Assembly: GCF_036711975.1 (NCBI RefSeq) | Contig: NC_091972.1 | Span: forward strand, 30,881,001-30,945,000 | DNA from: Onthophagus taurus | Lineage: Eukaryota; Arthropoda; Insecta; Coleoptera; Scarabaeidae | Length of the DNA stretch: 64,000 nucleotides | Reading direction: 5' to 3' | Part shown: positions 1 to 64,000 of the stretch, one piece after another | Layout: every line of letters starts with the position of its first letter | Numbering within the stretch: position 1 is the first letter of the stretch | Notes under the pieces: model-generated | Told to the model about the DNA's origin: nothing | Database searches by the model: none | Seen by the model: only the letters and a program-made list of their open reading frames with translations | Translations under genes and position numbers: made by a program

Positions 1-259
1 CGAATATGTCAGGAATGAAACCTTGTTATACCTAATAGTCCCATAACAGAAAAAGGCGGTCGAGTTCTGCGTTCCAACTGACTCTGGAAAGTGTACTAGT
101 TGTAAGGATAAAAAATGAAAAAACACCATGATTAAAATAAATAAAGCATCGTCAAACATACTCTTTCACAAGGTACTCGATATCAACAGGGGCACAATTA
201 TCAACAAAAGCTTGCAAGTACTGGCTTTTGTTGATGGTGACATCATTACAAGCTCGAGA

Positions 260-760
260 AGAGACATGATAAAGAATTTTGCCTACTAGAGAAAGCAATG
301 TTAAAAATTGGGCTAAAATGAAATTCAAATAAAACAAAATATATGGTCACAAACACATCAGCAAGACATTTGCAAAATTTGGCCATAGGAGAGCATAATA
401 TCTTCAAACTGTAGAACGATTCGTACACCTGGGCTCTTCACTGGTCACTTCAGACAACAATACCGCCAAAGAGATCAAAAGAAGGCTCCTTCTAGTGAAT
501 AAAACTTATTAAGGATTAATGATCCGATTAAGATCTATTAAATCGACAAGAAAAACAAAATGTTAACTATATATAACCTTAATAAGAACATGGACAATTG
601 GGCCCCTATTAACTTAAGTGACAGCGGCTGGAACAATGCTTAGAGAACGCACCAAGACTATATCTATGGACCAGGTGGTAGAAGACATTAAATCCCTCAA
701 TACAATCAAAACTATAGAAGCAAGATGCCAAATAGAACAGAATAGCCACAGAGGATTGTC
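260..760 (+). mobile_element. RTE-like LINE fragment (decayed RT to C-terminal region)
   Basis: Translated pieces in shifting frames match the stretch after the catalytic site of an RTE-type reverse transcriptase: KTKYMVTNTSA, then IGEHNIF, HLGSSLVTSDNN and AKEIKRRLL. Near 660-760 a tail reads MDQVVEDIKSLNTIK. The same block order is seen in the better preserved copy at 17.6-19.7 kb. No single frame stays open, so this is a dead fragment. The family call rests on motif order and not on a search. Confidence 0.6.
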
Positions 761-764
761 ATGT

Positions 765-1255
765 TATTAATGATGAAGAATATTACTTGTATATCGTGTA
801 GGCGGACCAAACTTGTACCGCGACCTCAAAGATCTGTTGTACACCGATAACATTATCAAATGTCACCGTGCAGTGCAATGCTCTTAACGAACATTCAGAT
901 CCTTTGGTGAGATATACTGTCACCCAAAAATCGAAAATCTGATACGATTAACAGCAGGGCAGTGGCATAAAACATACTCAACCGTTTCCTCGTCCTCCGC
1001 ACATAGTAGGAATTCAACATCGTCAGCTAGATCCAACAAGCTGATGTGTGTCTTTAATCGGCAGTGCTCAGTAAAAGCACCCATTATTAGAACTTTAATG
1101 CTTCTACGAGCAAGTCCTAAAATATTCTCGGGTTTAATAGTGGCGAACTGGTCCACAGTAGGCGAAGAGTCTCTCTTCAGCCCACAGTCCAATCCTATGT
1201 TTGGCCATCGTAAATGATATACCAACTGCTGATGAAAAATATACATGATGAAGGA
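765..1255 (-). mobile_element. LINE 3' fragment, RNase H-bearing type
   Basis: The reverse-strand ORF at 920-1246 contains ADDVEFLLCAEDEETVEYVL followed by CHCPAVNRIR. This is the Cys-rich tail that follows RNase H in ORF2 of I/R1-type LINEs (usual form: C.x..C..eeET.eHiLc.Cp.l..iR). The 3' flank at 800-835 (taccgcgacc then aagatctgttgt) recurs at 20730-20755, next to a second copy of this family. The element is 5' truncated and lacks RT. Confidence 0.65.
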
Positions 1256-1284
1256 TATAACTATTCTTTTACATTTGCTCCCTA

Positions 1285-1430
1285 AACATATTTTATTTAT
1301 ATAAGTACGTAGTCTTTCACGCCTAATGTTAATTAAACTAAAACTAGAACTAATACTAGCACTATCACTACAACTAAAACTAGACCTAGAACTAGAAACT
1401 TTCGGTTAAGCCGTGCGTCTTTCAAAAAAG
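1285..1430. mobile_element. MITE, ACTAGA-hexamer family, copy 1 (left arm)
   Basis: The outer end (about 1297-1340) carries the family terminus, CTTTCACG followed by TTAATTAAACT, then a run of degenerate hexamers of the ACTAGA/ACTAAC type at 1338-1400. It ends in a block (CTTTCGGTTAAGCCGTGCG) that recurs in the copy at 18.5 kb. Only the left terminus is complete, and the right arm is missing or diverged. No coding capacity. Superfamily not assigned. Confidence 0.6.
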
Positions 1431-4400
1431 TTACAACCTTCTTTAGAAACAAGTTCGAAGTTACTTCGAACTTGCAGACATTTTATACAATTTATGTACT
1501 AAATGCTTATTTTTTGTTATACCTATTCCACTATCAATAAATCTAGTGTTTGGTAAAATTTATTTCAGTATTACTTAACACTGAGAAGTTAATTGTAACT
1601 GTAAATGAACAAAGAATAGCGTTTTAATTTTTCTTCAATTTTATCAAAAGGCCTTACTTTGGATCTTTCACTCGGCTTGCATATTCGAGAAAGTATAAAT
1701 AAAACCTAATATTTAAATTATAGTTCCCTCTAGCGAACAATAGCAGTAATAGTTTTACAGGCGTATAAACAGTTCTATGGACGGCCACTGGATGACCTCT
1801 ATGCACTCCTAGCAAACGATAAATCATGCGGAATAGATAGGATTTCATCTGTATTTTATTATTGAAGAATATAACTTTGTCATAACATCCACATTATCAT
1901 TATCGAAAATTTTATTAATATTAATAACTTTTTTAATACTTTTATATCTAAGGTTCCATAATATTTACTAAGAAAACCACATTATATGATTATTAGGATA
2001 ATAAAATAATAACCTTCGCAACTTCCCCGAAGGTGTATTGTCTGTAAACTTATATGAATAGAGGCCTGCTTACTCATAGCAAGACGTTAATTACCATTGA
2101 TTGTGGTTAATTGCGTACGACATAGGTAGTCCATTATTAAATTAAACGTTTGCTCAATGACGAATACAAGCGACCTAAACGCACTTTAACAGTTTAGTTT
2201 CGCGGAAATAAGTATTATGGTGTTTTTCAGTAGCTAGATACTGCGATACGTGTTTTACATAGAAATTGTGCTAAAAACTGTTGTTAATATACAAAATAGA
2301 AATTTCCAACGAAAATCAGTGTAATTTGTATGCAGTATAAATAATCTATTTGTACTTTACCATTTTTCTTTTGAATCATCGTTTAGTACGGTTTTATTAG
2401 CAGATTGTATAAATAAATTTAAATTAAAATTACTTTTAAAATTAAAATATTATTTGATTTTTAGATATTTTTCTTAGAGTTATATCTTATTTTTCTTCGT
2501 AGAGTTTCGTCCGTTGACCTATTGTTGATGTCTCCAGGTATACTATTATAAAAACAATAATTGTTCTTCTTCACACTTATTGTTTTCTTGAATATTTTCC
2601 ATTTCAATCAGCATTCAACCTTCAAAATCTTCCACATAACGAACTTGTTTACCTGTTTTAATCTCTACGTAGGCGACTGGTCACTTGTAATCTCCCTAAT
2701 TAAAAAGAATCAATTATTGTTTTTTGTCTGTAAATACAAAATTATTATTAATAACAATTTTTTTCGGATTTTTCCTCAAAGAGTTTATTTCAAGGTTAAC
2801 CTATTCATCAATCATCAAAAAAGGTTTTTTTTTTTCAATTAATTATTTTGAATCCTCTCATTCTTCCTTTCAACGAATCGTAACATATTAAGTATTGTCC
2901 AAACTGATGATATACATCAGAGTTAAACACCTCGCATTATTGGATTATATCGTTTCAAACGTCACGCATATCAAACTCTAATGTGACTTTGTGGCCTTTC
3001 AGATATGCTAATACTTTGTACTTGGGCAGCAGAAATGTACCACATGACCTTAGCCTCAATCGAGGTTGATCGTGATGGTTTTGAATCTCGTAAAGGTACA
3101 TACATGGTTCTTGTTATGTTTATTTTTTCTCTTATTTAATGAAAAAGATTTTATCTTTTCCTTTTTTGTATTTTATTTAACATATATTTCTTTTTGGATG
3201 ACGAAGACATCGCCCTAGATTTTAAGACACAACAAGTAAGTCACCTTGGAATTATATTAAAAATACATCTTTGTTGAAACAAACACGTTTTATGAAGTAA
3301 TTTAAAAAAAATTAATTAAATAATAAAAATTTTTATTAATTAGGTTTTTCTTATTATATTTTTTTTTCGATTTGCTATTTATATATTCTGTTATTTTATT
3401 AAAAAAAAATAACATAATAATTTATCAATTAAACAATGTTATCATGAGTAAAATTATTCTACACTTGTTGTTGGAATCTATTTTTTTTGCGTTCTACATT
3501 TTTTTTAAACAGATAGTTTAATTAAACCACAAGTACTTTAATAATAAAAACATAAATGTTTTGACTTTGAATCTTTTAAAGCTATATTTTCTTATATTCA
3601 TCATCAAATATTTGTAGTATTTAAAACTTATTGTTTTGAAAGAAAGTTACTTTAGAATATTACTTTGTTCGTGTACCATTGTTTGTTCGAAAAACAAACA
3701 ATAAGTAACCCAACAGCATCCGCATTCGTATTTCTTTTTTCCTTCATGCTGATATCTCAATAATCTCAGTGATCTAGACGAATTCTTAAATACTAAGTAC
3801 CTCAATTCTAATGTCTATAATTACGAACATACAGAAGTGAATTCTAAAAATCGATTTTTCAAATTAAGTACTAATTAAATTTGCTGTAATTTGCTTTTTA
3901 CTTCATTAAAATATCTCAATTAGTTGTTAAGGTACGAATATTTCAATGATAATATCTCTTATTGTAATATCTGTGATTACAATCACAGAATTCAATTCAA
4001 GAAATCACAAGTCCAAAATGTGAACATCTTAAGGAAAATACTAATAATAGCCACTTAAATTTTGATGCTTCAATTAGATTTTTATATACAATTTTTGAAA
4101 AGAAATCTTTTTTTACTCAATCATTTATGATTATGTTTCTCGAATTATTGAATATAATCTGAACACTGTATAAAAAAATTAAACACTTTAAGCGAAACAG
4201 CAGCAAGCAAATAAACAAATTTGTTGTTTAAAAACTAGAAACTGTGTTCGGAATCAGAAATCCTTGTAGTAATAAAGAAAAATATTAAAAAAATATTAAC
4301 GCCACTGTTGTTGTGGAAAATAGAATAATAAAGGAAAAAAATAGAACTAGAAAACAATCTGTAATGTGTCTAAACCGAAAGAATCTATTTCATGATACCT

Positions 4401-4550
4401 AATAAGAATTGTAAAATATTAAACATTACAAAGCATTCAAATCCACTCACAATCTTCCAAATAATCACTTTTCACTATAACAATAAATGTCCCAAAAGCC
4501 AAGCAAACGGAACATCACATTGTATCTTTATAATGATGTCGACTCTATGT
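1431..4550. other. AT-rich intergenic DNA, no supported gene
   Basis: About 3.1 kb of AT-rich sequence with many A and T runs. The short ORFs here have low-complexity translations (F/I/N/K-rich) and no recognisable domain. A small hairpin, TCTGTGATT-ac-AATCACAGA, lies near 3970-3990. I see no exon, RNA gene or transposon terminus that can be supported. Confidence 0.5.
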
Positions 4551-5820
4551 GTACATGTCGCAGGCAAATGGTTATTTCAGGTAGATATCTTCTTCCTAGT
4601 CAGATACTGTCTGCCTAGGCAAACAGTAGTTCGTTACAGTTTTATCATTAAATGTCTAGGCAAATACTATTGGACAAGACAAATAGTATCTGTCTAAGCT
4701 TGTTTTAGGCAAATACCATTTTTTCGATACAACAATGGAATATAGAGTAGGTACCTGTTCTAAATAAAGTAGTTCCTATCGTTATCAACCTGCTTTTCTT
4801 AAATTCAAGTCACTAATGAGTGTCAAACGAGTCAAATTACTTATACTAAATACAAAAATTTACTAGTTTTGACAATTCTTGCTGGAATGGCATCTACTGT
4901 TGCATATCATCTTATTTTTGAAACAAGTACACCTTTTTGTACTGCACTAAAATTTCGAAGGCTGGAAGAAAACAGCAGAAAACAGTGATTGTGAAGTACA
5001 GGTCTCTCTTAATATAGCATTCATGGGGTTGGGTTGGGTTGGTTTAAAGAGCTATTTGCCTGAAAATATTTTAGCCATATACTGTACGAAGGAGTAGAAT
5101 TAATCCACAAATGTAAAAAAAAATTTCGAATGGACCTTCTAGAGATGATGGAAATATATCGGCACAACAATCAAAAAAACACTAAACTACTCAACGGCCA
5201 ACTCGAATTTAAATATATGCCTATATTTACATATTTAAAGTTAAAAATTAATTTTATTTAAATTTATAGAATTATGGGTTTCGATCCATACAATAGTGCC
5301 ATCTCGTAACATTTCGTAATATCTGTAAAAACAGGTCTTGTTTTTCGTTTTTCGTGTTTTCATGTATCGTTTGACACACGCTTTAATTGTACGTTTATAA
5401 GTTCGTGTATCTGTGTTGTTTTATAATTTAGTTATTTTATTTACATATAAGGGTTATTGTATTATAACACTAAACTCATAAAACCTTTATGACATTTCAC
5501 GTTCTAAGAAAAACAGTTTTTTCCACTTGACTGTAAGTATTTTATATAAAAAACAAAAAAATTTTCAACGAAAAAACAAATTTGTAATCCTTTTTAATCA
5601 TAGATTCGACTGATGATGGTTTTATAAGCCGAAACTAGTATCGAGAAAATAAAACAAGCGAGTGAGAAGTTGATCTATATTCATTTTCCTTTTAATATAC
5701 TATTTGCCTAGGAAAGTAGAATTTAGACTGAAATAAATGTAATAAAACTATTTGCCTAGGCAGATAGTATCTGACTAGGAAAAAGCTATTTACCTGAAAC
5801 AACCATTTGCATGTGGCATA
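4551..5820. mobile_element. Inverted-repeat element with CCTAGGCAAA subrepeats
   Basis: The left arm (about 4551-4690) and right arm (about 5697-5820) are inverted copies. Each reads inward as GCAAATGGTT, TTTCAGGTA, TCCTAGTCAGATACT, CTGCCTAGGCAAA. Inside the arms the palindromic core TTTGCCTAGGCAAA recurs several times. The roughly 1-kb interior has no coding sequence but holds the hammerhead-like motif at 5605-5645 close to the right arm. The layout fits a foldback or MITE-like DNA element. No target-site duplication was defined and the superfamily is unknown. Confidence 0.6.
5605..5645 (+). ncRNA. Hammerhead-ribozyme-like motif
   Basis: Core CTGATGA (5610-5616) and GAAA (5631-5634). Helix II is 5618-5622 with 5626-5630, including one G-U pair and a 3-nt loop. 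The self-complementary ACTAGT overlaps the second core block and would form helix III. Helix I is 5605-5609 (TTCGA) with 5641-5645 (TCGAG). The predicted cleavage triplet is GUA, ending at 5640. One unpaired U (5617) sits between CTGATGA and helix II, which departs from the canonical core. Helix III is only two pairs in cis, so activity would probably need a dimer. This class is known from Penelope-like elements and retrozymes. Confidence 0.6.
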
Positions 5821-6985
5821 CATACAACCCAAATGTTATTCTGGCCAACGAGTTTTCAAGGCACAATGAAAGTTTTAGACGCCGCCGTTCTATGCCTATT
5901 TTGCTTTTTCACGTTGCTATATTATGTTCTTTATAATAAAGTATGTTAATAAAGTAAATTATAAAGTAGTAAACTAAGTTAATATGGGATAATTTAAGGC
6001 ATAGTGCGCAATAATATGCATTAGTTAATTCTAAGTGAAGATAGTCTGTAGTAATGTAGACGATACAGATTTGTATCAGATGCAGTCATCAACAATACCA
6101 ATGATACATGCCAATTTGCAACAATGTATACAACTTCTAGTAAGATATAGACTTTTAACAATCTAGATGATATGGGATAGTCTCAGATATAATGTTCAAT
6201 AACATAAATGACTTTTGTTAAAAAAGGACAGTGTATATGTTGCTTATATTAAAGTGGTAAACATGGAATAAAAATAAGGAATAATCTCAGACATCGTGCG
6301 TGGTGGTATATTGTTACTATTGCTAGGGTAATTTCTAGGTAATCCGTAGTAATGAGAAGATGGAAGCTAATGTGAGACATACATAATTTTGGCTAATATA
6401 GAGCGGAGGCTAATACATAACTGTAATAAAGTAGGTAACATGGAATTGTGACAGGCTGATGTCATACATCCTGAAAGACAAAAGTAAGAAGAAGGGCAAA
6501 TTAATATTGTGGTTAGATTATGAATTTACCAAAATACAAGTACATACTACTAAAATATATGATATAGTCATTGACCTTAGGTCAGGAGGAAGTAGGTACT
6601 TACTTTGATTTGTTGTTTGTTCGTTAGACTTACCGGTCAATTTCTGTTAAGATTAAACAACTGATGCTAGGTTATCAAAAAGAAACAAAATTTTGTGATG
6701 AAGTTACACAAATAATAAATCTGAGCCCAGCAACATAAGAATCTACAAGGAGACTGGTTCCTTTATCAGTATAATCCAAATATGAATCCACCAATGAATC
6801 TTTCGAAAAGAGATGTCAAGTACATATTGTTTTTTTTTTTTGCATCAAAACTTTAATTGTCTTTTATTAAAGTTTGCCTAATTTCATATTGACATGGGGA
6901 TAGAATTCCGATCCTAGACCATTTAGTGTTGAATCAAAGTACAAATATGTGGAAATAGTTGATGGAGTAAAAAATTAGCAAGAAA
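5821..6985. other. Intergenic DNA, no supported feature
   Basis: AT-rich sequence with no convincing ORF and no identified terminal repeats. A run of T at 6830-6841 and a TTTATTAAAG stretch lie just before the Tc1-like relic. Confidence 0.4.
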
Positions 6986-7130
6986 CACGGAAAAATACTT
7001 GAAATGTTATTACCTAGCATAAGGAAAGACGAAGGCAATTTTTTGATTTGCGTTGAACTCAAACACTGGATTTAAATCCAATTGAACATGTGCGGCCACG
7101 TTAGGTCAAGCGAATACTGAATCATATAGA
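6986..7130 (+). pseudogene. Tc1-like transposase relic (C-terminal DDE motif)
   Basis: Around 7065-7125 the + strand reads LDLNPIEHVRPR, a stop, then VKRIL. This matches the Tc1 transposase C-terminal signature (sPDLNPIEhvWd.LgrRi) that contains the third catalytic acidic residue. An in-frame stop and loss of flanking similarity show a dead fragment. The DxD region and the terminal repeats were not found. Confidence 0.55.
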
Positions 7131-7499
7131 AGCTTTTTGAAAATTACCGTTAATAAACAATTTAATTTTAGTTAAAAACAATGCAGTATACAACTGTTTG
7201 TTGTATCAAGACTGTCAAGTTTTGTTTTGTGTGATTAACTTTTGTTATCTAGTTATATAGGTTGTTACAGAATAACTATTCCTAATTTTTGGGAAATGAC
7301 ATAAAAATTTCTAATCATCTTGCTATATTAATTTTTCTCCTATCTTATAATGTTTTATAAAACGTTAGATTACATTAATGTTGGATGTAGATTTTTCTCC
7401 TTCATTGAATTTATAATATAACACATGATATGGGATATGTCCAAACAGTAGTGTTATAATGTAAATTAATGGTAAGGTAAGGAAGTGTCATACATTGTA

Positions 7500-7690
7500 T
7501 GTAACAACAAAGCAGAATAATCTAACGGCGTTAAATTGCATATGTCTTCAATAGATCAATGGTTTGACCAGCTGTATGGCATGTGACACCATCTTATTAG
7601 AACCACTTGTCACTGATTTCAAGTTCATCCCGAAGATACTTAGGAAATTCGGGATGTTTTTCAAACTTTATCAGGGCCCACCATTTTGAG
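7500..7690 (-). pseudogene. mariner/IS630-type transposase relic
   Basis: On the reverse strand the region reads PKYLRDELEISDKWF, two stops, then DGVTCHTAGQTIDLLKTYAI. This corresponds to the WFQQDGATCHTA...TIDLL block around the second catalytic Asp of mariner/Tc-type transposases. The two stop codons sit where the family has QQ. Only this block is preserved. Confidence 0.5.
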
Positions 7691-9011
7691 AAATTCCGTC
7701 GCTTCAACTGCTGAAGAGGGTTCAGTTCTTGAGTTAATTTGATCTTGTTGCGCTATCTCACTGGTACAGCAACATTCAATAGTGAATACTGGAATTGATC
7801 CACTACAACACGCACAGCCTGTCTGGTATTATGACCGAATACTAGAATAAGCGATCTTAAAGTTTGACTGAACTGATACTATTCGATTGTGAACTTTTCG
7901 ATGATAAAAAGGTTCACCTGGGGGATAGAGAAAGTTGATATGGATCTAAGATCAATATGCAAAAATCAGTATAAACATAGGAATAGGAAATTGTAGGTTA
8001 CAGCTCTAAGTTCCTTGCTTTTGAAACTCATCGTCAATATTGGACTGATAATATTTATTTTTCGAATTAACTGAAGTATTGTAAGATCGTTTGGAAACTG
8101 GATACCAAACTTCAAGATTTTAATTTACATGCCAAAACACTTAAGTTTTGAAAACAAACTTATTTTTAATGATTGTGATGTGGTTATAGAAAAAATAAAA
8201 GTGTAAGCATGTTTGTTAATCACTTTAATGTTATTCCTAAATCGCTCAGAGATTATTTTGAAGACGCGATACACAAAAAGAGACGGTGTGTAAATATATA
8301 TTGTTTGTATATATTGTTTGATTTCGCCATGAAATTGTGGTGATGCTTCTTACAATTAGAGATTTCCTTCACGTTAGTGTAAACACATAATCTAGAGTTT
8401 CCTTATGTGTCCATAATTAGAATTTTCATCACAACCGTTATAACAACATGTATTACATAACGTTCGCTATAGTGGGGAACTTTACAGAGGAATAAAAACT
8501 TTGTATGTCATTGACATTGATTTGTGGCTTTCTAAGGCTCAGGGAAAAAATGAAAAAATAGTTAATTAATTTTACCAAGTAGTTAAAATCAACTATATAA
8601 AGAACATTAAAATTAAATATTGTATAAAAAAAATTGGATACAACTTTTTATCCATACAAAAAAATCCCTTCAAAACGTTATTCACCTTGAAACGTAATTT
8701 AAATCTAATCGTTTTTGTTCCATCTATTTATTTTTTCACCAAAGAAAGCTATTAAAATAGAAAAAAAACTGAATGGCTAAAAATAACTCAAATGATTACC
8801 CATTTCAGTTGAAAAATGATCATTAATAGTTTACAATATGTATATAAAAAATAATTATCTTTAGAGGTTTGAAAAGGATGACAAACACCTCATAATTATT
8901 TAGAAGGAAACTTGTCGATTCGACTTCGACCAAAATAATTACTGCCTATTATTTTCGACACCTTAATTGTGACGTCAACTATTTAAATGTGTTGATGCGT
9001 TCGTACGCATA
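7691..9011. other. Intergenic DNA upstream of the first CSP gene
   Basis: No supported gene or element. The last ~100 bases before the TATA box are less AT-rich and include GTCGATTCGACTTCGAC (about 8914-8930), which could be an upstream regulatory segment. That is a guess based on position only. Confidence 0.35.
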
Positions 9012-9047
9012 TATAAAAGTCGCATACTAAATTGGTCATCAATCAGT
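9012..9047 (+). promoter_or_regulatory. Core promoter of the 9.1-kb CSP gene (TATA + initiator)
   Basis: TATAAAA at 9012-9018 is followed 31 bp later by TCAGT at 9043-9047, the arthropod initiator. The spacing fits transcription start at the A of TCAGT (9045), giving a 5' UTR of about 59 nt before the ATG at 9104. Confidence 0.75.
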
Positions 9048-9103
9048 ACGAATCGTGTACATTTTGTGTGCAGAACAAACTAAAATAATTAGAAAAGACA
9101 AAA

Positions 9104-9546
9104 ATGAAGCATATTCTAGTCGTTTTGTTTGCTTGTGTTTTGGCTTTTGCTTATGCCAGGCCAGACGATAAATATACTACTAAATACGACGGAGTTGATT
9201 TAGATGCCATTTTAAAAAATAAACGTTTGTTGCATGGCTATATTAATTGTTTATTGGAAAAGGGGCCATGTAGCCCTGATGGAACTGAATTAAAGAGTAA
9301 GTGTTAAAAAAAAGACCTATTTATTCACTTTTATGATTATTTTATACAGATAATCTTCCCGATGCCATAAACAACGGTTGCTCAAAATGTAGTGAAAAAC
9401 AAAGAGAAGGTGGTAAGAAAGTTCTTCGTTTCATTATCGATAATGAAAGGGCAGCTTGGGATGAATTGGAGAAGAAATATGATCCTTCTGGTGAATATAG
9501 GAAGAAGTACGAAGCTGAGGCTAAAAAAGAAGGAATTAATTTGTAA
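9104..9546 (+). CDS. Chemosensory protein (OS-D/A10 family), 129 aa
   Basis: Two exons: 9104-9296 and 9350-9546. The 53-bp intron (GTAAGT...ACAG) splits a codon after its first base just past Lys64, the conserved phase-1 CSP intron position. Residues 1-18 form a signal peptide. The mature N-terminus contains [16 protein letters not shown], and Cys49, 56, 75 and 78 give the diagnostic C-X6-C-X18-C-X2-C pattern. Exon 2 carries LPDAI, a Gln after the last Cys pair, the W-D-E-L-E-K-K-Y-D motif, and ends KEGINL. CSPs are small soluble helical carriers of hydrophobic ligands, secreted into sensillar lymph or other fluids. First of six copies in the window. Ligand and tissue cannot be told from sequence. 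Confidence 0.95.
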
Positions 9547-9698
9547 ACAAAATGATGATTACTCTTATTCTTTTCAATCAAAATCTGTGCCAATGATGAC
9601 CAATATTCACGCAAACCTAATGAGTCCTATAGTCTCTTGTTTTTTAGCTGAGCATTTAAAAAAACCAAAAAAAAATTATAAATTTGTTATTTATATTT

Positions 9699-9704
9699 AA
9701 TAAA
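9699..9704 (+). terminator. Poly(A) signal of the 9.1-kb CSP gene
   Basis: AATAAA lies 153 bp after the stop codon. It is the first canonical hexamer in the 3' flank. Confidence 0.6.
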
Positions 9705-12700
9705 AAAGAATGTTATTAATTATTATGGCTTGTTATTTTAATGGGTGACAAATAATTATAACTATTTTATTGGTTCTGAAGTTCTGAGTGTTTCGATAGT
9801 TAGCAAAACGAAGGCGAATATTTTCAAAGAATCATTATTGTGTATAATTATGACAATTACGAAATAATTAAAACTTTCTATTTTAAAATTTCGTAAAAGA
9901 ACAAAAGCTTACCGGTATACAAGTATAAAAAATCACATTTACTTCATGTAATTTCAGAAATAATTTTGATTTAAATTGTAAGAATTTCATCATATTTTGT
10001 GTAGCCTTTGAAAATTCAATTTTAATTATCGTTTCTCTTATTCAACTTGAAACATTTTTCATAAAAATTACAACGTTTGTTGGCAGATTAAGTGTTGAAC
10101 GTTTAACACTGTTTGTGAAAAATCAACAACTATTCATCAATCTAAATTGTGTATTATCCGATAGTGCTTTAATTAAATTAGCCAAAATGGCTAACTACTT
10201 GATGTAAAATGGCATCAATTAAAATCTCTTAAAACTGCTTAAAATGGCTGAAAATTAAAATAAGATTTGATTTATGTGGATAGCATTAATACCTGTCTGG
10301 ATATGATTGGGTAAATAAATTTAGCAGGGGCTGAGTGTTGAGTTATGTTACTGTGCAAAATATTACCTCAACGTCATCCGACCAGAATCGGTTTATAATG
10401 ATGAATAAAACGTATCCTGTCAACTGATTCAAAGCATTCTTAAAGTTTTAAATGCAGAAGATGTGACCGGACTGCAACAAGTTGCATAAATAGATCCTTC
10501 TATAAAAAAGGTTTTTTTGGATACTATTAAATAAGTATAAGGATTCTTGAAATGTGAAAGTACATTCACCATTAATAGATTACCAAACCCATTCAAAAAA
10601 GGTCATCCTAACATTGGAGTAATGATGGCACAAAATGGCACTTACAATAAAATTCTAAAAGATCTAGTTAATATTTCCAATGACAATCTCTTTGAATCCA
10701 ACAATAAATCAATTTTAATAATGAACGACAAAAAGACGACCTAACAGCAAATATATGAAATGAACAAGGGTATAAAGGATTTATTGTTAGCATCTCCTTT
10801 ACTAGATCTATGTCGATGGACATTCTTCTGACGTAACTTTCCATGCAACTAAATCCTGTCAAGAAAATGGCATCATACTGATTACACTCATTTCAATCTC
10901 TACTCATTTTATCTAACACGTGAATATTGCTGTTTTTCGTGTTGGCAATTAATATCGAGAAATTAATCCTTTACTCTTTACCAGAAACTACGAAATCTGC
11001 ACAATGGTTTCAGAGCTTCTCACTCTACATTTCACTGAAATTCTTAGTGGTAATGATAACCGTTCAGCTACTAACAATGGTGTCGTTATAGGAAACATTA
11101 GAAGATCTATGTTTTCTGGAGTCGCGAATAGATAAAGAAAAACGTCTGTCGTTTCAAAAATCATCGTGTACATTGAGTTAATGGTTTCATTGTTTCAACT
11201 CTGGTGTAATATTACTCAAGACTATAATGATCTTAAAAATTATGGTTTGCCAGTTAATAAAGTTTTTCAGATAAAAATTGTGATGAACAGACATGACCGT
11301 TTTTGAAAATGAAATTGAATGTGATACTATTAATGTAATAGAAGTTTTGTGTTCTGATTATGTACTTTCAAGAAGTAACAAGAAATAAATGTCAATTCAC
11401 AAGTTCAAAATCAAAGTGAGACAAAAGTATTGATTGAAACCAGTTTGACCAGAATTAAAAGATACTAGGAAAAAGTGAGAGAAGGAAATATACCATATAT
11501 TGCCACATCAGTGCAATGGTAACAATGCTACTAATACTATATAAGATATTTCAAAACTCCGCCTTGTCTTCTTGTACAAACCTAAGTTTATTTAACTATT
11601 TCCATCCAGTTATGTAATAATTCCAAAACTGTATGTAATAGTTGTTCGGTAAACAGATGACACACTAAGACAGAAAAAATGATGTAAAATGAAAAATTTT
11701 ATACTTAAATTGTCAAAATGATGTATTAGAAAGCAAAATGCCAAGAACATGTCAGCAGGAATGAAAATATTAAATTAAGAAACTGAAATAATATCATCGC
11801 TATGGGTAATAAGCACACATCACCACTTTTGGACGCAGTAATACTACAAAACCTTATCTATTCTTATCATCGACAGATGCGAAGTAGAGTATTTAAAGAT
11901 AAATTAGGCATCCTGGGAAGAAATCAAGTTTACAATTAACCAAACCACTCCAACTTGCATTATTTTTATACAGAATGTACAAAAGAATAAAAAGCTAAAT
12001 GATGCAAAACTAAAACAAGTGGTATAAACTGAGAAAATATTTTGAGAATAAGTGACAACCCCGCCATTACATGAAACAGTGAACTACACCTTTCACACAT
12101 ACCGCTTGTAATTAAGCCTTAAGCATGGAGAAGGTTAGTTAATCTACACGATTATAATCATTTTTCTCCCATGTATTTCCTTATCCCTAACTTGTACTGT
12201 TGGGATTTAGAACATATCTGTTATATGATTAATGTTACCGCTCCTTATCTAGGCTATTCAATCAATCATCATAAGTAAAATGTTAAGATGTGCCAAGACG
12301 CGTAACATTGTGATTTCATTTAATTGATGCTGACAGCTGTTGTTGTTGGGATTATGCTGGAATCTGCTGTATCTGAAATTTCATGAATATGAGATTGTAA
12401 CATAGAATCTGGAAGACCCGCTTAAATAATTAATTGAGAAGTTGACATGATGAAGTTCACATCTTTTTAAACTGAATATCCATTGTATCATGTGGTAGCG
12501 ATTTAGGTTAGCATTAATACGTGTCGTCTACCAGTTATGGCATTAAAATGTGCAAAAACTAGATCCAATGTGTTCTGATAATCATTGAATTATGTCAAAC
12601 CACATACTGCTGTAATACTTGTAGTCATTGAAGCTCTTCTAACTTGGGATCTTCACAAAACATCAATATATCATTCGAAAATTGTTGAACTAAAATAATA

Positions 12701-12870
12701 ATCTGATCTATAAACGAATATCAGACTTAATTGATCTAGTTTTGTTTGTAAATATAAGACGCCTATAGAGACAAACTAGTAAGAGATGTCTCACTCACAG
12801 CATCAATCCTCAAGAACCGATCTGAATATTTAGATTCAAAGCAAACAAACAAAAATATTTAATTAATAAT
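9705..12870. other. Intergenic DNA between the first CSP gene and a ribozyme-bearing repeat
   Basis: About 3.2 kb, AT-rich. Short ORFs at 10547-10744 (+) and 10988-11173 (-) have no recognisable domain and no flanking gene structure. The texture between 10.3 and 12.5 kb is less AT-rich and could be old transposon sequence, but no motif could be assigned. Confidence 0.4.
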
Positions 12871-12985
12871 GATTATTATAATTAGGTTGAAATTGAAGTT
12901 AATATCCATTATGCCAGTTTGTTTAACGTGATAGAAAAAATTTTTCGAATTTTGTTGTACTTTTACTGGTTTATTTAAATTTTTG

Positions 12986-13025
12986 TTGTCTAACTAGTTT
13001 CGGCAAAAGCCATCATCAGAGACAA
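12986..13025 (-). ncRNA. Hammerhead-ribozyme-like motif, left arm
   Basis: Read on the reverse strand: helix I TTGTCT (13020-13025), core CTGATGA (13013-13019), an extra U, helix II GGC/GCC around TTTT, GAAA, the self-complementary ACTAGT, then helix I partner AGACAA (12986-12991). Identical to the copy in the opposite arm. Six helix I pairs are perfect. Confidence 0.6.
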
Positions 13026-13300
13026 AAGTCATTGTAATTCTTTTACAAAACTTTAAAGATTTAACTCCGCATGGACATCTTTTGTGGTAGATCTGTAACA
13101 TCAGACCATCTTGTAACATCTTGATGTTACAGACCATCTTGTAACATCTACCACAAAAGATGTCCATGCGGAGTTAAATCTTTAAAGTTTTATACAAGAA
13201 TTTTTACATGTATTTTAAGTAAATTTTGTGACAGTAATAATTTTAATTTGTTCACCGCTTTATATTTTCGATGTTAATTGCCTATAAGATACAATGACTT

Positions 13301-13340
13301 TTGTCTCTGATGATGGCTTTTGCCGAAACTAGTTAGACAA
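13301..13340 (+). ncRNA. Hammerhead-ribozyme-like motif, right arm
   Basis: Helix I 5' strand TTGTCT (13301-13306), core CTGATGA (13307-13313), unpaired U at 13314, helix II 13315-13317 with 13322-13324 closed by TTTT, GAAA at 13325-13328, short helix III within ACTAGT, predicted cleavage after GUU (13334), then helix I 3' strand AGACAA (13335-13340). Confidence 0.6.
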
Positions 13341-13689
13341 CAAAAATTTAAATAAACCAGTAAAAGTACAACAAAATTCGAAAATTTTTTCTATCACGAT
13401 TATTATAATATTAATTAATAATTTCTAATGATTGTTTTATAAAATAAATAATAGTCATACAAAGTAATAATAATTGACAAATTTTTTTTAATTACCAATC
13501 TTTTCAGTACTATTAAATATAGTTTGACGACATAATTTTCTCAGAATTGTTTGTGAATGACTAAAAATGACTTGAAAGTACTTAATTCTATTGAACCCGG
13601 TTTTATAAACGTTTATCAAGTTAATCAAGGTTTAATTTGATGTTGATTCATCATTTTCGCTTGCCAATTCACTAACGCATCGGATTAGT

Positions 13690-14570
13690 CTTAGTTCCAC
13701 GTTCCTTGGAAAACAAGTAAATATCTCATCAATGGCACAGAAAAGAATATTAGCCATTAAGAAAAACAGCACTACGCCTTTGTAGAATTGCAAAGCAAAT
13801 CAGGTCATCACTAGATCAAACAGCGAGATTAAATTTACTGGAAATATAGGTTGGATGAATGGTATTCTCCCAAGATCTTATTGAAGATAAAGGAGTATAT
13901 CCTCACCAAGTCAGAAATGTAAACGCAAGTAGTTTCTTCTGAAAATAAATGCCAAGAAGAACATACGATAAGAACGTGTGACACTAATATTGTCGTGCCC
14001 CAAATCCCAAATCCACATTCAATGAAGGGTATAGATACAAGTAAGTATTTTCACTGGAATGCAAATATATGGTTCGGCCCATAAGTCAGACGATTAATGA
14101 ATTTAAAATGTCAATCAAATACCCAAACGTTGAAATTGTATCTTTGTCATCAAATACAACTTCTGTAATGCAACCACTAAACCAAGGTATTATTGCGACA
14201 TTTAAAACATACTACGTATAAGGAACATATCAACATGTTTTGAACAAAATGAATTATAAAACAATGAACATCATTAATATGTGGAGGTAATTCTTAATTA
14301 TGGCTTGTATCAAATACGTTGGACAGCGTTGAATGGTTTAAAACCTACGACTTTAAATGCATATTGAAAAGTAATTTAGTCATAATGCTTAAAAAGCCTA
14401 TCATACTTAATACAACAAATTTTTCACATCATTACAATGGCATACGCAATTGATGGAGACTGATTTGATGAGTTATCATTTGAAGATGATATCAAGCGAA
14501 GATGAAATACTAGAAATTGTTCTTGCAACTCCAAGTCTCATAAAACCTAATTATAAACAAATTAAAACAA
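13690..14570 (+). pseudogene. pogo/Tigger-type transposase relic
   Basis: The + strand around 14090-14290 reads KYPNVEIVSLSSNTTSVMQ, then PLNQGIIATFK, and further on VLNKMNYKTMNI. These match the DDE region of Tigger-type transposases (...PNTTSlIQPmDQGvI.tFK). Several stops and shifts interrupt the reading. Sequence from 13690 to 14080 probably belongs to the same element but aligns poorly. Terminal repeats were not found. Confidence 0.6.
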
Positions 14571-14679
14571 ATTATTAGTTATTTGACTTTAAAATAACGA
14601 TTAATTTCTATTAGATAAAATTGTTTAAAAATTTTGTGGTCAACAAAACATCCAAAAATAAGATATATAACTAACTGTT

Positions 14680-14685
14680 TTTATT
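14680..14685 (-). terminator. Poly(A) signal of the 14.7-kb CSP gene
   Basis: TTTATT on the + strand is AATAAA on the coding strand, about 50 bp past the stop codon. Confidence 0.55.
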
Positions 14686-14734
14686 AATATGTTCAAATAC
14701 AAAAAAAATGATATAAAACGTTACATCAAATCAC

Positions 14735-15187
14735 TTAAATATTAATTCCTTCTTTAGCTGCCTCTTCTTTGTATCTAATCCTGTACTCTCCTTTGGGGTC
14801 ATACATCTTCTCCAATTCATCAAAAATAGCTGGCTCCTTATTAATCAAATGTCTTAAAACAATTTTGCTGCCTTCCTTCTGTTTTTCATTGCATTTTTCA
14901 CAGTGAGTGGCCAAAGCGTCAGGTAAAACCGCTAAAGGTTCATATAAACATATTTTTAATAGTTAGAAAAAAAGTAGTTTTAAAACTGAATAATACATAC
15001 TTTTTAATTCAGCACCATCTGGACTGCATGGTCCTTTATCCAAAATACAATTTGTATATCCCTTCAATAACCGTTTATTATTAAGGATATCATCGATGTT
15101 AACATTATCGTATTTCGTAGTATATTTCTCGGCTGCATTTACAAGAACAGCAGCTATAAGAATTACCAAAAACGCAATCGACTTCAT
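14735..15187 (-). CDS. Chemosensory protein, 127 aa (paralog of the 35.7-kb gene)
   Basis: Exon 1 is 15187-15001 and exon 2 is 14931-14735, with a 69-bp intron (GTATGT...TTTAG) in phase 1 after Lys62. Signal peptide MKSIAFLVILIAAVLVNA; the mature chain starts AEKYTTKYDNVNIDDIL. Cys47, 54, 73 and 76 match the CSP pattern. Exon 2 reads VLPDALATH, then CEKCNEKQKEGSK, and ends AAKEGINI. It is closest to the gene at 35683-36127: signal peptide, mature start, 5' UTR and promoter are nearly the same. Transcribed opposite to its neighbours at 9.1 and 22.9 kb. A secreted carrier-type protein by family, ligand unknown. Confidence 0.95.
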
Positions 15188-15300
15188 CGTTACTGGACTC
15201 TTTCTCTTTAAATCTGTTTTGCAACTAACTTTAAGGTGTGGATATTCCGGTTTATATAGTGGTTATTCGCCAAAAAGATTTCAAGTAGTAGGACGAAGAA
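15188..15300 (-). promoter_or_regulatory. Promoter and 5' UTR block shared with the 35.7-kb CSP gene
   Basis: The reverse strand has TATATAAA (15251-15258) about 65 bp upstream of the ATG. The stretch from the ATG to about 15300, including GTTATTCGCCAAAAAG and TTTCAAGTAGTAGG (given as + strand), is almost the same as 36128-36240. Conservation stops upstream of this, marking either the duplication edge or a kept proximal promoter. Confidence 0.7.
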
Positions 15301-15640
15301 AGAAGAATAATTTCGTTCTTGAATTAAGTGGATTACACAGTGATTCCCCCACTGATTACATTGGTTGTATGTATATTGATGATACATATTTCAAGTTAAA
15401 AACAGTTGACATTTATTGGAACTGAGTTTTAACCACATCAGTTTTTTATGTTTCGTTAATCACCTGTTTTTTTTCCTTTTTATTAAATTAAGTGAAAACC
15501 TCAAAACCATAATTGCCAATAAATTAGCAGTAAAATGAATAATTAGATTTATTAATATACATGTACAAACATATATCATTTTTAAATTGAATGTGAAATA
15601 CTATTCACTATTTAAAATCGAATCAAACTCCTTTATCGTC

Positions 15641-15751
15641 TGCCTCTATACAGGGAGGGTATAGAGGCTCCTTCTAGCGTTAAGAGATCTCTTTTGTAAC
15701 GTACTTCCATCCTGCTAACATATTCTGCCGATTACAACCTTTGAAGTCGTA
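15641..15751 (-). mobile_element. RTE-like LINE C-terminal fragment, left of a foldback insertion
   Basis: Reverse strand reads LQRL, a stop, SAEYVSRMEVRYKRDL. This matches the QRLRWaGHVaRM block near the C-terminus of RTE-type ORF2. It continues the fragment at 17418-17650 on the other side of the inserted element, which shows the foldback landed inside an older LINE. Confidence 0.55.
15642..15668. repeat. Perfect 10-bp hairpin
   Basis: GCCTCTATAC, a 7-base loop (AGGGAGG), then GTATAGAGGC. It lies in the LINE remnant beside the long inverted-repeat element. Role unknown. Confidence 0.6.
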
Positions 15752-17417
15752 TGTACAGGGTGGGCAAATTTGGGTATTATTATAGGCTATCTCAGAAACT
15801 ATAAGAGATACGAAAAAAGTAGGTGCCATGTCCCGGTCTCTTTTTTCGAGACTAATTCAATCCCGCAAACATCAAACCTCTATCTTTTTTTGTTTTTAAG
15901 TTATAGCCAAAAAGTCAAATTTTCGTGATTTCAAAAAATGCTCATATTTCGTTTATTTATCAAAATATAGGAATGGGGTTGATACGTTCTTAAGACACTT
16001 TTTTAAGTGGAATATACTGCCGTTGAAAAGTTTTAAATATATTTGATGATTTTTGAGATACAACACAAAGTTGTGTTTTTTTAAATACAAACTATACTTG
16101 ATTATGATGTTAAAGAACAGAGCATATTTTTAGCTTTCCAATGATGTATCGCATGTATGGTGTATTTGCAGAAAATAAGCGATAATTTTCAATTCGAAAA
16201 TAGTAAGCGCTAATGTTCAAAATTTTGATTATAGTAGGCGGCTCCGGACAGTAAATACTACCTAGTGGCTATAATATATGGTTTTGTACGAATAGGACAG
16301 AATAAAGTTGGTTTTGTACCATTATTCAGGATAAGTTGGTTTTGTACCAACGAATAAAAACTTTGAATAGTTAATTTAAATTTCTCAGCATCTTATCCCT
16401 GACTTTATTCCCTAATAAAAAATGATTAGCATTTAAAGTTTGTTTATTAAAAATACAAGAAATGTATTAATTAATGAATAATTAAATATGGACAACTTAG
16501 GAACTAAGGAGTCATAAACTGTCATCTTCTTCTACTCAACTTACTGGTTGTAAGATTAGAACAGTTCGGTATCAATGAATGAAATCTTCGGTAGTATTTT
16601 CCCAGTTTTCCCCACAACATAAGATGTAGAAGTTTTTTGATATCAGCAATTTTTTCTTTTGAAATTGGGTGAGATAGAGGAAAATTATGAATCATAAACT
16701 GGGAGCGGACTTTCCATTGAAACACCGTTTGAATGGGGATATGAAGACTTATGTATCATCTTCAAAGCGGACTCCAATGTATTCTATATTTAATTTTATC
16801 GTTTTATTTAAAGATAATGCGGAACTTCTTAAACGGGAAACTCGTTTCGCAAAATTCATGAAATATGAATGAAATGACAAGTAAACTCACGTTGCTATAG
16901 TAACTAAGTAGTATTTAGCGTTTTCCTCGCCTACTATAATTAAAAAATTGAATTTTAATCTTTAATATTTTAAAAATTGAAAAATAACGCTTATTTTCCG
17001 CAGAAACATCATGCGTGCGATACATCATTGGAAAGCTAAAAATATACTCTTTTCAGTAACATCATAATAAAGTATAGTTTGTATTTAAAAAAATACAACT
17101 TTATGTTATATCTCAAAAATTATCAGCTATGTTAAAAATTTTTCAACGGCAGTATATTCTACTCAAAAAAGTGTCTTAAGAATGCATTAACCCCATTTCT
17201 CTAATTTCAAAAATAAACGAAATATGAGCATTTTTTGAAATCACTAAAATTTGACTTTTTGGCTATAACTTAAAAACAAAAGAAGATAGAGATTTGGTCT
17301 TTACGGGATTGGATTAGTCTCGGAAAAAGAGACCGGGACATGGCACCTACTTTTTTTGTATCTCTTATAGTTTCTGAGATAGCCTATAATAACACCCAAA
17401 TTTGCCCACCCTGTACA
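15752..17417. mobile_element. Long inverted-repeat (foldback) element, 1.67 kb
   Basis: Two arms of about 490 bp (15752-16240 and 16918-17417) are inverted, diverged copies. Both ends read TGTACAGGGTGGGCAAATTT inward. A TA (or GTAC) target duplication fits the junctions. The unique interior (about 16241-16917) contains three direct copies of TTGGTTTTGTACC at 16280-16345 and no convincing coding sequence. It is inserted in an RTE-like LINE whose halves lie at 15641-15751 and 17418-17650. The arms differ at many sites, so the insertion is not recent. Superfamily not assigned. Confidence 0.75.
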
Positions 17418-17650
17418 GTACAAAGGAGCTTTTCTTAGGAATTGATACAATTCGTTGTTATATCTAACCGACCATATGTTGTTTTCTTTGATAGTCCCCT
17501 GCATTCTTCTTTCCTCTTAAATATGCATAGTTTACTTTTTGTGCCATCATTGTCCATGTTCCGCATCTGTAACGTATGTTAGGACTTATAATGTCTTATA
17601 TTATCTAAATTTCACCACACCATAGCATATGTCATAATACAGAATCAGAT
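17418..17650 (-). mobile_element. RTE-like LINE C-terminal fragment, right of the foldback insertion
   Basis: Reverse strand reads KENNIWSVRYNNELYQFLRK, matching the ENGvWRiRYN.ELYe block that follows the ERKiLRrIfGP motif of RTE-type ORF2. Weak matches to the preceding GTWT...ERK block lie at 17520-17600. Confidence 0.6.
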
Positions 17651-18189
17651 GACCAACCCATTCGAAATAACATAAAGATTGAAACAAGGTGATGAATTGG
17701 CCTCCGTTCTTTTCAATATCGCCTTGGAATATATCATAAGAAATATGTCGATCAATTCTTCAACTATCTTGAATAATAAGTCCCTTCAAATAGCAGCATA
17801 TGCTGGCGACATGCATATAATGGGAAGAGCAATAACGATAGCGAAGGAGATATTTATCGAACTGGAAGACAATGCTCGAGAAATGGGTCTATCAATAAAT
17901 GTAGAGAAAACCAAAGTTTTAACCCAAACACGCTTAGGCAGAACTCAGCAAAATCTAACCATCGGGGATAGTAACCTGGAAAGAGTGAATGACTTCACAT
18001 ATCTGGGAGTAATAACTATCAAAGGATGGTAGCGATGAGCCGGAAGTCCGAAGAAGGATTACACAGGCAAACAGAGCATATTTTGCCCTTCTCCATATAT
18101 TTAGAAGGCGTGGTCTACACCCCAACAAGAAAATACGTTTATATAAAACTATTCTAAGGCCAATATTAGCATATGGGTTCAGATGGTTA

Positions 18190-19325
18190 AGGCGAAAAAA
18201 CGTTTCTGAACGTCGTCCTGGTTTTGCAGAAGTACCACAAGGGTCGATTATCGCACTTCGAAGTTATTGAAGGACTTAAAGTACTGCACGGGACATACGT
18301 ACGCTGATGATAGGCAGCTATATGTATCTTTTGCACCCGACGACCGGCAAATAGCTCTCCAGAACCTAAATAGTGACTTAAATCAATTATATCAATTAAC
18401 ACTAAAGTATAATCTCCACTTGAATCCTTCTAAGTCTCAAGATTACCAATTTTATTCGGTAGTTCTTTGGTGATCAAATCGCTTACCCCACAATTTACAA
18501 TTAGTATTAATAATTAGACTAAAACTAGAACTAACACTAGCACTATCACTAGAACTAACACTAGACCTAGAACTAGAAGCTATCGGGTTAAGAAGTGCGT
18601 TTTTTGAAAAAATGTTTCGTCAAAGATTTTTTCAAAAAACGCACGGCTTAACCCGAACGTTTCTAGTTCTAGATCTAGTGTTAGTTCTAGTGATAGTGCT
18701 GGTGTTAGTTCTAGTATTAGTTTAATTAACACCGGCCGTGAAAGCCTTCCTACTTATAGTATTAATAATGTTACTATTCCGATAAGTGAAAGTGTAAAAA
18801 ACTCGGGTGTTATCATGGATAACTCATTTAGATACAAAGAGCAGATTTCGCTACTTATGCGTAGAGCATATGCCAGTCTTCGTGCATTATACCCTCATCG
18901 TCGCTGTTTGCCGTTAACACTAAAGAAACGGCTGTATGATTCACTGGTTCTATCTCATTTTGTCTACTGCGCTCAGCTTTACCATACCTCAACTGATAGT
19001 ATTGATACTATACGCATTCAAAGAGTGCAGAATGCTTATTTGAGGTTGAGGCTCCTTTAAGTCTACCCTTGTCAACTTGCTAATGAGAGATCAATAGCTT
19101 TTACTTTTATTTTTTTTTTTTTAATTTATTTTTATTTGTATTTACCTTAACTATTCTCGTTTGCCGTGACATTGCTAGCTATTTTCCATTTTGCTTTGTA
19201 ATAAAATTTTCGTTAGTGGGTTGGGTGTGAGCAGGGGCACATTTTTGATGTGCCATCTGGACCCTGCCTTACATATTTTATTTATACATTGTAATTAAGT
19301 TTATTTAATTCAATAAAAGGCATTA
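18190..19325 (+). mobile_element. CR1/jockey-like LINE, 5' truncated, inserted in the RTE-like LINE
   Basis: Contains an RT fragment: VPQGSI, then YADDRQLYVSFAPDDRQIAL, NLHLNPSKSQ. After an inserted MITE it continues with ESVKNSGVIMDNSFRYKEQI, RALYPHRRCLPLTLKKRLYD and SHFVYCAQLYH. The 3' end is an AT-rich tail with TTATTGTTATTA near 19321-19335. A frameshift lies before the YADD box and a stop follows ORF2 at about 19060. The 5' end is missing, typical of incomplete reverse transcription. Confidence 0.75.
18515..18756. mobile_element. MITE, ACTAGA-hexamer family, copy 2, inside a LINE
   Basis: Two inverted arms of degenerate ACTAGA/ACTAAC hexamers (18515-18575 and 18655-18720) flank a central block that also forms an inverted repeat (GTGCGTTTTTTGAAAAAA and its complement). 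The right terminus has the full family end, AATTAACACCGGCCGTGAAAG. A 13-bp direct repeat, TAGTATTAATAAT, flanks it at 18502-18514 and 18757-18769, and the LINE reading resumes directly after. Confidence 0.8.
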
Positions 19326-19929
19326 TTGTTATTAAATCTGAGTCTTCATCAAAAAAATGACAAACTATATAAGCATGTTTGAAAGAAAAATCCTAAGAAG
19401 AATATTTGGCCCAAAGCAAGAAGACGGGGAATGGAGATCCAGGTACAATCGCGAATTGTACGAAATGTATAAAGATATGCCTATATCCATTTTCGTCAGA
19501 ATAGAAAGACTCCGTTGGGCTGGTCACGTGGTCCGAATGGAGGAAATTAGAACGCCTAAAAGAGTACTCGAGTCTAAAATAGACCAACGCAGGCCAGCGG
19601 GAAGACCCAGAAAGAGATGGCAGGATGAGGTAGAGGAGGACTTAAGAAGTATCCTTAAGCGGCTGTGGATAGAGAGGAATGGGAAGAGAAACTGAAGGAA
19701 GTCAAGGCCCGGAGCGGGCTGTAGCACCATTAAAAGAAGATACTCTAAATTTATTGTAACGATGAACATCTTAATTGTGGCACAGTACAAAGTAATTCTT
19801 TTAAGATTTTTTTTTGTTTTTCGTTCCATTTACGTCTCCAAGTAGACAAATTACTAAACCGGTTTTTCTCTTTGCTACCTATTTTTGTTTTGGCCACTTC
19901 TTTAACTACTATCATTGTATACTGTCACG

Positions 19930-20210
19930 TTATTCCAATAATCTTCGACGCTAAGTTAGTTTTCACAATAGTCTTGATGTTATTTCTCTTTCTAAGTTTG
20001 TCCTCACGTTTGGCAACTGTTGTCTGTCTCTATCCAGGTTCTTAATATTTGCTTTATCCCTGTGGGTACTATTTTTTGATATTCGACTGGATTTTCGATT
20101 GGATTTATATCTGAATTTTGTTTCTACTAGGAAATGATCTGAGTCTGGACTATAGCATGCTCCTCTTCTTATTTTGTCATCTAGAATGTTCTATATATTC
20201 TGTGGGGAAA
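19930..20210 (-). mobile_element. LINE endonuclease fragment (RTE-like)
   Basis: Reverse strand around 20080-20200 reads NILDDKIRRGACYSPDSDHF, then LVETKFR. SDHfLV followed by K.R is the C-terminal part of the apurinic-type endonuclease of RTE-like LINEs. Flanks decayed. Confidence 0.5.
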
Positions 20211-20682
20211 GCATGTTGAATTTACTGTCATATTTTTACTAGTGGCAAAGATTATTACAAATTCTTTATTCACATTGCTTTATCCGTGCATTGAGTGTGT
20301 CAGAGTGCAATAAGTATTTACATATGAAAAAATATTAGTTTCAATAAAATTCAAATTATTTAAATGTGCTTTTTTAATTTTAAAAGAATTATTAAAAATG
20401 GAGTTGGAAAGACTATATTTTTTTGGTCGACTGACTGTTCTCTTATTTTGTCGTCGCAGTATCCCTCTGAAGACACAAACAAAAGCTAGCTAACCATGCC
20501 TCTTTTATTGGAATTACGACTTGTTAAAAAAAGAGGGATTATCGATCAATATTCTTACACCTGGTCCTACAAATTTTCCCTCTTCAATTTTGGTTTTATT
20601 AGATAATTGATTTTTCAGCAACTCACTTTCCTGCAACCTCATCCTACAACTCAAATACTTTTACAAAATTATTGATTAATCT

Positions 20683-21440
20683 TATTATTATTATTATTGC
20701 TGCCGGGCTGAGGGGAGAGCCCCTCTTTTACCGCGACCTATAAGATCTATTGTAACTTTAGCCCCCCAAAAGTGTAGGGCAAATGTAGGTCCTTGATAAA
20801 CCTTTGTATTGCCCTGAAGTCTTGAACCTTTATGTCGGTAGGTGTCAAGAGAGTTTTACCGAAAATTTTGTGTCTTAGTCGGCCTCTGGCGACGCAATTG
20901 CACAGTGTTCTGACTCGTCGTTGCAAAGTCGACAAGTTTGATCCTCAGCTTGTCCAATGTGGAAGAGGCGGTATTTTAGGGGCGCATGGCCAGTCAGGTA
21001 ACCTGACAGCGTTCTTAGATCCCCTTTGCTGAGGCATAAAACCTCTTTGGTTTTGTTTTGCGACGGAGTTATCATACTTTTCGCTTGTCTGTGACTTGGA
21101 AGTTCTATCCAGCTGTGACCTGGAACCTGTCATAGGGTAACATCATTGCACCTAGCAAGTTCTCTCAGGTTGCCGGTACACTCTCTGATAAATGCGGAGT
21201 CACACGTGTAGGCCTGAATTGGCTTTAAGGCGGTCGACTGTCTGTGAAAGTGTTTATGGATGCTATTTTTTGTCCCTTCTGTAGGTTCAAAGCGGTGCAG
21301 AGGTTTATAGCAAGAATATCTGCTTGAAAAATTGTTATGTCCGAGCTGAGGGGCAGTTTAATGTGCCTACTCCGGATCTAACTGTCTTTGAAACATCGGT
21401 GTACCAGCCTAGGGATCCTCGTTTTGATTAACCTTAGTTT
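20683..21440 (-). mobile_element. LINE 3' fragment, RNase H-bearing type
   Basis: Reverse strand reads LSKGDLRTLSGYLTGHAPLK, then YRLFHIGQAEDQTCRLCNDE, RLRHKIFGKTLLTPTDIKVQ. This is the RNase H C-terminus and Cys-rich tail of an I/R1-like LINE ORF2. RNase H parts further upstream (21180-21440) resemble 40500-40770. The 3' end is an (AAT)n tail, seen as (ATT)n at 20683-20699. Frameshifts are present near 20890-20940. Confidence 0.75.
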
Positions 21441-22809
21441 GATGAGCAATTGTTTCAGTTTTGTTTAACATAATATTCTGAAAACGCTCTGCTATCTCAT
21501 TCACAGACAAAGCAACAATACTTCGTATAATCAGATGTTAGCAATCCTAAAATTAAATGAACTACTTTCAAACGTGCACATATTTGCTATTTAAACTCTG
21601 CGTATTTGATATTTTCCAGAATAATTCTTAAAATCATATTTTAAGTTTAGAGCAAACTGCCATCCAACTTAATTTTGTTCTGTCAGTATATACTCTTTAT
21701 ATTTTTGGAAAAGGATGGTTTGTTTTGTTACAGAAAACTGAACTACCTTCCTATGAATAAAAAAAGCAGTTGTACCTTTTTCAGTAAGTTGTAATTTACC
21801 TGTAGAAGCTTCCACTGTTTCAATCACAATTCTAATATTTAATAAATTTTATTTAATTTTATTTTTGGTGGTAATTTCATATTGTGTAAATTATTTAATT
21901 AATTGAATGTTTCAATTAAAGAATGGAACTCTTAAGCAAGAGAAAAATATCACGTTAGTAAAACCAACTCATCTCTCGTACATATATTGTAAAGAAAAGA
22001 AAACAAAAATAATACATATATACGAAAACATGTATTTTTTTAAATAAGTATAGCCTTATATCTCATTATATATTCATCATATATTCTCCTGTAATCATTT
22101 TTGTAATTACCAAAGTGGCCCTAGAATTTATTCAAACGACAATTCAAAATCATTGAAATTTTTCCTAAAACATTTTTGCAACTGATTCATATTTTCCTCC
22201 ATGCTTCCAATCTAGCATAAGTGATGTGGTTTGAGTAATTAATCAAACATGACTTCTTTTAATTGTTCATTACGAAATGAAGGAAATGATTAAAACATTA
22301 AACACGTTCTTGAAAGTACAGTTTGGGTCGTATACATTAACTGTATTAAATGATAACTAATGTAATAAATGATTTTTTAACACAATCTATTTAAAATGAA
22401 CACTAATGAAAAATGAATTATATTTATAACATAAAATTAACATATTTATTAAAACTAAACTGTTAGTCATCTTGATGTGGTAGGATTTCTTAATCATTTT
22501 AATTTTTCCATTTTAAAATAAAAATGGAAATCTTCATAACCACAAAATACAATAGGACGGTAGCAAGATGAACAATCAAACATAAACTAAAATAAAAAGC
22601 AATTACTACGGCCAAACCTATTGTTATAAACGAAGCCGTGTGCCACGCACGTATTGACATCGTTGTGTGTCGTAAAGCATGACACCAAATGTAATTTTAT
22701 TATGCCAAAGTGCCTATTACGGTACGGCCATAATTCCATAATATCATATTACGATTCTATACGATTCCCTCTAGTACCCCTCCAAGAAGATTTTTGACAT
22801 TTTCTTACC
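21441..22809. other. Intergenic DNA upstream of the 22.9-kb CSP gene
   Basis: AT-rich; no coding feature or element end recognised. A small hairpin (TTCCATTTT-aaaat-AAAATGGAA) lies near 22505-22530. Confidence 0.4.
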
Positions 22810-22817
22810 TATATATA
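22810..22817 (+). promoter_or_regulatory. Probable TATA box of the 22.9-kb CSP gene
   Basis: TATATATA lies 56 bp before the ATG. No TCAGT initiator is obvious at the expected distance, so the start site is not fixed. Confidence 0.5.
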
Positions 22818-22872
22818 GAAAGAAAACCAGCTATGAACCAAACGAAATTGTCAATCGTTTGATATTAAAACA

Positions 22873-23326
22873 ATGGCTCGTTTGGTGTTGTTATATTTTC
22901 TAATAGGCTACGTTTTCTTATTGGTAAATTGCGCTGATAAATATACAACTAAATACGACGGTATCAATGTGAATGATATCATTAATAATCGAAGGTTATT
23001 ATTGGGTTATTGTCGATGTCTTTTGGGTAAATCTGCTTGTAGCCCGGACGGTGCTGAATTGAAAAGTAAGTACAATAAATATTCCAAGAGAAAACGTTTA
23101 TACCTTTATTGAATAAAATTAATTTTCTTTTAAAGAAAATCTTCGAGATGCGATCGAAACGAAATGCAGCCGTTGCAGTGATAAGCAAAAAGAGGGTGCT
23201 AAAATCATTTTGAGACATTTAATCGATCACGAAAGAGATGAATGTTGGGATCCGATTGAAAAGGAATACGATCCAACTGGAAAATACGCTCGTGAATACA
23301 TGGAAGAGATATCTAAGGAGAATTAA
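22873..23326 (+). CDS. Chemosensory protein with two extra cysteines, 127 aa
   Basis: Exons 22873-23065 and 23136-23326; the 70-bp intron (GTAAGT...TAAAG) is in phase 1 after Lys64. Signal peptide about residues 1-20, then [20 protein letters not shown]. The four family cysteines are Cys49, 56, 75 and 78. Two more, Cys47 (GYCRCLLGKSAC) and Cys101 (DECWDPIEKEY), are absent from the other five copies, where Cys47 is usually Asn, Ile or Phe-like. The usual LPDA of exon 2 is LRDA here. It is the most divergent copy in the window. A third disulfide or dimerisation is possible but not shown. Confidence 0.93.
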
Positions 23327-23358
23327 TTTTAATTATATATTTATTCAATTGATAAAAA

Positions 23359-23364
23359 AATAAA
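23359..23364 (+). terminator. Poly(A) signal of the 22.9-kb CSP gene
   Basis: AATAAA 33 bp after the stop codon. Confidence 0.6.
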
Positions 23365-24799
23365 TCTTTATTTTTTATATTATAATTTGTGCGAATAAAT
23401 TTTCTATAAAATACATTTTCTGAGTACGTATTAGTTTTTTAATTAAATAAGTTTTTCTTTTAATTTTATTATAGTGGTGTTAACTGTTTAAAACTGATTA
23501 AACATACAGATTGTTATATTAGTCAGTATCTCATTTTTTTTAATCGCGTTTTGTTCTCTTCATTGTTGTTTAAAATAATAACGATATATTCGCCGAATAT
23601 AGAACAAAGTGAAGGTTATAATAATTTGAGTATAACATTTTTTAATCTAGATTAAACATACATTAAAATTATCCAAAGCCCGTTGAATTTATCTTGAACA
23701 ACAATCAAAAAGCGATTATTTCCGGTTATTAACATCCAGTTTTATTTTTCCTGCTATATCATAATTATTATTTAGAACATTCAGTTTAAAAGGTTAATTT
23801 TATCTCCTTAAAATTCCTTATTATTATACTATCAAATTAAATTTTTATTATTTTCAATAATAATCTTCCTCAATTACAGATACGCACATACTACGAAATT
23901 TTGACGTAACATATAACCAATTTAAATAAAACTTCATGTTTAAATGTTGAAATTTTGAAACATTAAGAAACGTTGAAAAATAAATGGTGCAATGTTTTAA
24001 ATATATTTCTACAATTCAAAATTTTGATTTGCTTTTATGTTTAAAACGGTAAGATCAACACATTTAATATGCTTTTAACTAATTCATCTCGCTAAGTAGA
24101 CGTGGTGAATAGCAATCAGTTCTATTTGAGAATAAAACGAGAATGATATTTTACAAATTCTACGATAAAGAAGAAAATATAAACAAGTTGTTCTTAAAAT
24201 AATACAAATCCTGTAACCAGTTCAAGAATGACTTTCCAATTTTAGAGGTTGTACTCATTTTATTTTCCTTGGTTTTGTTAGATTATGTTGTGTTCCGAGG
24301 TGGTATCCACTATGAATTTCTGTTGCTGTGACTTTTCTCTGAGGATTTATGCCCTCATCCTGTTACTCTTTAGCCTTGAAAGAGTCTCTCTCCTTTTATC
24401 GTTATTCTCATTATTACTCATAATCTGTTATTTGAAGAAGGCTCTAAAAGCATCTTACAATTAGATTAGTTATCTTTTTTATTTTCGGTACATTTCTTAC
24501 CTTAGTTTTATACCTCCCACTGAGTATAGAAATACACAACAAAAGCTTATCACATTTTACGTTTCTTGACATTATAAAAAAATTTATGGCTAGATAATAG
24601 ATTTTGCATGCCGTCTACTTCGCGTAAAACAGATAAGTGGAACGTACTTGGGTAAACAAGAAAATGATAGTGGTATATCTTGCGCAGACACAGCTCAGAC
24701 AGTGCCAATGGTCATAGTACGACATTGTTTTCTGTCCGAAAGCAATATAAGATTCATCACTGTCTTTTAACCGAAAAATAATCCCGTCCTGAGATTTAT
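23365..24799. other. Intergenic DNA
   Basis: AT-rich sequence up to about 24250, then a less AT-rich stretch to 24799. No ORF, element end or RNA gene could be supported. Confidence 0.4.
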
Positions 24800-24810
24800 T
24801 TAGTTATAAT

Positions 24811-25732
24811 TAGAGACCGGATTTATATGCTTTTGCATGTTTTGCATATAACTTCATATTTTGCATTTTTATCGCATATAAATTTAGTTATCCATATAGT
24901 TCGATATAATCGCATGTAATTTCGTATGAGCGCATGTTTTGTCCATATTTCAATATAACAGCAGTTAATTTGACACTGGTGGTATCTAGTAGCAGACAGA
25001 GAGTTAAAAGTGCGGCAGTGGTGTGCTTTACAACATAACTTTGATTGTGTGGTTCCCCTCCGATTTTCGTAACATAACCTCTAAATCATTTCAAGCCACA
25101 CAAGTGTTCAAGTGATTTATACGTTAAGTTAGTGTGTTAAAGAAACAATAAATCATAATGCCGAAAGTGGGTTCTTCTAAGGCGGAATTGCTTGAAATGT
25201 GGATAAACATATCTAACCAGCTAGTGACTGACAGGAAAATTGTTTTTTGCAACGCCTGTTCCAAACAAGTACGTATAAATTAAAGTTTGAAGACTTTTTT
25301 TCTATATAAAGATCAGGTAGCAAATTCAACCAAAGTTTTATTTCTGATGCAATGCCTGAATCATCACAACAAATCGCTGGAAATGAGTTTTTTTTCGATT
25401 TATGCAACGCCATAGCCCAATCAAATATACCATGGAACAAATTGGAAAATTGGAAAATCCAGAAACTTTACTGTTTCAAATTTATAGCTATTGTCGTTGT
25501 AAATAATATCTTTGTATGCTGTTTTGTAATCTTTATATATTATATTTTATTATATTTATATACTATTTGTTACAATGCAACATTAAAAGTAGTATTTATG
25601 TAACACATATGCATTTTTTTTTGTTTTGACCGCATGATATTGTCCATATTTCCGGAATATTACTACATATTTTGACCAATTTTAAACACATATAAAAAAC
25701 TTGTTTATTTTTGTCGCATATAAATCCGGGCC
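24811..25732 (+). mobile_element. hAT-like element, internally deleted, with a BED/CGGBP1-like fragment
   Basis: Ends are inverted: ACCGGATTTATATGC on the left and CCCGGATTTATATGC read inward from the right. An 11-bp direct repeat, TTAGTTATAAT, flanks them (24800-24810 and 25733-25743); hAT duplications are 8 bp, so part may be terminal or chance. Inside, a + ORF begins near 25158 (MPKVGSSKAELLEMW) with a zinc-finger-like FCNACSKQV. A second piece at 25352-25450 reads FFFDLCNAIAQSNIPWNKLE, as in CGGBP1-like/hAT N-termini. Most of the transposase is absent, so it could only have moved in trans. Confidence 0.65.
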
Positions 25733-26039
25733 TTAGTTATAATAGTTTTCGTTATTGTAAAATCCTATGGAGCGGGTATCATTGTGACTGCAGTATTTTC
25801 AATAAAGGTTTAAAAACGGCATAATATTTCTTTAATACAAATGAACGACAACAATGACGATTTGGGATGAGGCATGCAAATCTTATCTCTAATCTTAATC
25901 TCGGCATAATATTTTGGAGTGTTAGATATTTTTTAGATTCTTTTTACAATTAAGAGTAAAACAGTCTTCTTCGTCATAATTACTTTTTTCTCTTCCACAT
26001 CTGCCTCATCACTTCCACTTTGATCATTTTGTCCAACCA

Positions 26040-27400
26040 TAAAACGTTCAGTATGCTACGATATATTCATAGCAAAATACCTCCAGTCTCTTTACGTCAA
26101 TTCCTTTTAATGTCGAAACTTACGTGTCATACTACAGCACTAATAGTACGTAATAGTACACTATAGTCTCACCATTCGTAGTTTTAATTCAAGGTTTATA
26201 TGTCGAAAATAGAAGATCCACTTCCTTCCCGTTCAATTCTAATTCATATTTCTTCAGAGTTGTTATTGTCCTCATTCACAATAAAATTGGCCCTAAATAT
26301 TTCTATTCATTTACTCGTGCTGCTTTTTGTTCGTAGTACAGATATGATTAGTTGTATATGCTGGTCGTGTTTGACTTTATCGATGGCTTTTATTATAGTC
26401 GATAAAGCATAATAACATATAAAGCAATCAGTGATGACCTTGTTCCTAGGCCTTTACGGAATCCAAATTTTATGTTGCTGATGTCTGTATATAGTTTTTT
26501 TGTGTTCTATTATGGGTCACTTTCAACAAGACTTTTAATCTGCGAGTCATTAGGCTTATCATACAAAAATTGATAAATATGAAAATTGATAGCAACATTT
26601 GTATTCGGTGCTGTTCTATATTTTCAAGGTTAATATGTCGCCTTTCACCTTTTTAGGTTTGTGCAATATAGTGCTTTCGTATTTCTACTTTTCGGTTTAT
26701 TTCTGTGACTATTTTACCATTGCCGTCCTAGAGCAAATTGAGTTATTTACCTATACTGGTGCCTGCGAGTTCTTTGAATATTTTGTGTATGAAGAAATTA
26801 TGTTTTGCGTGCAACTCCTCAATATCCTCACATTTTATTTGTAATGTTCTTCCTTCGCTTCCCTAACCTTTGCGCGAAGTATTGGTTGTGTTATCTTACA
26901 TTGTAGATCATTCTTTCCTTTGAAGCTTCTTCCCTAGCCATGAAAGTAAGAATTTCGTTTGTTTTTCTATCTACGGACCTTAGCATTATAGTCCTCAAGT
27001 TTGAGTCAGTCCGTATTTGTAAGAACACGACTGGGTCTAAGATAGAGACAAAGTTGATGACGAACGCCATAATATGTTTTTAGATAGTAATTGCGACACC
27101 ATATAATCAATTGATAATGATCGCTACAACATTATCTTTATTTCCAAAAAAGTACAATATACCTATTTTTTGTTGGGACTTGATCATGATCTAGTAATCT
27201 TGTTTCACTGGTTCCCAATGTGTGGATCTCAGTCTTTACATTTCGTGAATGATGTTATGTATTTTTCCATGGTCAAGGAGGTATTAAGGAGGCATGGTCT
27301 CACGTTCCATATGTCAATCTCTAATTTGTCTGTTTTCTTAATTTTGTGCATCGCCGTTCTCGGAGATCCGATTGGGGAGCTTATCACTCCCGACTAGTGA
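26040..27400 (-). mobile_element. RTE-like LINE, decayed, all three regions traceable
   Basis: Reading 5' to 3' on the reverse strand: 27190-27390 holds KLEIDIWNVRPCLLNTS (the tWNVRtLl endonuclease start); 26700-26860 holds CEDIEELHAKHNFFIHKIFK, then ELAGTSIGK (the linker before RT); 26160-26420 holds CFIDYNKAIDKVKHDQHIQL (RT block 2). The pieces are in different frames with stops. Order and spacing argue for one element. Confidence 0.65.
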
Positions 27401-29584
27401 TGTAAACAGAAAAGAAAGATTAGTTTTTTGTTAAAAAAATCGTTTAAAGTGTATTTTAGACTGTGTGGAATAAGAATCTCGGTGCCGACTCGTTGTGTTC
27501 CTATCAACTTTAAAGAAGTCTCATATTTTTCAAAGTATTTAAATTTTTTTTTAATTTTAAGTTTGTATCATCTTACTCTAGGAATGTATGTAGCCGTTTT
27601 TCGGTGTGTCTAAAGTTACCTGTTTTGCAACCATTTTTTTGCATGTTTTTATCAATAAATACAATATTTCTAGTTCTAGTTTTTTGAGATTAAAAAAGTA
27701 ATCGTACTCGATATTTGATTATTCAACTTCCAGTTTAAAAGAACTTGATTCTGCACGATTTGCTAGCCTAACGTTGCAGATATCTGGCGGCTGCAATTTT
27801 AATAACTGTAAATAAATTAAATAATATTTTAGAACTAGAATAGCTGCTTATTAAAACTCTAAAATCCGTTTTTAAAAAACTTTTTTCCCAGCATTGCAAA
27901 AACTCTTAAATTTGTCTTTGTTTTCGTGTCTCCGAGGTGGCATACTCCCTTACAATATCAACAATACTAGTAGTAGTATTATTATTTGTGCATATGTCTC
28001 TCTTCACAGTTTCGGATTTTGGGTAATATAAACTATTTTAGCTACTCTTTCGATTAAAAGACCTTTCTTAATCCCTGCAGAGCATTAGAAAACATTCCTA
28101 ATGGAAATGTATTTTTACATCTCAAATTCCATCAATATCACCTCCACAAGGCATAACCTAATTTTGTAAGTTGCACACTCAATCAATCAGAACTAGGTTC
28201 CGTCGTCCAACCATTTTTAATAACCCTCAAATTCCTCTCGGTCATCGGTTACATGACAATATGTACTTTCGGCGTCTAACAGTATATTATAAATCTGTTA
28301 AAGTTTCTTTCTATGTATCTGCGTTTTAATATTTTATGAACCCATAAACATTTCTTATCTGGACTTACCTATTTTCTTCTACTTCTCTTTTATTAAACTT
28401 GACATGGAACCCGTAAGTTGACCGTTCGATCAACAAACTATGACTAAGGCTTTAATCAATAGTTGATCCGAGTTATTCGGTGGATCCGTAGATAGTAGAG
28501 CGAATTGTTTTTCCTAGACATATTATTTTTAAATGATGTCTGATCGTAAATTGTTGTCTGCAAGTTTATATCTTTTAACAAATAGGCACACATATAACCT
28601 TTTAAATATATCATGTAACATCTAACCAATTTCTTTCATATAAAACATAGATTTTAATCTTCATAAAATTTAATCATATATGAATATTAAGTGAAATTTT
28701 GGTCACATCTTTAAAGCGGACTTTGTACGTTTTTTAAACAAATGGTCGATATTATAAGATCAATAAAATTGTTATCAAAAAAATCGTGAATATCGCGTGA
28801 TTTTGTTAGAGATTTAAAATTATATTGTTTCTATACATATATTGATTGTGTAGTTAACTAAATATATGGTTATATTTTACAAAATGTTTTTCAAAGAAAT
28901 CTACTTTAAACAATAAAATCAATTAAAATTAATGTTATACAATAAAAATTTAAAATAAAATAAGGAAATAAATATAATGAATCAAATAGAATTCTTAGAA
29001 TGTTCCATTTTTAATGATTTTTAAACTTAACTACTGTATTTATGTAAAACTGTTGGTGAAAGTGTTTAACCTTGGACTGCGGCTTTATTACTGAGAAAAC
29101 AGGATCAGCTAACTGATTATGAGATTAATGTGTTGTGAATAGATTTTTAAGAGCAATTGTAAACGAGTATTTAATAGTAACCTAGAGGAAAAGAAAAGTT
29201 ATCTTTAAAAAACTCTGCATAGTTATAAAGCAAAATTATAAAATAATTAATTAAATCCCATTCAAACATCTTAAGTTACCTAATAACTTAATGCTTACAA
29301 CCTTCTCGCTCAATAATCTAAAATCTAAACAATCACAATTTACAAATAAGATTACTAAACAACCTTGAATCCTCTAAGATTTATATTTATCCTTATTCAA
29401 AAAAAAAATTAAATGTATTTTTTTCAATTTATATTAAAATTAACCAATTTATTCCGGATCTAAAAACTGTTTATTGTCGAGGTAAGTTAATTTTTAATGC
29501 GAATCACGTAATTAAATGTATATTATTACGACTATTCCCGAGAATTGTTAGTATAAACTCCCCACTTTTACCTATTCGTTTACC
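27401..29584. other. Intergenic DNA upstream of the 29.7-kb CSP gene
   Basis: The first half (27.4-28.6 kb) has more balanced composition but no recognisable motif. The second half is strongly AT-rich. No gene supported. Confidence 0.4.
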
Positions 29585-29591
29585 TATAAAA
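29585..29591 (+). promoter_or_regulatory. TATA box of the 29.7-kb CSP gene
   Basis: TATAAAA 81 bp before the ATG, giving a predicted 5' UTR of about 50 nt. No clear TCAGT initiator. Confidence 0.6.
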
Positions 29592-29665
29592 GTACTTGAA
29601 ACTCATGCAATTATTGCAATTTGCGCAAGATCTTTTTGCAAGAAGTGCAACAATAATAATCCAAG

Positions 29666-30106
29666 ATGAAGTGCCTTATTCTTACTGTTTTGGTTGTTGT
29701 TACCGTCGCTTTTGCGGCCGATGAAAAATACACCACCAAGTACGATAACGTTGACTTAAAACAAATTTTAAGTAACAAGAGATTGTTGAAGGGCTACGTT
29801 TTTTGTTTATTAGAAAAAGGACCGTGTAGCCCAGATGGTACAGAATTAAAACGTAAGTAATAAAAATTAATTTTAATTAAATCTATAAAATAATCTTAAA
29901 TATTAATAATAGGTGTTCTTCCTGACGCCATTGCAACCGATTGCGCTAAATGCAGTGATAAACAGAAAAATGGTAGTAAAACTGTTTTAAGGCATTTGAT
30001 TGATAATGAACCTGAATATTGGAAGGAATTGGAAGCCAAATACGACGAGAAAGGCCAATACAAAAGCAGATACGAAGCTGAACTTAAAAGTGATAAAAAG
30101 GAATAA
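29666..30106 (+). CDS. Chemosensory protein, 126 aa
   Basis: Exons 29666-29852 and 29913-30106; the 60-bp intron (GTAAGT...AATAG) is in phase 1 after Lys62. Signal peptide MKCLILTVLVVVTVAFA, then DEKYTTKYDNVDLKQILSNK. Cys47, 54, 73 and 76 form the CSP pattern ([12 protein letters not shown] ... DCAKCSDKQ). Exon 2 has VLPDAIA and the aromatic motif YWKELEAKYDEKGQYKSRY. The C-terminus ends KSDKKE, not the GI(N/K)-type end of four other copies. Soluble secreted carrier by family; ligand unknown. Confidence 0.95.
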
Positions 30107-30280
30107 GTGAGAAAACGGTGGAATGGAGATTAAGTATTTTTTATTAACAAAAATAGTGATGAAGTAGAAGCGGTATTGATGTTAAAATTTTTTTCTTAAA
30201 ACTAGCCAAAATAGTTTACTTTTTTTGTTGTATATCTTTATGATTTTGTTAAATTCTTCTTAAAAAAATATAGAAAAATT

Positions 30281-30286
30281 AATAAA
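30281..30286 (+). terminator. Poly(A) signal of the 29.7-kb CSP gene
   Basis: AATAAA 174 bp after the stop codon. Confidence 0.5.
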
Positions 30287-31889
30287 AATGCTTGACATTG
30301 GATATTGATTTTTTTTACAAAAAATAATCAGTTTTTATTCTCAATTACTAAATAAACTTCAAAATAAATTGAAATAATTAGCAATTTTTCAACAAGTTAA
30401 CGACTACCGTTAAAATCTCTGCAGGAGATTTTAATACGATTTTACGATGCGTTAAAATGTTTAGAGTTGTTTTAGCCACCAAGAAGTTGTCATTATACAT
30501 CATGACGACAATAGAAGAGGTAGTAAAGTATATTAACTATTAAATTCAAAAAAGGTTGGGTTGTACCCTTTCCCGGACAATTTCTGGAGACGGTTGTATT
30601 ATCTTTTCATCCGTAACAAGTTTGAAATCATACAAACTCAGATTTATTTGATATCTGAATATTTCATAGTTTCACATATCCATTTGCAATCAGACTAAAT
30701 TATTAAATAAATTTTAATCAATCAAAATTCAGAATATTGCGCTATTAGAATATTGAAAGTAGTGCAGCCCAATTCTTTCTTCAATCACAAGTTGCACTTT
30801 TAGAAATAAAGTAGAAACATTTCGACGAATGAGTTAGATTGGATTTGACTTTTTTTCTTAACATTTTGAGACACAACACCAACGCAACATAAAATTCTTT
30901 CCTCGGAAGATACACAAATTCAGAAACTTTAGTCTTGTTTCTGAAATGATTCTACACCTTTGAGAGAAGAAAACTTGAAAGATCTATAATTGGTTTCTAA
31001 AGATATTGTTTGATTGATAAGCAAAAACTAAGCCCCGACTTTTTAATTTTTCATCGTTGATCTTCAAAAGAGGTATGGACAAATGATAAAAATATAGCAA
31101 GATGAAGTTGAGCAGCACCATCTATCCCACAATCTTAAATATACAGATATTAAACATTTTGATTATAAATCATTTTTAGTTTACCTCTCGTGAATCCTAA
31201 AGAACCAAATATTTTACAGAATTGATATGAGGTAATAATTTAAACTTGTTTTGTTGCTGTGAATATCAAAGAAATGATGAATATCAATCATGCTCTCTTT
31301 CATAGACATCATAAGCTTTTAATAAGGATATTTTATGATGTTAATTACTATAAAACTTGAAGCCGTAACTCAAACAGGCATATGTTAAATTGTTGAAGTC
31401 TTTTTGACCAAACAAAGTCTGAAATGTGTGTTTCACGTATGTATCTATAAAGTTATATAAGAAGGTACATGTCCACGTCGTTTGGACCTTTACTAGCTTG
31501 ACTCTCACGACAGATATACAAGTATGATCTGAGATCCTTAAATTATGTATACAAAATACATTGATTGTTAGCTGTATTTAATAAAAGACATCTCAAGACA
31601 ATCATCATGTGTTTCACATTCTTCAGTTGCTTTTTTTAAAGCAGTGTAAAACTTGTTGACTGTTATTTGTGAAACATTAGACTTTTAATCTTTAAATTTA
31701 ATTCTTCACACTTTAAACTACAGCTCGGACTGTAAAATCTAAAATATCTGGATTGATGAATACATACATTCGATTTAATGAAAATGATAATGTGGAAGTA
31801 TATTTGACGAAAGTTTGCATCAAACGGCATAAATCTAATAATTCAAATACGGTGATGTTACATATTATTCTTGTCTAAGCAAACATATA
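30287..31889. other. Intergenic DNA
   Basis: AT-rich, with no ORF, element end or RNA gene that I can support. Confidence 0.4.
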
Positions 31890-34000
31890 CAGCCGAACCT
31901 GGATAAGTGGGATCTCTGGCGAACAACTTCAAAATCCCACTTATAGAGGTGTCCCAGTAATCCAAAATCCCATTTATAAAAATTTTAATCCCACATACGA
32001 TTCGGTGCTGAACTGTTGCAGTCTAGTTCTTGCGTTAACGATCTCGGAATTGCGATGGATTCTAAACTGCTGTTTGGTCAACATATTGAATTAATGTTTT
32101 CCAAGGCTTTGCAACGTTTGGGTTTCATTATTAGATCGTGTAGAGCTTTCACCAATATATCCTGTATCATAAAACTTTATATGGCTTACGTGCACAGCAT
32201 TCTAAGTTTTGCGTCATTGGTTTGGAATCCCGTGTATGCAACTTACGTTGATCGTATTGAGTTGGTGCAACGGAGGTTTGTACGGTATTTGGCGCATAAG
32301 TTTTTCTTGCCATATTGCGATTATGCTCGGAGATGTGCGGTCTTTGGCCTGAGGTCCTTGCGGGGTCGTCGTAACCTCTCGGATTCAATATTTCTGTTTA
32401 ACTTAGTAAATGGGTTGATAGACTGCCCTAACCTTGTCTCCGAAGTATATTACATTACCCCTTTATATACTGTGCGCGCTCATAGCCTGTTCAGATTGCC
32501 CGCATCCGCCTCGATCGCTCACATGAATTCACCTTTGCCTCGTATTATGCAGTTTTATAATCGGCACTGCCACTTGTGTGACTTGTTCGGCATGTCGTTG
32601 GAGTCGTTTAAACGTGCCCTCGCCTCTTTAGACGTAGTACGGTAGTAATTATAATTTGTTAATTTTCTTTTTTACCATTTAGTTAATTTTATAGAATTAA
32701 TTTGATTTGATTTGTATTATGTTTGTTTCTTTGTTTATCTTTTTGTACTGATTGTCACTTTGAAGAAATATTGTTGTACAATTGTTTTTCTAGTGGATAC
32801 TTCACTGGGATTTTTCCTCTTTGTATCCCAGAAGCAGAATAAATAAATAAATAAATAAATACAGGGATTTTTACAGGATGTTTTTACAGCTCTGGTTATT
32901 GCATCTTGATTCAAGTTTTCATTATGATAAAATTTCAAAATATCATCATCATTTTGATGCAGTGATTTGATCTTCGCATCTTTCAGTAACAGTCATCCAA
33001 TGTTCGAATTCTATCACTGGTTGTTCTTTATCTTCATGAAATTCATCAACATTCATTTCTTTATCCAATCGGTTTTTTGCAATCCAGCCTTCCTAGCAAA
33101 GCGCATAACTTGCAATAAATTTATTTCCCGTGGAATTTCTTCTTCCATACATTTTTAGTATGTGTTTCACAACAATTTGACGATAAAAATCTTTCAAATT
33201 TTTGATAATACCTTGATGCAGTGGTTGTATAAGCTGGTTGTGTTAGCAGGAAGAAACGAAACTGTGATACTGTTTAATTTAAGAATGTCCTTGTGAGCTG
33301 AGCAGTTATCAATAAAAACAGTAATTTTTCTTTTTTGATGACTCATTTTCTTGTCTAAATTCAATCACCAATGAAGTTTAAAATTAATCCAGTCTGTTCG
33401 ACATTAAAAATGTTTTTCGGTTCAAATTCTCTTAGAATTTCTGGTAAATCATTAATCCAAGCATTAGAAACCGTATTATCAACAGACTTGCTCTGATCAC
33501 AGATTTTTTAAATGTTAAATCAATCCTCTTTTTATAACCTTCTATCCAACCAGTACTGGCAACAAAATCTTGAAGATTTATTTTTTTTGCAAAATCTAAG
33601 GCATTTTCTTTTAAATTGTTGCCATTTATAGATATATTTTGTGAGTTACACTGCTCTATCCATTTTGTTAAGCAATCTTTCAAAATTAGAAACTCTTGCC
33701 GCAGCCTTTTAAGTTTTTCGCGTCTTTTGGATGATTCATCTAAAAGTTTATTTGCATCTGCCAAGTTCGTCCCAGAGTTGATCGTGGAATCCCAAATTCT
33801 TTTATTAATTCACTCCTACACTTTCGCGACTTATACGCATTAACTACTTTTATTTTATCGCTAATGTTTAAGCTTCTTAAAGTATGTTTACTTGATATGA
33901 TCACACAGTTGGAGTCTTTGTAGACTAACAACAACTCGTTTAAACCTACACATATGTATACGTTGACGCCTTCCCTTAGCACCTTCGTCTATTTACAGAG
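31890..34000 (-). mobile_element. pogo/Tigger-type (CENP-B-like) transposon, interrupted by a LINE
   Basis: On the reverse strand the N-terminus has the helix-turn-helix KVVNAYKSRKCRSELIKEFG, IPRSTLGR (33760-33890). It is followed by the CENP-B-type DNA-binding region (WIEQCNSQNISINGNNLKEN, then ALDFAKKINLQDFVASTGWI; 33500-33720). The DDE core lies at 33190-33350 (ITVFIDNCSAHKD, then ITVSFLPANTTSLY) and C-terminal sequence at 32870-32960. The left end at 31890 (CAGCCGAACCTGGATAAGTG) resembles a pogo/Tigger terminal repeat; the matching right end was not found. Frames shift several times. A LINE fragment sits at 32005-32868. Confidence 0.75.
32005..32868 (+). mobile_element. CR1/jockey-like LINE 3' fragment inside the Tigger element
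   Basis: An open frame of 209 codons (32016-32645) carries the C-terminal third of ORF2: NDLGIAMDSKLLFGQHIELM, LGFIIRSCRAF, SILSFASLVWNP, RIELVQRRFVRYLAHKF. It is followed by a 3' UTR and an (AATA)n tail at 32839-32862. The long open frame suggests a younger insertion than the host transposon. 5' truncated, with no RT core. Confidence 0.75.
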
Positions 34001-34082
34001 GTAAAAAAGTTATTACAATGGAACAATTCCTACTGGGGTTAAAATGAAAATATTCAGTTTCTGTCATAACTAAGTGGTTAAT

Positions 34083-34196
34083 TTTAAACTAAAATTAGAA
34101 CTAAAACTAGAACTAACACTAGAAACTTTCGGGTTTCTAGTTTTAGTTCTAATTTTAGTTTAATTCACACCGGCCGTGAAAGCTTTCGTACTTATA
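34083..34196. mobile_element. MITE, ACTAGA-hexamer family, copy 3
   Basis: Short copy: a left arm of ACTAAA/ACTAGA hexamers (34083-34130), the shared block AAACTTTCGGG, then an inverted arm ending in the family terminus TTCACACCGGCCGTGAAAGC (34163-34182). The centre is shorter than in the 18.5-kb copy. Confidence 0.7.
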
Positions 34197-34908
34197 TGGT
34201 TCATTTTAATTTCGGTTTTGATTTAAAATTTAATTTGTGTCATAACTGAGAAAATGGTGGCCATTTCTACTTCAAACATAATGTTCATTTGCTTTGCTAA
34301 CCGATGCTGATATGTATAATATATGTCATAAAATTAAAGACATCAAATGAAACGTTATACAATTTTGTTATCGTATTATTCGAAAATGTAACAAGAACGA
34401 ATATTATTTTTGAAAAATTTAACAACTCATATTTGATAACATTACCAAATTGATTATGATTATGAAAGAAGACATAAATTCTTTTCTAATAAAAACTTTT
34501 GACATTTACTTATATTATTACTTATATTATTTTAACATAAACTTTTAGCGTTCATCAACGTTAGTATTGACTTTTTTGCTTTCACCTTGAGAACGTTTTA
34601 TATATTTGTTTCTAAAAATATTTAATAATCCGATTCCACGTTATCTTATATTAGTTAAGAATAGCTCCTAGTATCAGATAAACTCAAACATAATTTTAAA
34701 GAAAAACTTTATTGTAATTGAAAATGTATTGTTTTAATTTTCTTCAAATTTTGTAATCAACGCTAAAACAATAATATTTCCAAAATTTAATATTAAGCAT
34801 CATTAACTAAACATTAGATAAATAAAATAATAAATTAACATGATTGTTAGAATTGAAGTATTAAAATAAGAACGAAAAATAAAAGACTTTTTTAATGCTT
34901 CATTTAAA
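34197..34908. other. AT-rich intergenic DNA
   Basis: No gene or element recognised between the MITE and the 3' end of the next CSP gene. Confidence 0.4.
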
Positions 34909-34914
34909 TTTATT
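34909..34914 (-). terminator. Poly(A) signal of the 35.0-kb CSP gene
   Basis: TTTATT on the + strand, AATAAA on the coding strand, about 70 bp past the stop codon. Confidence 0.5.
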
Positions 34915-34984
34915 AAAATATGTAAATTGAAAAAACATGATTAATAAGGTAACATCCTTTTAATCACCATTTTGACATATTAAT

Positions 34985-35426
34985 TTAGATCTTGATACCT
35001 TCCGCATGTGCTTTGTTTCTATATTGTTTCACATACACTCCCTGTGGATCATATTTTGCTTCCAAATCATTCCAGATTTTTGATTCATTATCAATCAAAA
35101 AATTAATAATCTTTTTAGCACCAGCCTTTTGAACATCGGTACATTTCGCACAATCGTTTTGTAAAGCATCGGGTAAATCAGCTAAATTCACGAAGAATCA
35201 TTAAAAGCTATTACTTTTATAGTGCATATTACTTACTTTTAAGTTCAGTTCCATCGGGACTGCAAGGCCCTTTATCCAATAAACAATTAGTGTAACCTTT
35301 TAATAATCTTTTATTTTTTAAAATGTCGTCAAGATTCACGCCATCGTATCGGGTGGTATATTTTTCAACTGCAACAGCAACAACTGCCGTTAAACAAAAA
35401 AAAGCAATGAAGATGAATTGTTTCAT
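34985..35426 (-). CDS. Chemosensory protein, 128 aa
   Basis: Exon 1 is 35426-35237 and exon 2 is 35181-34985; the 55-bp intron (GTAAGT...TTTAG) is in phase 1 after Lys63. Signal peptide [19 protein letters not shown], then [20 protein letters not shown]. Cys48, 55, 74 and 77 fit the pattern. Exon 2 differs from the other copies after the last cysteines ([20 protein letters not shown]) and ends AEGIKI. It lies 257 bp from the next CSP gene in the same orientation. That tight tandem pair contrasts with the 5-10 kb spacing elsewhere. Confidence 0.95.
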
Positions 35427-35448
35427 TCTTAACGATTTGTATAACCGG

Positions 35449-35482
35449 ACTGATTCAACTTTGAGTTTTCGAACTATTTATA
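35449..35482 (-). promoter_or_regulatory. Core promoter of the 35.0-kb CSP gene (TATA + initiator)
   Basis: On the coding strand TATAAATAG (35474-35482) is followed 29 bp later by TCAGT (35449-35453), the arthropod initiator. The predicted 5' UTR is about 25 nt. Confidence 0.75.
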
Positions 35483-35610
35483 TTCGTTTTCTTGCAGGTT
35501 TAGATACTTACCTTAATTTCTTTATGATTATACTAATGGTTTAGAAATTTAGTCGATTAACAAAATTTCCAAAGATTTAAGAAATCACAATAGATTTTAA
35601 AAGTACATTT

Positions 35611-35616
35611 TTTATT
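35611..35616 (-). terminator. Poly(A) signal of the 35.7-kb CSP gene
   Basis: TTTATT on the + strand, about 67 bp past the stop. It lies between the stop of this gene and the promoter of the next. Confidence 0.5.
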
Positions 35617-35682
35617 TAACTGGATTATTTAAGTACAAAAAAGTTAATAAAAAACATCAATACAAACATTAATAAAAATCAA

Positions 35683-36127
35683 TTAAATCTTAATTCCTTC
35701 TCTGGCTGCTTCTTCCTTGTATCTTTGTCTGTATTCTCCTTTAGGGTCGTATTTCTTTTCCAATTGATCAAAAATATCGGATTCCTTATTAATTAAATGT
35801 TTCAAAATAACTTTGCTGCCTTCTTTCTGTTTTTCGCTGCATTTGTCACAATGAGTTGCCAAAGCATCAGGTAAAACCTCTAAATATTCACAAAGTACAT
35901 TTTAATATTTATAAAAAAATCATTAAAATTAATTAATACTCACTTCTTAATTCAGCACCATCAGGGCTACATGGTCCTTTATCCAAAACACAATTTGTAT
36001 ATCCCTTCAATAACCGTTTATTATTAAGGATATCATCGATGTTAATGTTATCGTATTTCGTAGTGTATTTTTCAGCTGCGTTTACAAAAACGACAGCTAC
36101 AAGAACCAAAATTACAATCGACTTCAT
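35683..36127 (-). CDS. Chemosensory protein, 126 aa (paralog of the 14.7-kb gene)
   Basis: Exon 1 is 36127-35944 and exon 2 is 35879-35683; the 64-bp intron (GTGAGT...TTTAG) is in phase 1 after Arg61, where the other copies have Lys. Signal peptide MKSIVILVLVAVVFVNA; mature start AEKYTTKYDNINIDDIL. Cys46, 53, 72 and 75 fit the pattern. Exon 2 reads VLPDALATH, then CDKCSEKQKEGSK, and ends AAREGIKI. Nearly the same as the gene at 14735-15187, including 5' UTR and promoter, so the two arose by a recent duplication though now about 20 kb apart. Confidence 0.95.
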
Positions 36128-36240
36128 CGTTACTGTTTCTCTATGAATATCGCTTTTGCAACTAATTCAAAGATGTGAATATTCTGGTTTATATAGCGGT
36201 TATTCGCCAAAAAGTTTTCAAGTAGTAGGGCAAAGAGTTG
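36128..36240 (-). promoter_or_regulatory. Promoter and 5' UTR block shared with the 14.7-kb CSP gene
   Basis: TATATAAA on the coding strand (36188-36195) about 65 bp before the ATG. The block GGTTATTCGCCAAAAAG followed by TTTCAAGTAGTAGG (given as + strand) is shared with 15240-15300 with few mismatches. Confidence 0.7.
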
Positions 36241-37216
36241 TGTCAGTGTATAATCCTTGTTATTTGTCAATGACATTGTGTTTTCCAGTGAATTGGCGTC
36301 AGAGCGGTAGAAATTTTTGCGTCCATAAAGAGGAAAAAAAACTCGTCCCATCTATTGGTAGAAATATATTAACCCACTCTAAGTTGTTTAAATGAAAAAT
36401 ATTTGTCAAACTGGTTATTAAATCTGACGCTAATTTTTATGCAAGATGAGAATTTTATTTTTTTTCTGACTAATAAAATTCTGCTCATTAAAATAATTAA
36501 TTATTACAATAAAATAAATAAAAATGAATGTCAATGAATGTCATTTTATAATGATTTTAAGAATTTTTAACATTTTACTAATTTTTAGACGGTCAAGTTT
36601 GTATTTTTTTCAAATGTTTTAGACCTTTGAGTGTTATAGACAATTGTAAAAGAAGTTTATAAAAGATATCGAAAATGAACATTTCTTTAAATTTATTTGT
36701 TAAAAAGATTTGTGAAACATTTTATTAGAAAATTAGAAAGAATAAAATATTATTAAATCAATAAAAAATGTTAATAAAAGATCTTTAGGGAATAATTGAC
36801 AACTATGAGACTCTCTTACATCTTTTGCAAAATCTTTCCCATTTTCATTCGAAACTTTCAATTTAGTAAGAAAGTAAACCATTTTGTTCACGATTGTCTC
36901 TTTATCTGGTTGTCCTTCCATTCCACTAGTTACTATTAAAACGCTGTTCCAAATATATTTTTCAGCCTACAATGATTTTTTTGGGAATCATTACTTTATT
37001 TCTCTAATTCTCTCATTACTAATGATTTTAGTTTTAAATTCAAAAAATACTTGACAAGGTCATCATTTTCATCGCATCATTTGGCAGCGCACCAAAATAG
37101 TCATATTTAGCGATTTTAGTATTTTGGTTGTAGAAAATTTCAATTTGTTTTATACATTCTTCTGCGTCTTTTTTTAGATGGTAAAATCGTTATTGATAGT
37201 TAATATGTCGACGTCA
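36241..37216. other. Intergenic DNA
   Basis: AT-rich. A reverse ORF at 36733-36921 has no recognisable domain. Nothing else supported up to the Transib terminus. Confidence 0.4.
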
Positions 37217-37255
37217 CACAGTGGTCCATTTCGTAAATCTAGGTGGACAAAATTA
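37217..37255. promoter_or_regulatory. Transib terminal repeat resembling a 23-RSS
   Basis: CACAGTG (37217-37223), the consensus V(D)J heptamer, then a spacer of exactly 23 bp, then ACAAAATTA (37247-37255), which matches 6 of 9 positions of the RSS nonamer ACAAAAACC. The five bases outside (CGTCA, 37212-37216) are a possible Transib-type 5-bp target duplication. The heptamer is the outermost sequence, as expected for a transposon end. Confidence 0.65.
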
Positions 37256-39122
37256 ATATTGAAAAAAATAAAACTTTTTTAGACATAATTATATTCAAAA
37301 ACTCATAAAAAATGTTTTCAAAGTCTTCATCACTACTACACGAGAGACTAAATTCTTCATCTGTGGACTCCTCCTCTGCAGTGATAGATTCCTGCTCTTG
37401 AGATGACTTTTTTTGATAATGAAATTACTTCATCGAAAATATTCTCTATTTTCTTAGGAGCGAGACTTCTGAAGTTTGTAATTAGCGGATCTGACGAAAC
37501 TAATAACATATTGAACATATTCTCGGTGTTGGTGATTATGTACGTTTTTCTAGCGTGATCTCTCCGAAACCTTCGACAATCCTTGTTGCGCTCTTAGAGC
37601 GCTTCCTCAGAAAACTGCCCAATAGGAAGAAGAGTAGATTTAACAATGTCCATTCCGTGAATTATATATTATATTCAATTATATAATTGAACATACAACT
37701 TAGCAGTGTCTATGGCATATTCTTTAAATGTTTCCAAATTTATTTTGTATTCACTCGCAATTGTCTTTAATAAAACTGCAAACCGTTTAATTAGTTCCTC
37801 ATTCACTCCTTTGATCGCACTGGATAGCGATGGATTGGAAAAAAATCTTCGAACAGTGTTGCCATCATTACTTGTTCCGTAACCTGGTGTGGGAATATTG
37901 TGGATATAGTAGGCCAATTTCCTTGCGAAAGTGATCTTAAATTAATCTTTTTCGCTTGTCCACATTTTCCGTCGGTCGTTTTTTCTCACTTGCCAGGTTT
38001 GAACTTCAAGTCTGTAGGCAATGTGCAGCACACATTCGAAGCATCTTATCCACGCGTGAAGACTTGATAACCCAAAAACGTTGATGCGTGTCTAGCCAAG
38101 TTATTCATTTCTTTAGGTATTGCACCACAGATATAACACTTTTGAAATGACTCTTGTGCAATAACACAGCAGACCTTTCCGTCTATTATTGTCATCACCA
38201 TTTTGTGATCCACGAATATGTCTTTTCCTTCATTTATAATATGTGTCGGATAAAGAACTTTTATTTCTGTTTCTACTTTACTAACTTCTGTTCGAGTTAG
38301 TTCTGCAATTTCTTTCTGAAACACAAACTTTATTGGGCGACAATAGCGTGTTGGCGAAGGGCGTGGATTTGCTCATTTTATAGCTTTATTATATTTTATT
38401 TGCAGCGGAACTAATGAAATTACGAACAAGAATGCATCATCAACATGATGATGCGTTCATTTCCCATGTCCGTCCTATACATTTGCTTCTATGTACTTTG
38501 TCCTGATGCCCCATCACAATCCCACTTGAACAACATGGTCAAATGTGAGCCTGTATCTAAATTTTTTTAAATATTACTGTTACTGCTAACTAAACGTTGA
38601 ATAATGTGATCAAATAAAGCTTGAAGCTTTACTTCGGCAGTAATCTCAGTGACAGCTGTACCATCCCGATAACACCCTTTCTGTATTGTATATTCTTTGG
38701 ACTTTTATATGCTTTTTTAATTCTTGTCGCTCTTATTGGGAAATTTCAATTTCTTTTTCCTTTTGAGCGTAGACTCATCTGGGCCGCGTAAACCAGCTCT
38801 GCAGAAGATTGTGCAACTACAAGTAGTATGCGTCTTTTCTTTGTTTTGTCACTTGCCTCTTCGGAAACATGTTTGGACACTTAGCGTTTCTTATTAAAAA
38901 GTTTTTTAGTATATGATGACATTCATATGATGCCAGCAGTCTTTTAAATGCACACAAAAACTGTCAGTCACTTTTAGCATACATCCGGTTATGTGATCAT
39001 CACAGTTTTCTAATCTTAATTTGTTTATTGTATAACTGTAGACACTATAGATTCTATTGAAAACGTTTAGTTCACTTCACCACGCGTCAAATAAAGCTCT
39101 TTGAGTGAGTGCGTCGTCCATG
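37217..39122 (-). mobile_element. Transib element with RAG1-like transposase, decayed
   Basis: Reverse-strand pieces follow the order of Transib transposases, the family that gave rise to RAG1. N-terminal: MDDALTQRALFDAW, TINKLRLENCDDHITGCMLK, DSFCVHLKDCWH (39122-38940). Middle: STRYCRPIKFVF, KDIFVDHKMVMTIIDGKVCC, then the zinc-binding QKCYICGAIPKEMNN (38380-38090). C-terminal: GYGTSNDGNTVRRFFSNP, GVNEELIKRFAVLLKTIASE, IDTAKLYVQLYN (37917-37675), then FSEEALRA and NMFNMLLVSSDPLIT (37640-37480). Several frameshifts and stops. The 3' terminus at 37217 starts with CACAGTG; the other terminus was not found. Confidence 0.75.
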
Positions 39123-40236
39123 ATAGAAACTACAATAATATATAAAGTTGGTGAGATATGGTTGCAAATATTATTATTTAAACTCTTAAATAATTACTCT
39201 AACCAACCATTTATAGAAAAAATTGGAGGAATACGGAGAATTTTATATTAGCTTGACTAAAGTCGGACAATTATAGGTAAAATTTACATTATTACATCAT
39301 TCGTTTTGTAATGACATTGTCCCAATAATATTTAAAAAAAGTACATTTAGTAACTGCAAGATACTTTATTCAATCCTATCTTCGAAATTGTGAGTTTCTA
39401 ACTTAGATACGAGTGTTGAAAGTTGTTATTTGCATTCACTGAAAAGTCACTATGAAAGTCAGCAGTTTCATAGAAACGAGTGAGTGAAAATTCTTTTCAC
39501 TCAATCTAATTTTTTTCAACCACTGTTAGCTAAATATAAAACCTTTAAAGGAATGTTAACTAAAAAACGGTGGACAACACACGTGGGAAATTAATTCAGT
39601 ATTTCACTTGTATACTCGCCTTCGGTTCGTGTGGAAATCCGACACACGCGTTACTGAAAAATCGTAGTTTCCTCACTTGTACTGCAATATACTAGTACAT
39701 ACCTTTAGTTGCAGTTTTAGAAACACAGAACTGCAATTGCTAAAATACTGCTTGAAATAAACAGGGCTAATAAATGTAACGATTTAATAGGCTGCAGTAG
39801 ACCCTTTTCTACCTACGATTGCCAAACAACCCCGAACAAATAAGCAGATCCCTGTCAATTGTCAATTTATAGAGACATTAAAAAGTAGTTTGCAATTGTT
39901 ACAAACCACTTTATAAGAAAACACTTTTGTGCATTTTGTCCAGCTAAAATAGCAGTCTGAAGTACTGTGCGTCACATCGATTATCTTATTTACAACTGTG
40001 TGATTTAGATAGAATAAGCCAAAGTCGCTGAAATTATTACCCACATATTTCACCTAAGATTTTAAAAACTAAAATCATATAATGCCAACTTTAAACATAG
40101 CCGAGGTGGACTGACGTCGAGGCGCTGCGATTAATGCCACATCAACTTAAAATGATATGCAATATGAAGCGCTGCAATATGAGTATTTCAGCGCCTCGGC
40201 CGCAAACATCGGCGACTCTTACAATAGAAGCAGTAG
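39123..40236. other. Intergenic DNA, partly derived from unknown repeats
   Basis: Contains the perfect hairpin TGAGTGAAAA-ttc-TTTTCACTCA near 39480-39503, and GAGGCGCTG motifs at 40113-40200 that recur in the inverted arms of the next feature. No gene supported. Confidence 0.45.
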
Positions 40237-40818
40237 GATTTTACCTGATTAAGCCGAGATTGCTTGCGACCGAGGCGCTGCAGTTAATATATCATATCAA
40301 CCCAAGATTGATTAACACATATTGCGGCGAAGCCTTAATTGGGAGACACCATATGTTGTTAGCCATAAATTTAGCTGATCGTGAGATCATTTGTGGCCGC
40401 GGTGTTGTGATCAATACCACATTAACACAAGCTTATCCGCCTTTTCATTGCTTTCAATGTCTTTGTGGCCTGAAACCCACCATGTAGTAACTTTATTGCC
40501 TCAGACGAGATTTCTCAGATTGTTGATACATTCTTTCCAGTGTGGATTCAAACATATAGGCCTTAATTGCCTTTAGGACGGCCCGACTGTCCGTGATAAT
40601 GTTTATCGATGCATCTTTACTAGTTTCAAAACGGTGCAGAAGTTTATAGGAAGAACTTCTGCTTGAAAAATGGTTATTTCCGAAGTAAGGAATTTAATGC
40701 GGCTATTTGGTGCAGTAATGCCCAAACCTATTCCAACGAATCCAACTGTCTTTGACATCAAATGATAATAATTACAGCGCCTCAACTGCAAGCGACCTAC
40801 GCTTGATCAGGCAAAATC
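40237..40818. repeat. Inverted repeat flanking a LINE RNase H fragment
   Basis: The left arm (40237-40288) and right arm (about 40769-40818) are inverted copies of ~50 bp, both with GATTTT-CCTGAT-AAGC, GCTTGC and GAGGCGCTG. Between them, 40330-40770 on the reverse strand is a decayed RNase H segment of the same LINE family as at 20.7-21.4 kb (block near 40470-40490: GHKDIESNEKADKL, the GH..i.gNekAD. signature). Either a LINE fragment inserted into a foldback element or a captured fragment. Confidence 0.55.
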
Positions 40819-42459
40819 ATACGTTCTTTGTTAGTAGATTAATCTTAGGTTAATGTGACAATAATTGTGATGCCTCGAATAAATTTAAGATTGACAGTAT
40901 ATGAAGAACGTGTCAAAAATCAAGGTCCCTCAATTTAGAGATTGATATTTTTGTTTGTTGAAAAAAATAGCGGTAAAGTTCATAATCAATCCCTACGTAT
41001 GTTATAAAGAACACAACTTGGCCCACTTTCCGATTTTTGTTTCTAAAAACTATCTGATGAAACAATTTTAATTTTGAACAGGTGCTAGTCTGATACGTTC
41101 TTAATGGGATATACATTTAGACTCGCATGAATAGGTGCGTTTTAAGATTCTTTTTCATTACGATGTAACTAATTTCAAACATTTTGTTCATTCACTACTA
41201 TTTACGCCGCGAGTTGTTTCGCTTTGGACGTTCTAGAATTCGTTACAGTGCAGTGGTTAGAATTACTTGGAAATACATTTAAATTGTTCCTAACATTCAT
41301 ATCTTCTATGTGAACCTAAAAAGTAAAGAAAATTAATATTTAAAAGAAATACAATGTTTTTAAAAAAATGTTCATATTTTTTAAGAAAATTTTGATATAA
41401 TTTTAGGTTCATAGATAACAACGTCATTATTTATGTGTAACAAATTTTAGGGCCCACGATTTATAAAAACGTTGTTTTGAGATAATCGCGTTTAAAGTTC
41501 ACTGGCTTCCTTACCAGTGACAAGATTATGAAGCAATGACTACCGTTTTAGAACTAATAATAATAACGTATAATAATTGATGGCCGAAAGAAGGTGAAAA
41601 ATGCAAATGAAGGGCTATTTCTCGATGTCCGAGATGTTTTAAAAAATATTTACCACGTATGTAGCAGAAATGGTAGGGATTATTAACAAAGGACTTACAA
41701 ACAAATAAAATAACAGACTTTTTAGATATCAAAAATGATAATAAATAAGATGTTAACGACTAGAACAAAATAACGTTTGTACCATTGATCTGAGAACTGA
41801 TATAATCATAATAATTCATAATCATATTGCATTTAAAGTTACACCACAATCTAAGGCCGTAGGAAGATAATTTTATCCTCTATTGATAAATTTTTTCATG
41901 GGAAGACAAGAGAAAATTTATTACTCTTGTACATCAACTCAAGTCAAACCATGGATTAACAAAAACTGAAATGTTTGATGGAAATCTAGCAAATTTATTT
42001 ATAAAATTGTAAACATTATTTATAATAATTTTGGTAATTTTAATAGACGATTTTTATAGCGATAACACGTCATAATCTACACATTTATAAGGTAAAATAA
42101 AAAAAAATTAAACGTACATCACTAATAAGTTAAAAATTACTTTATGTCTGAAAAATTGAGCCAACTCTGCTAATGATTATAATTTATCGTAAAATGTGTA
42201 ATATTAGGTTTAATTCATATTTCAATACATTTCTCAAAGATCATATATTTATTTTTAAATGGTGGTTTAAATTTACTATTAAAGTATTGTTAAAGAGTTA
42301 AGTTAAGATAACTGTTTGAAAATAAAATAAGTCAGTTTAATAAAATGTAGTAATTTTATCAAATTTCTAGAGTTTGATATTTTTCATTTAAATTATGAAT
42401 TATTAAGATTTAAGAGAAGACAATTAATATGTTAAAAATCAACATATGTCACATAATAA
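40819..42459. other. Intergenic DNA
   Basis: AT-rich. A 16-bp inverted pair (CTATGTGAACCTAAAA near 41304 and its complement near 41398) brackets about 80 bp. No coding feature supported. Confidence 0.4.
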
Positions 42460-42935
42460 AACAAGCTGATAATATTTGCAGTATACTTTCAACACCTATA
42501 TAATAACGGTTCTATCTTAAATACTTATGCAAGATACATGTATTTATTTCGTGTATTTAATTGTAATTCACACCTTAATGTAAAAAGACAAGATTGACGA
42601 CACAAGTTTCATAACCATGCAATTTCTCAAGAAACCTTAGTTACCACATTTTTCACTCAAACATATCAACTAAGTACATAACAAATAAGAGAAATCTTTT
42701 CAATCTAAATAATTGTATTCTAATCGTTTGATTAAATATCCAATTTTGTTGATAGTATAAATAAAATTTGGCCAGACAACAAAATGTCATTGAATTAAAA
42801 TGTAAACTAGAATAGCATTAAAGCAAATCCAATTTTTACGAATCGCCCACTTTATGTGAGAATGAGTTTAAGCCATGTGGAAATATTTTTATGTTCAAGA
42901 CGTTCGTTGTAATCCCGCTGTTACCACTAGAGGAC
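42460..42935 (-). pseudogene. Partial decayed copy of the 49.45-kb ORF and its 3' flank
   Basis: The stretch aligns by eye, with many small differences, to about 49180-49640. On the reverse strand it keeps DYNERLEHKNISTWLKLIL, as in NYNESLEHKNIPTWLKLI of the 49.45-kb ORF. It then meets a stop and has lost the middle of the C-terminal hydrophobic part. The region upstream of YNE is missing. A truncated duplicate. Confidence 0.6.
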
Positions 42936-44474
42936 ATCGTTATTTGTAAACGAGCTACACAAGCTAGAAATGATAAGCATATAGCTGATTGGTTTATGAA
43001 AGCAAATAGAATGGTAAACAAAAAAATTTCAAGAATTTTAACTCAAAACCAATTAGAATGCCGACCGCGTTAAAAAACTAGCTAAAGAATTTATAACAGC
43101 CAAGCAGAAAATCCAAATATATAGTTTTGTAATTATGAATATCTATAATTCAGATCACAGTTGTTTTAACTTGAAAATTCATGCAGGAAGAACTTAAAAG
43201 ATGTCTCTGGCACCTTTAGAGTGGCAAAAACAATTTATAATAATATTCGTTTTGGGATTAAAGTTTGGAAAAGTATCTTCTGAATGTAAGAAGAATTTGC
43301 TAGGAAGGGTACATTTTCTATATACTGGATCCAAACCATTATTATTAACAGATACTTGGAGTGACCTCAAAAAAATTAATTACAATTTTTTTTATTCTCT
43401 TGCTATTGCTCTAAATAAACATGCCATGTATATAAATTTCAAGTTGGTAGCATTAATAGAATCTGAGCTATTTATCTTATTATAATAGGTAGTTGATGCT
43501 TTTTGTAAATTCAATACAATCCAGATTCTTAGCTTTTCATTTTCTTCATATTCACACTTGTCTTCAAACTGTCTTTTCTTCTTATTTTCTTCAAACTACA
43601 TTATTCGAGAATTCATAGAGATTCATTCTTGTCGTTTCGCCTTTCAACAATCTGTCCAGCAACTTTGACTTATTGTCGGTGAAGGTTGGTTTGTTAAAAA
43701 TCGTTACGTTATCAAGAAAATGAAAAGTATATAGGACATAGTGGTATTGCAATTGCTTAATCGCAGTCAGTATCAAATCATTAAAGCACTTGCATCTGAT
43801 CACTTTTTAGTTTTTTCTTTAAACTTTCTCAATTTTGTACCCATCCTTTTCTGAATATGATCAGTACACTTAAACTTCTTTATGTCTATCTCTTTACCAT
43901 AGAACTCTACAAGCCGGTTAGTAAGCCATGGAATCACCGTCAACCTTGAAAATTAGCACAATAATCTATTCCATGGTTAGCCCTGGCCTCATTGGGTTTT
44001 GTTTTAAAAGTACTTTATTGTACTTTATTTGGTCCAAGTATTATACTTGGACCAAATATTAATATCGACAATTTTGCTCATTTTCAAAGAAGGCGAAAGA
44101 TGACGTTTAGTTATTATGGCCACGCTTTTACCAGGAGTCATCAATTGTAATAGCAAGGTTCCCTCCTTGACCTATTCTTCGAGCCAATCGAGTTACAAAG
44201 ACTCATTTTCAGACCTTTACATCTAAAGTTCCAACAGAGGCTTCATAAATATAGCATAAATAGCATATTGTAAATTAACCTAACATTAAGGTCATAAAAT
44301 AAACACTGAGCATTGTTAAATACAGTTTGTAATAGATCATAATTGATTGATTATAAGAGCATTTACTACGCACTTTCTGCAATAAAATTTGATATTGCCA
44401 GCCAAACGGGAAAAATGATTTCTAGATATAACTACAACATCAATGACATTTTGCGGTAAGCAGTCGTAGTTATC
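42936..44474. other. Intergenic DNA
   Basis: The ORFs at 43201-43485 (+) and 43591-43803 (-) have no recognisable domain. Likely old repeat sequence, but nothing assigned apart from the hairpin at 44026-44058. Confidence 0.4.
44026..44058. repeat. Perfect 15-bp hairpin with 3-nt loop
   Basis: TATTTGGTCCAAGTA, loop TTA, then the exact complement. No U-run after it. Unusual for its perfection in AT-rich DNA; could be the end-to-end remnant of a short inverted-repeat element. Confidence 0.65.
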
Positions 44475-44721
44475 GATAAGAATCTGTAATATAAACAGCA
44501 ACCTATAAGATAAACCGGAATCTGTAGTATAGATAGCTACCTGTAATTTCGGAAGTAAGCTATAATATTGAAAGTAATCTGTAATAATGAAAGCAATCTG
44601 TAATAATGAAAGCAATCTGTAATAACGAAAGCAATCTATAATATAGACAGCAATCTGTAATATTGAAAGAAATCTGCAATACATGCGGAAATCTGTAACA
44701 TAGATTGGAATCTGTAACGTC
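44475..44721. repeat. Minisatellite, 19-bp unit, about 13 copies
   Basis: Unit GAAAGCAATCTGTAATAAT and variants, in register from 44475 to 44721. The best copies lie at 44570-44645 and both edges are more diverged. The array creates a spurious 128-codon reverse reading frame (44337-44723) with a Y/L-rich repetitive translation, which should not be taken as a gene. Confidence 0.8.
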
Positions 44722-45924
44722 AAATATTAACATCAAATATTAAGTATCGAAGCCAGCATGCTTCGCTTACTGCAATATTTAGTGCTATACATATATTCAG
44801 TTAAATGCCTCGGTATAAGACAGAGGTACGTACCTTTCCTGAGCAAGCTTACTGCATTACCAAAAGCTTTAAAAATATATTTAAAATTCACTTCAGGATT
44901 TTTATCGAATCTGTCCCCTGTCTAGTTCGAATCTGCGTACCCTTCTATAACATTTTTAAAGTTATTCTTTTCAAAATCTCAAATTTAATGATTTCTGGAT
45001 ATATCTTTGCACCCTTTTAATAGCTTGCCAGAGCAGATGCCTTGCTGAAGCTTGATACCAGCTTAAAATATTAATTGAAATACCTAGATGAAAACGTGAA
45101 TATACCATAGAATACATCAGTTAACCCAACTTTGCCCAAATTTCAGCATTTAATTAAGTAGGGTAATGTCACCTTGGGTGGACCGCCTGAAAGATTTGTA
45201 TGATGTGACAATCAAAGTGTGAAGCTAATAGCGTGAACAACAGCACCACATCCGAAAACCATAAGTTAATAAGAATCGAAATGAACAGACGTGTTTCTGT
45301 GTACAAGCGAGCATTTTGTTATAAAAACCATAAGTAAAGTCCGAATTATAATTTTGCACATTATTGTGAATTGAAAAAATATTGTGAATGTCGAATTTTT
45401 AAAGATGAGATATATTTTTTCTGTTAGTTTGGACGTTGAAATTCATCGTCTAAATTTATTAAGTAATAATTCTGATGTTAGAATACAATACCGTTGCTCT
45501 CAAAAATGTTTGTCACCTTGAGTGGACCATCTTTTGTACCCTATGTTTTTTTCTTAATGCTAAATTTACTTTTTTATGGATATAAATTGACATTAAACTG
45601 TTTTTAACCTTTGTTTATCTTTCATTGAAAGAAGCCAGACGTGTTGGAAAATGACAGCTGCTAAGAGTGGTAGCATGATCACCATGATTTTGGCTGTGTT
45701 AGTGGGAACTAGATTCCACCTTTCTTGTTGTTCAACGAAGTTAGAATGCCTCAAGATGCCATGGATGATGCTATTTATGCGGTTGGATTTACCAATGAAT
45801 CGATTTGGTTGGATGATACAAGCAGAATTTTTAAAATTTATGAAGCACTTCATTTATCACTTCATGCCATCAAATGAATCAAACTCAATTTTTACACTTT
45901 TCGATGGATTTTACTTTGTATTTT

Positions 45925-45966
45925 AGGTTCAACCGATTTCGACTTAATTTCATCAGCCGCCATGGT
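45925..45966 (-). ncRNA. Decayed hammerhead-like motif
   Basis: Reverse strand keeps CTGATGA and GAAA, but helix II is shortened by several bases and helix I no longer pairs. ATCGGT replaces the palindrome ACCGGT of the opposite copy. Probably inactive. Confidence 0.4.
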
Positions 45967-46523
45967 TTGCCATTGGGTACCATGGCGGTTGAAAATAATA
46001 ACAGCCACTCACTCATATTAATTTGTTAAAGTTATTTAAAGTTGTAATAACCAGAAGAACAGTTTTAAGTTTCATATTTTAACACGATAGCGAAATGAAG
46101 CTAGTTGTATTGTATACTGACAAAAATGCTATGAAATTTACAACTAAGTATATCATGGTATGAGTTACAATAAATTTATTGTTCTCATAACTTTTATTAT
46201 GATTTTTTTTGTAACAGTACATGTTACCGTATATACATATACTAACTTTCTATAGTTTTTTTACAATATAGATTGAAATTTAAACTTGCATTGTAAAAAC
46301 ACAATTTTCGTAATAGAGTAAAATTCCCTTACTACTGTAAATTTACAAAATAGAGAATAAAATTACTTGATAAATTACTTGTAAATTTCTTTCTTGGTTG
46401 TAAATTTTCCGTATAGGGATTAATTTTACCATCTCAACTGAATAATACGATCATATCGTACATTGTAAATCGACGTTATTATTTTTCCCAGTGTATTCAG
46501 GGTTTGTGAATTCAAACTGACGT

Positions 46524-46566
46524 GGTTACTGAAGATGATTTAAATTAAATCGAAACCGGTCTAACC
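46524..46566 (+). ncRNA. Hammerhead-ribozyme-like motif with GUC cleavage triplet
   Basis: Helix I 5' strand GGTTA (46524-46528), core CTGAAGA (46529-46535), unpaired U (46536), helix II GATTTA/TAAATC (46537-46542 with 46546-46551, loop AAT), GAAA (46552-46555), self-complementary ACCGGT for helix III, triplet GUC ending at 46561, then helix I 3' strand TAACC (46562-46566). Both helices are perfectly paired. Sequences differ from the other loci while pairing is kept. Confidence 0.65.
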
Positions 46567-46629
46567 TAAAATACAAAATAAAAATCGATTGAAAAGTGCA
46601 AAAATTGAGTTTCATTCTACGAGTACGAT

Positions 46630-46720
46630 GAAATCAAATGAATCACCAACTCTTCTCCCGTTCGATAATCATTCATCGCATCTATCAGTTGAAGCAATTG
46701 ATTCTTTACGAAATTTAGGT
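46630..46720 (+). pseudogene. pogo-type transposase fragment (second catalytic Asp region)
   Basis: The + strand reads ESPTLLPFDNHSSHLSVEAI, then DSLRNLG, matching the LLLDNH.SHls.eAidy...nG block of pogo/jerky-type DDE transposases. Only about 30 codons are recognisable. Confidence 0.55.
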
Positions 46721-47149
46721 AATTCTTCATTCTTCCCTAATAGTACTGTTAAACAACTTTTTATATGTACTCATATACCATTATCAATTAGTTGTTCGTG
46801 TTACAACATGAACTGTGACGAAACACGTAACACATTTAATGTTTTAATAATCTAGTGCGTAACGTGTTATGTATTAAATATTATCTTCCCTCTGAAATAA
46901 TTTGGCGATAAGTTTTATTTTTTATTCTTTGGTTTTTAGTCTATATGTTTGTATTTGTTTAATTCAAATAACAATAAAATAAAAATAACAATAAATACTA
47001 TCATCGTTAAAGTACAACATTTATTTCTCTCCACTTTTATTTAGTCTATATGTTTGATAATTAAATATTTATTTTTATCTAATTTAACTTACTGATGTTT
47101 TACTCATAATCTTATGGTCTCATCTTTTACTTATGGTATAAGTCGGGAA

Positions 47150-48745
47150 ACGAGTGTTACCATTAACAACTGAAAAAAGCACCCAATTCAGCAAATGTTC
47201 ATATTTTCATATTTTTCTTGATATTGATGCATCCAAGAGCAACAGTGGAAGAGAATGATATTGTTAAGAATAAAAGTTGCTATAAGTATTGTTCGAATAG
47301 TTTTTTTGCAATCTGCTCTGTTTCCCGATTGTTACTATTAACAACTTGAAAAAGCAACAAATTAATCCATTTTTCATATTTTTCTTGATATTGACGCATC
47401 TAAGAGCAAAAGTGCAAGAGAGCAATATTGTTATGAATAAAATTTGCTATAACTATTGCTCAAATAGTTTTTTTGTAATATGGTCCGTTTTCCGAGTGTC
47501 GCCATTAACAACTTGAAAAATCAACCAATTCAGCAAATGTTCATATTTTAGTATTTTTCTTGATATTGACACATCTAAGAGCAACAGTGTCAGAGAGCAA
47601 TATTGTCATGAATAAAATTTGCAATAACTATTGTTACAAAAGTTTTTTTGTAATATGCTCCGTTTCCCAAATGTTACCATTAACATCTTGAAAAAGCAAC
47701 CAATTTAGCAAATGTTCATATTTTAGTATTTTTCTTGATATTGATGCATCTAAGAGCAACAGTGGAAGAGAACAATGTTGTTAAGAATAAAATTTGCTAT
47801 AACTATTGTTCCAAAAGTTTTTTTGCAATCTGCCCCGTTTCCCGATTGTTACTATTAACAACTTGAAAAAGCAACAAATTCATCAAATTTTCATATTTTC
47901 GTGTTCTTCTCGATATCTATACATTTGAGAGCAAAAGTGCAAGAGAGCAATATTGTTATGAATAAAATTTGCTATAATTATTGTTCCAACAGTTTTTTTG
48001 TAACTTCCTCCGTTTCCCGAATGATACCATTATCAACTTGAAAAAGCAACCAATTCATCCAATGTTCATATTTTCGTATTTTTCTTGATATTGACGCATC
48101 TAAGAGCAACAGTGCAAGAGAATAATATTGTTAAGAATCAAATTTGCTATAACTATCGTTCCATAAGCTTATGTAATATGCTCCGTTTCCCGATTGTTCC
48201 CATTAACAACTTGAAAAAGCAACAAATTTAGCAAATGTTCATATTTTCATATTTTTCTTGATATTGATGCATCCAAGAGAAACAGTAGAAGAGAACAATA
48301 TTGTTAAGAATAAAATTTGTTATAACTATTGTTCCAAAAGTTTTTTTGTAATCTGCTCCGTTTCCCGATTGTAACCATTAACAACTTGGAAAAGCAACAA
48401 ATGAATCTAATTTTCATATTTTTCTTGATATTGACGCATCTAAGACCAAAAGTGCAACAGAGCAATATTGTTATGAATAAAATTTGCTATAACTATTGTT
48501 CCAATAGTTTTTTTGTAATATGCTCCCTTTCCCGATTGTTACTATTAACAACTTGAGAAAGCAACAAATTCATCCAATTTTCATATTTTCGTGTTTTACT
48601 CGATATCTATACATCAAAAAGCAAAAGTGCAAGAGAGCAATATTGTTAATAGAAACAAAATTTGCAACAACTTTTACTCTGAAAGTTTATTTATATTGTG
48701 CTTTGAATCCCGGGTGTTACCATTAGCATCTTGTAAATAGGGTGT
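47150..48745. repeat. Satellite-like tandem array, ~172-bp unit, 9 copies
   Basis: Each unit starts near a CGTTTCCCGATTGTTACCAT-like block (about 47329, 47490, 47664, 47837, 48013, 48184, 48359, 48529). It continues with AACAACTTGAAAAAGCAAC, TTCATATTTTTCTTGATATT and AATATTGTTA, and ends with a T-rich segment. Units vary in type: the first and seventh, the second and eighth, and the fifth and ninth are most alike, which suggests multi-unit duplication. Short ORFs within it are artefacts. Possible roles (heterochromatin, dispersed satellite) cannot be told from sequence. Confidence 0.85.
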
Positions 48746-49450
48746 TCCATTTAAAAATACAAAGGTGACCAATCTTTCGAAAAACTAAAAGCGATAAACA
48801 ATTTTCTATGCTAAATTATTTGGATTAACAAAAAATAAAAATCGAGGATATATAAATTCATTTGAAAACCTTTGTCAAGCAACAATTTCTGACTTTATAT
48901 TTAAATCTAGATTTATTATACATTTTTTACCATTGATTATACCGACATTTGGTCAGCATGGGTTGGCAACGCTGTTTCTGCCATAACGTCATTATTAATA
49001 CATTACTTTTTTCATCCAATCTTTTGTATGTTTAGAAATGCATATTTTTAAACATATTAACTTTAATTCATATCTCTTAAAGATTGCCTGATTTTAGCAA
49101 CTTTTTTTAAATTTTTTTTCCTTTGAAGAGCATAAATTTATGAATAAAAATCTAATCATCTTTGTAGTATACTTTGAACAGCTGTATAATAACAATCTAT
49201 CTTAAACACTTGCAAGATACATGCATTTATAATCATTTTAATTTATAATGTGACTTTCATAACTACCAATTTAATCAAGAAACTTTAGTTTTCACATTTT
49301 TTTTACTCAAACTTATCAACTAAGTATATAACAAATAGAAACCTTTTCAATTTAATTGCCTTCTAATCATTTTATTAAATATCTTATTCTGTTAATTATA
49401 TAAATAAACTTGGCTAGATAATATCACATAACATAATATAAGTCATTGAA

Positions 49451-49750
49451 TTAAAATGCAAAACACAGCATCATTAAAGCAAATCCAACTCTTTCAAATC
49501 GACTCATAATTAAAGCTGCAAGCCCAAATTTAAGTGCAGCTCTAATAACGTGTGGTCTAGAAAAAATAACGATGAGTTTAAGCCATGTGGGAATGTTTTT
49601 ATGTTCGAGACTTTCGTTGTAATTTTGCTGTTGTTTAGTTCTTCGTTCATTCCTAAAATTTCTTTGGTTGTTGATCTCTGCTAATCTAGCTTGGATACAT
49701 GCATATTTATCTAAATTGAACCAATGGTTCATGTGGGTTAGAACCATCAT
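49451..49750 (-). CDS. Unrecognised small protein ORF, 99 aa, head to head with BRD8
   Basis: Starts MMVLTHMNHWFNLDKYACIQ, then a polar stretch (LAEINNQRNFRNERRTKQQQ), and ends with a hydrophobic segment (about residues 58-99: WLKLIVIFSRP, AALKFGLAALIM, VGFALMMLCFAF) that could be membrane-bound. No family recognised. A splice acceptor-like AG lies just upstream of the ATG, so a 5' exon is possible. A 3' poly(A) signal (TTTATT at 49371-49376, + strand) and a decayed duplicate at 42460-42935 support it as a once-real unit. The roughly 500 bp to the BRD8 start would serve as a shared divergent promoter. Confidence 0.5.
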   Translation of the reverse strand: MMVLTHMNHWFNLDKYACIQARLAEINNQRNFRNERRTKQQQNYNESLEHKNIPTWLKLIVIFSRPHVIRAALKFGLAALIMSRFERVGFALMMLCFAF

Positions 49751-50257
49751 AAAATACCCAACTAGTTTAAAAATAAAAAAGAAAAGTATTATTTATATTA
49801 ATAATCCATTTATAACAAACTTACTTATTCCTAACCTTTGTTTTTAGATTGACCCCTAACGTCAAAAATTTGACAGATTTAAATAATAATGAAGTTAGGT
49901 ACATATTTCTTTCAATCAATAATAAACATGTTTATTAAATTATATTTTATCAAAATATGAGTGAGTTAAAAACAAAACAATCGTAGATTAATCATATTTA
50001 TATTTATATTAAAATTTAAAATAAATTTAATCCTTCATAGTTGAAGTCAGTTGAAGTTGACATTACTAACTTCACGCATATTTAGTCAATTTACTTCTTG
50101 AATTATATCATTTAAAACTAATAATGCGTAAGAACTGAGTAGTAATCACTAAATATATACGGAAAAATAATCAAATAACAACAAATTCCATAAAAATAAG
50201 GTAATTCGTTAATATTACGAGTGTAAGCAATACATAACCTCAACATAACCTACAAAA

Positions 50258-52735
50258 ATGACGTCAATACAAGAGCGGCTCCAAATAAAACGTGAACCGT
50301 TGGATAAATGGTCAATAAGAGAACAATTATGTTTAGCTTCGGCTGTTGCAAGAAGTGGAGATCAAAATTGGATGTCGGTATGCCGTGCGTTAAAACCGTT
50401 TGGAGATGCAAACCGCCCGAATGATTGGTTTCATCAGAAAAACTGTGCTGCTCAGTATTGGGCGTTGTTAGAGAATGTGGAGACCCCAAAACGTAAGAAA
50501 AGACCATCAGGAACTCAGGAAGCGGGTATAGAAACACCAGCAGAAAGTATTTTAAAAAAATTAAAAGGAGAACGATTGGCAGAGTTAAAAAAAGTTCTTG
50601 CAGAGGAAAAGAATGAATACACACAGTTACAAGATGACATGAATTTATTAAACTCAGGTAATGTAAGTGAAGAGCAATTAGATAAATGGTGCAAAGAGAT
50701 TGATGATGAAGAAAAAGAGAAAGATCAAGAAGCAGTGAATCATGCAAAATGGTTAAAAGAGAGGGAAGTGCGTAAACAGGAAATTGAAAGAGCATGGAGG
50801 CCTCTTGTTAAAGTTAATGTCAATGCGGGAAATAAAAGAAAATCTTCTGACAGTGTTGATAATCAAACCGAAGGGGAAACTCCAATGGAAGAAGGTACCC
50901 CTACACAAACCCCTGAAAAATCAGCTCAATCACCATTATTAACAAGCTTATTGAAAACGCCATCTCATGCTCAAACAGTTGCTACTTCTTCTATTTTACA
51001 TACAGCAATGAGTAATCAAAGGCCAACAACGACAAATCCAACAATAGCAAGTTTATTAAATTCATCAACTAATGTAACAGTTTCTCCAAGTCTTCAACAA
51101 TTAGTAAGCACAGCAATTGGTCAAGAACCGCAAACAGCAGTTCAAGTTGTTGAAACAGAAATTGTTACCACGGATAATATTGATGATCCAGATAACATTC
51201 TAACAAATATAAAAGTAGAGGACATTGAAAGTACTATCTTAGCGTCTGGAGATACCCTTCCTGAAATCAAAGATGAAGAAGTCGAAGTAATTATTTCCGA
51301 TTTGATTCAAAATGGTGAAATTGTAGCTGATCCCGAGGAACATCTGCAGTTAGATGGTAACGTTGACCTCATGGAAAACTTAGAAAACGAACTGCAGGAG
51401 CTGGTGAAAGAAGAGGAGAACGCGGCGGCTTTAATCGAAAGCGTTATTCAATCGAAAGATGAGTCATCCGTTGAAGTAGATCCTTTTGAATTTCAAGAAG
51501 AAGAAATTTACGATCAACCCCAACTTAAAGTTACAGCACAACAAGAAAAAGAAATCGAAGTTAAAGAAGAAGTTGAGGTTTTTGAACAACAAAAACCCCA
51601 AATCCAAGAGGCCAAAGAAGTCGTTGAAGAACCAAAGAAAGGTTCAGTAGAAATCGTCGAAGTCGTTGTAATGGAAGATGAGGAAATCGATAAAGAACTT
51701 AACAAATCACAAATTGAAAACATCGTTCATTCGAATCCAAAAATTAAAATCATCGGTAGTGTTGAAGATTTAAAAGAAGAAATTAAAGATGAAGAAGATC
51801 TAAAAGAAGATTCATGTGAAGAATCAACAGCCGAATCGCCCGATACAGAGACAAAATCCGATTTAGACACAATTAAAGACACTCCCAGTACAGAAACGAA
51901 CGAAACTGAAACCACCGAAGACACCCAAACGGCCGACTTAAATGATGACCTCTTCGATATGGAAGTAAAAATTGATAAATCTGGAAAAGCAAAACGCGAT
52001 TATACCCGCACTTCTAAAAAGAAAGAAGAAAAGGATTTAGATCTTCTATTCGTTTTAGATAGAACCACAACAATGGAAGAAGAACAAGAAACGTGTTCGG
52101 AAAAGGAATTTTCCGAGTACGAAAATATTAAAAAAGACGTAAAAAGGATTAAGTTGGATAACGAAAGGTCTAATAGTCCTTGGACGGAAGAGGATGATGT
52201 AATTAGTTTAAAATCGAAACGAAGATATTCTACCACTCCGGTTGATTCAATTCCGAATTCGCCGGGATCTACAACGACGAATGAAGAAGAACGCGAATAT
52301 AAAAATTGGAAAAAATCTGTTTTACTCCTCTACAATCGTTTAGCGACGCACAAGTATTCTTCGTTATTCTTGAAGCCCATTACCGATGAACAAGCACCTG
52401 GATATCATACCACTATTTATCGTCCGATGGATCTTTTAACGATACGTAAAAATATCGAAAACGGATCGATTAGAACGACAGTTGAGCTTCAAAGAGATGT
52501 TTTGTTGATGTATAATAACGCAATAATGTATAATAAAACGAGCGATCATGTTTATAATATGGCCACGGAAGCTCAACAAGAAGGTATACAACAGATCCAG
52601 TTGTTTGTGCAGGCTCAACAAGCAGATGCTCCTGTTAGAAGGGAAACAAGAACTGGGGAAAGAGAACCGACGGGGAAGAGGAAAAGGGGGTCTGAAGAAC
52701 CTACTAGAAGTAGTAAGAAGAGGAAGGATGATTAG
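50258..52735 (+). CDS. BRD8: Bromodomain-containing protein 8 (TIP60/NuA4 complex subunit), 825 aa, intronless
   Basis: An N-terminal SANT/Myb-like module (about residues 15-80: WSIREQLCLASAVARSGDQN, WMSVCRALKPFG, KNCAAQYWALL) is followed by a charged coiled coil (about 95-185: LKKLKGERLAELKKVLAEE, WLKEREVRKQEIERAWRPL). A long acidic, S/T-rich linker comes next. One bromodomain lies at about 680-790 (WKKSVLLLYNRLATHKYSSL, YRPMDLLTIRKNIENG, LLMYNNAIMYNKTSDHVYNM) with acetyl-lysine-binding Asn759. The tail is basic (KRKRGSEEP, SSKKRKDD), likely a nuclear signal. This architecture is that of BRD8, a scaffold/reader subunit of the TIP60 (NuA4) histone acetyltransferase complex. The ATG has a good context (ACAAAATGA). 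A single 2478-bp exon is unusual for BRD8, which has many exons in most animals. The open frame and full domain set speak against a dead retrocopy. Confidence 0.92.
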   Translation: MTSIQERLQIKREPLDKWSIREQLCLASAVARSGDQNWMSVCRALKPFGDANRPNDWFHQKNCAAQYWALLENVETPKRKKRPSGTQEAGIETPAESILKKLKGERLAELKKVLAEEKNEYTQLQDDMNLLNSGNVSEEQLDKWCKEIDDEEKEKDQEAVNHAKWLKEREVRKQEIERAWRPLVKVNVNAGNKRKSSDSVDNQTEGETPMEEGTPTQTPEKSAQSPLLTSLLKTPSHAQTVATSSILHTAMSNQRPTTTNPTIASLLNSSTNVTVSPSLQQLVSTAIGQEPQTAVQVVETEIVTTDNIDDPDNILTNIKVEDIESTILASGDTLPEIKDEEVEVIISDLIQNGEIVADPEEHLQLDGNVDLMENLENELQELVKEEENAAALIESVIQSKDESSVEVDPFEFQEEEIYDQPQLKVTAQQEKEIEVKEEVEVFEQQKPQIQEAKEVVEEPKKGSVEIVEVVVMEDEEIDKELNKSQIENIVHSNPKIKIIGSVEDLKEEIKDEEDLKEDSCEESTAESPDTETKSDLDTIKDTPSTETNETETTEDTQTADLNDDLFDMEVKIDKSGKAKRDYTRTSKKKEEKDLDLLFVLDRTTTMEEEQETCSEKEFSEYENIKKDVKRIKLDNERSNSPWTEEDDVISLKSKRRYSTTPVDSIPNSPGSTTTNEEEREYKNWKKSVLLLYNRLATHKYSSLFLKPITDEQAPGYHTTIYRPMDLLTIRKNIENGSIRTTVELQRDVLLMYNNAIMYNKTSDHVYNMATEAQQEGIQQIQLFVQAQQADAPVRRETRTGEREPTGKRKRGSEEPTRSSKKRKDD

Positions 52736-52865
52736 TTTTATTTCATTAGTTGATTTAAATTTTTGAAAATGTTTACTTAAATTAAGTATATGTAGGATAT
52801 CTAATAATTAGATGAATAGAGATTTTTTATTGTTTAAAGTTGTAAATTTTTGGAATACAATTTGA

Positions 52866-52871
52866 AATAAA
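52866..52871 (+). terminator. Poly(A) signal of BRD8
   Basis: AATAAA 131 bp after the stop codon. Confidence 0.65.
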
Positions 52872-53565
52872 ATTTAATGATAAAAATTAAAATTGGGATT
52901 ACTTTACTTTAATGTTAGTTTTATTTTTATTTCTCAACTTAAATTAAAAACATTTTTATGCAAATTGGTCAGTAGTTCACAAAAGCATAAAATAATTGGA
53001 TAACGAAAATATTTTCTAATACATACAACCCAACAATAACTAGTCGATGTTATTATATACAGGTAAGATAATCACTCTTCAGTCCTCAGATATGTGTTCT
53101 ACAATGGGGCCGTTGCCGTCAATCGAATAAAAAGACCGTCTTTCAAAAAATCGATAAACTATGCAAAAATAGAAGGATTGGTAACATTTTCAGATCCCAA
53201 AATTGTGTAATTTTTGCAATAATATTAAAATTCAAAATCCCCTCTATAAAAGCTTTGGTGACGTTTACAAACGTTCACAAACGTGCATCGTTCGGATCTC
53301 TTCTTCTAGCGCATATGATTCTCGTGGCATCTCACTCATGCATCTTTTATTGATTTTTATTTCAACCAACCGTGTGCGAGACGACATTGACGTGTCCCAA
53401 GTTTTTTCAAATTTTCATTATATTTTTTTTGGAAAAGCTAAGTGAAGTCTTCAATTTTGCTAAACTATCGAATAAGCCGATAAAGAAAATTGTGTAGCGG
53501 CCCCATTAAAGATTATGAGTACTAAAATCCCAAACGCAAAGTCGTTTTCATGTAAAATTGAAATA
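52872..53565. other. Intergenic DNA 3' of BRD8
   Basis: No gene supported. The ORF at 53203-53445 lacks any recognisable domain. Composition is less AT-rich near 53090-53400. Confidence 0.4.
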
Positions 53566-54087
53566 ATTGGGAGCAGGTGCGTAGCTACCGCAGTATCAGC
53601 TGTATCAATGATACAGGGCCCCCGAGGTTGGAGAGCCCTGACCTTCGAGGGCCCCTACATTACAAGTTTCAAAAGGATTTAACAGTTGATTAATATGATC
53701 AGCTAATTACTTTCAAAAGTTGCTTAAAATCTGAAATTCAAAAAATCCACACAGTTAAAGGTCTTGTAGAAATGCTTGTTATAAAATTCAATAGCCTCAC
53801 CTCTACACAGAGAGAAAAACTGTAGATAGATTAACTAAATTCTAGTTAAATTGCCTAGAATTCGTGGTTAAAAGTTAGCTAACTAAATAAAATAGGTGTT
53901 ACAACTAATTGAAATTAGTTGAGTATCAAAGTGGCGAATTTAACTATTTATATTTATTAAGTAGATACTTCAATGTATCTTAGTAGTAATACTTAGGAAA
54001 ATAAATAGACTTTTTAGCTATTGTTTTCAGTTACAGTACCTGAATAAACAGCAGATTTAAAGTATTCGTGTAATGTATTAGCTAACA

Positions 54088-54397
54088 AAATAGTAATTTT
54101 AATGTGTAATAATAAACATTTTATAGAAAATAACTTGTTGTTTTAACGACAAAATGTGGATAATTGATCTAGTTAATATTAGTCAATGTAAAAAATTATT
54201 GTTGGTATTACATCGCCTTTTTTTAGGTCTTATATCTAGTCGAAATAGTAATTTTAATGTGTAATAATAAACATTTTATAGAAAATAACTTGTTGTTTTA
54301 ACGACAAAATGTGGATAATTGATCTAGTTTATATTAGTCAATGTAAAAAATTATTGTTGGTATTACAACTCCTTTTTTTAGGTCTTATAGCTACACC
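54088..54397. repeat. Tandem duplication, 155-bp unit x2
   Basis: 54088-54242 and 54243-54397 are nearly identical (for example AGTAATTTTAATGTGTAATA and GTGGATAATTGATCTAGTT in both). They lie inside the left part of the hAT element. The few differences point to a recent event. Confidence 0.85.
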
Positions 54398-54505
54398 TTT
54401 CTAGATATTTTGACTATATATGAAGTAGTTAATCGGACTAAATAGGATAGGTATCAATACAGGTAAATAAATACACATTTATTTCGTATAAATAATAATT
54501 GTTTA

Positions 54506-54715
54506 TTACATAAGAAATGTTACAAAAATGTATACAAAATTTTGTTGAAAATGCTTTATTATGTGGCGTTTAAAAGAATACATAGATTGGAACATTTGTG
54601 GACAAGCAGTGCACGAAAAATTGCACAATGTGTTTTTACACTTGTGGACATATTGCAAATGTTTGAGATAAAGTTTAACGTTTTCAAAAGATTTTGTGCA
54701 TAAAAAACAATTCAT
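54506..54715 (-). CDS. Two-finger C2H2 zinc-finger ORF, 69 aa
   Basis: CFLCTKSFENVKLYLKHLQY followed by VH, and SCTACPQMFQSMYSFKRHII followed by KH, give two C2H2 fingers joined by a short linker. It begins about 40 bases after the stop of the SAMD3-like gene on the same strand. In invertebrate proteins that combine C2H2 fingers with a SAMD3-like body, the fingers are usually N-terminal. Here they lie downstream, so this may be the first exon of a second, truncated copy. No downstream exon was identified. Confidence 0.5.
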   Translation of the reverse strand: MNCFLCTKSFENVKLYLKHLQYVHKCKNTLCNFSCTACPQMFQSMYSFKRHIIKHFQQNFVYIFVTFLM

Positions 54716-54752
54716 ATTAACAAAATTAAATAAAATTTTACAAGATGGTCAG

Positions 54753-56094
54753 TTAACAACTAATCGTTAATTCAGAAATAAGTGTAGTTACCGCAGTGTT
54801 CGAAATATTATTATCCTGTATTTCGTAAAAAAACTTTTCGATGAATTGCCAAGGCTGCAAACACTGACGTTGGTATTGCAAATTGAGAACGTAGTAAATT
54901 TGAAAAGTCACTGAAACCGCCTTTAGGTAGGATTCAACTTTGTATAAAACGTCATTCACATATATGTAAAATTCGTTTAAATTTTCAATATTTGGCCCTA
55001 TAACTAAAATAGTTGGTTGGAGCCTCCATTGCTGCACCTCAAATTCCTTCTTTCTCTTTTCTAAAAATGTTTGAATGTAACTTTTATCCTAAAACACATC
55101 ACATGTTATACAACTTCCTATAATGAAATGTAATAATAATTTAGTCTTACGGTTAAATAGTATGTAAAACAATTTTGCGCATCCAATATGGATGGTCCAA
55201 TTAAAATCCAATTCAAACTGAGAATAAAATCGATTAAGGATAATTATAAATTTAGTTAAAAGTGTTATTACAACAAATTCTTACCAATGTTACCGCAATA
55301 TTTTGATTAAGGATCGGCCAGTTTACGTACACATCCACATTTCCATTTAAAATGTCTTTTCTTCTAATGCCAAAAGTATTTTTCCACTTTTTCTCAACAA
55401 TTTCTATAGGAGACTGATTATATCGTAACCATTCCTTATCACCGCTTACTTTTTCTAAAATGTCTTCACTTTCTTCATTAATTGAATTACTTGTTGACTC
55501 ACTGTCCGTAGAACGTTTTCGTTTGTATTTACTATTAATGATACCAACGTTTCGATATTTTTTTGACAAATTATAATACTTTTCTACTAGTTTTCCTCTT
55601 TTGAAATTTTCACCAATATATGTTACCTGTGAACAGCAATTATATAGCGTCTATTACTTTAATTGTATTATATAACAAACCTCATCCTCTCTAGGAAACA
55701 TTTTTTTAATTTTTTTGAATATATCCTGGTAGACGGCTTTTCCCACTGTTACGTCATGGTCTAGTAAGTACTGGGCTATGATTGTAGTGAGTGCATGTCT
55801 ATTCTTTACACTTAAAAACTTTTGGGCACCACTATCTTGAAGTATTATTTTTCCAGTTATTGTCGACTGCAGTAATTTTTCTAAATCCTTAATACAAATG
55901 ATTTATATTTAAAAGTCATAATAAAAAAAAGTAATGGAAATAATAATTACCAGTGAGAATATGTTGTGTTCATTTTCCTTATTTTCCTCACCTTCTTTAT
56001 CAACCTCAATAGTACTGTTTTCATATAACCAACTGCTTAAGCTAGAGGGTGTTGTACATGCACTTTCGGTGGATGGTAGTGGTGTCAGATATCC
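54753..56094 (-). CDS. SAMD3-like gene body inside the hAT element, 5' end missing
   Basis: Probable exons (reverse strand): 56094-55951, 55887-55681, 55626-55285, 55217-55151 and about 55089-54753, with GT-AG junctions at each intron. Translation gives LEKLLQSTITGKIILQDSG, HALTTIIAQYLLDHDVTVGK, KKMFPREDE joined to VTYIGENFKRGKLVEKYYNL, KEWLRYNQSPIEIVEKKWKN, TFGIRRKDI. The last exon has LQPTILVIGPNIENLNEFYI and VESYLKAVSVTFQIYYVLNL, then a stop. This block order is that of the SAMD3-like family, multicopy in many invertebrates and of unknown function. The phase across the 55217-55151 exon is uncertain. No start codon or upstream exon was found before the hAT 3' part, so it is a captured or truncated gene. 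Confidence 0.6.
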
Positions 56095-56215
56095 CTAAAA
56101 TATTTCCAATGTAATATAAATACATACAGGTGTCCAACGGAAGTGAAACGTAGCATATTATAGGGACACATCGATACAGAGCAAGGATGTCTTTTTGAAG
56201 GTAGTGTTGTTTGCA

Positions 56216-56373
56216 TCACTTCCGGCTATACCGGAAATTTTTTTTTAACGATACAAAAAATTTCTTCGAGTATAAGTATTTCAGAATTAAGTAATGTAAC
56301 TGCTAAAAGAAAAGTTTAAAATTTTTTAAAAAATAATGAAGGTTGTAGCCATTTCCGGTATAACCGAAAGTGA
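56216..56373. repeat. Small inverted-repeat insertion (MITE-like)
   Basis: Arms of 23 bp (56216-56238 and 56351-56373) are inverted with about three mismatches, each with a near-palindromic core (TTCCGGCTATACCGGAA on the left). The ~110-bp AT-rich spacer has no coding sequence. It lies between the SAMD3-like exons and the hAT transposase tail. Confidence 0.6.
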
Positions 56374-56402
56374 TTGAGACATGGCACTATAGCTTCCTAG
56401 AG

Positions 56403-56645
56403 GTTATAACAGCATGTTTTATATTTTTGACGCTTCCGGTTACAACCGCAACTGCTGAAAGAAGCTTTTCTAAATTGAAGCTCATTAAAACATACCTAAG
56501 GACATCTATGGAACAAAATCGACTATCGGATTTATCGATACTGTCCATAGAAAAAGAGGAACTTGAAAAATTGAAATCGTCATCAGCAATGGATGATATC
56601 ATAAATGCTTTTGCCGGAATGAAGTCCAGAAAAGTACTTATTTAA
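56403..56645 (+). pseudogene. hAT transposase C-terminal dimerisation region
   Basis: Reads VITACFIFLTLPVTTATAER, SFSKLKLIKTYLRTSMEQNR, LSDLSILSIE, and a normal stop. This is the hAT C-terminal signature (...lPvTtAtaERSFSkLkliKtyLRs.m...RL..LailSie). The catalytic N-terminal and central parts are absent from the element. Confidence 0.8.
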
Positions 56646-56893
56646 AAACGTAGCATTTTTAGTTATTTGCACATATAGTTTATATCATACACATAAGTTT
56701 AGTTTATAAGTATTGTTGTTTTTGTTTAAAAATAAATTTTTGTTTTTGCGACTGTATATGTATTCTTTATTACCTCAAAAAGGGCCCCCGATATTTTATT
56801 GATACTTCATGGCTAGCTATGCCACTGGTTGGGAGAAATAATATATAAAGATTTTTTGTACTTTTAACTGGTCTTTAAATAAATATAAATATG

Positions 56894-56932
56894 AGTCTTA
56901 CTAGTTTCGGCTATTTGCCATCTTCAGAGACT
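56894..56932 (-). ncRNA. Hammerhead-ribozyme-like motif
   Basis: Reverse strand: helix I AGTCT (56928-56932), core CTGAAGA (56921-56927), an unpaired U, helix II GGC/GCC around AAATA, GAAA, self-complementary ACTAGT, triplet GUA, then AGACT (56894-56898) closing helix I. The 3' flank (AAATAAA...CAGT.AAAAGTACAA) resembles the flank of the 13.3-kb copy, so the two belong to one element family. Confidence 0.6.
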
Positions 56933-57439
56933 AGGTTTTTATAAAATGATTCAAAAGAAGATTAAAATATCAAATATACAATTTACATGATCGAGATCTT
57001 GAAGGCTATAAATAAATAAAATACATTAGCAGTAGAATAATTTACGAACACGTTACATTTTAAAACTTAAAAACGTTCTGACTATAAATACACTAGGGTC
57101 TCGATTTGCGTTGCTTCATAAATATAGGATTGGATATCTAAGATTTGCGTTGTTATGATTCGATATGCGTCGCTACAGATGAAATAAAACATTTGTTTTC
57201 ATTAATGATAGCGGTAGTCTTTCTTGAAACGGCGGTTTTAGCGGTAGTGAAACTATCAAATTGTCAAGACCCATTGAGGTAAGTTAATATACTATTGCCG
57301 ATTATTGAAGTCAGAATTACATTGCTCAATTATGTAATCTTGCGTTCATATAGATTATGTTTTCCGTATACGTATTTCTTATTTATAGATCAAAATGAGT
57401 TGAAAGATCCATATGTAATCGTGACGCAGAAAAAATCAG
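56933..57439. other. Intergenic DNA between the ribozyme motif and a Tigger relic
   Basis: The first part probably belongs to the ribozyme-bearing element, with no coding part left. GATTTGCGTTG and GATATGCGTCG near 57100-57170 are direct near-repeats. No gene supported. Confidence 0.4.
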
Positions 57440-58315
57440 AGAAGCTGCAAAAAATACAAACTCATTTATGGCACAACAAACTGTAAAAGGCAAAAGTTCT
57501 TTAACCATCTTAATAGAATCTCTTCTCGCTACGTGGATAGAGGAACAAAATCAACGTAAAGTACCATTAAGTAGGACCAACATACAAGAAAAAGCTATCC
57601 ATATTTGAAGAATTAAAGTCAAAACCCGGACATGTTCATAAAGACGAAACTTTTCACGCAAGTCGAGAGAGTTGGTTTCAAAAATTTAAATCAAGAGCTA
57701 AACTGCACAATGTATCATTGAAGGGAGAAGCGTCCAGTGGAGATGCAGTAGCGGCCGAAGATTTTAAAAATGTTCTCAAGAATATTATTGCACAAGGCGG
57801 GTATTCTACTAAACAAGTTTTTAACGTAGACGAAACTGGTCTCTACTGGAAAAGACTACCAAAGAGCACTTACATTTCAGAACAAGAAAAACATGCACCC
57901 AGGCAAATAAAGACCGAATAACTCTTCTTCTCGGGGCTAATGCAGCAGGTGATCACCGACTCAAGCCTATGTTCATCAATACTACTCAAAATCCAAGGGC
58001 AATGAAGAATCATCAAAGAAATTCATTACTCGTTCGTTGGAAATGGAACAAAAAAGGATGGATGACAGCAACTCTGTTCCGAGAGTAGGTAAGCGAAATT
58101 GCTCTGCCCGAACTTAAAAACTACTGCTTGAAAGAAAATCTTATTTAAAATTTTAATTCTACTAGACAACGCTCTCAGCCATCCTGATCTAGACGAAATC
58201 TGCGAAAACATAAAATTTATTTTTCTCCCGCCTAATATAACGGCTCTTATACAGCCTATGGATCAAGGTGCCATTTCTGATATTCTTGCTGACTTATTTA
58301 CCTGATTCCTCACTT
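57440..58315 (+). pseudogene. Tigger1-like transposase relic
   Basis: The + strand (57640-57925) reads [74 protein letters not shown]. Further on: LLDNALSHPDLDEICENIKF, FLPPNITALIQPMDQGAIS. These are the CENP-B-type domain end, the first Asp (NVDETG), the second Asp (LLDN), and the ...NtT.liQPmDQG block. At least two frameshifts. The 3' end is cut by a reverse-oriented LINE at about 58290-58315. Confidence 0.8.
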
Positions 58316-58660
58316 CATCCATCAGCCACTTGTTGCTCGATGTTTTTACCCCCAGATAATTAATCGTAATTACATGGTTTATTATACGTTCATTTACAAC
58401 TACAATTTCATACAATTGATGGGGTCTTTAGCAATTATCATCGATTTGGTCTTCTCGCACGCTTCGCTTATTTCCATATTAAATTTTTCGACTGTTCTTG
58501 TAAATCTTTACAGAATGCATTGTAGGTCGCTCTCGTTCTCCACTGTTAGTATAGCATCGTCTGTATAACAGAGGATTCTTAGAAGGTGGTTACCCATTTT
58601 GTAATAGGTGTTGACCTTCTTTACACTTTTAATTATCTTGTCCATTATAAGATTAAATAT
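58290..58660 (-). mobile_element. RTE-like LINE RT fragment
   Basis: Reverse strand reads NVKKVNTYYKMGNHLLRILC, YTDDAILTVENESDLQCILY (catalytic box YTDD, normally YADD), EKTKSMIIAKDPIKCMKL and INYLGVKTSS. One reading frame runs for most of the length with a few breaks. It abuts the Tigger relic directly, which suggests insertion into it. Confidence 0.65.
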
Positions 58661-60939
58661 AGAAAAGATACTCCAAAGTCTTTAGTCCATGGTTTTTATA
58701 GAGAACAATATTCACAACAATTTCTATTTTCAAATAAGTTAACTTAATAGTAGTTACTTAATAGTTTCATATGTACTTAAAAAAATGTGTTGTTCCACTT
58801 TTTAGTGTGCGTCATAAATTCAGTTTATCAAATTCTGAAAATAATTTCAAACCCAATTATAAACTACACTTATTCAACTAAAAGTGGAGAAATTCTTGAT
58901 AAATTTTTAAGACTAATTAATACATGTCGTGAATGTATAAGACGATGGCCACTGTCGTTATTTTTACATTTTATAGATATTGCAGCTTATATGTATTATT
59001 GAATGGAAATTCAAAACTCTATGAAAAATAAACGAAAACTGTCTCTTAAAATTTTAGCAAATGATTTATTGAATTAATTATTAATATTGAATGACGACAT
59101 ATGGAGGATCAGCATTTCAAGTTTACAAGTATGGGGTAAAATGAAGTTGCAATCAATTCGTTTGAAGACCAACACGTTCTTTCTTCAAGTTTAATTACAA
59201 CACTGAAGAATTTTTACTGCATTTGATGAAGTTCTTGGTTATTATTCTTTGGTATATTTATTTGTTTCATTTTCAAATTATGTCTAAAGAAATGTTTGAA
59301 ATATGCCCAAACGATTGTAACTTCCTCTTTTTTGTACGTTTCTATATTTGTGTGGGAAATCACAAATTTTATACCACATTATTATTTTTTTTAATAGTTT
59401 ATTAATAGTTTTGTTTTGTTTTTTTGTTTACAGCAAACCGAGTTTAGAAACACGTATTCCTTATCCTACAATTCTTAAACCTCTTCCTTATTTAATTATT
59501 ATTTTTATTTACAGTTTTATTTTCTTCTTTTCAATTATAGAGGGAGGGAGTAGTTTTTGAAATTTTATAATCGCGCGTCTTGAAAATGAGTTTTTTTGAT
59601 AACTTTTGAGGAATGAATATGCATACACAAGTTGATTCTTCCTCTTTTGAAAACCAGCCTTTGTTGTGTACGGATTTTTAGCTAAAATATATATAAGTCG
59701 ACATTTTGCCAATAGTTCGCGTGTTGAATTTTGCGGTGACATATCCGTTTTTATCGAAAACGAAGATAATAATTGTTTAATTTTTCGTTTGAACATTTAT
59801 TTCAACGATCATGATTTTACCGGATTTAAAGCAAATTTTTACAAAGATTAAATCATCTTACTGGTTAAAACATCAGACCATTTTGAGGTAGGTTTAAACA
59901 TTTTCTATTTTATTTTTTTATTCTAACTTATTGTACTTAATACTATCCTAAACCTAAATTCTTTCAAACTCCTTTCATCCATGCTAAATAAAATCACCCT
60001 TCCTTAACTACTACTATTTACGCATTTACAATATTTTTTTAAGCTATATCTTTAAAAAAAGAATGTAGGCAAATTTCCCATCTAAGAAACAAGCATATCT
60101 GAAAAATAAGAAGTTAATTCATTTCAACATAACCCAAATATCCTGTGTTTACCTTCGACCAAGTGTTTGATAAAAATGTTTTTTTAATAATAGCTGCGCT
60201 TTGCACGTATTAACTTTACGGAAAATACCAAGTACCATTAAAGAATGAGCTTTACAACTCACTTTTTTTCATGTTAATACTCCATGGTGTTAAAAAGTTA
60301 TTATAAAAAATTCAAGGGGGTTGTGAATTTCATTCCTTTAGAGGCCGCTAGGGAAGTTTAAGGTATGCTTGAAAATCAGGTACCAGCAGTAAATACAAAC
60401 AAAATTTCAAATTCTTCGGTTTACTTATAGCCGAAATAAAAAATAAAATGTAAATTTTTGGCTCAACTTTGACAGCTCATAGCTCTAAAACAAAAGCAAC
60501 TCTTTTCTTGCTTTTGTTTTACCCTACTTTTATATAAAAAACTTGTGTTATTTTGGCAAGTACTACGTCCTAGCAAAGTTTCCCCATTAAAATCTGAACC
60601 ACCCCTATATTACTAATAGATGAGTTATTTCATGGTTTGTTTACCATTAATTCTTATGAATATATTTTTTAGATTTCTTTAAAAAAAACCGGTATATCTC
60701 AAAAATTGCGGCTAAATTGGCTCAGCTATCGGAATATTCCAGAAAACGTGAAAAAGCGGAAAAGAAATGCATGCAGAAATTGTAGCCAAGAAAAACTTTT
60801 AAGATGTAAAGAAAGTTTTAGTAAAAGGGTTAATATTGGGGGTGTATTGAAGTGGTTCAATTTATTATTTAAATTTATTAATTTTATTTAAATTTAAAGA
60901 GTTTTTTCTTAATTATATGGTATTATTACATGGACCTAC
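58661..60939. other. Intergenic DNA
   Basis: AT-rich, with more balanced patches at 59.6-59.8 and 60.2-60.5 kb. The ORFs at 58787-59002, 59509-59796 (-) and 60706-60891 show no recognisable domain. No element ends assigned. Confidence 0.4.
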
Positions 60940-61180
60940 ACAAACACAGTATTACGACTGCCACCTTACCATTGCATCGTAAATCCTATAGAATTAATCT
61001 GGGGCAACTTAAAGAGGAACATAAGAAAATACAATACATCTCCGACGATAAGTACCAAAGTTGTGGATTTAATATTTCATCCGAATTGTGGTCGCAGTAT
61101 TTGTCGACACATGCACAGCGTTTTATTATTAATGTTGATGATTCTTTTGATGACAACTTAGAATGCGCGGAAAGTTAGAA
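60940..61180 (+). pseudogene. IS630/mariner-type transposase C-terminal relic
   Basis: One frame reads VLRLPPYHCIVNPIELIWGN, then LKRNIRKYNT, the family's LPPYHC.lNPIE.iW..lK motif with the third catalytic acidic residue. After a frameshift the neighbouring frame continues with ELWSQYLSTHAQRFI and DDSFDDNLE, as expected for the C-terminus, and ends at a stop near 61178. The upstream two-thirds of the protein is not recognisable. Confidence 0.65.
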
Positions 61181-61699
61181 CTGTTATGACACTGATATCT
61201 AAAAAGTAGATAGTACATTTTTTAAATAATTTATGATTATAATTACGTAATTTATTATGTTTTCACACTAATTTTAAGATAACTGTGATCTCTTTGGAAT
61301 AACACTTATAAAATAATAAAATTATAATGTAATTTTATAAAAAAAGTTTTTTATTGACTTCTTGTCTTGTTGTTATTTTTACATATATTCAACTTTTTGT
61401 TTTTCGAATATGCAATTAGTTGGCGTTTCATAGCACGGTACACTTAGGTACTTCCCCTGCGAGAAAAGCAAATCAAATTCTTTTTATTAACCTATGAAAT
61501 ATAATAAATAAATTAAGAATTTAATAAAAACTAATGAACTGACGCACTAAAATGTACAATTTTTTTTGTGTTTGTATTAAGTCAGTATTAAAATAAGGGA
61601 TTATCTCGTTATTTAAAAAAAAAGCTGGTTTCAGCAAAATGGGGGTTTACATTTAATTCTTTATATCCTTTCATTATAACGAAAAATGTTAAATATCTC

Positions 61700-62010
61700 T
61701 TTATAACTCTGAAGGGATCTTCGTACCTAGGAGACAAGATAGGTTTAATATCAGTGATCTTAACAAAAACAAAGTTTGAGCTGAACAATTCCTTGTATAT
61801 AAAAGGTTTTCGGCTGGTATGTATGGTTGACTGAACTGGTTTAATGTCAGCAAAAGATGATTTTAAACTTCATGGTAATGGTTCAGTTTCAATGATGATG
61901 ATGGTTCGGTACGCGTGAAAAACTCTTCCGGTAATCTGAGTGGCTGACCATAAATCAATTCTGCAGATGAACAACCTAAGTCCTCCTTCAGAGATGATCT
62001 GAGTCCATCA
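61700..62010 (-). mobile_element. Ty3/gypsy-type LTR retrotransposon fossil fragment
   Basis: A short stretch of the pol region (end of the integrase) of a Ty3/gypsy-type element is recognisable on the reverse strand. It is broken and isolated. No LTRs or other parts were seen, and it looks old. Confidence 0.5.
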
Positions 62011-62014
62011 TAAT

Positions 62015-62625
62015 CTTTATTGTGTTACAAATACAATACAATATGTTCACACTTGTCAAATTTTACATATATTATGTAGTGTCATATTAAAGAAAAAAAA
62101 TAACATATAAAATTACATAAGATTACATCAGACAACATTAAGTGCTAAAGGTGGAAATCATCTCAAGACTGTCACTCATATATTCGGAGGTAGAGTAGTA
62201 CGCCCTTGTAACAAGAGTGTGTTTAATATACTCTTTAAAGCCCTTTAATGGCAACTGACGGACGTGTATAGGCAATTTATTAAAAAATTTCACCGCCAAC
62301 GCGTTCACACTTTTCTGGCATTTTGTTAATCGTGTATATTTGGGTATCAGATCGCTATTTTTTCTAGTATCATAGTTATGCACCTGCTCATACGTGTTAA
62401 ACTTATTAATGTTCTTTTTAATATATGTAACACATTCGAGAATGTAGAGAGACGGTACAGTTAATATTTGTAAATCAATATAGGAGCTTCTACAGTCGTC
62501 TTTATAATTTAAATTTCTTAATATCTGTATAGCCCTTCTCTTCATTCTAAATACGCATTCAAAACCAGCAGCAGAGCCCCAGACTAACAATGCATAAGTC
62601 ATTGAAGACTGACACAAAGTATGCT
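62015..62625 (-). mobile_element. LINE ORF2 C-terminal fragment
   Basis: A 159-codon open frame (62138-62617) reads SSMTYALLVWGSAAGFECVF, MKRRAIQILRNLNYKDDCRS, then LQILTVPSLYILECVTYIKK and HNYDTRKNS. It matches the region after the RT domain in CR1/jockey-like LINEs (syGi.lWG...if..QKr.iRii). The 3' UTR runs to about 62015 and the 5' side is cut. The intact frame suggests a fairly young insertion. Confidence 0.7.
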
Positions 62626-64000
62626 GTGCGTAAAATTAAAGGAACTTATTAAAGGTAAGGTGTGGTTTCACCTAGCGGAATTACCTTGGGCAATAATCGC
62701 TGATTTCAAAGTACGATGAAATCATTCTATCATACTATTTATTTTGTTGAATTTAAAACAAAATAAAAAAAGAAGTGCGTCCCTGCACCTAGTTCGTTAC
62801 GAGGGCCCATCATAAATCACGTCCAGGTACTTTTTCGGGGTGATAATTACTGCCAATACTGTATCTAAGGATCATAAAAACCACCAGAACTATCGGAAAC
62901 TATACGTATTTCATAAAACACCAACTAAAGACTTTACCAATTGTTGTTCTCTTCAAATCGTCGGTTTCATCTCTTGTCAATCTGGTATAACCTTGCCATA
63001 ATTCACTTCATAATTTGTTTACAGTTAAAAACATAATTTACATAATCAGTCTTGATTTAAATTATAGAAATTTTCATAAAAAAAAGGAAAGACATTAACT
63101 GTAAAAATGCAGCTTTATTAATTATAAACTAAATAATAACAACAGTTAAAACATTAAAATAATTCACTTATATTTTTTTCTTGTTTATCTCTAATAGTTG
63201 ACCAAGAGAGTAGCGATGCGCGAAAATTTAAAAGAGGCACTTTTCTACATCTTTTTTTTGTTTTGTATATGTACAATTACTCTTCTGGAGAAATCAATTT
63301 TAACCAACGAGTACCTATCGGTTCGTCACATTTTGGTACATAGTATGTTTTTATAGTTTTTAATGAAAAAGGTACGGTGTTTGTAAGTTATGTGGTATAA
63401 TATTTTCATTTTTTGTTTCTTTTTGAGTTTAAAAACGTATCGAACACGTAACGAAAACTAAAGAAAAAAACAACTCACTTACAATATAAATATCTATTTT
63501 TGTTGTTGTTGTTTTCTTTTTTTTTGTTTTGATCACCCCGTGTAGTGTTAACATTCCCTAAAGATCAACAGCGATGAGCACTTTTGGTAAAAATATTTTT
63601 TTTGTTTAATAAATAGAACATCTCGACACATCTTGAACGAACTGCAATGTGTTTTTTAATCTTTTTTACTTCATTATAGCTTTTTTTCTCTTGTTTAATT
63701 ATTACTCGTTTTCTTTTCCCTAAAATGTGTGTGTTTATATTCACTAAGTTCGTATCTCGTTTACAACTAAAACTTCTTGTTTACATTTTTTTTTGTTTAA
63801 ATATATTTTCTACTGTCGTATAACAAAGCATCGAAACTTCAGTCTAGGCTAGGATCTTGTTACATGGCAAGAGGTTTTTCATTTTATTTCTTTTTTTTTT
63901 GTGAAACCTATCTCTTTATCTCGTTTTTTGTTTGATCAAAAAGTATGAGACTTAATTGATGCTTATTAATTCCTTTTAGTCTACTTATTAATAGTTTTTT
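62626..64000. other. Intergenic or distal UTR DNA at the window end
   Basis: Rich in T runs, with little ORF content. The stretch from 63100 could be the long 3' UTR of a gene beyond the window on the reverse strand, but no coding exon is visible, so this is only a possibility. Confidence 0.3.

Follow-up and report, generated by a model that had tools for sequence, protein, structure and literature searches.

Putative minimal type I hammerhead ribozymes with an extra core U, associated with Penelope-like retroelements in Onthophagus taurus

Results

Five hammerhead-like motifs in one window

The window, that is the whole 64,000-nucleotide stretch of Onthophagus taurus DNA analysed here, contains five short motifs, from 5605-5645 on the plus strand to 56894-56932 on the minus strand, all found where the original prediction had placed them (Table 1). 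By sequence inspection, each consists of CTGANGA followed by an extra T, a hairpin, GAA and the hexamer ACTAGT or ACCGGT. The flanking strands pair as proposed in all five, some pairs being G-U (one each in TTCGA/TCGAG and GGTTT/AAGCC). The motifs had been counted as five loci: all are present, but those at 12986 (-) and 13301 (+) lie in the arms of the same inverted repeat, so that there are only four independent loci. The base that precedes the 3' strand of helix I (A, T, T, C and A in order) fits hammerhead position 17, and thus gives a UH cleavage triplet.

Table 1. Hammerhead-like motifs, predicted cleavage sites and element remnants in the window.
Feature	Position	Strand	Evidence
Minimal type I hammerhead-like motif, helix III ACTAGT	5602..5648	+	R1 54.8 bits, E 3.8e-12
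Predicted cleavage site, 5605 copy	after A at 5640	+	
Hammerhead motif, left arm of inverted repeat	12984..13027	-	R1 48.4 bits, E 2.1e-10
Predicted cleavage site, left-arm copy	after T17, plus-strand 12992	-	
Hammerhead motif, right arm of inverted repeat	13299..13342	+	R1 48.4 bits, E 2.1e-10
Predicted cleavage site, right-arm copy	after T at 13334	+	
Hammerhead motif, helix III ACCGGT	46521..46569	+	R1 51.2 bits, E 3.7e-11
Predicted cleavage site, 46524 copy	after C at 46561	+	
Hammerhead motif, helix III ACTAGT	56891..56935	-	R1 50.7 bits, E 5e-11
Predicted cleavage site, 56894 copy	after A17, plus-strand 56899	-	
Penelope-like GIY-YIG endonuclease ORF, C-terminal remnant	5079..5240	+	tblastn, 62% over 47 aa to L037 piece, E 2.6e-12
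3' end and pseudo-LTR of 5'-truncated Penelope-like element	5302..5697	+	91% over 396 bp to L037:3716-4104
Inverted-repeat element, probably non-autonomous, one hammerhead per arm, divergent (-,+)	12936..13390	.	arms 101 nt
Terminal-repeat fragment around 56894 hammerhead	56832..56988	-	matches 9 of 99 loci compared

A covariance model built from 87 genomic copies (R1) recovered exactly these five motifs in the window (48-55 bits, E 4e-12 to 2e-10), the next-best match scoring 13.1 bits (E 0.65); four rows of the model come from the window, so these match by construction. A relaxed core was matched five times in the window, with helices in 5/5, versus 8 times in 200 dinucleotide-shuffled windows (about 0.04 each), once with helices. 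Across the 290.8-Mb genome, the pattern had 4192 matches, versus 48 for a reversed control. The CUGANGA, GAA and A15.1-U16.1 core is present in 4192 genome matches, five in the window, by choice, as it belongs to the search pattern. The 31% GC content of the window would suit an origin by chance or in some generic AT-rich repeat, but the shuffle, reversed-pattern and model controls refute this explanation and leave it a negligible probability.

Rfam, against which the original prediction had proposed a hammerhead check, returned no window match that reached a family's gathering score; relaxing the cutoff to E 5 listed eight families, no hammerhead among them, and the hammerhead families did not match two short copy-bearing stretches at E up to 10, a negative that counts against the hammerhead reading. 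A genome search with RF00008 gave no match, but neither did its controls. These results suggest that extra-U copies escape the Rfam models, as at least the five in the window do. Only sub-threshold Rfam matches spoke for a snoRNA or miRNA, and this reading was rejected. In viral contigs, the pattern scan found at least 120 stretches; on the 80 loci listed, R1 gave 8 matches at E up to 0.1 and a best score of 31.8 bits, hence these are mostly chance.

Helices I and II covary across genomic copies

The original prediction had read covariation from the window copies, and had named its absence over genomic copies as an outcome that would speak against a hammerhead fold. We found the claim to hold on 87 distinct genomic copies, in which helices I and II covary strongly. 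These 87 are drawn from 92 rows, since five rows are identical to others over shorter flanks. Paired cells amounted to 86.9%, versus 55.6% after shuffling, and the covariation score was 0.827, versus 0.255 after shuffling, with slid controls not exceeding 0.224. In the 92 rows, position H17, which no search pattern fixed, was A in 51, T in 24, C in 15 and G in 2, and therefore non-G in 90/92. Position 10.1 was G in all 92 rows, with C or T opposite in 90. Counting against a hammerhead, helix I lacked the base pair adjoining the core in 9/92 rows. The UH triplet and the pairing and covariation of helices I and II are all as expected of a type I hammerhead, and the hammerhead interpretation is supported on the larger sample of 87 copies and 4192 genome matches.

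An extra U between A9 and G10.1

Hammerhead cores usually have no base inserted between A9 and G10.1, although this consensus is not strictly defining. The core found here is not insertion-free: the extra U falls between A9 and G10.1. With a helix II register that omits the extra base, 2.77 of 3 pairs form, versus 1.18 in the canonical register. Even in copies without T, helix II pairs better with one base omitted in 35/46. T occupies the insertion site in 90/92 rows, a count that is biased because the rows from L001-L039 derive from a pattern demanding T after CTGANGA. Less biased samples gave 861 T versus 46 non-T in the ACTAGT class and T in 39/41 rows from L040-L079; in the ACCGGT class, T was counted by eye in 93 of the first 100 matches listed. 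An unpaired U at this site would be tolerated or exploited by the fold.

The extra residue had been taken as a possible sign of a new variant class. The insertion is indeed common in this genome, but the idea holds only in part, as an extra residue at the same site is known from the plus-strand hammerhead of the viroid CChMVd, where it is an A (PMC3705267, available text). According to the same text, changing it to U reportedly raises trans-cleavage 3-4 fold, while C or G is detrimental. The difference is that the CChMVd base is an A in viroid RNA, whereas the present one is a U in a retroelement. In a literature search that covered the primary papers thinly, we found no statement on an extra U in hammerheads of Penelope-like elements (PLEs). 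These motifs are therefore of a type already known, bearing a core insertion that is common in this genome. This points to a retroelement lineage in which an additional core base, noteworthy in one viroid, can be the norm.

A palindromic hexamer in place of helix III

A self-complementary helix III, as proposed for the window copies, is found in about 3469 of the 4192 genome matches, the total being approximate because the ACTAGT patterns permit one more base between blocks. ACCGGT accounts for 1852, ACTAGT for 907 and ACATGT for 704, while ACGCGT, with 6, is at chance level (control 5). This excess could partly reflect founder families.

Beyond what the sequence itself displays, we infer that hammerheads would pair two by two via the palindromic hexamer, whether both sit in one tandem transcript or each in its own RNA; the resulting dimer would have a helix III of six base pairs and would cleave 3' of H17. 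The dimer fold energy was under twice that of the monomer in 4/4 copies in unconstrained folding. Counting against the hammerhead reading, core bases were paired in 4/4 copies in minimum-energy folds of the monomer, and the unconstrained dimer fold had the expected double-hammerhead pairing in only 2/4, the 13301 (with one extra pair) and 56894 copies. A helix III of one base pair, capped by a palindromic tetraloop, is described for newt and axolotl satellite hammerheads, which work better as dimers; they differ in that they sit in satellite or retrozyme repeats, and the available text mentions no extra U (PMC7229834).

The motifs are associated with Penelope-like elements

We consider it highly probable that PLEs carry the motifs in their pseudo-LTRs (pLTRs), as do short non-autonomous derivatives, and that the motifs represent minimal type I hammerhead ribozymes. 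This reading rests on features of sequence: a conserved core, a UH triplet, covarying helices I and II, a hexamer replacing helix III and association with an RT and GIY-YIG ORF. The clearest case is a C14 locus, where hammerheads at 968567 and 971496 flank an uninterrupted frame of 814 codons. The element is a young tandem copy (repeats 99.7% identical over 2296 bp), and the C-terminal part of its frame matches RVT_1 (E 8.6e-12) and GIY-YIG (E 7.1e-5) in Pfam. A single RT and GIY-YIG ORF with tandem or inverted terminal repeats, the hallmark of a PLE, was thus found. Hammerheads lie in the terminal repeats of RT and GIY-YIG elements at C14 and L031, at L031 about 70 nt from the element end, and the motif occurs in 6/12 loci taken around RT-like matches. 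Among six long-ORF elements, the upstream stretch held a sense hammerhead in L098 only and a weak antisense match in L101; in L097, L099, L100 and L102 no motif was found in the upstream stretch examined. A sequence search of PDB chains with the PLE piece gave no match.

Within the window, the copies would represent remnants or non-autonomous elements. The 5605 hammerhead is preceded, at a distance of about 365 nt, by an endonuclease remnant, which the C14 and L033 endonuclease pieces also match; in tblastn on the window, 3/9 query pieces matched, all there and nowhere else. The adjoining pLTR comparison began at 5302 because the query was cut there. The 101-nt arms of the inverted-repeat element are 99% complementary and 253 nt apart, and the element has matches in L020 and in the terminal repeats of L031. 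The best matches of the fragment around 56894 are L017, L018, L038 and L025 (83-86% identity), while the flanks of the 46524 hammerhead matched none of the 99 loci compared. Neither PLE membership nor the inverted-repeat origin of two motifs had figured in the original prediction.

Discussion

Minimal type I hammerheads of Penelope-like elements were reportedly described by Cervera and De la Pena in 2014 and by Luense, Weinberg and Breaker in 2017.

According to the parts of later reviews available, such motifs occur in many metazoan genomes in thousands of dispersed copies, part of them in PLE pLTRs, lack a proper helix III and may act as dimers (PMC7761336, PMC6155905); published PLE hammerheads are said to lack either loop 1-loop 2 tertiary contacts or helix III (PMC7761336). 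The motifs described here are alike in their dispersed thousands, pLTR location and reduced helix III, and may differ in the extra U that most copies here have between A9 and G10.1. A 2020 review describes the role of hammerheads in PLEs as a mystery (PMC7761336, available text). With copies in the thousands, young tandem elements and three palindrome classes that are each abundant, this genome allows large-scale tests of covariation and of dimer use.

Metazoan retrozymes are an unlikely source of the motifs, judged on a few dozen sampled copies. These elements, which move as circular RNAs, are built of non-coding tandem repeats, about 150-300 bp long, with type I hammerheads. The short non-coding element at 12936-13390 would suit them, as would a place on C2 with three same-strand hammerheads 194 bp apart (1655713, 1655907 and 1656101), the one possible exception to an absence of direct non-coding tandem repeats of this size. 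However, neighbours within 500 bp are almost always inverted and divergent (-,+ in 20/21 cases, -,- in one and +,- in none), and PLE coding sequence lies between the members of some pairs spaced 2-3 kb apart (by Pfam, at L031 and C14). Within 5 kb, pairs were -,+ in 31 cases, +,+ in three, -,- in three and +,- in two; these neighbour counts cover the first 100 listed matches of two classes, all on C1.

Alternatively, the motifs could be non-cleaving sequences conserved, as DNA or RNA, at the retroelement end for another role, such as PLE-protein binding, an integration signal or a start-codon context. Motifs do lie close to element ends, as at L031, and A9-U-G10.1 reads AUG in 90/92 rows of the T-biased sample. 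Moreover, as far as the available text of PMC11167929 goes, mutants of an Anolis PLE hammerhead inserted in vitro unchanged, the hammerhead cleaved only upon addition of PLE protein, and read ends were absent from the cleavage site; we count these findings against the hammerhead reading here. The same text cites earlier PLE hammerhead self-cleavage at 3-25 mM Mg2+. Yet an end signal fails to explain why CTGANGA, GAA, A15.1-U16.1 and H17 are conserved beside freely covarying helices I and II, or why most T-less copies still pair helix II better with one base omitted, and we judge it very unlikely. The start-codon version fares no better, as frames opened by the core AUG have a median length of 5 codons in 91 copies and all stay below 60.

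A start codon was also considered in its own right. In the Anolis Poseidon PLE, the hammerhead is described at the pLTR-ORF junction, with an ORF that begins where stem II does, after G8 (PMC11167929, available text), which would fit an A9-U-G10.1 start codon. Here, in contrast, the first Met of the C14 element (968673) comes after the hammerhead at 968567, an intact layout seen in one element, and frames starting at the core AUG are all short. A PLE start codon was rejected as the reason for the extra U: core AUG frames are at most 58 codons long, and the first Met of the C14 element is 100 nt further downstream. Returning to hammerheads in PLE pLTRs, the inserted U might mark a distinct lineage-wide core with two linked roles, placing U where it reportedly favours catalysis and creating a tiny upstream AUG frame; self-cleavage would then remove the AUG and turn a silent genomic transcript into a translatable messenger. 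We regard this proposal as quite improbable; it builds on the layout of one intact element, in which the core AUG precedes the PLE start codon by about 100 nt.

Hammerhead motifs in the window

The original prediction claimed five hammerhead-like motifs; the stretches were inspected directly, and scanning the window with a pattern recovered exactly these five. A covariance model built from 87 genomic copies, four of them window copies, scored them at 48-55 bits, the next window match reaching 13.1. Rfam models missed the window copies when the window was scanned with them. A relaxed core was found 5 times in the window, compared with 8 times summed over 200 shuffled windows. All five loci thus exist as predicted; however, one inverted repeat supplies two of the motifs, one per arm, so that the independent loci number four, not five. 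We take each motif to read, in hammerhead numbering, as helix I, C3-U-G-A-N7-G-A9, an extra U, helix II with G10.1-C11.1, G12-A-A14, A15.1, four bases, U16.1, H17 (predicted cleavage 3' of it) and helix I again.

Positions of the hammerhead motifs in the window and of the features at a young locus on contig C14
Region	Feature	Position	Strand
Window	hammerhead motif	5605-5645	+
Window	hammerhead motif	12986-13025	-
Window	hammerhead motif	13301-13340	+
Window	hammerhead motif	46524-46566	+
Window	hammerhead motif	56894-56932	-
C14	inverted repeat with hammerhead	966299	-
C14	truncated frame, 607 codons	between the 966299 and 968567 hammerheads	
C14	hammerhead	968567	+
C14	uninterrupted frame, 814 codons	first Met 968673	
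C14	hammerhead	971496	+
C14	152-bp satellite	after the 971496 hammerhead	

Covarying helices and a palindromic helix III

Among 92 distinct genomic copies, helix I formed 4.21 of 5 pairs, compared with 2.41 when partners were shuffled (maximum 2.83 in 500 shuffles); its core-adjacent pair was absent in 9 of the 92, and H17 was G in 2. In an alignment of 87 copies, which was built by sequence and whose rows share kinship, 86.9% of cells were paired under the named structure and both sides had changed in 265 cells, against 105.8 after shuffling. Covariation across genomic copies had been set as a check on the prediction: the score was 0.827, against 0.255 in shuffles, which lose relatedness, and at most 0.224 in slid controls, which preserve it. 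Two of the five measures were not set apart from shuffled alignments, namely pairs with both-sides change (7 vs 7.0) and further pair types (29 vs 26.4, a value reached by 27 of 500 shuffles).

Across the genome (290.8 Mb, 33 contigs), the pattern CTGANGAN{9,24}GAAACNNGT matched 4192 times, against 48 for the same pattern read backwards. Helix III was ACCGGT in 1852 copies, ACATGT in 704, ACTAGT in 861 with T after the core and 46 without, and ACGCGT in 6 (control, 5). The predicted self-complementarity of helix III therefore extends to about 3469 of the 4192 matches, a slightly generous sum since the ACTAGT patterns permit one extra base between blocks; with AT-only centres, palindromes made up about 1611 of 1764. 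This excess could reflect descent from few founder families, but three distinct palindromes are each plentiful, of just four possible as ACNNGT.

An extra base in the core

With one base left out, helix II formed 2.77 of 3 pairs, against 1.18 in the canonical register (92 distinct copies). The extra base was T in 861 of the 907 ACTAGT copies. In the 46 others, which represent only 30 distinct motifs, the inserted register was better in 35 and tied in 6, the canonical register was better in 1, and 4 lacked a helix II; the insertion thus outlives loss of the U. The commonest replacement was C, seen in 23 of the 35, of which many belong to a single subfamily. A viroid hammerhead is described with an insertion at this same position, there an A, here mostly U; changing that A to U raised trans-cleavage 3-4 fold, whereas C or G was detrimental (PMC3705267). 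This fits the U preference, though C is the commonest alternative here. Other core insertions are listed as rare variants in a 2011 survey (PMC3088659). The suggestion that the extra U may mark a variant class is borne out only in part, since the viroid hammerhead also has an extra residue at that place; what may be new is the U insertion as a common core state.

Association with Penelope-like retroelements

Among the matches listed, 20 of 21 neighbouring motifs within 500 bp were ordered -,+ and the +,- order did not occur; at distances up to 5 kb, the -,+ order held for 31 of 39. We examined nine loci around pairs of motifs. At seven (L031-L035, L037, L039) the motif lay inside repeats of 118-318 bp, inverted at six and direct in L037. 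A GIY-YIG domain (Pfam) was detected above cut-off in L031 and below it in L037; L034 carried a piece of a different retroelement (below cut-off) and a reverse transcriptase (RT)-like match. The L036 pair (G000:C1:3901000-3909500) is not one element, because it lies within a large tandem duplication (about 4.7 kb) of an insect allergen-related repeat gene, each unit having a single hammerhead.

The young C14 locus (Table) encodes RVT_1 and GIY-YIG in the C-terminal part of its longer frame. The RT-like piece of L032, used as query, gave at least 150 matches (best 150 of 2030 candidates scored); the motif was present at 6 of 12 loci examined around RT-like matches, and a sense hammerhead lay upstream at just one of six long-ORF elements. 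In the window, 5079-5240 codes for the end of the endonuclease of a Penelope-like element (PLE), with the 5605 motif lying 365 nt further downstream, and 5302-5697 matches the end of the L037 element. The inverted repeat at 12936-13390 matches L031 and another compared locus, L020, and encloses a second one (13036-13202, 57-nt arms) with a 20-nt direct repeat close to its centre. The 56894 copy matched 9 of 99 loci compared; the flanks of the 46524 copy matched none of these 99.

Three other groupings were observed. At C1:31637837-31652201, six hammerheads (four -, two +) at 2973-bp spacing are probably a multi-copy PLE array, and three same-strand hammerheads spaced 194 bp plus one inverted at C2:1655713-1656355 resemble a small retrozyme array. 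Nine ACCGGT-type motifs occur within 52 kb at C1:4960720-5012561, far over the genome mean; eight of them, when compared, shared hardly any flanking sequence, and their helices were often poor. Among 80 viral loci in the matches listed, the top model match (31.8 bits, L177:9860-9906, an IMG/VR contig) is probably chance or a stray element.

Probably a known kind of ribozyme, possibly acting as a dimer

Minimal type I hammerheads are reported by the thousands in many metazoan genomes, dispersed or in PLE pseudo-LTRs, and may cleave as dimers (PMC7761336; also PMC6155905); a 2017 title states that such variants do so. Here likewise there are thousands, some in PLE repeats, and those described here thus belong to an already known, minimal, PLE-associated kind. 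Given the sequence, the covariation, the palindromes and the tandem PLE arrangement at some loci, the best supported reading is a minimal type I hammerhead in tandem transcripts that would need a partner: the palindromic helix III would pair with another hammerhead, and cleavage would free unit-length RNA, which might be used in transposition. In cofolding, dimer energy was below twice that of the monomer in 4 of 4 copies and the expected double-hammerhead pairing appeared in 2 of 4; core bases were paired in all four monomer folds. For an Anolis PLE hammerhead, the published account gives cleavage only with the PLE protein, unchanged insertion in vitro by mutants and zero reads ending at the cleavage site (PMC11167929), so protein-assisted cleavage is, by analogy, a live option here.

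Other features

TTGGG repeats stand at the three readable contig ends (C1 start, C2 start, C1 end; L080, L081, L083), and the C7 start is N; with the allergen-related gene, these repeats give the genome an insect-like character; (TTGGG)n figures in a lacewing paper's title and TTGGG also in a beetle telomere paper. Two long hairpins lie in the window: 18584-18655, nearly perfect (miRNA family model 45.9 bits, cut-off 92) and perhaps a MITE, and 34076-34171, with sub-threshold miRNA-model matches. An open frame of 828 codons at 50249-52732 (+), with a bromodomain near its C-terminus, is presumably BRD8-like.
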